Origin: Alcanivoracaceae bacterium
Lineage (GTDB): Bacteria > Pseudomonadota > Gammaproteobacteria > Pseudomonadales > Alcanivoracaceae
Reading direction: 5' to 3'
NCBI GenBank assembly: GCA_002706085.1
Contig: PAJO01000055.1
Span: 1 to 34,418, forward strand
DNA length: 34,418 nt
Made by a program: the position numbers and the translations under genes. The notes beneath the pieces are model-generated. The model saw only the letters and a list, made by a program, of their open reading frames with translations. It did no database searches and was not told the origin of the DNA. Positions within the stretch are counted from its first letter, which is position 1, and the number at the start of each line of letters is the position of its first letter. Positions 1-34,418 of the stretch are shown here, one piece after another.

Positions 1-657
1 CTCAAGGGTGAGACTGAAGCGGCAGAAAACCTGAAGGCTGAAGAAATCGTGCAGACCTGGCGAGAGCGCCTGTATGACCTTGGCTGGTTCATGAAGTGTC
101 TGAATGAGTATCTAGCCCGTAAGGCCAATGAGGAAGATTGTTGTAAGGGCCGGTTCTGGGAAAGCCGCTACAAGTGTCAGGCATTACTGGATGAGAAAGC
201 GGTGCTGCAGTGTATGGCCTATGTGGATCTCAATCCTGTACGGGCGGATATGGCGCATACGCCTGAAGGTTCCGATTACACCTCTATTCAGCAACGTTCA
301 GAAGCGATCAGGTCAGAGGTTGGTGATAAGCAAAAGCCAAACCTTTTACCTCTGGTTGATGAAAATACCATCGAGACAACGCATGAGGATACGGTATGTC
401 GTTTTCGGCTGATGGATTACCTGGAGCTTGTGGATAGTACGGGTCGCGCTGTCCGCGATGACAAGCGTGGCGCAATCTCAGCACATGCGGCAGGTGTGCT
501 GGATCGTCTGGGAATAGATGAGAAGGCGTGGTTAGCCCATATGAAGCCGAAACAGCAACGGAAGCCCATTGCATTGGGTGCGTTGGATAAGCTGAAAGAG
601 TACGCACAGATGACAGGACGTAAATGGATTGCGGGGCAAAGCCTGGCGGGATGGTAA
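1..657 (+). CDS. Y1 (RAYT/IS200-like) transposase, 5' end cut by the window edge
   Basis: The frame is open from base 1 to the TAA at 655-657, so the start and the HUH metal-binding motif of the family lie outside the window. What is visible is the C-terminal part of a REP-associated tyrosine transposase-type protein: the stretch GRFWESRYKCQALLD, a helix AVLQCMAYVDLNPVRAD that carries the likely catalytic tyrosine in the YVDLNPVRA context typical of the family, and a basic C-terminal domain. Family knowledge: these HUH enzymes nick single-stranded DNA at hairpins and are linked to REP elements. An internal GTG at 49 is unlikely to be the real start because the similarity-like sequence continues upstream. 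The 3' end overlaps an antisense secreted-protein remnant, and a heptamer array follows 28 bases after the stop. The family call is firm; activity cannot be judged without the 5' part. Confidence 0.8.
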   Translation, partial: LKGETEAAENLKAEEIVQTWRERLYDLGWFMKCLNEYLARKANEEDCCKGRFWESRYKCQALLDEKAVLQCMAYVDLNPVRADMAHTPEGSDYTSIQQRSEAIRSEVGDKQKPNLLPLVDENTIETTHEDTVCRFRLMDYLELVDSTGRAVRDDKRGAISAHAAGVLDRLGIDEKAWLAHMKPKQQRKPIALGALDKLKEYAQMTGRKWIAGQSLAGW

Positions 658-864
658 ATTGCTATTTTTGCTGATTAAATTTATGCGTGTCCCGTGTCCC
701 GTGTTTCGCGTTGGATAGACCTCGTACTCTTTATCATTGAAATAAGCAGCCATTGATAAGACACACTGCCCCAAGGCCACGAGATAGCATGTTTCTTTCT
801 TCTGAAAGGCATGAGTCGAGGAAGCAAATACGAGCCCAATAGAAATAATAAATAAACGCAACAT
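532..864 (-). pseudogene. Secreted small protein, 3' end probably replaced by element DNA
   Basis: I chose the ATG at 862-864 because a GGAG lies nine bases upstream of it, inside the end of the preceding gene, and because the resulting protein begins with a clean signal peptide (MLRLFIISIGLVFASSTHA, cleavage after THA). Earlier in-frame ATGs at 873 and 879 have no spaced ribosome site. About 35 residues of plausible mature protein follow (FQKKETCYLVALGQCVLSMAAYF...). The frame then crosses the heptamer array and runs antisense into the transposase gene, where it encodes low-quality, proline- and histidine-rich sequence. My reading is that insertion of the transposase element cut off the true C-terminus. 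It is the last gene of a minus-strand trio and would be translated by coupling to the gene ending at 866. The function is unknown. Confidence 0.5.
686..713. repeat. Heptamer array behind the Y1 transposase (CGTGTCC type)
   Basis: Four consecutive 7-base units lie 28 bases after the transposase stop: CGTGTCC twice, then the variants CGTGTTT and CGCGTTG. No inverted partner arm is visible in the window; if one exists it could be upstream of the transposase. The same 7-base period recurs at six other intergenic sites here with different unit sequences. It may mark the end of the transposase-bearing element. Confidence 0.6.
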
Positions 865-865
865 G

Positions 866-1456
866 TTAGACATCTCCATATCTTTCTTTAACCAGCGTCG
901 TAAATTTCGTTGGCAAATCCGGACCAGCGAACAGCTCACAACCTGTCGTTTCAACAATTTTATCCACGAAGGAAAAGTACTCCTTTGGATCGACATCCCA
1001 AGGAAAGTGTATAAAACGAAACAGAGCTAAATCCACTGCCCTCCAGTGTGGAGTCTTCGACAAACACAAGTCCAATTGAAACAATTTTTCAGTATGGATC
1101 GCCGAAGTAGCCGGAGGAGGCCGACAACTCATGCGAACATAGTTATACCGACCTATATCGTGAGACTTTTTCCATTTAAACCACCAAACACTAAAAGTAC
1201 TGGTGATGTTATTCCGATTAACTTTCACTATTACTCTTAAGTTAAGCAATACCAATGCACCAACCAGCAAAGGCAGTCCGACGACACTCATAACTCCAAA
1301 GATATCAAAGCGGTAGAGCATGAATAGATCGATGGCGAAAAATGGCAAGGACATAAACAACATAATCCTTCCACCATTTTCCTTTGAATCTGACCAATTG
1401 CTTTCAAATTCAAAAGTATTCTGATCAACCACATGGCTCTCCATACGTAAATTCAT
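866..1456 (-). CDS. Hypothetical membrane protein with two transmembrane helices
   Basis: This is a 196-residue protein I do not recognise. The N-terminal 30 residues are polar (MNLRMESHVVDQNTFEFESN). They are followed by two hydrophobic segments, about residues 31-50 and 52-78, and a cytosolic or periplasmic C-terminal domain of about 115 residues rich in aromatic and basic residues (WWFKWKKSHDIGRYNYVRMSC). The start overlaps the end of the upstream gene by 32 bases if the first ATG is used, or by 20 if the second (1442-1444) is used. Its stop almost touches the start of the secreted-protein remnant, so the three minus-strand genes look like one operon. The base composition is clearly more A+T-rich than the genes from 2000 onward, which suggests horizontal origin. 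The layout of a Cys-rich protein followed by a small membrane protein could suggest an effector-immunity pair, but nothing in the residues supports that directly. Confidence 0.6.
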   Translation of the reverse strand: MNLRMESHVVDQNTFEFESNWSDSKENGGRIMLFMSLPFFAIDLFMLYRFDIFGVMSVVGLPLLVGALVLLNLRVIVKVNRNNITSTFSVWWFKWKKSHDIGRYNYVRMSCRPPPATSAIHTEKLFQLDLCLSKTPHWRAVDLALFRFIHFPWDVDPKEYFSFVDKIVETTGCELFAGPDLPTKFTTLVKERYGDV

Positions 1457-1925
1457 CCCAAACTACAATGTACTCCTCGAAGCCGAAGCTAGTTTCGAAA
1501 ATTCCGGCCAGCATTATTTTCGCAGAGACTCGCGCGACACCGCCCAACTTCCGGACCGCCCCGCCTGCACACCCGCCAGACGAACAACTATCACCCTCGT
1601 AAACAGCTGCGCTGAAATCGACGGCTGCTGTAGCAGCGACCGTAGTTTCTCCACCTACGCCAAATAAATCCGTACATTTCTTATCACCATTATCCATGCA
1701 TTCTTTGATAGTAACTTCGAGCAAAACAGACACACCAACCTCGGCACGACCAGATGCTTTGACAAGACCTTTAGTACAAGGCTCTTCGTCCTTACATTTG
1801 CTGACTTCATGATTAATAGACCCGCCAAAGTTCATGCTACCGCGCCCAAGCGCTCCTGCTTCAATTTTCCCAGACACACGGAAACCCCAACCCAGGTACT
1901 GATCTGGAACGGAGACTGCGACACC
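1425..1925 (-). pseudogene. C-terminal fragment of an unknown Cys-rich, probably exported protein
   Basis: The frame encodes about 165 residues of beta-strand-like, glycine-rich sequence with cysteines in spaced pairs (KCKDEEPC, ECMDNGDKKC, DSCSSGGC) and ends in TYGEPCG. This pattern suits a disulfide-bonded protein outside the cytoplasm. On the 5' side the frame continues without a credible start into DNA that on the other strand is the DUF533 gene, and the sequence there becomes arginine- and proline-rich antisense noise. The gene is therefore cut at about 1925, where the foreign segment joins the chromosome. It is the first member of the minus-strand remnant operon. I do not recognise a family. 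Confidence 0.5.
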
Positions 1926-1930
1926 CAATC

Positions 1931-2413
1931 CTGGGGCTGGCCGGTGTCGGTGTGTTGGCCTGGAAGACCTACCAGAATTACCAGACCGGCAGCCAGGCCC
2001 AGGGGCAGCCTGCCGCAGCACAACAGGGTCAGCCGCTGGATCAGCTGCAAGGCGCAGATCAGGAGCGCCGGGGTCTGGGAATCCTTCAGGCGATGATCAT
2101 GGCCGCCCGTGCCGATGGGCACATTGATGCCAATGAGCGTGCCCTGCTGACCCGGGAAATCGAGCAACTTGGCGCCGATGATGAACTGCATGCCTGGATA
2201 CAGTCCCAGTTCGATGCACCCCTGGATGCCAGTGCGCTGGCAGCCATGGCCGATTCTCCCCAGGCCGCTCGCGAAATCTATCTGGTCAGTGTGGTGATGG
2301 TGGACGAACAGAACCCCATGGAACGCGCCTGGCTGGACCAGCTCGCCTCTGCCCTGACGTTGGACGCAGGGCTGGCCGCTGAGCTGGAACAGCAGGTGCT
2401 GGCGCCGCGCTGA
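1931..2413 (+). pseudogene. DUF533 / YebE-like protein, N-terminus lost
   Basis: From about 1931 the plus-strand frame reads LGLAGVGVLAWKTYQNYQT, the membrane-proximal segment seen in the middle of DUF533 (YebE-like) inner-membrane proteins. It then gives the conserved alpha-helical domain resembling the tellurite-resistance TerB fold (ILQAMIMAARADGHIDANERALL, then IYLVSVVMVDEQNPMERAWLDQLA). Full family members have a glycine-rich N-terminal region before this point. Here that region is missing and is replaced by the Cys-rich gene fragment of the opposite strand. A GTG at 1952 could start a shortened 153-residue protein, but no ribosome site is evident. The 3' end is intact (TGA at 2411-2413), 18 bases from the convergent hydrolase gene. 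Family assignment is from remembered motifs. Confidence 0.65.
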
Positions 2414-2431
2414 GGCCTGTGCGCCATGTGA

Positions 2432-3547
2432 TTAACGCTGGCGGGCCTTGAGGGCGGCGGCGTCCTGTTCGGCCCCGGCGAGAGCGGCTTCCAGCAAGGC
2501 GGGTTCCGCTTCGTCGCGCCACCAGAAAGCGGTTTTGCCTGGCTGTTGCACGGTCACCTGGGTGCCCATGATGGGGGTCAGCAGGGTGACATTACGTTCC
2601 CAGGCTGCGGCGGCGGCCCGCTCCAGAGGTTCAAACCAGTCATGCAGCGCCAGATCGAATGTGCTGTTGTGGATGGGGAGCATGGCGCGGCCCTTGAGAT
2701 CAAGATGCGCCTGTACGCTCTGTTCCGGCAGCATATGCACCTTGCTCCACAACAGGTTATAGGCGCCGGTTTCGATCAGGGTCAGGTCAAAGGGCCCCAG
2801 CCGTTCGCCGATTTCCCGGAAGCCCCCGAAGTAACCGCTGTCGCCACTGAAGAACAGGTTGCCACCCTGTCCCTTGATCGCCCAGCTGGCCCACAGGGTT
2901 TCATCCCGGTCGGAAAGGCCGCGGCCGGAAAAATGCTGGGCCGGTGTGGCGGTAAACTGCAGGCTGGCAATCCGGTGGGACTGCCACCAGTCCAGCTCGA
3001 CGATCTTGTCGTCGGCAATGCCCCAACGGCGCAGGTGATTGCCCACTTTCAGCGGTACCAGATAGGTGCCGACCTTGTTGTCCAGCGCCAGCAGGCTGTC
3101 GCGATCGAGGTGATCATAGTGGTCGTGGCTGATGACCACGGCGGTAATGGTGGGCAGGTCGTCGAGCGCAAAGGGCAGGGGGTGAAACCGTTTCGGGCCG
3201 GCCCACTGCACTGGTGAGGCGCGGTCACTGAAGACCGGATCGGTCAGCACGGTGTGGCCGTCCAGCTGGATCAGAATGCTGGAGTGGCCCAGCCGATACA
3301 CGGTGGCCTGGTCACCGGGCGCAGACAGTTCACCCGCCGGGATCTGGCGCAGTGGCAGCGGGGCGGTGGGGCTGGGAGCCTTGCGCTCGGTGCGCAGGTA
3401 CATCTTGGCGATTTCCCACAGGTTGCTGGCGGCGGCGCTGCCGGCCATACCGGTGTTATAGAACTTCTGCTCCGGTGTGGAACAGGCCTTGAACAGACTC
3501 ACTGCCATAACGAGGACTCCTGCAAATACCAGCCAGCGTATTTTCAT
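2432..3547 (-). CDS. Metallo-beta-lactamase-fold hydrolase (UlaG/NAPE-PLD-like), membrane-anchored
   Basis: This 371-residue protein carries the metal-binding signature HDHYDH at residues 141-146, preceded by TAVVIS as in the UlaG/RomA/NAPE-PLD branch of the MBL fold. Further downstream are the expected SGDSGYF and the MLPIHNSTFDLALHDW segments that supply late metal ligands. The N-terminus (MKIRWLVFAGVLVMAVSLFKAC) is a signal peptide or anchor. The cysteine at residue 22 is preceded by FKA, a poor lipobox, so I do not call a lipoprotein. The start at 3547 is chosen because the hydrophobic leader begins there; the longer open frame upstream is antisense to the TetR gene. It diverges from that regulator over about 110 bases with repeated operator-like sequence and is probably its target. 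The substrate is unknown; a phosphodiester or lactone is typical of the branch. Confidence 0.85.
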   Translation of the reverse strand: MKIRWLVFAGVLVMAVSLFKACSTPEQKFYNTGMAGSAAASNLWEIAKMYLRTERKAPSPTAPLPLRQIPAGELSAPGDQATVYRLGHSSILIQLDGHTVLTDPVFSDRASPVQWAGPKRFHPLPFALDDLPTITAVVISHDHYDHLDRDSLLALDNKVGTYLVPLKVGNHLRRWGIADDKIVELDWWQSHRIASLQFTATPAQHFSGRGLSDRDETLWASWAIKGQGGNLFFSGDSGYFGGFREIGERLGPFDLTLIETGAYNLLWSKVHMLPEQSVQAHLDLKGRAMLPIHNSTFDLALHDWFEPLERAAAAAWERNVTLLTPIMGTQVTVQQPGKTAFWWRDEAEPALLEAALAGAEQDAAALKARQR

Positions 3548-3560
3548 GACGCACCAATAA

Positions 3561-3619
3561 AGTAAACTATACGGTGTAGTGTATATGGGTTTTGGGAAAA
3601 GTAAACTGCTTAGTGTAAA
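3561..3619. promoter_or_regulatory. Divergent control region with two operator-like repeats
   Basis: Two related dyads lie between the divergent MBL hydrolase and TetR genes. The first (3561-3585) reads AGTAAACT, then ATACGGTGT, then AGTGTAT; the second (3600-3619) reads AGTAAACT, GCTT, AGTGTAAAA. TAAACT and AGTGTA are near inverted repeats of each other in both copies. Such paired dyads between a TetR gene and its divergent neighbour are the usual autoregulatory operators of the family. The spacer lengths differ (9 versus 4 bases), so only one may be high affinity. Confidence 0.55.
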
Positions 3620-3658
3620 ATGCGCCCCGACCCGGATTGCCTGGACAGTGAATCGACC

Positions 3659-4270
3659 ATGACCGAACACAAACCGACCCGAAGCGAACTGAAGCGCCAG
3701 GCCATCCTGCAGGCGGCCCGTGATGCGTTTCAGGAGCGCGGGGTGCACAGCACCAGCATGGACGAGCTGGCCGCGTTGGCGTCGGTGTCCAAGCGCACGG
3801 TGTATAACCACTTTGCCAGCAAGGAAGCGCTGATCATGGCGCTGATGACCGAGCTGTGGCAGCAGGCCACCCTGCATGAAGGGCGCGATTACGAGCCCGG
3901 TGTGGCGTTGCATTCGCAACTGTGTGATTTGCTCGAGTCGGAAATCGAGGTGATCTGCAGTCAGGAATACATCGAGCTCAACCGGGTGGCGTTCGACCAT
4001 TTTCTGCATCAGCCGCAGGCGCTGCGTGAACAGGTGGAAAAACTGTCTGCCCATGAGCCGGCCACCCGCCGCTGGATTCGGGCCGCGGTGGCCGACGGTC
4101 GCCTGGCGGAACTGGATGACGAGATCGCCAGCCAGCAACTCCATAACCTGATCAAGGGCAGCTGCTTCTGGCCGCAGTTGATGCAGATTGCCCCTTTGCT
4201 TGGCGCCCAGGAGCGGCACGATCTGGCGTCGCGCACGGCGGCGTTATTTTTGAGTCACTATCAGGCCTGA
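3659..4270 (+). CDS. TetR-family transcriptional regulator
   Basis: This is a 203-residue repressor-type protein. The N-terminal 60 residues form the TetR DNA-binding domain: the helix RQAILQAARDAFQERGVHS, then the helix-turn-helix MDELAALASVSKRTVYNHF and the classic KEALIMALM. The C-terminal ligand-binding domain is helical and resembles the AefR-type C-terminal domain (IELNRVAFDHFLHQPQALREQ). An in-frame ATG at 3620 would add 13 residues, but it lies inside the second operator-like repeat, so I prefer 3659. No strong Shine-Dalgarno is seen for either. It probably represses itself and the divergent MBL-fold hydrolase; the inducer cannot be inferred. Downstream, 119 bases separate it from the carboxylase gene. 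Confidence 0.9.
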   Translation: MTEHKPTRSELKRQAILQAARDAFQERGVHSTSMDELAALASVSKRTVYNHFASKEALIMALMTELWQQATLHEGRDYEPGVALHSQLCDLLESEIEVICSQEYIELNRVAFDHFLHQPQALREQVEKLSAHEPATRRWIRAAVADGRLAELDDEIASQQLHNLIKGSCFWPQLMQIAPLLGAQERHDLASRTAALFLSHYQA

Positions 4271-4389
4271 GCGCCGTCTTGCGGTATTAACCCAATGCAT
4301 GCTTCCCCATGCGTAGGGATCAATGTCATCACTCCCCCGCTCTGGCTACACTGTGGTCTTTGTGCTTTTGCCCAAGACTGGAGTTCGCC

Positions 4390-7300
4390 GTGCCCGCCCC
4401 CTTTGCTGCCATCCTGATTGCCAACCGAGGCGAGATCGCCATCCGTATTGCCAACGCCTGTGCGGATCTGGGTATCCGTTCGCTGGGGGTGTTTGCCGAG
4501 GATGATCAGGCGTCTCTGCACGTGCGTCAGGTGGATGAGGCCGTCGCGCTGCCGGGCAGGGGCGTGCCGGCGTACCTGAACGGCGCGCAGCTGATTGCCA
4601 TTGCCCGTGAACATGGCTGCGAGGCGATTCATCCCGGTTACGGGTTTCTCGGCGAGAATGTGGCCTTTGCCGAGGCGTGTGCCGAGGCAGGGCTGACACT
4701 GATCGGGCCGGGGGCGGACACGCTGCGGTTGTTTGGTGACAAGGCGGCAGCCCGGGCGTTGGCGGCGCGTTGCCAGGTGCCGCTGGTGCAGGGCACTGAT
4801 CAGGCAGTGACGCTGGAACAGTCCCAAGCCTTCATGGCCGCGTTGAATGGCAGTGGCGTGATGATCAAGGCCCTGAGTGGTGGCGGCGGGCGCGGGATGC
4901 GAGCGGTAACTGACCCGGCCGATCTGGCCGCCGCCTATGCCCGTTGTCAGTCGGAAGCGCAGGCCGCCTTTGGTGATGACGCCGTCTATGTGGAGCAGCT
5001 GGTAAGCGCCGCCCGGCATATCGAAGTGCAGGTGCTGGGCGATGGCAGTGGGGTGGTGAGTCATCTGTGGGAGCGCGACTGCACCCTGCAGCGTCGCCAC
5101 CAGAAGCTGGTGGAATTTGCTCCGGCACCGGGGCTGGAAGCGGCCCTGCGCGATCGCATTATCGACAGCGCCCTGACGCTGGCACGGGAAGTGAAATACC
5201 ACGGCATCGGCACCTTCGAGTTTCTGGTGGAACCGGAACAGGATCGCTTCTACTTCATGGAAGCCAATCCGCGGGTGCAGGTGGAGCATACGGTGACCGA
5301 GCAGATCACCGGCGTGGATCTGGTGCAGAGCCAGATTCGTCTGGCGGCCGGTGCTAGCCTGGCGGATCTGCAACTGGAGACCCCGCCGGGGTATGACGGT
5401 ATGGCGGTACAGCTGCGGGTGAATTTGGAAACCCTCAAGCCAGATGGCAGCACCACGCCAGCGGCGGGCACGCTCACCGCCTACGAGCCTGCCAGCGGGC
5501 CAGGGATTCGCGTGGATGGTTACGGCTATGCCGGTTATGCGGTTAGCCCTACCTACGATTCCCTGTTGGCCAAACTGATTGTCTCGGGTGCGGATTATCC
5601 TGCTGTGCTGCAGCGCGCCCGTCGCGCCTTGAAGCAAACGCGCATCGCGGGCGTAAACAGCAACCTGCCGCTGCTGCAGGCGCTGTTGGCCAGTGACGAT
5701 GTGCAGGCCAACGCGGTGACCACCCGGTATGTGGAAACCCATCTTGACCAGTTGCTGGCGGCCCTGCCGGAAGAGGTCGCTTCCGATCTGCCGGTGACAA
5801 CGACAACGCAGATTGAAAACGTCATTACCCCGGCCGGTTGTGAAGCACTGCTCAGCCCCACCACTGGCGTGTTGGTGTCGTTACTGGTGAAGGCCGGCGC
5901 CACCGTGCAGGAGGGCCAGGTGGTGGCCGTGCTGGAAGCCATGAAAATGGAATTCGAAGTGCGTGCCACGGTGGCGGGGCGTGTGCATAGTCTGGCGGCC
6001 CGGGAGGGCGATGCCCTCAATGAAGCATCGCCATTGCTGTTTGTGGAGCCGGGTGAGGTGCAGGGCGATGCCATCGCCACGGAAGAAAGCGTGGACCTGG
6101 ACCATATCCGCAAGGACCTGGCCGAGGTGCTGGATCGGCATCAGGCCATCAGTGATGCGGGGCGGCCGAAGGCGGTGGAGAAACGCCACAGCAAGGGCAA
6201 GCGCACCGCACGGGAAAACCTGGACGACCTGCTGGATGCCGACAGCTTCCAGGAATACGGCGCCATGGCGCTGGCCGCCCAGCGTCGTCGCCGCAGCAGT
6301 GAAGAATTGCAGGCCATGAGCCCGGCAGATGGTTTGATTGGCGGCACCGGCACCGTTAATGCCGAACAGTTTGGTGAGTCGGCCGCGCGGGTCATGGCGA
6401 TGAGCTACGACTACACCGTGTTTGCCGGCACCCAGGGGATGATGAACCACAAGAAGACCGACCGGCTGTTGCAGCTGGCCGGGCAGTGGAAGATGCCGCT
6501 GGTGTTGTTTGCCGAGGGCGGTGGTGGCCGCCCCGGCGATACGGATTTTGTCGGCGTGGCCGGGCTGGATTGCCACACCTTTGCGGCTATGGCTACGTTG
6601 TCCGGCCAGGTGCCGCTGGTGGGCATTGGCTCTGGCCGTTGCTTTGCCGGCAATGCCGCTCTGCTGGGCTGTTGCGATGTGATTATCGCCACCGAGGATG
6701 CCACTATCGGCATGGCCGGCCCGGCCATGATTGAAGGCGGTGGCCTGGGCCGGTTCACCCCGGAACAGGTGGGCCCGGTGAGCGTGCAGGCCCCCAACGG
6801 GGTCGTGGATGTGTGTGTGCGCGACGAGGCCGAGGCCGTGGCGGTGGCGAAACGCTACCTGTCCTATTTTCAGGGCTCGGTGACAGAATGGCAGGCAGCA
6901 GACCAGCGGGAACTACGCCACCGCATTCCGGAAAAACGCACCCGCGTGTACGACATCCGTACCCTGATTGAGACCCTGGCCGATACGGGTTCCGTGCTGG
7001 AGCTGCGCCAGGCATTTTCTCCGGGAATGATCACGGCGCTGGTGCGCATCGAAGGCAAACCGTTCGGTCTGATTGCCAATGATCCGACCTGTTTGGGCGG
7101 CGCGATTGATGCCGTGGGTGGCGACAAGGCTGCCCGTTTCATGCAGCTGTGCGAAGCGTTCGGGCTGCCGATGATTTCCCTGTGCGATACCCCCGGCTTC
7201 ATGGTCGGGCCGGAGGCGGAAAAGCAGGCCACGGTGCGCCATGTGTCGCGCATGTTCGTTACCGCCGCCAGCCTGACTATTCCGTTTTTTACCCTGGTGC

Positions 7301-7659
7301 TGCGCAAGGGCTACGGCCTTGGGGCCCAGGCCATGGCCGCCGGCAGTTTTCATTCGCCCTTGTTCACCGCTGCCTGGCCCAGTGCCGAGTTTGGTGCCAT
7401 GGGCCTGGAAGGGGCGGTGCGGTTGGGCTTTGCCAAGGAGCTGGCGGCGCAGCCCACCCCCGAGCGCCAGCAACGGCTGTTCGACAAGCTGGTTGCCAAG
7501 GCCTACCAGCAAGGCAAGGCGCTCAACATGGCCAGCTTCCTGGAAATCGATGCGGTGATTGATCCGGTGGAGAGTCGCCAGTGGATCTTGCGCGGGCTGA
7601 ATGCGTCCGGCTTCAAGGCCGGCTCCCACGGTGGTCGGCCGTTTGTGGATACGTTCTAG
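4390..7659 (+). CDS. Single-chain biotin-dependent acyl-CoA carboxylase (BC-BCCP-CT)
   Basis: All three functions of an acyl-CoA carboxylase lie in one 1089-residue chain. Residues 1 to about 445 are biotin carboxylase: AAILIANRGEIAIRI, the ATP-grasp glycine loop GGGGRGMR, RDCTLQRRHQKLVEFAPAP, and FMEANPRVQVEHTVTEQ. The biotinyl domain has EAMKME with the target lysine at residue 519. Residues from about 565 to the end are the carboxyltransferase, with KGKRTARENLDDLLD, the acyl-CoA site GGGGRPGDTDF, and DTPGFMVGPEAEKQA. This matches the long-chain acyl-CoA carboxylase (LCC) architecture known from Mycobacterium and Rhodopseudomonas. The GTG start at 4390 has GGAG six bases upstream; longer reading frames lack this. 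The substrate (long-chain, branched or other acyl-CoA) is inferred only from architecture. The stop is followed by an inverted-repeat hairpin and a T-rich run. Confidence 0.9.
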   Translation: MPAPFAAILIANRGEIAIRIANACADLGIRSLGVFAEDDQASLHVRQVDEAVALPGRGVPAYLNGAQLIAIAREHGCEAIHPGYGFLGENVAFAEACAEAGLTLIGPGADTLRLFGDKAAARALAARCQVPLVQGTDQAVTLEQSQAFMAALNGSGVMIKALSGGGGRGMRAVTDPADLAAAYARCQSEAQAAFGDDAVYVEQLVSAARHIEVQVLGDGSGVVSHLWERDCTLQRRHQKLVEFAPAPGLEAALRDRIIDSALTLAREVKYHGIGTFEFLVEPEQDRFYFMEANPRVQVEHTVTEQITGVDLVQSQIRLAAGASLADLQLETPPGYDGMAVQLRVNLETLKPDGSTTPAAGTLTAYEPASGPGIRVDGYGYAGYAVSPTYDSLLAKLIVSGADYPAVLQRARRALKQTRIAGVNSNLPLLQALLASDDVQANAVTTRYVETHLDQLLAALPEEVASDLPVTTTTQIENVITPAGCEALLSPTTGVLVSLLVKAGATVQEGQVVAVLEAMKMEFEVRATVAGRVHSLAAREGDALNEASPLLFVEPGEVQGDAIATEESVDLDHIRKDLAEVLDRHQAISDAGRPKAVEKRHSKGKRTARENLDDLLDADSFQEYGAMALAAQRRRRSSEELQAMSPADGLIGGTGTVNAEQFGESAARVMAMSYDYTVFAGTQGMMNHKKTDRLLQLAGQWKMPLVLFAEGGGGRPGDTDFVGVAGLDCHTFAAMATLSGQVPLVGIGSGRCFAGNAALLGCCDVIIATEDATIGMAGPAMIEGGGLGRFTPEQVGPVSVQAPNGVVDVCVRDEAEAVAVAKRYLSYFQGSVTEWQAADQRELRHRIPEKRTRVYDIRTLIETLADTGSVLELRQAFSPGMITALVRIEGKPFGLIANDPTCLGGAIDAVGGDKAARFMQLCEAFGLPMISLCDTPGFMVGPEAEKQATVRHVSRMFVTAASLTIPFFTLVLRKGYGLGAQAMAAGSFHSPLFTAAWPSAEFGAMGLEGAVRLGFAKELAAQPTPERQQRLFDKLVAKAYQQGKALNMASFLEIDAVIDPVESRQWILRGLNASGFKAGSHGGRPFVDTF

Positions 7660-7671
7660 AATCTGAAGAGG

Positions 7672-7740
7672 GTGACGAGATTCGAGTGGCGCAAACCTGG
7701 CCGGAGAGGGTTGAAGGTTTTGCCTTTCGAAACTCGTCAC
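7672..7740. repeat. Inverted repeat with 7-base-period arms (GAGTTTC type), copy 1
   Basis: The left arm (7672-7697) runs GTGAC, GAGATTC, GAGTGGC, GCAAACC. The reverse complement of the right arm (7716-7740) runs GTGAC, GAGTTTC, GAAAGGC, AAAACC. The arms pair imperfectly around an 18-base centre. It lies between convergent genes, and TTTCTTTTT follows on the plus side, so the transcript hairpin may also terminate the carboxylase mRNA. A related copy is at 10699-10776. Confidence 0.7.
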
Positions 7741-7765
7741 TTTCTTTTTGCCAGCACTCCGGTTC

Positions 7766-8458
7766 TTACGGGCTACTCCAGTGATCCGTCAGGGTCTTGT
7801 GGTCGGTGTAGGCGCCGAAGACGCCGCCTTCGTTGAGCATCATTGCCAGTGCTGCATCGTGCAGGGCCGGGTCGCCGGCGCCGCAGCAGTCGGCTACTAC
7901 CAGGCAATCGTAGCCACGGTCGTTGGCTTCGCGCAGGGTGGAATGCACGCAGACATCGGTGGTAACGCCTGTGATCAGCAGATGACGGATGCCGTTGGCA
8001 CGCAGGATCTGGTCCAGGTCGGTGGCGTGGAAGGCTCCGTTGCCGGGTTTGTGCAGGACGGTATCTGCGGGTTCCGGCGCCAGCGCTTCGACAATCTGCG
8101 AGCCCTTTTCCCCCTGTACCAGAAAGCGTCCGAGTGGCCCGTTTGAGCCGATGGCGGTGCCGATGGATTCGGCACGGGCTTTCTTGGTCGGGTTCAGGTC
8201 GGACAGATCCGGGCGGTGCGACTCCAGCGTGTAGATCACTTTCATGCCTTGTTTGCGCACGGCAGCCAGCAGCGCCTGGGTAGGTGCAATGGCGGCACGG
8301 GTGTGGTCAATGTTGTAGCCCATCTGGCCGAAGTAGCCGCCGGGATCGAGAAAATCATTCTGCATGTCGATCACGATCAGGGCGGTGTCGCCGGCAGACC
8401 AGTGGCCGCAGAGCGGCCACGGGTAGGGCAGGGACTGGGACAGAGGCTGCCAGCTCAC
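7766..8458 (-). CDS. Isochorismatase-fold cysteine hydrolase, biuret-hydrolase-like
   Basis: This 230-residue cysteine hydrolase shows the family's catalytic triad: Asp31 in IDMQNDF, Lys137 in LHKPGNGAF, and Cys170 in TTDVCVHSTLREANDRGYDC. The intervals between these residues (106 and 33) match those I recall for biuret hydrolase BiuH, and the REANDRGY context fits the biuret/ureidoacrylate hydrolase branch better than true isochorismatases. The cytoplasmic enzyme would release ammonia from a ureide-type amide. Its ATG overlaps the stop of the upstream substrate-binding protein gene by four bases, so the two are translationally coupled. That partner is of the type linked with urea carboxylase, which supports a role in urea, biuret or ureide nitrogen use. 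The exact substrate is not established. Confidence 0.8.
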   Translation of the reverse strand: MSWQPLSQSLPYPWPLCGHWSAGDTALIVIDMQNDFLDPGGYFGQMGYNIDHTRAAIAPTQALLAAVRKQGMKVIYTLESHRPDLSDLNPTKKARAESIGTAIGSNGPLGRFLVQGEKGSQIVEALAPEPADTVLHKPGNGAFHATDLDQILRANGIRHLLITGVTTDVCVHSTLREANDRGYDCLVVADCCGAGDPALHDAALAMMLNEGGVFGAYTDHKTLTDHWSSP

Positions 8459-9507
8459 TGTGCGGCTCCTGTCATGTAGGTGGTGGGGAAGCGCAGGTTG
8501 ACGTTGTCTTTGGCGCCCTGGACGCTGCCATTGGCAAACTCGATACCAACGAAATCGGCGCTGCTGGCGGACGGACCGAGCAGGCCCTTGTCCCAGGCGA
8601 ACTGGCTGATGTTTTTCAGAATGCCGGCAAACTCGTCGCTGGCGACCAGCGCAGCGGCGTCATCCGCCGAAAAGAAGTTGAGAGTGCTCATCTGCTTGAG
8701 GAAGCCTTCGCGATCAGTGCCCACTGCCTCGGCCATGTCGGCAATGACTTCATCGCGTTTGGGGTGGCCGGGCTGCAGCATGGAAATCACTTCATACCAG
8801 GCGCCGGCGAGTGCCTTGCCCAGCTCGGGGTGGGCGGCCAGTGTTTCGGTATGGATCAGCAATGCATCCGTGATTTCGTTGGGAATGTCAGCGCTGTCGA
8901 AGGGTACGGTGGTGTTGGGGTTTTGCGCCACAATTTCGCTGAGTTGTGGTTTCCAGGTGACCACCGCCTGGCTTTCGGAGGCCTGGAAAGCGGCGATGAT
9001 ATCTGCATCAGAGGTGTTGACCACGGTGACGTCGCGTTCGCTCATGCCCGCTTCACTCAGTGCTCGCGCCAGCAGGTAATGGGAGCCGGAGAATTCCACC
9101 AGGTTGATGCTTTGGCCACGCAGGTCTGCAACGGTCTTGCCCGTGCCTTTCACCACCAGGCCGTCGCTGCCATTGGAGGCGTTGAGTAGCACGGCAACGG
9201 TGGAATCCACGCCACTGGCGGCGGGGATGGTCATGGCATCGAGGGTAATGGCAATCACGGCATCGAACTCACCGGCGGTGTACTGGTTCTGGGCTTCGAT
9301 GTAGTCGTTGAGCTGCACGGCGCTGACATCAATACCGTACTTGTCGCCCCATTTGTCGAGGATGCCGGTTTCTTCGGCATACCCCAGCGGCATGCTGCCG
9401 GCATAGATGGTCCAGGCGACCCGGAATGAGGGGGTGTCATTGGCAATGGCAGTGCTGCTGAGCAGGGAGAATGAGGCGGCGGCAAGCAGGGATTTCAGGC
9501 GTGTCAT
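8455..9507 (-). CDS. ABC transporter substrate-binding protein, urea-carboxylase-region type
   Basis: This 350-residue periplasmic binding protein begins with a Sec signal peptide (MTRLKSLLAAASFSLLSSTAIA, cleavage before NDT). The mature start FRVAWTIYAGSMPLGYAEETGILDKWGDKYGID, followed by NDYIEAQNQYTAGEFDAV and TIPAASGVDSTVAVL, is characteristic of the NMT1/SsuA-like proteins annotated as urea ABC transporter binding proteins next to urea carboxylase genes. An AGGA sits seven bases before the ATG. The gene lies 81 bases downstream of a LysR gene in the same direction and overlaps the hydrolase gene by four bases. No permease or ATPase gene is present on either side in this window, which is unusual. 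The protein must use a transporter encoded elsewhere, or it is a leftover of a larger cluster. Confidence 0.8.
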   Translation of the reverse strand: MTRLKSLLAAASFSLLSSTAIANDTPSFRVAWTIYAGSMPLGYAEETGILDKWGDKYGIDVSAVQLNDYIEAQNQYTAGEFDAVIAITLDAMTIPAASGVDSTVAVLLNASNGSDGLVVKGTGKTVADLRGQSINLVEFSGSHYLLARALSEAGMSERDVTVVNTSDADIIAAFQASESQAVVTWKPQLSEIVAQNPNTTVPFDSADIPNEITDALLIHTETLAAHPELGKALAGAWYEVISMLQPGHPKRDEVIADMAEAVGTDREGFLKQMSTLNFFSADDAAALVASDEFAGILKNISQFAWDKGLLGPSASSADFVGIEFANGSVQGAKDNVNLRFPTTYMTGAAQ

Positions 9508-9588
9508 GGGGGATTCCTGTGCGGGTAACGAATGATGGATTCAGTGTTATCCAGCCGGGCGCGGGCAAAAATGAATCAATCTGCAGGT

Positions 9589-10527
9589 TTACCTGACGTC
9601 TGCTGCAGGTCCGTTACGGGCGCTGACGGAGGCAAACAGGTCTTCGAGAAAGGCCTCCACAGCGGGCTTCTGTGCCTCGCGGTTGGTGCGGTAAGCCGCT
9701 TCGATGGTGGAGGTGCGTTGGAAGTGGTCGGGGCGGATGGCCACCATCTGGCCGCTTTCCACCCAGCTGCGGGCATAGTGGCTGGGGAGAAAACCTACAT
9801 GGGTACCGGCGAGAATCAGCAGGGCTGCGGCTTCGATGTTGGCCACCCAGGCGGTGACGTTGGCGGGTTCGCCGCCCAGCCGGCTGGTGTCCTGGGCGTT
9901 AAGAAAGTGGCGTGCGACCTTGGCGCTGTCCGATAGCGTGCTTTCCACTTCATCGGCGCTTTCCGCACCGGCAAGCGGGTGGGATGGCGAGCAAAACAGC
10001 CAGTCGGCCTCGGTGTAGAGGGTGGCGTAATGAAGCTCTGGCAGGTGCGTGGGGAAGATGCCAATGCCCAGGTCGGCTCGGTGGTCCAGCAGCGCCTGTT
10101 CGATCTGTGCTGGCGCCATTACTTCCATATATAGCTGAGTGTCGTTATCCGAGCGGGCACCGTAGCGGGCCATGACATGGCGAAGTGGACAGTTGGGATC
10201 GGTGACCAGGTTGTCGATCATGGCCAGGCGAACCTGCCCGGAAAGGTGACCCTTCAATCGCTCGGTTTCTTCACTGAAGGTGCGCAGTGCTTTCTTCAGT
10301 TCCAGGATGTGGCGGTAAACCTGCTCGCCGTCCGGGGTAATGGCAAAGCCACTGCGGCCCCGTTCGCATAGGCGCAGCTCCAGTCGATCTTCCAGCTGGC
10401 CGAGCTGGCGGCTGATGGTCGAGGCATCGCGGTTGAGCAGCGTCTGCGCATTGGCAATGCCGCGGGATTCCACCACGGCAATGAAGACGTCCAGCAGGCG
10501 CAGCTCCAGGTCGCTCAGATTCATCAT
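9589..10527 (-). CDS. LysR-family transcriptional regulator
   Basis: This 312-residue protein has an N-terminal winged helix-turn-helix of LysR type (LLDVFIAVVESRGIANAQTLLNRDASTISRQLGQLEDRLELRLCERG, given here in outline) and a C-terminal periplasmic-binding-protein-like effector domain. The RGRSGFAITPDGEQVYRHI segment after the recognition helix is typical. Start candidates are the adjacent codons ATG ATG at 10527 and 10524. It lies directly upstream of, and codirectional with, the binding protein and hydrolase genes rather than divergent from them. Control of that pair is therefore plausible from proximity but not shown by the usual divergent layout. Confidence 0.88.
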   Translation of the reverse strand: MMNLSDLELRLLDVFIAVVESRGIANAQTLLNRDASTISRQLGQLEDRLELRLCERGRSGFAITPDGEQVYRHILELKKALRTFSEETERLKGHLSGQVRLAMIDNLVTDPNCPLRHVMARYGARSDNDTQLYMEVMAPAQIEQALLDHRADLGIGIFPTHLPELHYATLYTEADWLFCSPSHPLAGAESADEVESTLSDSAKVARHFLNAQDTSRLGGEPANVTAWVANIEAAALLILAGTHVGFLPSHYARSWVESGQMVAIRPDHFQRTSTIEAAYRTNREAQKPAVEAFLEDLFASVSARNGPAADVR

Positions 10528-10698
10528 TATTGCAGGTCCTCGTCTATCAGCGAATGCAGCCGGTCGCGGCCAAAGCCGGGATTGTGTCGCTACGAAGCCG
10601 TTTCATGGTGCATACAGGCCAGTGTGTCGCACTCCTCAAATTCGTCAAGTAGCGATTGGTTGTGGGTGGTGTGGTTGGTGAAAAGTCTTGAGTGGCGG

Positions 10699-10776
10699 GG
10701 GAGCGAGTGACGAGTTTCGAGTTACGAAAATCTGGCCCGGAGTGGTTTGAGGGTTTTGCTTTTCGAAGCTCGCTTA
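10699..10776. repeat. Inverted repeat with 7-base-period arms (GAGTTTC type), copy 2
   Basis: The left arm is in heptamer register: GAGTGAC (10705-10711), GAGTTTC, GAGTTAC, GAAAATC (to 10732). The centre, beginning TGGCCCGGAGTGG and continuing into GAGGGTTTTGC, is close to the centre of the copy at 7672-7740 (TGGCCGGAGAGGG, then GAAGGTTTTGC). The right arm, GCTTTTCGAAGCTCGC, pairs imperfectly with the left. The two copies are clearly homologous. Confidence 0.7.
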
Positions 10777-10811
10777 TCGCAACTCCTCCCCTCTTTCCTC
10801 GCTACGCTCGG

Positions 10812-10837
10812 TTCGTCCCTAAAGTGGGGCTCCTACA
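10812..10837 (-). repeat. Degenerate REP-like palindrome
   Basis: Read on the minus strand, this starts TGTAGGAGC, continues CCCACTTTAGGG and ends ACGAA. The head GTAGGAGC and the tail CGAA match the REP layout seen intact at 31447, 31572 and 32254, but the stem is CCC/GGG rather than CATG/CATG. It may be a member of another REP subclass or a decayed copy. Confidence 0.45.
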
Positions 10838-10913
10838 GAGTATGGCGGCGTTGCTACCGTCATGGTGCGGAAATCCCTACACTGGGCTGATCATTGATTG
10901 ATCAGGACGCCGA

Positions 10914-12257
10914 ATGACTGTCTCTGCTCCGACGCCCCGTGCCTGGCCTTTGCTACCGTTGTTGTTCTTTCTGGTGGTGTTTCTCGGCAGTGGCCTTTAC
11001 TACACCTCCACCGACACCGATTTCGCGTTTTACCAGATCAAGGCGCCGGTGGTGGCCATGGCGGCCATCGTGCTGTTCATGGTGATGGCGCGGGTGGCGG
11101 GCCAGCGGTTGAATGCCAGTGTGGAGCGTTTGCTGGCAGGGATGGGCCACCCCAACATTATTCTCATGTGCCTGGTGTTCCTGTTGGCCGGCGCCTTTGC
11201 CAGTGTCAGCGACAGCATTGGCAGTGTGGAGGCAACCGTGCAGTTGGGGTTGCGGATTATTCCTGCCGAGTGGGTATTGCCTGCGCTGTTTCTTATTTCG
11301 GCGTTCATTGCCACGGCGATGGGGACCTCCATGGGCACCATCGCTGCGACGGCGCCCATCGCGGTGGGGTTCGCTTCTGCCACCGGCTTGCCTCTGCCAT
11401 TGGCGCTGGGCGCGGTGGTGGGCGGTGCCATGTTTGGCGACAACCTGTCGATGATTTCCGACACCACCATTGCCTCGACCCGAAGCCAGGGTGTGTCGCT
11501 GAAGGACAAGTTCCGGATCAATATCTGGATCGCCCTGCCAGCAGCGGTGGTGACGGTGCTGGTATTGATCGTACTGGGCGAGGGCGAACACCAGGTGGAA
11601 GCAAAGCCGTACACGTTTGCGCTGGTGGTCCCTTACCTGCTGGTCTTCGGGCTCGCGTTGAGCGGCCTGAATGTGCTGGCGGTGCTGATCATCGGGATCG
11701 TATCGGCGGGCGTGACCGGTATGGTGCTGATGCCGGATTACACCCTTCCCAGCATGAACGGGGCGATCTACAAAGGCTTTGAAGGCATGTTCGAGATCAT
11801 GCTGTTGTCCATGTTGATCGGTGGCCTGTCACAACTGATGACGGATCAGGGCGGCACCCGCTGGGTGATTGAACGCATCCATGGATTGACTCGCTGGTTG
11901 AAGCTGCCTCTGCAGCGCGCGGGGGAGGTAGGTATTGCCTTGCTGGTGGTGTTTGCCAATGTGTTTGTCGCCAACAACACCGTGGCCATCGTGCTCACCG
12001 GTGACATGGCCCGTGACATCGCCACGGATCATGGCGTCGACCTTCGTCGTTCGGCCAGCCTGCTGGATATCTTTTCCTGTGTGGTGCAAGGGTTGATTCC
12101 CTACGGTGCCCAGGTGCTGTTGGCCTGTTCCATTGCCGCCATTTCGCCGCTGGCGCTGATTGGCAGCATCCATTACTGCTGGGTGCTGGCGGTGGCCGGC
12201 ATCGTGGCCATTGTCGTCAATCGTCCACGGCTATCCTCTTCGGCCTCCCCGGTCTGA
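10914..12257 (+). CDS. NhaC-family Na+/H+ (or organic ion) antiporter
   Basis: This 447-residue integral membrane protein has about eleven to twelve hydrophobic segments. The NhaC/ArsB-superfamily hallmark is the block GGAMFGDNLSMISDTTIAS at about residues 171-189, with acidic and polar residues that line the ion path in this family. The second half has a paired FVANNTVAIVLTGDMARDIA segment. AGGA lies six bases before the ATG. The gene is transcribed away from LysR and followed, after 90 bases, by the exported DNA ligase gene. NhaC-type proteins exchange Na+ for H+, and some exchange other substrates such as amino or organic acids, so the substrate remains open. Confidence 0.85.
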   Translation: MTVSAPTPRAWPLLPLLFFLVVFLGSGLYYTSTDTDFAFYQIKAPVVAMAAIVLFMVMARVAGQRLNASVERLLAGMGHPNIILMCLVFLLAGAFASVSDSIGSVEATVQLGLRIIPAEWVLPALFLISAFIATAMGTSMGTIAATAPIAVGFASATGLPLPLALGAVVGGAMFGDNLSMISDTTIASTRSQGVSLKDKFRINIWIALPAAVVTVLVLIVLGEGEHQVEAKPYTFALVVPYLLVFGLALSGLNVLAVLIIGIVSAGVTGMVLMPDYTLPSMNGAIYKGFEGMFEIMLLSMLIGGLSQLMTDQGGTRWVIERIHGLTRWLKLPLQRAGEVGIALLVVFANVFVANNTVAIVLTGDMARDIATDHGVDLRRSASLLDIFSCVVQGLIPYGAQVLLACSIAAISPLALIGSIHYCWVLAVAGIVAIVVNRPRLSSSASPV

Positions 12258-12347
12258 TCTCCTACATGTCTTCCTGAATTCGGCCTACGCCGGTTTGTGC
12301 TGCCTTCTGGCACAGTCCGGTGCGAGGCTGTTGTTCAGGAGTATGTG

Positions 12348-13193
12348 GTGACTGTTTTTCTGAAAAGTGTGTGCGTTTTTCTGTTCTCTATTGCGTTGGT
12401 GGCAGAGGCACAACCGCCGGCGTTGCAGCTGGCCAAGGTGTATCAGCCGGGCATGCCCCTCGACGGTTATTGGGTCAGTGAAAAACTGGACGGGGTAAGG
12501 GCCTACTGGGATGGCGCACAGCTGTGGAGCAAGGGCGGCAATCGAATTGCCGCGCCTGAATGGTTCACCCGCGGTTATCCGGATCAGGCCATGGAAGGGG
12601 AATTATGGATGGGGCGGGGACGCTTTGCCGAGGTGTCAGCGGCGGTTCGCCGGTTACGTCCACAGGCGCAGGAATGGCGGCAGATTCGTTTGATGCTGTT
12701 TGATTTGCCAGAATCGCGGCAGCCCTTTGCGGTGCGGGTGCAAGAGATGCGAGCGCTGGTGGCCGCGTCATCTTCCTATACGCTGGAGATGATTACGCAA
12801 ACCCCGGCCACCGACCACGACAGGCTGATGCTGCAACTGGACAAGGTCATGGCGCGCGGTGGGGAAGGGTTGATGCTTCACCATGGCGATCGCGTGTATC
12901 ACGCGGGCCGCAGTGATGCGGTGTTGAAGGTAAAGAGTTACCAGGATGCCGAAGCCAGGGTGACGGGACATGTGGTAGGCCAGGGAAAGTTTGCTGGCAT
13001 GCTGGGCGCCTTGCAGGTGGAAACGGACGATGGCCGCCGGTTTCGTTTAGGGACAGGTTTCAGTGACGCCGAGCGCCGCGATCCGCCGCCGATTGGCAGT
13101 ACCGTCACGTTCAAGTATTACGGACTGACGGCCACGGGTCTGCCAAGGTTTGCCAGCTTTTTACGGGTAAGAAGGGACGAACCGCTCAATTAG
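12348..13193 (+). CDS. Exported ATP-dependent DNA ligase, LigE type
   Basis: This 281-residue minimal ligase has the nucleotidyltransferase motif I EKLDGVRAYWDG with the adenylated lysine at residue 46. It also shows further motifs EGELWMGRG, GGEGLMLHH and VLKVKSYQDAEARV, then a short OB-fold domain (GQGKFAGMLGALQVE...). The size and the absence of a separate DNA-binding domain fit the LigE class of bacterial ATP-dependent ligases. The N-terminus MTVFLKSVCVFLFSIALVAEAQ is a signal peptide, and LigE proteins are known to be periplasmic. I use the GTG at 12348 because AGGAG lies six bases before it; the GTG just before it would be too close. The enzyme is not the replicative NAD-dependent ligase. 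A role with extracellular or incoming DNA is family-level inference. Confidence 0.85.
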   Translation: MTVFLKSVCVFLFSIALVAEAQPPALQLAKVYQPGMPLDGYWVSEKLDGVRAYWDGAQLWSKGGNRIAAPEWFTRGYPDQAMEGELWMGRGRFAEVSAAVRRLRPQAQEWRQIRLMLFDLPESRQPFAVRVQEMRALVAASSSYTLEMITQTPATDHDRLMLQLDKVMARGGEGLMLHHGDRVYHAGRSDAVLKVKSYQDAEARVTGHVVGQGKFAGMLGALQVETDDGRRFRLGTGFSDAERRDPPPIGSTVTFKYYGLTATGLPRFASFLRVRRDEPLN

Positions 13194-13276
13194 CGGCCCG
13201 CTACCTGCGCTGCCGGCTTGTTCCGAAAAGCACTTTGCTGCATGGTGTTCAGCAACACGTTGCAGCAGGACATGGC

Positions 13277-14686
13277 ATGCGCAACCCTTCTTCACCGGTG
13301 CAGGAATCCGCAACCGCTGCGTCTTCCCTGTCGCTGGTTTCTGACAGCGATCAGGCATTCACGTTACGTGTGACATTGGCGCGTCTTGCGACCCGAACGC
13401 TGGATCTTCAGTACTACATCTGGGACGACGACACCACGGGAAAGCTGCTGATCTACCGGGTGCTGGAGGCGGCTCGCCGTGGGGTAAAAGTGCGGATGTT
13501 GCTGGATCACGCCAACCAGTTGGGACGGGATGTGAAATGGGCCGTGCTGGATGCGCACCCCAATATTGATGTGCGCTTGTTCAACCCGTTTCGGGGGCGA
13601 TTCAAACATTTCCTTCAATGGTTGTACCACGCACCGCTGCTGAACCATCGCATGCATAACAAGGCCTGGATTGCGGATGGTGAGCATGCCCTGGTGGGCG
13701 GGCGCAATATCTCCGATCACTACTTCGGGGTGAACCCATCCAGTAATTTTCGTGATCTGGATCTGTACGCCAGTGGTCCCATTGCTGCCGAGACTCGTGA
13801 CGCGTTCGAGGCCTACTGGAACAGCGAGTTGGCGGTGCCCATGAAGACCCTGCGTCGCTATGGTCCGGAGCGGGCTGAGCGGGCCTGGCAGTGGTTATCG
13901 CGCTGGCGCCAAAGCCTGAAGGGTTACCCTTACCTCTTCCCTCAACATGAACAATTTTTCCGTGACTACCTGACCAGACAACAACAGCAATGCCATGTGG
14001 CAAAGCCTGTGTTGTTGTTCGATAGCCCCGCCAAGGCAGCGGGTGCACGGCAGGCATTGATGGGCAATCAGCTGGCGCGGTTACTGGCCAGGGAAGACCA
14101 TCAAGAGATACTGATCGAGGCCAGTTATTTTATTCCCGGTGAGGACTTCGTCTCGGCGTTATCCGGGTTACGGCAGCGAAACGGCCGGGCGGCGGTGTTG
14201 ACCAACAGCCTGGCCACCAATGATGTGATTGCCGCCCATGGTGCTTATGCCCGTTATCGAAAGGCGTTGGTCGAGGCCGGAGTAGAGCTGCATGAATTGC
14301 AGCCCAATGCGCGGGCATTACACCGTCAGGTCAGACTGTTTCGCGGTCGCTCGCGAGCCAGTCTGCATACCAAGGCCATGGTGCTGGACCGGCGTGAAGT
14401 GTTTGTGGGGTCGTTCAATATGGACCCCCGGTCGGTGCACCTGAATACCGAAATGGGCTATTACGTCGTCTCGGACAGTCTTGGGCAGGAAGTGGCAACC
14501 TTCATTGAGGAAGGGTTGGCCCCGGCCAACAGTTTTCGTCTGGAAAGCGACATGGGCAAACTGCGCTGGGGAGGCGATGGTGACGCTGGGGAGCCGGCAC
14601 TGTATCGCCATGAGCCGGGGGTCACCGTGTGGCGCCGTCTGATGGCATGGTTGCTGTCGTTATTGCCCATTGAGCGCATGCTGTAA
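13277..14686 (+). CDS. Two-HKD phospholipase D / cardiolipin synthase-like protein
   Basis: This 469-residue protein carries two HKD catalytic motifs: HNKAWIADG (His127, Lys129, Asp134) followed by GGRN, and HTKAMVLDR (His364, Lys366, Asp371) followed by GSFNMDPRS. This pair is characteristic of the ClsC/YmdC branch of phospholipase D-like phosphatidyltransferases, which make cardiolipin or hydrolyse phosphodiesters. There is no strong N-terminal membrane anchor; the C-terminus has a short hydrophobic stretch (WRRLMAWLLSLLPIERML). The ATG at 13277 has AGGA six bases upstream, and a possible TTG start at 13235 has none. It follows the exported ligase gene after 83 bases and precedes a thioesterase gene by 68. 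A nuclease activity is possible within the superfamily but the motif context favours lipid chemistry. Confidence 0.85.
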   Translation: MRNPSSPVQESATAASSLSLVSDSDQAFTLRVTLARLATRTLDLQYYIWDDDTTGKLLIYRVLEAARRGVKVRMLLDHANQLGRDVKWAVLDAHPNIDVRLFNPFRGRFKHFLQWLYHAPLLNHRMHNKAWIADGEHALVGGRNISDHYFGVNPSSNFRDLDLYASGPIAAETRDAFEAYWNSELAVPMKTLRRYGPERAERAWQWLSRWRQSLKGYPYLFPQHEQFFRDYLTRQQQQCHVAKPVLLFDSPAKAAGARQALMGNQLARLLAREDHQEILIEASYFIPGEDFVSALSGLRQRNGRAAVLTNSLATNDVIAAHGAYARYRKALVEAGVELHELQPNARALHRQVRLFRGRSRASLHTKAMVLDRREVFVGSFNMDPRSVHLNTEMGYYVVSDSLGQEVATFIEEGLAPANSFRLESDMGKLRWGGDGDAGEPALYRHEPGVTVWRRLMAWLLSLLPIERML

Positions 14687-14754
14687 CCCACGCATGCTGA
14701 GTGGCACTGCTTATGGTCACGCGCCGCTCCCCAAGCCCAACACAAGGACATACC

Positions 14755-15198
14755 ATGACCCAGCCTTTCTGCTTTCGTTTTCGCGTCCGCTATAACGAAT
14801 GCGACGCCCAACAGGTGGTGTTCAACGCCCGCTATGGCGATTACGTGGACATCGCCATGACGGAGTTCATGCGTGCGTTGGGGCGGGATTACAACCAGCT
14901 GCTGGCTCAGGGGCTGGATAACCAGGTGGTGAAACTGACAACCGAATGGCAGTCGTCAGCGCGGTTTGACGATGTACTGGATATCTTTGTGTCGCTCACG
15001 CACATGGGCAATACCTCGTTCACGCTGGAAGCCGATATTCGCCATGCGGATGAAGGGCGAGCGGTCGCCCGTTCCGAAGCGGTGTACGTGATGATGACTA
15101 CCGAGCCGTTTGCGAAAACCCCGGTGCCTGCTGACCTGCGTGAGTTGCTGCAAGCCGGGGCACCGGGTGTGGTGATCGATCAAAGTGGGCGTCCCTAG
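14755..15198 (+). CDS. 4HBT-family acyl-CoA thioesterase (YbgC-like hotdog)
   Basis: This is a 147-residue single-hotdog protein. The catalytic region FRVRYNECDAQQVVFNARYGDYVDIAMTEFM has the Asp of the YbgC/4-hydroxybenzoyl-CoA thioesterase motif (Asp in ECDAQQVV), followed by the long hotdog helix. The start at 14755 is supported by AAGGA six to seven bases upstream; the track-length frame from 14701 is too long. The enzyme hydrolyses acyl-CoA thioesters in the cytoplasm; chain length is unknown. It ends seven bases from the convergent oxidoreductase gene, with no room for a separate terminator. Confidence 0.87.
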   Translation: MTQPFCFRFRVRYNECDAQQVVFNARYGDYVDIAMTEFMRALGRDYNQLLAQGLDNQVVKLTTEWQSSARFDDVLDIFVSLTHMGNTSFTLEADIRHADEGRAVARSEAVYVMMTTEPFAKTPVPADLRELLQAGAPGVVIDQSGRP

Positions 15199-15205
15199 CG
15201 GAGTC

Positions 15206-16186
15206 TCAGTCGGGCGCCACGTTTAGCACCACCTTGCCCTTGGCGGTGCGAGAGGTGAGTGCCGCCAGGGCGCGTTCATACTCTTCAAACGCGAACACTT
15301 CGCTGATGCGCGGTTTGAGCTTGCCCTGACCGTACAGCTGGAACAGTTCCATGATGTTCTGCACGTTGGTCTGCGGCTCTTTCTGGGTGAAGGCGCCCCA
15401 GAACACGCCGACAATGGCGCAGCCTTTTAGCAGGGCCAGATTGGCGGGGATTTTCGGGATGTCACCGGCGGCGAAACCGACCACCAGCAGACGCCCGTTC
15501 CAGGCCATGTTGCGGATCGCCGCTTCGGTATACTTGTCGCCCACCGGATCGTAGACCACATCCACCCCTTTCGGATAACGCTGCTTGAGCGCGTCCTTGA
15601 GGTCTTCTTCGGCGTAGTTGATCAGGTCGTCGGCGCCGGCTTCCTTGGCCACGGCCAGCTTGTCTGCGCTGCTGGCGCAGGCAATGACGGTGGCGCCCAT
15701 GGCTTTGCCCAGCTCTACCGCCGCCAGGCCAACGCCGCCGCTGGCACCCAGCACCAGCAGGGTTTCCCCGGGCTGGATATTGGCGCGCTGCTTGAGCGCG
15801 TGGTAACTGGTGCCGTAGACCATGGAGAAGGCGGCGGCGGTGCGGTCGTCCATGCCGTCCGGTACCGGAATCAGATTGGTTTCCGGCACCAGGATTTCTT
15901 CAGCAAAGGCGCCGTAGCCAGTGAGGCCCATGACCCGTTGGCCGGGCTTGAAGCGCTGCACGCCTTCACCCACAGCGATCACTTCGCCGGCCATTTCGCC
16001 GCCGGGGGAAAAGGGCAGCTCCGGCTTGATCTGGTATTTGCCTTCAATGATCAGGGTGTCAGGGAAGTTGAGACCGGCGGCCTTCACTTTCACCTTCACC
16101 TGGCCCTTGCCGGCCTCGGGGGACGGGATGTCGTCGATCACCAGCTTGTCGGCGGGTCCCAGTTCCTTGCACAAGATTGCGCGCAT
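15206..16186 (-). CDS. NADPH:quinone oxidoreductase, zinc-free medium-chain dehydrogenase
   Basis: This 326-residue protein has the quinone oxidoreductase fold: a GroES-like N-terminal domain (KAAGLNFPDTLIIEGKYQ, FSPGGEMAGEVIAVGEGV) and a Rossmann domain with the nucleotide loop LGASGGVGLAAVELGKAMGA. The structural zinc cysteines of alcohol dehydrogenases are absent, as in QorA-type enzymes. Its FWGAFTQKEP segment is common in the acyl-CoA- and enone-reducing members of this group. The gene is followed convergently by the thioesterase. Upstream lies the heptamer-armed repeat at 16292-16509, so its promoter is probably within 16187-16290. The substrate could be quinones or alpha,beta-unsaturated carbonyls. 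Confidence 0.88.
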   Translation of the reverse strand: MRAILCKELGPADKLVIDDIPSPEAGKGQVKVKVKAAGLNFPDTLIIEGKYQIKPELPFSPGGEMAGEVIAVGEGVQRFKPGQRVMGLTGYGAFAEEILVPETNLIPVPDGMDDRTAAAFSMVYGTSYHALKQRANIQPGETLLVLGASGGVGLAAVELGKAMGATVIACASSADKLAVAKEAGADDLINYAEEDLKDALKQRYPKGVDVVYDPVGDKYTEAAIRNMAWNGRLLVVGFAAGDIPKIPANLALLKGCAIVGVFWGAFTQKEPQTNVQNIMELFQLYGQGKLKPRISEVFAFEEYERALAALTSRTAKGKVVLNVAPD

Positions 16187-16291
16187 GCGTAGCTCTCCCG
16201 GAAATCAGTTTTTATGTGCAGGAAACGCTAACGCTGATAGCGGCATTAGACAAATGCATGGGACGCATTGGGGAAGATAAAGGGGGATAAT

Positions 16292-16509
16292 AGCTGTGAG
16301 CTGTGAGCTGTGAGCTGTGAGGGGCAAGCTACAAGCTTCAAGCTGCAACGCGGATCAGGCTGGTGGATTTTGAATGGCAGTGCCCGCGGGGGAGGCGGAG
16401 CGGTTTTGTGCTGCGATTCGCGTTTCAGGCCTGGTCGCGGGCAGTGAAAACCAGTATGTGCTCACTTGGCCCGCGACTCATAGCTCAGAGCTCAAGGCTC
16501 GCAGCTGTC
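16292..16509. repeat. Inverted heptamer-armed element (AGCTNNN type)
   Basis: The left arm holds eight 7-base units (16292-16347): AGCTGTG four times, then variants AGGGGCA, AGCTACA, AGCTTCA and AGCTGCA. The right arm holds four (16482-16509): AGCTCAG, AGCTCAA, GGCTCGC and AGCTGTC, which read as AGCT-type units on the other strand. The centre contains an inverted repeat of its own: CAGTGCCCGCG near 16378 pairs with CGCGGGCAGTG near 16437. The right arm ends three bases before the MerR stop codon. No gene fits in the gap from 16187 to 16512. Confidence 0.75.
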
Positions 16510-16512
16510 TTT

Positions 16513-17358
16513 TCAACCGTTCTTCTCGATATGCGCCAGCACGTTGGCGAGACGGTCGACAAGAATCTTGTTGATGCTCTTTTCCAGCACCCGGCCGAGT
16601 TCGTCGCTGACTACGGCATCGGCCAGCGGGCGGATGCGGGTGATGAAGTCGGCCAGTTTGGGCACGTCTTCCCCTTCGGGCAGGGCATCGTCGCCGTACT
16701 TTTCGTCCACCAGATGGTGAATGATCATGCCGATAAAGCGTTCTGCCAGCTTGTCGACTTCTTCACGAACCAGGGTGACATGGGTAAGGACGGCATCCAG
16801 CGGAACACCGGCTTCGCTCAGTTCCTTGCCTGCGTTGTAGACGCGAGGATAGGGGATGCGCAGGCGCATGCCTTCAGGAATGATGTAGCCGAGCTTTACC
16901 GCTTTGGTCATCACTTCCGGGGTGATGTCCTCGCCGAAGTCGTCGAGCAGATCCTGGTAGTCCAGATAGGAGGGGACGCCGGGGTTCTGCCAGGAAGTCA
17001 CCGCTACCTCGAGGCCGAGGATGTCATTGAGTTCGCGGCCCTGTTCCCAGGCGCTGAGCAGGTCACGAATGTTATTGAGCGTGTAACCGCGCTCCAGCAG
17101 GGCGCCGATGATTTTCAGGCGGGCCAGATGCACATCGGTGTAGATGCCGGTTCGGCCGCGCTTTTCAGGCGGTGGCAGAATGCCGCGGTCCTGATAGGCA
17201 CGTACGTTCCGCACCGTCGAGCTGCCTTCGCGGGCCAGCTCGTCGATGGTGTATTCCTTGTGGGTACCGGCGTCGGCCGGGGCGTCCTCTGCGGCAGGCT
17301 GGGTGTATTTCTTCAGGCTGCGCAGGATGGCTGCGGGGTTACGGTCACTGGTTTTCAT
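16513..17358 (-). CDS. MerR-family transcriptional regulator
   Basis: This 281-residue regulator has a MerR winged helix-turn-helix at about residues 34-104 (KEYTIDELAREGSSTVRNVRAYQDRGILPPP, then YTDVHLARLKIIGALLERGYTLNNIRDLL). A 33-residue polar N-terminal extension precedes it. The C-terminal 170 residues are helical (SEAGVPLDAVLTHVTLVREEVDKLAERFIGMIIHHLV) and lack clustered cysteines, so a metal sensor is unlikely. This longer C-terminal type is common in actinobacteria and oil-degrading gammaproteobacteria. The start at 17358 gives the best N-terminus; upstream codons in frame pass through the hairpin at 17438-17475. It lies downstream of the EphD-like gene, codirectional. Its target is not clear. 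Confidence 0.85.
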   Translation of the reverse strand: MKTSDRNPAAILRSLKKYTQPAAEDAPADAGTHKEYTIDELAREGSSTVRNVRAYQDRGILPPPEKRGRTGIYTDVHLARLKIIGALLERGYTLNNIRDLLSAWEQGRELNDILGLEVAVTSWQNPGVPSYLDYQDLLDDFGEDITPEVMTKAVKLGYIIPEGMRLRIPYPRVYNAGKELSEAGVPLDAVLTHVTLVREEVDKLAERFIGMIIHHLVDEKYGDDALPEGEDVPKLADFITRIRPLADAVVSDELGRVLEKSINKILVDRLANVLAHIEKNG

Positions 17359-17437
17359 GCCGCGATGATAGCCCGGTTTTTGCACAGGCGCTACAGGCTG
17401 CAGGCCAGAGTGTGTGCCGGTTCGAGACAGAAGGGTT

Positions 17438-17475
17438 CGCTGGCCGCAGAGCGGTGTGTCGCTCTGCGGCCAGCG
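17438..17475. terminator. Perfect 16-bp hairpin between the EphD-like and MerR genes
   Basis: The stem CGCTGGCCGCAGAGCG (17438-17453) pairs perfectly with 17460-17475 around the loop GTGTGT. It lies nine bases after the EphD-like stop on the minus strand. The bases that follow on that strand (AACCCTTCT) are only weakly T-rich, so it may be a weak intrinsic terminator, an mRNA 3' stabiliser, or both. Confidence 0.6.
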
Positions 17476-17483
17476 GGTTTGGC

Positions 17484-19226
17484 TTACGGTGAAAGTTCTA
17501 CCTGGGCCAGGTTTCTTGCCAGGCTTGGGGTAAAGCGTCCCAACCATTGCATGCCCACGGCTTCGGGGCTGACAGGGACCACTGCCTGGTTGGTTTCCAC
17601 GGCGCGGACAATGGCGGCAGCCACCCGGTCGGGGGTAAACGCGCGACGCTGGTAAAGCTTCTGTGCGCTTTCCTGACGGCGGCTCTGTTCATCCTCATCG
17701 ACACCCACAAAACGGGTGTTGCCGGCGATGGCCGTGTTGACGATGCCGGGGCAGATGGCGCTGACGCCGATGCGGTGGTCCGCCAGTTCGGCGCGCAGAC
17801 ATTCGCTGAACATCAGCACGGCACTTTTGCTGGTGGCATAGGCAGGCAGTACCCGCGACGGCATGAAGGCAGCGGCAGAGGCCACGTTGATGATATGGCC
17901 GGCCTTGCCCTGATCGATCATCTGTCGGGCGAACAGGCGGCTGCCGTGGATCACGCCCCACAGGTTGACTCCCAGCACTTGCTGCCAGTCTTTCACACTG
18001 GTTTCCATCAGGCCGCCTGACAGGCCGATGCCGGCATTGTTGACGACGATGTCCAGTGCGCCAAATTCCTTCTCCACGTATGTGGCCAGGGTTTCCATGG
18101 AGCGGGTATTGCTGACATCGCACTTGCGGCTCAAGGCGGTGCCGCCTTCTGCCAGAATCACATTGGCGGTGGCCGCTGCGGCATCGGCATTGATGTCGGT
18201 GCACAAGACGGTGGCGCCGCGGCGACCGAAGGCCAGCGCGGTCTCGCGTCCAATGCCGGAGCCGGCACCGGTGATCAGTGCCACTTTGCCTGTATCGGGT
18301 CCATGGTGGACGTTGGCATCCACTTTGGCGCGCTTCAATTGGGCGCTGGCCGGGCCGCCCTCGATATGCTGGATAAATTCACGTACCCATTTGGCGGTCA
18401 CATCGGGGTATTGCTGCAGCGGCCCCCAGTGGCCGGTATCCAGCTCGCGGCGCCAGAGCTGGTCAGTCCATTTTGGCAGGTCTTCGAGCATGGCCGGGCG
18501 CACATAATTGTCTTCCCGCGCCACGATCAGTTGCACAGGGACTTTGGTGTAGCGCTCGCGGGGTTTGAGCAGGCAGGGAATCATATTGGCGCGGTACAGC
18601 TCGATACCGTGCACACCATCTTTCAACTGGCTGGCGCTGGGTTCGATGTCCAGATTCTCGGTGCGCTTGAGCACTCCGGGCCAGGCCTTGGCCAGCCCGG
18701 CTTTCCACAGGGCCGGTGCCAGTACCGGCAGCTGGAAGGCGCCGATGTACCAGGAATGGGAAAGTTGATTCAGTACCGCCGCCGGGTTCTGCTTCAGGTT
18801 GGTTTTCATCCACTGGCCCACGTGATCCAAGCAGGGGCCAGACAAGGTGGTGTACGAGGCGATCCGCTGTTCCGCGCCGGGGTCGGTGACCGATTCCCAG
18901 GTCTGGATGGAGCCCCAGTCGTGGGCCACCAGGTGAACCTTTTCGTCAGGACATTCGGCATCCATCACGGCGTGCAAGTCGTTTCGCAGCTCACGCAGCT
19001 TGTAGGCGGCGCGCCCCTTGGGCACCGAAGAGTCGCCGGCACCGCGTACGTCGTAGGCGACGACCTTGAAGTCGCGGCTCAGTCGTTCGGCGACTTTTTC
19101 CCACACATGGTTGGCATCCGGGTAGCCGTGCACCAGCACAACGGTGGGACTCTTGTCATCGCTCCAGGTTCTGACCGCCAGTTCCACGTCACCGCGGCGT
19201 ACCTTGCTGTCGCGCCATTGCACCAT
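17484..19226 (-). CDS. EphD-like fusion: alpha/beta epoxide hydrolase + short-chain dehydrogenase
   Basis: This 580-residue protein joins two enzymes. Residues about 25-290 are an alpha/beta-hydrolase of the epoxide hydrolase/haloalkane dehalogenase class: oxyanion motif HGYP (33-36), nucleophile Asp103 in HDWGS, and His266 in DTGHWGP. Residues about 312-580 are a classical short-chain dehydrogenase: TGAGSGIG (319-326), NNAG (396-399), Ser450, and YATSK (463-467). The same order occurs in mycobacterial EphD (about 590 residues). A combined route from epoxide to diol to ketone, or action on fatty-acid derivatives, is a plausible inference. GAGGA lies eight bases before the ATG. It follows the M24-like gene by 42 bases, probably in one operon under the dyad at 19983-20000. 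All catalytic residues appear intact in both halves. Confidence 0.88.
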   Translation of the reverse strand: MVQWRDSKVRRGDVELAVRTWSDDKSPTVVLVHGYPDANHVWEKVAERLSRDFKVVAYDVRGAGDSSVPKGRAAYKLRELRNDLHAVMDAECPDEKVHLVAHDWGSIQTWESVTDPGAEQRIASYTTLSGPCLDHVGQWMKTNLKQNPAAVLNQLSHSWYIGAFQLPVLAPALWKAGLAKAWPGVLKRTENLDIEPSASQLKDGVHGIELYRANMIPCLLKPRERYTKVPVQLIVAREDNYVRPAMLEDLPKWTDQLWRRELDTGHWGPLQQYPDVTAKWVREFIQHIEGGPASAQLKRAKVDANVHHGPDTGKVALITGAGSGIGRETALAFGRRGATVLCTDINADAAAATANVILAEGGTALSRKCDVSNTRSMETLATYVEKEFGALDIVVNNAGIGLSGGLMETSVKDWQQVLGVNLWGVIHGSRLFARQMIDQGKAGHIINVASAAAFMPSRVLPAYATSKSAVLMFSECLRAELADHRIGVSAICPGIVNTAIAGNTRFVGVDEDEQSRRQESAQKLYQRRAFTPDRVAAAIVRAVETNQAVVPVSPEAVGMQWLGRFTPSLARNLAQVELSP

Positions 19227-19268
19227 CTTGTGTGTCCTCGTTGTACTGTCTGTCGACTCTGTCGTTGG

Positions 19269-19946
19269 TTATTGCGTCAGTGTTGGGGGATCCAGGGTCA
19301 GCGCGTCGGCGCCCTGACTCAGCCAGCGTGGGCCATGATCATCCATCACCAGAAACTCATTGCCGGCCACGGTGTGGCCATCGCGGCTGAGGCTGAACTG
19401 CCATTGCCACAGGCCCGGGATCAGTGCCCCCTCGGCAATGCGATTGCCCTCCGGTAGATTGCCGGTGATCGGTGCCAGCCTGTGGCGCTGCTGAACGTCC
19501 GGAAACCGCGCCGCCAATTGTTGTGGGCTGTGCCCGTGGGCCAGCGTTGCCGGCAAGGCTTGCCGCCATTCCTCCAGTTCGTGCTGCAGGGCGACCAGAG
19601 CCGGTTCTTCGGACGGGCCGGCCAGGCTGGCTTTGGCGGCATAGCCGTTCAGGACGGCATCGCAGCGCAGTATATAAGTCATACCCTGACGGTAGCGGCG
19701 TTTGCCCGGTCTGTTGAGGCCAAAGGGGCGAGCGCGGTTGTGGCCGGAAAAACGTACCTTGGGCGGTCGGGCAGGATCGAAGACCTGATGGGCCCGCAGC
19801 CAGTCCCGCATGAGTTGTTCGCAGTCAGCAACGGTCATGCCCGGTTGCAGGGAACCGGCAATGATCTGCACGCATTTCTCGGCGTAATGTTTCGCCTTGA
19901 GATAAGGGGCCAGCGCCTGCTGGTCCGGGGTCCAGAACGCGGTCAT
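19269..19946 (-). CDS. Degenerate M24 (creatinase/aminopeptidase-like) fold protein
   Basis: This 225-residue protein resembles the pita-bread fold of M24 peptidases in its first half: KHYAEKCVQIIAGSLQPGMTVADCEQLMRDWL, then RFSGHNRARPFGLNRPGKRRYRQGMTYILRCDAVLNGYAAKASL. In active members the last segment carries two metal-binding aspartates and later His and Glu ligands. Here the equivalent positions read Arg/Cys and Lys, so the metal site appears lost. It is probably a non-enzymatic or repurposed member, possibly a binding partner of the EphD-like product encoded 42 bases downstream. GGAGG lies four bases before the ATG. The fold assignment rests on motif memory and is moderate; the operon link is stronger. 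Confidence 0.6.
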   Translation of the reverse strand: MTAFWTPDQQALAPYLKAKHYAEKCVQIIAGSLQPGMTVADCEQLMRDWLRAHQVFDPARPPKVRFSGHNRARPFGLNRPGKRRYRQGMTYILRCDAVLNGYAAKASLAGPSEEPALVALQHELEEWRQALPATLAHGHSPQQLAARFPDVQQRHRLAPITGNLPEGNRIAEGALIPGLWQWQFSLSRDGHTVAGNEFLVMDDHGPRWLSQGADALTLDPPTLTQ

Positions 19947-19982
19947 GGCGCCTCCGGGTTGTTGTTAGATGGCTATCGATAC

Positions 19983-20000
19983 TTACACTCGTCAATGTAA
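19983..20000. promoter_or_regulatory. Operator-like dyad upstream of the M24-like/EphD-like operon
   Basis: The sequence TTACACT CGTC AATGTAA is an inverted repeat with one mismatch (7-4-7). It lies 37 bases upstream of the ATG at 19946. On the minus strand a TTGACT just upstream could be a -35 box with the dyad covering the spacer, a normal position for a TetR-type repressor site. A partly similar sequence lies at 23555-23574. Confidence 0.45.
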
Positions 20001-20093
20001 CAGTCAACTGGCCGAGTTGGCTTTGCACCACGGGGGGCTTTCCTCCAGGGCCAATCGGGTCTTACAAAACTTGAACATTTTCTTCGCGTGAAC

Positions 20094-20122
20094 TTCACAT
20101 CTTGCTGGCGCTGAGTTGTTAG
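20094..20122 (+). promoter_or_regulatory. Possible sigma-70 promoter for the MscS-family gene
   Basis: TTCACA (20094-20099, five of six consensus bases), a 17-base spacer and TGTTAG (20117-20122, three of six) lie about 80 bases before the GTG start. The -10 box is poor, so this is only a candidate. Confidence 0.25.
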
Positions 20123-20202
20123 GGTGGCGGCCTTGAATACCATTCAAATTCTAGCTTCTCCGGGCTGGGTCGAGCGGCGAGTCCGGGGAAAAGGAGAGGA
20201 GC

Positions 20203-22491
20203 GTGTCGCATCAAGTCCGGTTAGCCCCAAACCTCATTCTGCTATTGAGCCTGTTGCTGTCGTTATGGGTATCAACGGCGTCGGCTCAGGCGCCATCATC
20301 CGCGCAAAGCCAATACGGTGAACTGGCCGATGCGCTGGAAGATGACGGTCGTCGTGAGCGCTTGATCGAGCAGTTGCGTGGCCTGGAGCGTGCCGCTGAG
20401 CCTGCCCCGTTGGGAATGGAGGGTGAGGTGCCAGCCGCGCAGATTGCGGCCAGCTCGCCCAGTGGCCAGACCGCAGAACAGGTCTCTTTCGCTCGTCGGA
20501 TGGCCGCGGCAACCGGCAATATTGCCGGGGACCTGGGGCAGCAGTTTGCAGCCATAACCGGGGTGGTAACCGGCTGGTTTGGCAGCGATAGCGGTGCCGG
20601 GGTGGCCCCGGCCTCTGAGACTGCGCTGGACATGAAGGCGGTGGGGGCCGCGCTGTTGAATCTGGCGATGCTTGTGGTGGCTACCTTTGTGGTGTTCTGG
20701 GCCTTGCGGGCTCTCGCAGGGTCGGCATTTATCCGGTTGAGTCGCTGGGCAAGCAGAGGGTCAGAGAAGCTGGCGATCCTGCGTACGGCTGCTGCGGTGG
20801 GTATGGCGGCTGTCGCGGATATTGTGGTGGTAGCCCTGGCCTATCTGGCCGGGAGTTTCATCGCCTCTTTGTTGACGGAACAGCTGGCCGCAGATGCCAC
20901 TCGGTTGGCGCTGTTTCTGAATGCGTTCCTGGTGGTTGAGCTGGTGAAGGCGGGGTTGAGGATGTTGTTCTCCTCCCGGTACGAAGGCTTGCGCTTGCTT
21001 CCGGTCGCGGCGGAGCAGGCGCGTTACTGCAATCGCTTTCTTGCCCGCGAGGCGGGGCTGATTGGCTATGGCATGCTGGTACTGGTACCGGTGCTGAACT
21101 TCAATGTGTCGCCGTCGGTGGGGAATGGGATGGGTACGCTCATTATGTTGTTGGCCCTGATGTATGCGGCCCTGGTGATCTTGCGTAAACGGACGGTGCT
21201 GCGAACCGCCCTGGCGCAACGGGCCGAGCATCACCATGGCCCGGCCCGCCTGGCCTTGCTGGGCTTGTCACGGGTGTGGCACGGCCTGGCCCTGGCCTAT
21301 GCCTTGCTGGTGTTTGCGGTGACGGTGTTGAATCCGGAAACGGCGGTGCCTTTCGTGGCCATGGCCACCTTGCAAACCCTGTTGTATGTGGGGGCGGGAT
21401 TACTGGTGTCGGTGGCACTGGGACAGCTGATCGGCAAGGAAATCCGCTTGTCTGAGCGTATCAATACGAGCATGCCGCGGCTGCAGGCGAGGGTGAACAC
21501 CTATGTGCCGACCGGGTTAAAAGTGATTCGTGCCTTGATCCTGACGTTGGTGTTGGTGGTGTGTCTGGATGCCTGGAGGGTATATGACCTTGCCGCCTGG
21601 TATGGCACTGAGGCCGGTGCCATGACGGTGTCGGCGTTGCTGGATATCCTGATTATTCTGGCGCTGGCTGCAGCGATCTGGGTAGCTCTCGCCAGCCTGG
21701 TCGAGCACAAGCTCAGCCCCGGTGAAAACAGCACTCCTGCACAGGCTGCGCGGGGTGAGACGCTGATGGGGCTGTTCCATACCACGTTGGCGATCACCAT
21801 TATCATCATGACCGTGATGATTGTGCTGTCCGAGATTGGTGTAGATATCGCGCCGCTGATTGCTGGCGCCGGGGTGTTGGGGTTGGCCATCGGCTTCGGT
21901 GCGCAGAAACTGGTGCAGGATGTGATTACCGGGGTGTTTATTCAGCTTGAGAACGCGATGAACACCAACGACTTTGTTAGCGTCGGCAGCCATTCCGGCA
22001 CCGTGGAGCGCGTGGGTATCCGTTCGGTGGCGTTGCGGGATCTTTATGGTACCTACCACATTGTGCCGTTCTCCTCGGTGGATGCCGTGTCGAACTTTAC
22101 CCGTGAATATGGCAACCACGTGGGCGAGTACGGCATTGCTTACCGGGAAAGCATTGATGATGCCATCGTGCAGCTGGAGGCCGCCTTTGAGGCTCTGAAA
22201 GACGGCGAGCACAAGGACAATATTCTTGCCCCCATGACCGTGGCGGGGGTCACGGCCCTTGCCGACAGCTCGGTGAATATTCGTGTGGTCATCAAGACCA
22301 CCCCGGGCAACCAATGGGCCGTGGGCAGGGCGTTTAACCGGCTGGTGAAGATCTACTTTGACAAGGCGGGGATTGAAATTCCGTTCCCGCATACCACCCT
22401 GTATTTCGGTGAAGACCGGGATGGCACGGCTCCTGCGGCACCGGTGCGATTGACCGATGACCGGGTGGTGTCGACCCAGAGCGGAAAGTAA
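20203..22491 (+). CDS. Large MscS-family mechanosensitive channel (YbiO-like)
   Basis: This 762-residue protein starts at a GTG preceded by AAGGAG at good spacing. It has a signal peptide (LILLLSLLLSLWVSTASA, cleaved before QAPSS), a periplasmic linker of about 110 residues, and then roughly ten hydrophobic segments. The MscS core is at about residues 530-740: the pore helix pattern AGVLGLAIGFGAQKLVQDVITGVFI with alternating Gly and Ala, the beta domain VGSHSGTVERVGIRSVALRDLYGTYHIVPFSSV, and an alpha/beta C-terminal domain. Size and layout fit the YbiO/YjeP-like large MscS relatives that relieve osmotic downshock. The gene is alone, with a good terminator just after the stop. Confidence 0.9.
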   Translation: MSHQVRLAPNLILLLSLLLSLWVSTASAQAPSSAQSQYGELADALEDDGRRERLIEQLRGLERAAEPAPLGMEGEVPAAQIAASSPSGQTAEQVSFARRMAAATGNIAGDLGQQFAAITGVVTGWFGSDSGAGVAPASETALDMKAVGAALLNLAMLVVATFVVFWALRALAGSAFIRLSRWASRGSEKLAILRTAAAVGMAAVADIVVVALAYLAGSFIASLLTEQLAADATRLALFLNAFLVVELVKAGLRMLFSSRYEGLRLLPVAAEQARYCNRFLAREAGLIGYGMLVLVPVLNFNVSPSVGNGMGTLIMLLALMYAALVILRKRTVLRTALAQRAEHHHGPARLALLGLSRVWHGLALAYALLVFAVTVLNPETAVPFVAMATLQTLLYVGAGLLVSVALGQLIGKEIRLSERINTSMPRLQARVNTYVPTGLKVIRALILTLVLVVCLDAWRVYDLAAWYGTEAGAMTVSALLDILIILALAAAIWVALASLVEHKLSPGENSTPAQAARGETLMGLFHTTLAITIIIMTVMIVLSEIGVDIAPLIAGAGVLGLAIGFGAQKLVQDVITGVFIQLENAMNTNDFVSVGSHSGTVERVGIRSVALRDLYGTYHIVPFSSVDAVSNFTREYGNHVGEYGIAYRESIDDAIVQLEAAFEALKDGEHKDNILAPMTVAGVTALADSSVNIRVVIKTTPGNQWAVGRAFNRLVKIYFDKAGIEIPFPHTTLYFGEDRDGTAPAAPVRLTDDRVVSTQSGK

Positions 22492-22512
22492 GTCTTGCCG
22501 GTATCTGACTCA

Positions 22513-22540
22513 ACGCCTGCACTGCTGTGCGGGCGTTTTT
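22513..22540 (+). terminator. Rho-independent terminator after the MscS-family gene
   Basis: ACGCCTGCAC (22513-22522), loop TGCT, and GTGCGGGCGT (22527-22536) form a ten-base stem with one mismatch, followed by TTTT. It starts 21 bases after the stop codon at 22491. Confidence 0.85.
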
Positions 22541-22620
22541 GTGTGGTGACTTCATCACGGGGCGTGATGGCTATCGGTGTGCCAGGGGATCGAGGGATTT
22601 GGGGTGATTTGCCAGAAGGC

Positions 22621-22652
22621 AAAAAAAAGGGCCGGCAGAAGGTGCCGACCCT
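22621..22652 (-). terminator. Rho-independent terminator for the minus-strand PF10118 gene
   Basis: On the minus strand AGGGTCGGCA, a five-base loop and TGCCGGCCCT form a ten-base stem with one mismatch, followed by a run of eight T (A at 22621-22628 on the plus strand). It lies 40 bases after the stop at 22692. Confidence 0.85.
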
Positions 22653-22691
22653 GGAATCACCGGAAAGGGAGAGCTCGGTGAATAAAAAACC

Positions 22692-23537
22692 TTATGCGGC
22701 GTCCCGCAGGATATCGCCAAGCAGCGCTTCGAAGTTTTCGAGGTGCTGGCGGTTATCGTGATCCCACGGATGGAAGCCGGGCTTGAACCAGTCCAGCCAA
22801 GGGCGGGTAATGTTGCGGAAGATACCCTTCTTGCCCCAGGTGTGTTTGGCCACGGCGCGCCAGCCTTTCAGGTCGGTCAGGCCGCCCTTGATCCGCACGT
22901 TGTGCAGGTAGAAGGGGATGAACAAGGCAAAGAAAATGCCGGTGGCCGCCACCAGTGTTGAGGTGCGCAAGGCGTAGGCGCCTGGGTTGCTGTCGCGCCC
23001 AATGACGGTGGTGTAGACGTCAAATGCCACGGCCTTGTGCTCGGTTTCTTCCAGTGCGTGCCAGTTCCAGATGGCCTGATAGCCCGGGTCTGATCCATCC
23101 ATGATTTCTGGCAGGTCCAGCAGGCCGCCTCCCAGAATCGCTGTCAGGTGTTCCAGTGCCACGGTAGCGGCCAGCTGGAAAGCCTTGGGAGTGTAGGCCT
23201 GAACAGCATTGAGCAACTTGGTGACGACTTCTTCCTGTGCATGCAGCGGGATACCGCTGTCAGCCACGTAGTTGTTGTATTCGTCATGCTCACGGCCGTG
23301 CATGGCTTCCTGGCCAATAAAGGCGGTGACCGCTTTTTTCAGCTCGGGATCAGTGATCTGGTCACGGTAATTGCGTACGCTATCGATGAAAAAGCGTTCC
23401 CCCACCGGAAAGAACAAGCTCATGGTGTTCAGGAACTGGCTGACGTTCAGCCCGTCCTTGTGCCAGGTCAGGGCCTTGGCCGGGTTGAGGTTGAACTTCA
23501 GGTTGCGTCGAATCGGAAGAATCGAGATCGCTTTCAT
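22692..23537 (-). CDS. PF10118-type predicted metal-dependent hydrolase
   Basis: This 281-residue protein matches the family of predicted metal-dependent hydrolases that look like ferritin-type diiron proteins. FPVGERFFIDSVR, GQEAMHGREHDEYN, ALEHLTAILG and HALEETEHKAVAFDVY supply Glu and His residues in E..H spacing as expected for a two-metal site. A hydrophobic stretch at about residues 195-212 (STLVAATGIFFALFIPFYL) may bind membrane or lipid. GGAGG stands six bases before the ATG. The gene diverges from an unknown gene at 23622 over 84 bases that contain a dyad. The reaction is not established for this family; lipid or hydrocarbon oxidation is a guess from its frequent occurrence in oil-degrading genera. 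Confidence 0.8.
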   Translation of the reverse strand: MKAISILPIRRNLKFNLNPAKALTWHKDGLNVSQFLNTMSLFFPVGERFFIDSVRNYRDQITDPELKKAVTAFIGQEAMHGREHDEYNNYVADSGIPLHAQEEVVTKLLNAVQAYTPKAFQLAATVALEHLTAILGGGLLDLPEIMDGSDPGYQAIWNWHALEETEHKAVAFDVYTTVIGRDSNPGAYALRTSTLVAATGIFFALFIPFYLHNVRIKGGLTDLKGWRAVAKHTWGKKGIFRNITRPWLDWFKPGFHPWDHDNRQHLENFEALLGDILRDAA

Positions 23538-23554
23538 GGCGTACCTCCATAACT

Positions 23555-23574
23555 GTTACATCAGTTAATGATAC
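23555..23574. promoter_or_regulatory. Weak dyad in the divergent PF10118/unknown promoter region
   Basis: GTTACAT (23555-23561) and ATGATAC (23568-23574) form an imperfect inverted repeat, with five of seven pairs. Aligned with the dyad at 19983-20000, it shares TTACA, the central GT and AATG. A common TetR-type regulator is possible but the match is modest. Confidence 0.3.
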
Positions 23575-23621
23575 AATTAACCCCTGAACCATCAAGGACT
23601 TTTCCGCCCAGGCATCACGAC

Positions 23622-24605
23622 ATGACAGACAATAAACAAGAAGTGGCAAATCGTTTACTTGATGGGCTGGTGGATTATCTGCTGGCCCGTCTGGCCCCGG
23701 CGCAGCTGGAGGGCTTGATCGAAACCGAACTGGATTACCTGCTTGAGCAGGCTGGCCGCTACACCCTGACAGAGTGGGTCAGCGCCGAGCAGATCCATCA
23801 CACCGCGCGCAAGTACGCGGTAGAGATGCACATTAGTGGCGCGATTCCCGAACTGGTTGGCGACATGGTCGAGAAGTTCTACGACCAGGCGGCGGACAGT
23901 GACCGGGTGGTGGCGGATGTCATTGATGAAGATGTGGTGATGGCGCTGCTGGACAAGGTGCTTGAGATCCCGCTGTCGCGTCAGGGAATGGCGTGGCTGG
24001 GTCGTAACCCGGTGCTACTGGCGTTGCTGGCCGGGGGCGCCCAGATGGGCCTCAAGACCCTGTTGCACCAGGGGCTGCCCGCGCCGCTGCGCGAACAACT
24101 GGGCAAGCGCTTGCCGGCACGCTGGGTGTCCAGCGTGGAAACCCGCCTGCAGGAATGGCTGCTGCGCCGTACCGAGCAGCTGCTGAGTGATCCCTATCTG
24201 TACCGGGACGAGAACCTGGACGAGCTGCGCGAGCTGGTGCTCGTGGCCTGGCAGGAGTTTGCCCAGCGCCCGGTGGCGGACGTGCGGGAGCTGGTGACCA
24301 GTGAAGATATCCAGGAACTGTTTGTGATCGGTTTCGAATACTGGCGGGAGCTACGTCATACCGATTATTTCAACAGTCTGCTGTTGTCCGGGGTGAATGC
24401 CTTCTTTGAAAAATACGGCGACACCAGCCTGACCGAGCTGCTGGAGGAAATGGGCGTCACCCGCGAAATGATGCTCGACGACGCCCGCCGCTTCGCCCCG
24501 CCGATCCTCGACAAGCTGCGCACGGAAGGCCTGCTTGAGGCGTGGCTTCGTCGTCATCTGAAGGGGTATTTTGAGGCGGAGGAGACGCTCGATCTTTTGA
24601 GTTGA
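23622..24605 (+). CDS. Conserved-looking helical protein of unknown function
   Basis: I do not recognise this 327-residue protein. It is acidic and almost wholly alpha-helical, with no signal peptide. One moderately hydrophobic segment lies near residues 125-140 (GRNPVLLALLAGGAQMGLKTLL). Notable blocks are LLDGLVDYLLARLAPAQLEGLIETELDYLLEQ, QLLSDPYLYRDENLDELRELVLVAW and LTELLEEMGVTREMMLDDARRFAPPILDKL. The start at 23622 avoids the promoter dyad; an ATG at 23568 in the same frame lies inside it. It is divergent from the PF10118 gene, so the two may share a regulator and a task. The TGA stop lies inside the first heptamer of the inverted repeat at 24602-24757. Confidence 0.7.
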   Translation: MTDNKQEVANRLLDGLVDYLLARLAPAQLEGLIETELDYLLEQAGRYTLTEWVSAEQIHHTARKYAVEMHISGAIPELVGDMVEKFYDQAADSDRVVADVIDEDVVMALLDKVLEIPLSRQGMAWLGRNPVLLALLAGGAQMGLKTLLHQGLPAPLREQLGKRLPARWVSSVETRLQEWLLRRTEQLLSDPYLYRDENLDELRELVLVAWQEFAQRPVADVRELVTSEDIQELFVIGFEYWRELRHTDYFNSLLLSGVNAFFEKYGDTSLTELLEEMGVTREMMLDDARRFAPPILDKLRTEGLLEAWLRRHLKGYFEAEETLDLLS

Positions 24606-24757
24606 CAGTTGATAGTGGACAGTTGACAGCTACGCGGCCTGCCGCGAGATGTTTAGAAATGCAGAGGCCGCGCCCAAACCTGGACGCGGCCTCTTTGCTT
24701 TCAATGAACAGATAACCTGATCCGCGAGCTGTCAACTGTCCACTATCAACTGTCAAT
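24602..24757. repeat. Perfect 30-bp inverted repeat with heptamer arms (TTGACAG type)
   Basis: The left arm (24602-24631) is made of the units TTGACAG, TTGATAG, TGGACAG and TTGACAG plus CT. The right arm (24728-24757) is its exact reverse complement. The 96-base centre includes a terminator hairpin. The stop codon of the plus-strand gene (24603-24605) is in the left arm and the stop codon of the minus-strand GGDEF/EAL gene (24746-24748) is in the right arm, so the element fills the convergent gap exactly. Confidence 0.85.
24664..24702 (+). terminator. Terminator hairpin inside the inverted-repeat element
   Basis: GAGGCCGCG (24664-24672) and CGCGGCCTC (24685-24693) form a perfect nine-base stem with a 12-base loop, followed by TTTGCTTTC. 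It serves the plus-strand gene best; on the minus strand the following bases are less T-rich, but the hairpin could act both ways. Confidence 0.7.
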
Positions 24758-27625
24758 TGCTTTTCTATACGCCTGCGTATGCAGCAACTCCACCAGCTCT
24801 CCTTCCGGTACCGGCTTGCTGATCAGGTACCCCTGGATGCTGTCGCAGTCCATGTCGCGCAGGATGCTGAGGTGGTCTTCGGTTTCCACGCCTTCTGCGA
24901 CCACGTTCATCTGCAGGCTGTGAGCCATGTCGATGATGGCGCGGGTGATGGCGGCGTCGTCGGGGCTCTTGTCCAGATCCATAATGAAGGACCGGTCGAT
25001 TTTCAGGGTGTCTACCGGGAAGCGCTTCAGGTAGCTCAGTGAGGAATAGCCGGTGCCGAAATCGTCCAGGGCCAGCTCGATACCGCGGGTGCGCAGTTGC
25101 TGGAGCAGCTCGATGTTCTGCTCCATGTCTTCCATGATCAGGCTTTCGGTGAGCTCCAGTTCCAGCAGGTGGGGTGGCAGCTCGGTGCTGGACAGTACCC
25201 GGTCGACAATATCGGCCACATTGCCCTTGCGGAACTGGTGGGCGGACAGGTTCACCGAGACGCAGATGTCGCCCAGCCCCTGCTTGTGCCATTTGTAGGC
25301 CTGGCGACAGGAGCGTTCCAGTACCAGCTCACCAATGGCGGAGATCAGGCCGGTTTCTTCGGCCAGCGGGATAAATTCGGCGGGCGGCAGCAGGCCCATG
25401 GTCGGATGCTGCCAGCGGACCAAAGCTTCCACAGAATTGATGCGGTTGGTGGCCAGATCCATTTTCGGTTGGTAATGAACCACAAACTCGTTCTTGAAAA
25501 TGGCCTTGCGCAAGCTGGTTTCCAGGGCCAGTTGCTCCACCGAGGCCACGCGCATGTTACTGCGATAGAACTGGTAGTTGTTGCCGCCACTGCGCTTGGC
25601 TTGATACACCGCCATATCGGCCTGGTTGATCATGCTCTGCGCTTCTTTGGCGGTGTCGGGGAAGATACTGATGCCAATACTGGCCCCCAACAGCAGCTCA
25701 TGGCCATCAATGATGAAAGGCTTCTTCATGGCATTGATGAGCTTCTGGCACTGCTGGGTGATGACGTTTTCACCGCCATGGTTTTCCATCAACAGGGTGA
25801 ACTCGTCGCCACCAACCCGGGCCATGTTTTCGACCCCGCCGGCATGCTCGCCAAGCCGCTCTGCGGCCGCCTTGAGCAGGCGGTCGCCAATTTCGTGGCC
25901 GAGGGACTCATTAATGGGCTTGAAGCGGTCCATGTCGATCATCAGCAACGCGACCTTTTCCCGGTTCAGGCGGGCCAGGGTCAGGGACTTGTGCAGGTGC
26001 TCGCGGAACTGGGAGCGGTTGGGCAGGCCGGTCAGGCGGTCGTAGTTGGACAGGAACTGGAGCTGTTGCTCGGTTTCCTTGCGGACCGTCAGGTCGGACA
26101 TCATGCCCACATAACGAATCACCCGTTTGTGTTCATCGCGCACCGCGCTGACCTGCAACCACTCCGGGAACATCTCGCCGTTGCGGCGCCGTTCGTTGAT
26201 TTCCCCTTCCCAGAAACCATTTTCCTTCAGGGCGGCGGTAATGGACAGATAGGCTTCGCGGTTGGCCGCGGTTTCTTCGTGGTCCAGCACCTGTTTACCC
26301 AGCACCATGGATTCCGAGTACCCGGTGATTTGTTCAAAGCGGGCATTCACGGCCAGGAAGCGGAATTTCTGATCGAGGATGAAGATGCCTTCCGGTGCAT
26401 TTTCGAACACGGTGGCGGCCAGTCGTTGCTGTTCCTGGGCCTGGCGGTCTTCGGTAATGTCGCGGCGGGTGCCGATCATGCGGGTGGCGCGGCCCTTTTC
26501 GGACCATTTGACCACGCGACCGTCATCTTCGATCCAGCGCCAGCTGCCATCGGCGTGGCGCAGCCGGTAGACCGCATGGTAGCGGTTGCTGTCACCCTTG
26601 AAGTGAGCAACCATGGCCCGGCGGATGCGGGTCAGATCTTCCGGGTGAACCAGCGTTTCCAGGTCACCGAAGAAGTTTTTGAAGTAGGCGCTGTCGTAGC
26701 CCAGCAACCGGTCGAAATTGGTGTGGTAGTTGCGGCCGGTGTCCAGCATCCAGTCCCACAGACCGATATTGCTGGCTTCCAGCGCCAGTTCCAGCCGCTC
26801 ACCGGTGGCGCCCAGCGCCTGATTGCTCTCTTCCAGCGCCTGGGTGCGCTCCTGCACCATGGTCTCCAGGCGCTCGTTGGTTTCCTGCAGTCGCTGCCGG
26901 GCCTCTTTGCGTTCGTAGATTTCCTGGGCCAGCTTCTCGTTCAGGGCCTCGGCATCACTGCGGGCACGGTTCAGGTAATCGATCAGTGAGCGATTGCTGG
27001 CCTGCAGCATCATCGCCTGGTGGCCGGTGTTGTGGATGCGTCGGGCGGCCAGCAGGAAGAACAGGCCCAGCACCGAGAGCAGCACCATGAGGGATAGCTC
27101 GGTTTCGGCCTGGGTCTGGGACAGCCGGTACATGGTTGGGCCCAGCAGCATGGCCAGATACAGGAATACGGTCGGGAAATGGCTGCTGTAGGCCGCCAGG
27201 GCCATGGTGCTCAGGCCAAGGCCGAGGCAGGCGCACAGTAGCTGAACGCTGAGCAAGTCGGGCCGGAACAGCAGTTCTACCGGGTTGAACAGGTACCCGG
27301 CCATGCCGATCAGTAGCGGGGTGCTCAGGGCCAGGCAAGACAGCATGACCCGGCAACGGGGGGTGATTTCGTCCCGCAGCAGGCGCTGGCGGCACAGATA
27401 CAGCAGGGGCAAGCGCAGCAGCTGCACCACAATCACGGTGGCCAGCCAGCCCAGTAGCAGGGAACGGGGGACCTCTCCATTCCAGTAAAAGCCGGCAAGC
27501 GCGGCGGCACTGATGGATTCGAGGACAAACAGCACGACAACGCCACTGAATAGCAGCTGGCATTGTTCTGTCAGCACGCCCTTGAAGGGAGCGTGGGCTG
27601 TTTTGTTCGGAGACTGCGAAGACAC
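24746..27625 (-). CDS. Membrane PAS-GGDEF-EAL protein (cyclic-di-GMP turnover)
   Basis: This protein of about 959 residues has an N-terminal membrane part with six or seven helices (to about residue 215), a coiled coil (LNEKLAQEIYERKEARQRLQETNERLE...), two PAS domains, a GGDEF domain with the intact VGGDEF signature near residue 605, and an EAL domain with EAL at 733-735, DDFGTGYSSLSYL and AEGVETEDHL. Both catalytic signatures look intact, so it could make and degrade cyclic-di-GMP in response to a signal sensed by the PAS or membrane parts. I prefer the GTG at 27625, with AGGA eleven bases upstream. An ATG at 27682 would add 19 polar residues but has no ribosome site. The last codons (Asp-Ser-stop) are encoded by the heptamer repeat arm. 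It is divergent from uvrD. Confidence 0.87.
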   Translation of the reverse strand: MSSQSPNKTAHAPFKGVLTEQCQLLFSGVVVLFVLESISAAALAGFYWNGEVPRSLLLGWLATVIVVQLLRLPLLYLCRQRLLRDEITPRCRVMLSCLALSTPLLIGMAGYLFNPVELLFRPDLLSVQLLCACLGLGLSTMALAAYSSHFPTVFLYLAMLLGPTMYRLSQTQAETELSLMVLLSVLGLFFLLAARRIHNTGHQAMMLQASNRSLIDYLNRARSDAEALNEKLAQEIYERKEARQRLQETNERLETMVQERTQALEESNQALGATGERLELALEASNIGLWDWMLDTGRNYHTNFDRLLGYDSAYFKNFFGDLETLVHPEDLTRIRRAMVAHFKGDSNRYHAVYRLRHADGSWRWIEDDGRVVKWSEKGRATRMIGTRRDITEDRQAQEQQRLAATVFENAPEGIFILDQKFRFLAVNARFEQITGYSESMVLGKQVLDHEETAANREAYLSITAALKENGFWEGEINERRRNGEMFPEWLQVSAVRDEHKRVIRYVGMMSDLTVRKETEQQLQFLSNYDRLTGLPNRSQFREHLHKSLTLARLNREKVALLMIDMDRFKPINESLGHEIGDRLLKAAAERLGEHAGGVENMARVGGDEFTLLMENHGGENVITQQCQKLINAMKKPFIIDGHELLLGASIGISIFPDTAKEAQSMINQADMAVYQAKRSGGNNYQFYRSNMRVASVEQLALETSLRKAIFKNEFVVHYQPKMDLATNRINSVEALVRWQHPTMGLLPPAEFIPLAEETGLISAIGELVLERSCRQAYKWHKQGLGDICVSVNLSAHQFRKGNVADIVDRVLSSTELPPHLLELELTESLIMEDMEQNIELLQQLRTRGIELALDDFGTGYSSLSYLKRFPVDTLKIDRSFIMDLDKSPDDAAITRAIIDMAHSLQMNVVAEGVETEDHLSILRDMDCDSIQGYLISKPVPEGELVELLHTQAYRKAIDS

Positions 27626-27800
27626 CTTGATTATTATCCTCTGGCCGTGAAGCCGAGTGTTTTTGTTTGTCAGTGTACCCATCGACAGGAAGAAGGGGAA
27701 CCGCCTTTATTTGCCTATCTCAAGGGCGGGACAGAGGCTCCCCAATCACTCCCGCCGAGCAGGGGTTTCTTGGGCCCACATTCTGCTAAACTCCCGCGCC

Positions 27801-29963
27801 ATGGATGACGTGACTTCCCTTATTGATGGTTTGAACCCGGCCCAGCGCGATGCGGTGGCAGCCGATGACCGCCATTTGCTGGTGCTGGCCGGGGCCGGTT
27901 CGGGCAAGACCCGGGTGCTGGTGCACCGGATCGCCTGGCAGATCGCCACCGAACAGGCCTCGCCGTTCGGTATTCTGGCGGTCACCTTTACCAACAAGGC
28001 GGCCGCCGAAATGCGCGGCCGTATTGAGCATCTGCTGGATATGTCGGCGGACGGTATGTGGGTGGGCACTTTCCACAGCATTGCCCACCGCTTGCTGCGC
28101 TCGCACTGGCAGGAGGCCGGCCTGCCCCAGGGCTTCGAGATTATTGATGCCGATGACCAGCAGCGGTTGATCAAGCGGGTCATCAAGGAGCTGGGGCTGG
28201 ATGAACAGCGCTGGCCGGCCCGCCAGGCCACCTGGTTCATCAACAGCCAGAAGGACGAGGGGCTGCGAGCCAGACACATGGACGCCAATGGCGACCTGTT
28301 TGTCCAGACCATGCAAAAGATCTATTCCGGCTATGAAGAAGCCTGCGAGCGCGGTGGCCTGGTGGATTTCAACGAGATGCTGCTGCGGGTGCTGGAGTTG
28401 TTCCGCGACAACGACAGCCTGCGGGGCCACTACCAGCGCCGCTTCCGCCATATTCTGGTAGACGAATTCCAGGATACCAACAGCATCCAGTACGCCTGGT
28501 TGCGGTTGCTGGCCTGTGAAGACAATGCGGTGACCATTGTGGGCGATGATGACCAGTCCATTTACGGCTGGCGCGGCGCCAAGATCGAGAATATTCACAA
28601 GTTCAGCCGTGATTTCCCGGATACCCGCACCATCCGCCTGGAGCAGAACTACCGCTCCACCGGCACCATCCTGAAAGCGGCCAACGCGGTGATCGACAAC
28701 AACAGCGATCGTCTGGGCAAGGAACTCTGGACCGAAGGCGGCGATGGCGACCCGATTCGCTTGTATGCCGGCTTCAACGAAGTGGACGAAGCCCGCTTCG
28801 TGGCCGGCCGGGTGGACAAGCTGTTCCAGGAAGGCACCGCGCGGCGGGAAATGGCCGTGCTGTACCGTTCCAATGCCCAGTCACGGGTGCTGGAAGAAGC
28901 CTTCCTGCAGGCCGGTATTCCCTACCGCATCTATGGGGGGCAGCGTTTCTTCGAGCGTCTCGAGATCAAGAACGCGTTGGCGTACCTGCGCCTGATCAGC
29001 AACCGTCACGCAGATGCCGCCTTCGAGCGGGCGGTCAATACGCCCACTCGCGGCATTGGCAACAAGACCCTGGAAACGTTGAGGGAAGTGGCCCAGGCCC
29101 GCGGTTGCTCGCTGTGGGATGCCGGGCAGGCCATTGTGAGTGAGCAGTTGCTTACTGCCCGGGCGATCAATGCACTGGCCGTTTTCCTCAATCTGGTCGG
29201 CCAGCTGGCACAGCAGTGTGAGGGGCTGAATCTGGGGGAAACCGCTGAGCATGTCATCGAGGCCAGTGGTCTGGTGGCGTTCCATGGCAAGGAAAAAGGC
29301 GAGAAGGGGCAGCAGCGCCAGGAAAACCTGCGAGAGCTGGTGTCTGCCACCCGTGAGTTCGGTGAGGAAGATGAAGATTCCGAGATGGACTCGCTGACAG
29401 CGTTTCTGGATCACGCGGCGTTGGAGTCTGGCGAGGGTCAGGCCGATGCCCATGAGGACGCGGTGCAGATGATGACCCTGCACTCGGCCAAGGGGCTGGA
29501 GTTCCCGGTGGTGTTCATTTGTGGCATGGAAGAGGGCCTGTTTCCTCACCAGCGTTCCAGTGAGGACCCCAGTGGCCTGGCCGAAGAGCGTCGTCTTTGC
29601 TACGTGGGTTTGACTCGCGCCATGCGCGAACTGTACCTGACCCATGCGGAAAGCCGTCGCCTGTACGGCAACGAAAACTATAACCCGCCTAGCCGCTTCC
29701 TGCGCGAGATTCCCGCCGAGGCCATGGAAGAGATTCGTGCCCGCGCCGGTTTCAGCCGCCCCATGGGCGGTGGCAGCAAGCCGATCCGGGAAACCGAGGC
29801 CAACGGTATTGTGCTGGGCGCGCGCGTGTTGCATCCCAAGTTCGGCGAAGGCACGGTGCTGCACTTTGAGGGGCAGGGCCCCAATGCACGCTTGCAGATC
29901 AATTTCGACGGCGCTGGCACCAAATGGCTGGTCAGCCAGTACGCGCGTCTGGAAGTGATTTGA
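27801..29963 (+). CDS. uvrD: DNA helicase II, UvrD
   Basis: This 720-residue superfamily 1 helicase is the same length as E. coli UvrD. It shows the Q motif region LNPAQRDAV, Walker A GAGSGKT (31-37), motif Ia TFTNKAAAEMR, Walker B DEFQDT (Asp221, Glu222), motif III DDDQSIYGWRG, motif IV QNYRST, motif V TLHSAKGLEF, and motif VI VGLTRAMRELYL. The C-terminus has the Tudor-like end (LGARVLHPKFGEGTVLHFEG ... KWLVSQYARLEVI). It unwinds DNA 3' to 5' in nucleotide excision and mismatch repair. The ATG at 27801 is the natural start; the open frame extends further upstream without family sequence. I saw no clear LexA box upstream. A heptamer-armed inverted repeat follows the gene. Confidence 0.97.
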   Translation: MDDVTSLIDGLNPAQRDAVAADDRHLLVLAGAGSGKTRVLVHRIAWQIATEQASPFGILAVTFTNKAAAEMRGRIEHLLDMSADGMWVGTFHSIAHRLLRSHWQEAGLPQGFEIIDADDQQRLIKRVIKELGLDEQRWPARQATWFINSQKDEGLRARHMDANGDLFVQTMQKIYSGYEEACERGGLVDFNEMLLRVLELFRDNDSLRGHYQRRFRHILVDEFQDTNSIQYAWLRLLACEDNAVTIVGDDDQSIYGWRGAKIENIHKFSRDFPDTRTIRLEQNYRSTGTILKAANAVIDNNSDRLGKELWTEGGDGDPIRLYAGFNEVDEARFVAGRVDKLFQEGTARREMAVLYRSNAQSRVLEEAFLQAGIPYRIYGGQRFFERLEIKNALAYLRLISNRHADAAFERAVNTPTRGIGNKTLETLREVAQARGCSLWDAGQAIVSEQLLTARAINALAVFLNLVGQLAQQCEGLNLGETAEHVIEASGLVAFHGKEKGEKGQQRQENLRELVSATREFGEEDEDSEMDSLTAFLDHAALESGEGQADAHEDAVQMMTLHSAKGLEFPVVFICGMEEGLFPHQRSSEDPSGLAEERRLCYVGLTRAMRELYLTHAESRRLYGNENYNPPSRFLREIPAEAMEEIRARAGFSRPMGGGSKPIRETEANGIVLGARVLHPKFGEGTVLHFEGQGPNARLQINFDGAGTKWLVSQYARLEVI

Positions 29964-29973
29964 AGAAAGTCTG

Positions 29974-30057
29974 GCGTCGGACGACGGACGTCTGACGCAG
30001 ACAAGACCATCTTCGTTACCGCGGGTTTAGCGTCCGACTTCAGACGTCTGACGTCCG
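29974..30057. repeat. Inverted heptamer-armed element (GTCNGAC type)
   Basis: The left arm has four units from 29974: GTCGGAC, GACGGAC, GTCTGAC and GCAGACA. The right arm (30030-30057) has GTCCGAC, TTCAGAC, GTCTGAC and GTCCGAC, which on the other strand read as GTCGGAC-type units. The centre is 28 bases. The left arm starts ten bases after the uvrD stop. It lies between two codirectional genes, and its hairpin could attenuate read-through into dctP. Confidence 0.75.
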
Positions 30058-30118
30058 ACCCGTCGAAAAGAACAATGGGCCTGCAATTTGCCGCGGCCCA
30101 ACCAAGGAGGACACATCA

Positions 30119-31258
30119 TTGGACCGTCGTAAATTCGTTTCTGCCCTGGGATTGGGCCTGGGTGGCCTGGCACTGGCTGGATGTGAGCAGAAAGACTGCC
30201 CGCCTGCCGAAGGTCAGGCCGCCGCCGGTGCGCCGGAAAAGAAAAAACCGCAGCCGCAAACCTACGAATGGAAGATGGTCACCACCTGGCCGAAGAATTA
30301 CCCGGGCCTGGGCGCGGGTGCCAACCGGTTTGCCAAGCGAGTGGAAGAAATGTCTGCCGGGCGGATCAAGATCAAGGTGTACGGCGCCAAAGAGCTGGTG
30401 CCGGCGTTCGAGGTGTTTGATGCGGTGCGCCAGGGCAGTGCCGAAATGGGCCACGGCGCAGCCTACTACTGGAAAGGCAAACACCCGGCGACTCCGTTCT
30501 TTACCGCTGTGCCCTTTGGGCTCACCGCCCAGGAAATGAATGGCTGGCTGCACCATGGTGGTGGCCAGGAATTGTGGGATGACCTGTATGCCCAGTTCAA
30601 TCTCAAGCCATTTGCCTGCGGCAATACCGGCACCCAGATGGCGGGCTGGTTCAACAAGGAAATCAACAGCGTTGACGATCTCAAGGGGCTGAAAATGCGC
30701 ATGCCCGGCCTGGCCGGGGAAGTGCTGGCCAAGGTCGGCGCCACGCCAGTGCAGTTGCCCGGGGCGGAAGTGTTCACCTCCCTGCAGACCGGTGCCATCG
30801 ACGCGGCAGACTGGGTTGGCCCCTACAACGATCTGACCTTTGGTTTGCACCGGGTGGCAGAGTACTACTACTACCCGGGCTGGCAGGAGCCTGGCCCGAC
30901 GCTGGAGCTGACCATCAACAAGAGGGTGTGGGACAGCCTGCCGGCGGATCTGCAGGCGATCATTCGCTATGCCGCCCAGTCAGAAAACCAGGACATGCTC
31001 GATGAGTACACCGCACGCAACAACGCCGCCCTGGACGAGTTGGTCAACAAGCACGGCACCAAACTGCGTCGCCTGCCGGATGATGTGCTCAAGGCCTTGA
31101 AAGACGCCAGTGATGAAGTGGTCGAGGCGCTGGTGGCAGACAACAAGGATGCCCGCAAGGTGTATCAGTCGTACCGCAAGTTCCGCGATGAATCCATCAA
31201 CACCATGGCCATCGCCGAGCAGCCGTACCTGAATATCCGTAAAGCGCTGGAAGGCTGA
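30119..31258 (+). CDS. dctP: TRAP transporter substrate-binding protein (DctP/TakP-like), Tat lipoprotein-type leader
   Basis: This 379-residue extracytoplasmic solute receptor starts at TTG (30119) with AAGGAGG eight bases upstream. The leader MDRRKFVSALGLGLGGLALAGC has both a twin-arginine-like RRKF motif and a lipobox LAGC, suggesting Tat export and lipid anchoring at Cys22. The mature domain begins YEWKMVTTWPKNYPGLG, the TakP-type signature of alpha-keto acid and lactate-type TRAP receptors. It continues with GAIDAADWVGPYND and the aromatic YYYYPGWQEPG ligand segment. Its membrane partners are probably the DctQ and DctM genes at 32329-34244, which are on the opposite strand and beyond a thioesterase gene. 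The substrate is likely a carboxylate; identity is unproven. Confidence 0.9.
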   Translation: MDRRKFVSALGLGLGGLALAGCEQKDCPPAEGQAAAGAPEKKKPQPQTYEWKMVTTWPKNYPGLGAGANRFAKRVEEMSAGRIKIKVYGAKELVPAFEVFDAVRQGSAEMGHGAAYYWKGKHPATPFFTAVPFGLTAQEMNGWLHHGGGQELWDDLYAQFNLKPFACGNTGTQMAGWFNKEINSVDDLKGLKMRMPGLAGEVLAKVGATPVQLPGAEVFTSLQTGAIDAADWVGPYNDLTFGLHRVAEYYYYPGWQEPGPTLELTINKRVWDSLPADLQAIIRYAAQSENQDMLDEYTARNNAALDELVNKHGTKLRRLPDDVLKALKDASDEVVEALVADNKDARKVYQSYRKFRDESINTMAIAEQPYLNIRKALEG

Positions 31259-31386
31259 GGGCTATCAGCTATCAGCTATCAGCTATCAGCTATCAGCTAT
31301 CAGCTATCAGCTATCAGCTATCAGCTATCAGCTATCAGCTACGCTGGGTTGGAATGCAAAACCCAAAATAGTTCCCGACTATTTAA

Positions 31387-31500
31387 AAGAACGGAAACGC
31401 TTTCCAGATTGTTGAGTTCGGCGCCAATAAATAAATTGAGCACCTGGTAGGAGCCATGCTCGCATGGCGAACCGAGCCCAAGCGAGGCAGGATCCAGGTC
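31387..31500 (+). repeat. REP-containing repeat of about 115 bp, direct copy 1
   Basis: It begins with AAGAACGGAAA, passes through GTTGAGTTC and reaches a REP palindrome at 31447-31470 (GTAGGAGC, CATG, CTCG, CATG, GCGA), then a G+C-rich tail with GCGAGGC and GATCCAGG. The same order of blocks occurs at 32194-32310. The core matches the GTAGGAGC...CTTG...GCGA layout of pseudomonad REPs. Confidence 0.8.
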
Positions 31501-31520
31501 CTTGGACGCTTGCATGGTGA

Positions 31521-31572
31521 GAGATCCCTGAGCCTGGCTGCGCTCGGATCGCCATGCAAGCATAGCTCCTAC
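31521..31572 (-). repeat. REP element in inverse orientation
   Basis: Read on the minus strand from 31572: GTAGGAGC, TATG, CTTG, CATG, GCGATCC, then a second G+C-rich part ending in GGGATC. With the REP at 31447 it forms a head-to-tail inverse pair about 75 bases apart, like the BIME pairs of other gammaproteobacteria. Confidence 0.75.
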
Positions 31573-31733
31573 AGCCTCTCCTGGCGCGGGTAGAATGGAA
31601 CGGTCTTTCTTGTCGAGCAGGGCACCTTTTATCTGTTTTTCCCACCCACAAAAAAACGCGGGCAGAACCTGTGCCGTGTGGCACACCGTCCTGCTCGCGT
31701 TGTAGCTTGTAGCTTGTAGCTTGTAGCTTGAGG

Positions 31734-32129
31734 CTAGTCCTGCGGCACCACCCGGGTGCGCCCGGTGTCATCAATCGCCACAAAGGTGAAATGCCCTTCG
31801 GTCACCTTGGACAGGGTGCCGGTGTCTTCACGAATCCACACTTCCACCAGAATCTGCATGGAGCTGCGGCCGATGTCCTGCAGCTGGGTGTAGCAGCTGA
31901 CCACGGCGCCAATGGGGACCGGGCGCAAGAAGGCCATGGAATCGATGGCCACGGTGGCGACCCGGCCACGGGCTTTTTTGCGGGCGGTAACGGCACCGGC
32001 CAGGTCCATCTGGGACACCAGCCAGCCACCAAAAATGTCGCCGTTCCAGTTGGAATCCTGGGGCATGGCAATGGTCTGGATAGCCAGGGTGCCAATGGGC
32101 TGCGGGGTGTCGTCGGTGTGATCGGTCAT
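31734..32129 (-). CDS. YciA-like acyl-CoA thioesterase (hotdog fold)
   Basis: This 131-residue thioesterase has the YciA pattern: PQPIGTLAIQTIAMPQDSNWNGDIFGGWLVSQMDLAGAVTA, with the catalytic Asp in NGDIFGGW and the following hotdog helix, then VATVAIDSMAFLRPVPIGAVVSCY. YciA-type enzymes are hexamers that hydrolyse a wide range of acyl-CoAs. I take the ATG at 32129; a GTG at 32141 would add four residues, and neither has a strong ribosome site. The gene separates the TRAP binding protein from the TRAP membrane subunits and is bracketed by direct copies of a REP-containing repeat. Its stop codon abuts the TTGTAGC heptamer array. Confidence 0.88.
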   Translation of the reverse strand: MTDHTDDTPQPIGTLAIQTIAMPQDSNWNGDIFGGWLVSQMDLAGAVTARKKARGRVATVAIDSMAFLRPVPIGAVVSCYTQLQDIGRSSMQILVEVWIREDTGTLSKVTEGHFTFVAIDDTGRTRVVPQD

Positions 32130-32193
32130 GTTGTTATCCACATTTTGGTCGCGGGCGCGGGGCCGTGCATGAAAGTGTTCGTCTGTCTTTCCG

Positions 32194-32310
32194 AAGAACG
32201 GAAAAGACCTCTAACTCGTTGAGTTCAGTGCCACTAAACAGCCTGAGCCCCCTGTAGGAGCCATGCTTGCATGGCGATCCGGGCCCAGGCGAGGCCGGGA
32301 TCCAGGATTT
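32194..32310 (+). repeat. REP-containing repeat of about 115 bp, direct copy 2
   Basis: It has the same block order as 31387-31500: AAGAACGGAAAA, GTTGAGTTCAGTGCCA, TGAGC, then the REP palindrome from 32254 (GTAGGAGC, CATG, CTTG, CATG, GCGATCC) and a tail with GCGAGGCCGGGATCCAGG. It lies in the gap between the thioesterase start and the DctM stop, 18 bases before the latter. Confidence 0.8.
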
Positions 32311-32328
32311 CCGCCCCCAACAGCCGTG

Positions 32329-33702
32329 TCAGGGGTACAGAATGCCGGGCAACCAGGTAGCCAGTTGCGGAAACAGCGCCAGTATACCCAGCATCAGTAA
32401 CTGAATAACGATAAAAGGCACTACCCCCTGATAAATCTGTGCGGTGCGGACCTCTGCCGGGGCCACGCCGCGAAGGTAGAACAGTGCGAACCCGAAAGGT
32501 GGGGTCAGGAACGAGGTTTGCAAGTTCAGGGCCAGCATCACCCCCAACCATACCGGATCGAGCCCCATGGCCAGCAGCACGGGTCCGACAATCGGCACTA
32601 CCACGAAGGTGATCTCGATAAAGTCGAGAATAAAGCCGAGCAGGAAGATCAGCAGCATGACCATCAGGGTCGCGCCCAGTACCCCACCGGGCATGGCGTC
32701 GAACAGGCTGTGTACGGCGTCCTCGCCGCCAAAGCCCCGGAAAACCAGCGAAAACAGACTGGCCCCAATCAGAATCATGAATACCATGGCCGTCACCCGG
32801 CTGGTGCTGCGCACTACCTCGCCGAGAATGGTCAGGTTCAGGTGCCGGTTGAAAGCGGCCAGCAGCAGGGCGCCAAAGGCCCCGACTCCGGCGGCTTCAG
32901 TGGGGGTCGCCGTGCCAGTGAGAATGGAGCCCAGTACAGCTGCAATGAGCAGCAGTGGCGGCAGTAATCCTCGCAGGATATCGCCCCACCCGGTGGCAGC
33001 TGCCTCGTCGCGAGGCATGGCAGGGGCAAGATGGGGTTTCCACCCGCTAATGGCCAGGACATACAGCAGGTACAGGCCCACCAGTATCAGCCCGGGGATC
33101 AGGGCGCCGACAAACAGATCGCCCACCGAGACCGTATCCAGCGACCATAACCCCTGCTTGAGCTGGGCTTCCTGATAGGCGTTGGAAAGCACGTCGCCCA
33201 ACAGCACCAGGGCGATGGAAGGAGGGATGATCTGTCCCAGTGTGCCGGTGGCACAGATCAGGCCGGTGGCGAGCTGCGGCTGATAGCCCTGGCGCAACAT
33301 GGTGGGCAGCGACAATAGCCCCATGGTCACCACGGTGGCGCCGACGATGCCGGTGCTGGCGGCCAGCAGTGCACCGACCAGAATAATCGCCAGGCCCATG
33401 CCGCCGGGCAGCGGGCCAAACAGGCGGCCCATGCTGGATAACAGATTCTCTGCCACCCGGGACTTTTCCAGCATGACCCCCATGAACACGAACAGTGGCA
33501 CCGCCATCAGGGTGGTGTTCTCGATGATGCCGAACAGGCGGTTGGGTACAAAGGTGAGGTCGGCGGGATTAAAGGTGCCGGTGGCCATGCCGCCCGCGGC
33601 GAACAGCAGGGCGGTGCCTCCCAGGGCAAAGGCCACCGGGTAACCGCTGAGCAGCACCAGGCACACCACGACGAACATGATCAGCGGGATCCACTCGATC
33701 AC
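32329..33702 (-). CDS. dctM: TRAP transporter large membrane subunit (DctM)
   Basis: This 457-residue protein has about twelve to thirteen hydrophobic segments and DctM family blocks: VPLFVFMGVMLEKSRVAENLL, GIVGATVVTMGLLSLPTMLRQGYQPQLATGLICATGTLGQIIPPSIALVLLGDV, and TGTATPTEAAGVGAFGALL near the middle. The C-terminal half ends in FLTPPFGFALFYLRGVAP. It forms the channel part of the Na+-driven TRAP importer. The ATG overlaps the dctQ stop by four bases, so the two are coupled. The long loop with QEAQLKQGLWSLDTVSVGDLF is typical of the larger DctM subgroup that pairs with TakP-like receptors, which fits dctP at 30119. Confidence 0.93.
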   Translation of the reverse strand: MIEWIPLIMFVVVCLVLLSGYPVAFALGGTALLFAAGGMATGTFNPADLTFVPNRLFGIIENTTLMAVPLFVFMGVMLEKSRVAENLLSSMGRLFGPLPGGMGLAIILVGALLAASTGIVGATVVTMGLLSLPTMLRQGYQPQLATGLICATGTLGQIIPPSIALVLLGDVLSNAYQEAQLKQGLWSLDTVSVGDLFVGALIPGLILVGLYLLYVLAISGWKPHLAPAMPRDEAAATGWGDILRGLLPPLLLIAAVLGSILTGTATPTEAAGVGAFGALLLAAFNRHLNLTILGEVVRSTSRVTAMVFMILIGASLFSLVFRGFGGEDAVHSLFDAMPGGVLGATLMVMLLIFLLGFILDFIEITFVVVPIVGPVLLAMGLDPVWLGVMLALNLQTSFLTPPFGFALFYLRGVAPAEVRTAQIYQGVVPFIVIQLLMLGILALFPQLATWLPGILYP

Positions 33703-34244
33703 AGGGTGTCCTCCGGGTGTGCGGTGGGCGTGGCTAACGGCGCCCCCAGCAGGGTCAGCGCATGGCGAAGCAGGTCGGCCAGTGCCTGAATGCCCAGCAG
33801 GGCTGGCAGCACCAGCAACAGGGACTTGAGCAGATAGACGAACGGCAGGCCACCGTTGGCGGAGCCCTCCTGTTCACGCCAGCTGCTGGCCACATAGTCC
33901 AGCGACAGCCAGAACAGGGCGGCACACAGTGGCATCAGCAGAAACAGGGTGCCCAGCAAATTGACCCAGGCACGGGTGCGCGGGGAAAACCGTTGATAGA
34001 GGACGTCCACCCGCACGTGCTCGTCTTCCGCCAGGGTATAGGCAATAGCGAGCATAAACAGGGCGCCGTGCAGGTAGGTAAGTGATTCCTGCAGGGCGAT
34101 ATTGCCGATGCCAAAGGCATAGCGCAGAGCCACCACCAGCACCATGCCGAGCACCAGAAACAGGGCAAGCCAGGCGGAAAGGCGGCCAACGGCCGTGGTC
34201 AGGCGGGTCAGGCGATGCTGCCAGCGCAGGAACGTGTGCTTCAT
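33699..34244 (-). CDS. dctQ: TRAP transporter small membrane subunit (DctQ)
   Basis: This 181-residue protein has four transmembrane helices: about residues 24-45 (LALFLVLGMVLVVALRYAF), 55-72, 97-118 (LLGTLFLLMPLCAALFWL), and 139-160. It contains the DctQ-typical EHVRVDVLYQRFSPRTRAWVN segment. It pairs with DctM to form the membrane part of the transporter. The ATG at 34244 is the first codon after the promoter region, with a weak ribosome site (AAGGTG). A TATAAT -10 box lies about 45 bases upstream. The 3' end overlaps dctM by four bases. Confidence 0.9.
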   Translation of the reverse strand: MKHTFLRWQHRLTRLTTAVGRLSAWLALFLVLGMVLVVALRYAFGIGNIALQESLTYLHGALFMLAIAYTLAEDEHVRVDVLYQRFSPRTRAWVNLLGTLFLLMPLCAALFWLSLDYVASSWREQEGSANGGLPFVYLLKSLLLVLPALLGIQALADLLRHALTLLGAPLATPTAHPEDTL

Positions 34245-34285
34245 GACACCTTGTTATTGTTGGGTCCGAGTCAGTATGGGGGCGG

Positions 34286-34291
34286 ATTATA
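34286..34291 (-). promoter_or_regulatory. Consensus -10 box for dctQM
   Basis: On the minus strand the sequence is an exact TATAAT, about 42 bases before the dctQ start. The best -35 candidate is TTATTC, 18 bases upstream, which is weak. A regulated promoter with a poor -35 box would suit a transporter operon. Confidence 0.5.
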
Positions 34292-34418
34292 CGGGGCTTG
34301 GGAGCCTCTGAATAACTCTTTGCATGCTCAGCGTGGCCTGAAGCGTGCAGCTGTTGTGTCTTGTCTCGACGGTAAGGGTGGCTCCCTTTCCTAGAGGCAA
34401 GGCGCAGCAGATGTGCGC
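34292..34418. other. Upstream DNA with an inverted GGGAGCC/GGCTCCC pair, no gene seen
   Basis: No open frame with coding character is visible before the window ends. GGGAGCC (34300-34306) and GGCTCCC (34380-34386) are inverted copies that bracket 73 bases, possibly the edge of another repeat element cut by the window end. Confidence 0.35.

Follow-up and report, generated by a model that had tools for sequence, protein, structure and literature searches.

Introduction

The closest described relatives of the elements reported here are the GGGNATC and GGGGA(C/T)T repeats of Xanthomonas and Nostoc, intergenic heptamer arrays that occur near gene 3′ ends, mostly as four units and on average 28 nt away from where the upstream gene ends (Rehm et al. 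2015, PMC4692102). In the part of that paper available to us, two Xanthomonas genomes are reported to contain inverted pairs of GGGAATC-type arrays, 70 in one and 75 in the other. Paired heptamer arrays are thus already published, and an earlier note on the present DNA, which knew of no described class with inverted arms and locus-specific units, was wrong as regards the inverted arms. In the same part each genome has a single G-rich unit, for which a G-quadruplex is proposed, and the seven-base preference of bacterial tandem repeats is treated as an open question. A second heptamer, the TAACTGA repeat of Beggiatoaceae, forms intergenic arrays of 2–6 copies in a gammaproteobacterium, some interrupted by related heptamers; as far as the available part of that account goes, this single unit lies mostly upstream of start codons, with one inverted repeat in 170 sets (MacGregor 2015, PMC4679880).

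Two further systems share other properties with these elements. REP and REPIN sequences are intergenic palindromic repeats present in many copies, described with a conserved sequence and linked transposases in the portions consulted of PMC2817692 and PMC3116915. Quasipalindromes shaped by template switching keep their arms alike while the spacer flips, and template switching can both make and repair hairpin stems (PMC8604942, PMC8794818, in excerpt). The combination of arm homogenization and spacer inversion is the named signature of this process in yeast (excerpt of PMC8604942), and the excerpt of PMC8794818 poses as an open question by what means long hairpin stems keep their two sides complementary as the sequence evolves. 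These excerpts deal with yeast coding genes and RNA genes, and a genome-wide set of periodic arms does not appear in them.

The Alcanivorax elements resemble the Xanthomonas and Nostoc arrays in position, in inverted pairing, in scarcity between divergent genes, and in length and sequence that vary across species. Unlike them, they fall into about seven unit classes within the one genus, switch class and show spacer inversion between orthologues; no G-tract (GGG-repeat) unit of the quadruplex type was found among the units listed. Unlike the Beggiatoaceae repeat, they comprise several units, adjoin stop codons and are frequently paired, and unlike REPs their arms have no sequence conserved across classes. 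In a search of the open-licence literature, we came across no account of heptamer arrays from Alcanivorax, nor of heptamer arms that switch class or enclose an inverting spacer.

Results

Heptamer arrays in the window

The window, meaning the whole stretch of DNA analysed, comprises 34,418 nt of contig PAJO01000055.1 (GCA_002706085.1) from an Alcanivoracaceae bacterium, a marine oil-eating organism treated at genus level as Alcanivorax. Genes were called with a simple codon scorer. Tandem Repeats Finder detected period-7 arrays at 686–704, 10704–10727, 16292–16321, 16325–16348, 24600–24629, 24729–24756, 29975–29997, 30031–30059, 31261–31341 and 31700–31730, and no Rfam family reached its gathering score in the window. 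The features are as follows.

686–704, plus strand: 2.7 copies of CGTGTCC, unpaired, kept out of the family (Tandem Repeats Finder, partner search)
7666–7690, plus strand: left arm, class G (CGAGTNN-type), 3′ of a biotin carboxylase/carboxyltransferase gene (inverted repeat, 0/300 shuffles)
7722–7746, minus strand: right arm, class G (inverted-repeat and gapped shuffle tests)
10699–10730, plus strand: imperfect left arm, class G (gapped score 12, shuffle maximum 11)
10760–10790, minus strand: imperfect right arm, class G (gapped shuffle test)
16292–16321, plus strand: left array, class C, 4.3 copies of AGCTGTG (Tandem Repeats Finder, partner and shuffle tests)
16325–16348, plus strand: second class C array (CAAGCTA-type), adjoining the preceding one (Tandem Repeats Finder; partner of its own not found, score 9)
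16477–16506, minus strand: right arm to 16292–16321 (partner score 15; gapped score 20, shuffle maximum 11)
24602–24631, plus strand: left arm, class A, TTGACAG-type units (30/30 paired with 24727–24756; 0/300 shuffles)
24663–24694, no strand: central GC-rich hairpin AGAGGCCGCG...CGCGGCCTCT, nested between the class A arms (pairs across species)
24727–24756, minus strand: right arm, class A (30/30 pairing with the left arm)
29976–29995, plus strand: left arm, class D (GTCGGAC/GACGTCT), 3′ of the uvrD stop codon (0/300 and 0/1000 shuffles)
30040–30059, minus strand: right arm, class D (same shuffle tests as the left arm)
31261–31341, plus strand: left array, class C, 11.6 perfect copies of GCTATCA (Tandem Repeats Finder score 162)
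31700–31730, minus strand: right array, class C, 4.4 copies of TTGTAGC (match to the 31261 array, 0/1000 shuffles)

The arm at 24602–24631 overlaps the stop codon of the gene at 23568–24605, and that at 24727–24756 overlaps the stop codon of a PAS-GGDEF-EAL gene (24746–27682, minus strand). The array at 31261–31341 begins 2 nt past the dctP stop codon, and that at 31700–31730 lies 3 nt from the end of a minus-strand gene.

Period of seven

The common 7-base period claimed for seven sites in the window was borne out at six of them, where none of 300 shuffles per site matched the period-7 score. At 7672–7740 the inverted repeat stood, but the tandem period is weak at most, since 55 of 300 shuffles of 7655–7770 reached its score. 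In 502,430 bases of the same genome, we detected 21 intergenic period-7 arrays scoring at least 12, compared with 0.0 in shuffles; among the other periods from 2 to 22 there were none, save one at period 2 and those at multiples of 7 (13 and 5). A relative, G012, yielded 38 arrays of period 7 over 400 kb and, multiples of 7 apart, one each of periods 8, 12, 16 and 22. Period 7 was commoner than other periods in both genomes, and the outcome that the earlier note had named as speaking against a family did not arise. Intergenic inverted repeats of at least 17 bases gave lag-7 matches within arms of 0.486 and 0.448, against 0.18–0.29 at the other lags from 3 to 12.

The over-representation of tandem 7-base units in intergenic DNA relative to other periods, seen in the own genome and five genus samples, fits heptameric simple sequence repeats. 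A coding artefact was ruled out because 21 of 22 arrays in the own sample were intergenic, and a chance origin was ruled out by the shuffle and control tests on period, pairing and arm match. Stop codons in several frames were also considered as the source of the period; the commonest sense units of classes C and F, read by eye, contain no stop codon.

Inverted arms and pairing

Inverted arms were recovered at six of the seven sites; the exception is 686–704, for which no inverted partner was found within 700 bases (best score 5). Gapped arm-to-arm scores were higher than in any of 1000 shuffles at each of five sites (7666, 10699, 16292, 29976 and 31261). An ungapped search seeded on seven exactly matching bases missed the arms at 10699, 16292 and 31261. 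The arrays at 31261 and 31700 match although their units differ at two of seven bases. The best ungapped repeat at that site is a REP-like pair between the arrays, and REP-like pairs share gaps with heptamer elements. Among arrays scoring at least 10, found without regard to pairing, a reverse-complement partner scoring at least 14 was present for 15 of 35 in the own genome (controls, 12/175) and 23 of 57 in G012 (controls, 8/285). These counts indicate that inverted pairing is strongly enriched beyond chance in both genomes, yet fewer than half of the arrays are paired by this test.

The further claim that the arms of one site resemble each other most did not hold as stated. It failed twice in the window: the left arm at 10699 scores 15 with the right arm at 7722 but 12 with its own partner, and the left arm at 16292 scores 22 with the right arm at 31700 but 20 with its own partner. 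In a comparison across 12 species, the left arm had its own right arm as best match in only one. Likeness within sites exceeded that between sites in 50/66, 23/36, 26/28 and 26/31 pairs, but arms were located through their match, so that this likeness, and the assignment of both arms to one class in the class and spacer comparisons, is partly by construction. At the 24602 site in 12 species, 28 double-changed cells were counted against 15.6 ± 3.4 in shuffles (reached in 0/500), and slid structures paired far worse; two of five measures, namely double-change pairs (173/500) and further pair types (500/500), did not rise above shuffles. The central hairpin at this site, whose 10 pairs were 100% paired in 12 species, was absent from the terminator-scan list.

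Place relative to genes and unit classes

The heptamer-array observation largely holds genus-wide in Alcanivorax. The elements consist of two inverted arms of about 3–5 heptamer units, often around a spacer of about 100 nt, directly 3′ of stop codons. Across five samples of the genus, a stop codon lay no more than 15 nt from 47 of 85 arrays and a start codon no more than 15 nt from 4 of 45; divergent gaps, which make up 251 of 1235 gaps, held one of 88 arrays.

Rather than the locus-specific units first proposed, we found about seven shared, polarity-locked classes: across 85 classed elements, 3653 shared 7-mers had the same orientation and 26 the opposite (six unclassed elements of 91 were left out of this count and of the mismatch counts). 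Among 274 genomes drawn from the taxonomic class, 5 contained the class A pattern, own included (the others gave 58, 167, 1 and 1 matches), and only the own genome contained the class C pattern. Eight loci from the other class A-pattern genomes were read, and paired arms were present in one (L266).

The proposal that a mechanism keeps period and pairing but not sequence gained support from orthologous gaps, which in sister species bear other heptamers and inverted spacers. A paired element was present in 36 of 94 comparisons, 11 with the same class and 25 with another (19 with a named other class; several counted from both sides). Intermediate units also occurred, such as AGTTACA, between classes B and C, in G004. 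With class labels set by eye, the class showed no phylogenetic signal at uvrD–dctP, where 17 species required 9 changes (mean of shuffles, 7.8). The signal was weak at the 24602 gap, with 5 changes among 14 species (shuffles, 6.3; G003, G009 and G011 left out), and present at dctP–thioesterase, with 7 changes among 14 species (shuffles, 9.0; 7/300 as low; G002, G011 and G013 left out).

Spacer inversion

As judged by alignment of orthologous spacers, the spacer of about 100 nt was shown to be inverted between species at three of the four judgeable loci, all three of class A. Direct and inverted pairs numbered 12 and 9 of 66 at the 24602 site, 6 and 7 of 36 at locus A, and 7 and 8 of 55 at locus B. 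In the clearest case, G007 against G014, the arms are the same and the spacer scored 77 inverted and 0 direct, while the right flank scored 54.5 direct and −24 inverted. At the fourth locus, the class D uvrD–dctP gap, three pairs were direct and none inverted; the strict pair is present there in only 5 of 17 species, and at the dctP–thioesterase gap in only 1 of 15.

Some observations qualify this pattern. The inverted species at locus B, G014 and G005, have eroded arms that the element finder rejected, and three weak inversion calls of an earlier run did not recur in the later run at that locus, which left out G013 (contig end), the own genome (many N), G009 and G001 (no element) and in which G008 lacked the core. 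At the 24602 site, the unlabelled pair G014–G004 (20.5 direct, 13 inverted) runs counter to a two-orientation scheme. One of the alignments left out G001 and G002 (no element). Orthologues from six samples gave 21 spacer pairs: four direct, one inverted (a doubtful nested gap) and 16 without call. Control gaps without arrays gave 263 direct, 14 ambiguous and two inverted flags in 463 orthologous comparisons, the remainder being without call, but these gaps carry no inverted arms and so cannot show that heptamer arms outdo any other inverted repeat. Both control flags come from one artefactual gap seen from either side, which contains an N run and a REP palindrome.

Discussion

Based on these results, we lean towards gene-end hairpins in which template switching or arm recombination keeps the arms alike and flips the spacer, with repeat slippage in addition. 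A replicating strand would jump from one arm to the other as its template, or recombination would take place between them; either event could copy one arm onto the other, so that the arms change together, and flip the spacer. Slippage inside an arm would spread unit variants and alter copy number, and exchange of whole gap alleles between species would then spread these variants. Selection probably tolerates the product or uses it as a two-way transcript end, the least secure step. The spacer inversion that is the hallmark of template-switch quasipalindromes was found at the three class A loci and was not seen at the class D locus; the flipped spacers of yeast measure 2–5 bp in the available part of PMC8604942, whereas those of Alcanivorax measure about 100.

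Selection at the RNA level seems to us rather unlikely. On this view the arms would base-pair within the 3′ untranslated region, or within read-through RNA, so as to terminate or shield transcripts, and ordinary compensatory substitutions would preserve the pairing. The location of arrays 3′ of stop codons and their near absence from divergent gaps agree with it, as do the extreme RNA fold of the 24602 site (z −13.1) and the central hairpin, with z < −2 in 16/16 class A spacers and in 24% of controls; the hairpin was not seen in class B spacers (median z 0.2, n=12). Mismatched arm positions in tandem gaps are more often G–U (28) than A–C (17), but not significantly so (two-sided p 0.14), and a terminator scan found 16 sites, compared with 15.0 ± 4.5 in shuffles, and none at the 24602 site. 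Moreover, some gaps, such as the dctP gap of G012 as read from its sequence, hold a U-rich terminator between the arms, so that a single RNA should not contain both, and spacer inversion is left unaccounted for. The same inversion counts against plain heptamer microsatellites that grow by slippage beside stop codons where tolerated, with inverted pairs arising because two convergent genes each bear one array in sense. Such an origin is favoured by the long perfect arrays, with 11.6 copies at 31261 and lengths of up to 161 nt in G004, by the sense polarity of arrays 3′ of stop codons and by the over-representation of heptamers in many bacterial genomes, as stated in the available part of PMC4692102; since paired arms also occur in tandem gaps (52 of 91 elements) and variant units match in detail between arms (30/30 at 24602), we regard it as improbable.

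Least probable, in our estimate, are miniature mobile elements, whose arms would be terminal inverted repeats and which a transposase would spread as whole units. In their favour are the length, near 160 bp, the inverted arms at either end, the high copy number and the core that class A elements share between loci. However, whole spacers are not common to different loci, orthologues apart, and a short core is the most they share (the exception is one G014 pair, 82% over 101 nt); arm class varies at orthologous sites; and the MITE hallmark of clean empty sites or target duplications was found in 0 of 48 element-free orthologous gaps, the best-scoring candidate equalling the filled gap in length and the second (G008, 75 bp) retaining arm pieces. 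Mobilization in the sense of transposition, one option raised in the earlier note, thus finds little room. Nor was a conserved palindrome common to dispersed copies, the trait of REPs, found among seven arm classes with a spacer core only in class A.

The gene-end hairpins favoured above may also belong to a wider category, which we put forward only tentatively: genome-wide, structure-guided invertible gene-end elements whose arms are the sites of inversion and conversion, free in sequence but held in period, polarity and pairing, without a mobile enzyme. Their arm sequence differs between loci, unlike the fixed inverted site of site-specific invertible elements. If the arms act as such sites, the intergenic DNA between neighbouring genes would be repeatedly rewritten and flipped. 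Covariation in such hairpins need not imply selection at the RNA level. One genus offers many natural replicates, in which the same gap carries different heptamers and flipped spacers in close species, so that arm conversion, slippage and inversion would be measurable in a bacterium that is culturable and non-pathogenic.

Period-7 arrays in the genus Alcanivorax

The window, contig C55, comes from a 3.78 Mb genome, and one of its proteins matches named Alcanivorax genomes at 90–95% identity; 16 other genomes of the genus were used for comparison. We sampled 502,430 bases of the window's own genome and identified 21 intergenic arrays of period 7 at score 12 (shuffles, 0.0); period 7 alone passed this test among periods 3–22, apart from its multiples 14 and 21. 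Across entire 400 kb samples of four relatives (periods 4–12), period 7 gave 39 arrays in G012, 12 in G008, 15 in G004 and 3 in G001, while all other periods summed to 4, 2, 5 (all of period 9) and 5, respectively. Taken with those of the own genome, these counts indicate that the period-7 excess is a trait of the genus, weak in G001. Among 80 named loci, mostly of other genera (1.42 Mb), 17 arrays of period 7 were found in 12 loci, nine of which belong to Alcanivorax or close relatives; period 6 gave seven arrays and the remaining periods 0–2 each.

Positions 1–2000 of the window, which contain the heptamer array at 686, have a G+C content of 0.477 (0.575–0.634 across the remaining window) and are possibly foreign DNA.

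Position and polarity of the arrays

The 88 placed arrays lay in convergent gaps (41), tandem gaps (44), a divergent gap (1) and inside genes (2), the divergent share of all gaps being 251/1235. A looser search placed 7 of 91 paired elements in divergent gaps, indicating that such gaps are not free of elements. Genes adjoining the sites include those for an acyl-CoA carboxylase-type enzyme, a PAS-GGDEF-EAL protein, UvrD, a DctP binding protein and a DctM permease. A stop codon was located within 15 nt of 47 of the 85 arrays having one on either side. In the 51 listed arrays that start no more than 20 nt from a stop codon, reading by eye showed one shared sense, leading away from that codon, for every recognized class; one of these arrays, in G001, belonged to no class. 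In a formal test on 85 classed elements, in which pairs are non-independent, shared 7-mers agreed in orientation 3653 times and disagreed 26 times. The units may owe this fixed polarity to a common ancestry.

Paired arms and unit classes

Inverted pairing was enriched: among arrays picked regardless of pairing, 15/35 and 23/57 had a strong partner, compared with 12/175 and 8/285 controls. Where intergenic inverted repeats were at least 17 bases long, their arms had lag-7 matches at 0.486 and 0.448 of positions, and the other lags from 3 to 12 gave 0.18–0.29. The spacer between the arms measured 80–120 nt in 43 of 85 classed elements. The classes, named and defined by pattern in this analysis, have the following sense units:

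Class A: AGTTAAC, AGTGAAC, AATTAAT
Class B: AGTTGAA
Class C: AGCTACA, AGCTATC, AGCTGTG
Class D: GACGTCT
Class E: GACGCCT
Class F: CACGCAA
Class G: CGAGTTT

Both arms shared one class in 55 of 61 elements (5 unclassed, 1 mixed), partly by construction, because arms were located by their match. Likewise, arm likeness within a site exceeded same-side likeness between species in 50/66, 23/36, 26/28 and 26/31 comparisons, counts that lean upward because of this selection. At the class A element at 24602, 28 both-side-changed cells were observed in 12 species (15.6 ± 3.4 in shuffles, 0/500), and the covariation score was 0.152 versus 0.108; two of five measures failed to exceed the shuffles. The own right partner was the best match of the left arm in only 1 of 12 species, which counts against the arms changing together and arises because two unit variants alternate between species groups.

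Among the distant genomes G263, G265 and G141, two genera had 58 and 167 matches to the class A pattern; the third had 70 matches to the backwards control pattern, so a separate heptamer family may exist there. A GC-rich stretch at 16363–16480, lying between the class C arms of the 16292 site, has a short inverted repeat of its own, GTCGCGGGC (16434–16442 and 16469–16477), and resembles the cores found elsewhere in this class.

Class changes in orthologous gaps

Of 94 orthologous comparisons in six genome samples, 36 had a paired element, of the same class in 11 and of another in 25 (19 with a named class). The others had an array only (10), a longer gap without an element (42) or a short gap (6), so that an element is frequently missing. 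One locus retained its central hairpin with arms that belong to class C (G012) or class F (G008) or are B-like (G004); in one divergent gap, the elements of G004, G012, G008 and G001 share their position but differ in their arms. By eye, the uvrD–dctP gap differed between sister species, with class E in G008 versus class D in G009, and class D in G004 versus a period-9 ACCACAGAGG repeat in G011. Both G005 and G011 (loci L037 and L048) have an inverted repeat of this type at the position of the heptamer arms of other species. The unit AGTTACA, intermediate between classes B and C, was also found, and such intermediates suggest change in place. In the uvrD–dctP gap of G012 (L039), a class E arm precedes a class D element that is accompanied by a duplicate of the uvrD 3′ end, a sign of gap-allele exchange by recombination, as if a foreign allele had entered.

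REP-like GTAGGAGC...GCTCCTAC inverted repeats lie at 31447–31480 and 31539–31572, inside the class C site at 31261–31730, and at about 32256–32300, after the next gene; similar repeats occupy orthologous gaps of other species.

Inversion of the spacer

At the 24602 gap, the stretches flanking the palindromic core were aligned between species in both orientations, a call requiring a margin over 8. Among 66 species pairs, 12 were direct and 9 inverted. All 21 calls are consistent with two orientations, G004, G015 and G016 being reversed and the window's own copy not assigned; one unlabelled pair, G014–G004, leans against this scheme. Since the three reversed genomes fall within one clade, a single inversion event suffices.

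At locus A, which follows the gene at L054:14598, 9 of 17 genomes had a paired element (36 pairs: 6 direct, 7 inverted), with G014 and G005 reversed relative to G012, G010 and G007. Because G014 and G012 are sisters with full support, two events are needed here unless alleles moved between species. Between G007 and G014 the arms are the same, the spacer aligns full-length only when reversed (77 versus 0), and the right flank aligns only directly. At locus B (55 pairs: 7 direct, 8 inverted, 1 ambiguous), G014 and G005, both with eroded arms, were again reversed. The class D element of the uvrD–dctP gap gave three direct pairs and no inverted one. Array-free control gaps gave 263 direct, 14 ambiguous and 2 inverted calls in 463 comparisons, the remainder being without call; both inverted flags came from one gap holding N and a REP palindrome. 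As these gaps have no inverted arms, they measure background, not the need for period seven.

Folding and a possible role at transcript ends

The predicted fold of the 24602 site has an energy of −100.3 kcal/mol (z −13.1). A central hairpin below z −2 was found in 16/16 class A spacers; it was strong in 38% of class C spacers (n=16) and not strong in class B (median z 0.2, n=12). A simple scan detected no U-tract terminator at 24602 and, over 16180–32340, no excess above shuffles. Arm mismatches were G-U 28 and A-C 17 in tandem gaps, and G-U 9 and A-C 14 in convergent gaps, neither difference being significant. Given these scan and mismatch results, it is from place and folding that we infer that the elements may serve as transcript ends.

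Proposed origin of the class changes and inversions

In yeast, template switching evens out the two arms of an inverted repeat and flips spacers (PMC8604942). The process is also able to create and maintain hairpins (PMC8794818). Template switching between the arms would yield both paired class changes and inversions, with no need for an enzyme that reads the arm sequence. Arm-to-arm recombination would likewise flip spacers. The class D locus without inversion slightly lowers our confidence in an origin by switching or recombination between the arms. Neither process accounts for the length of seven or the fixed polarity.

The heptamer-armed gene-end elements are a genuine, genus-wide set. They are a variant of the heptamer repeats described in Xanthomonas (PMC4692102); what is new relative to known heptamer repeats, earlier reports having been sought among open-licence papers, is class switching and spacer inversion.
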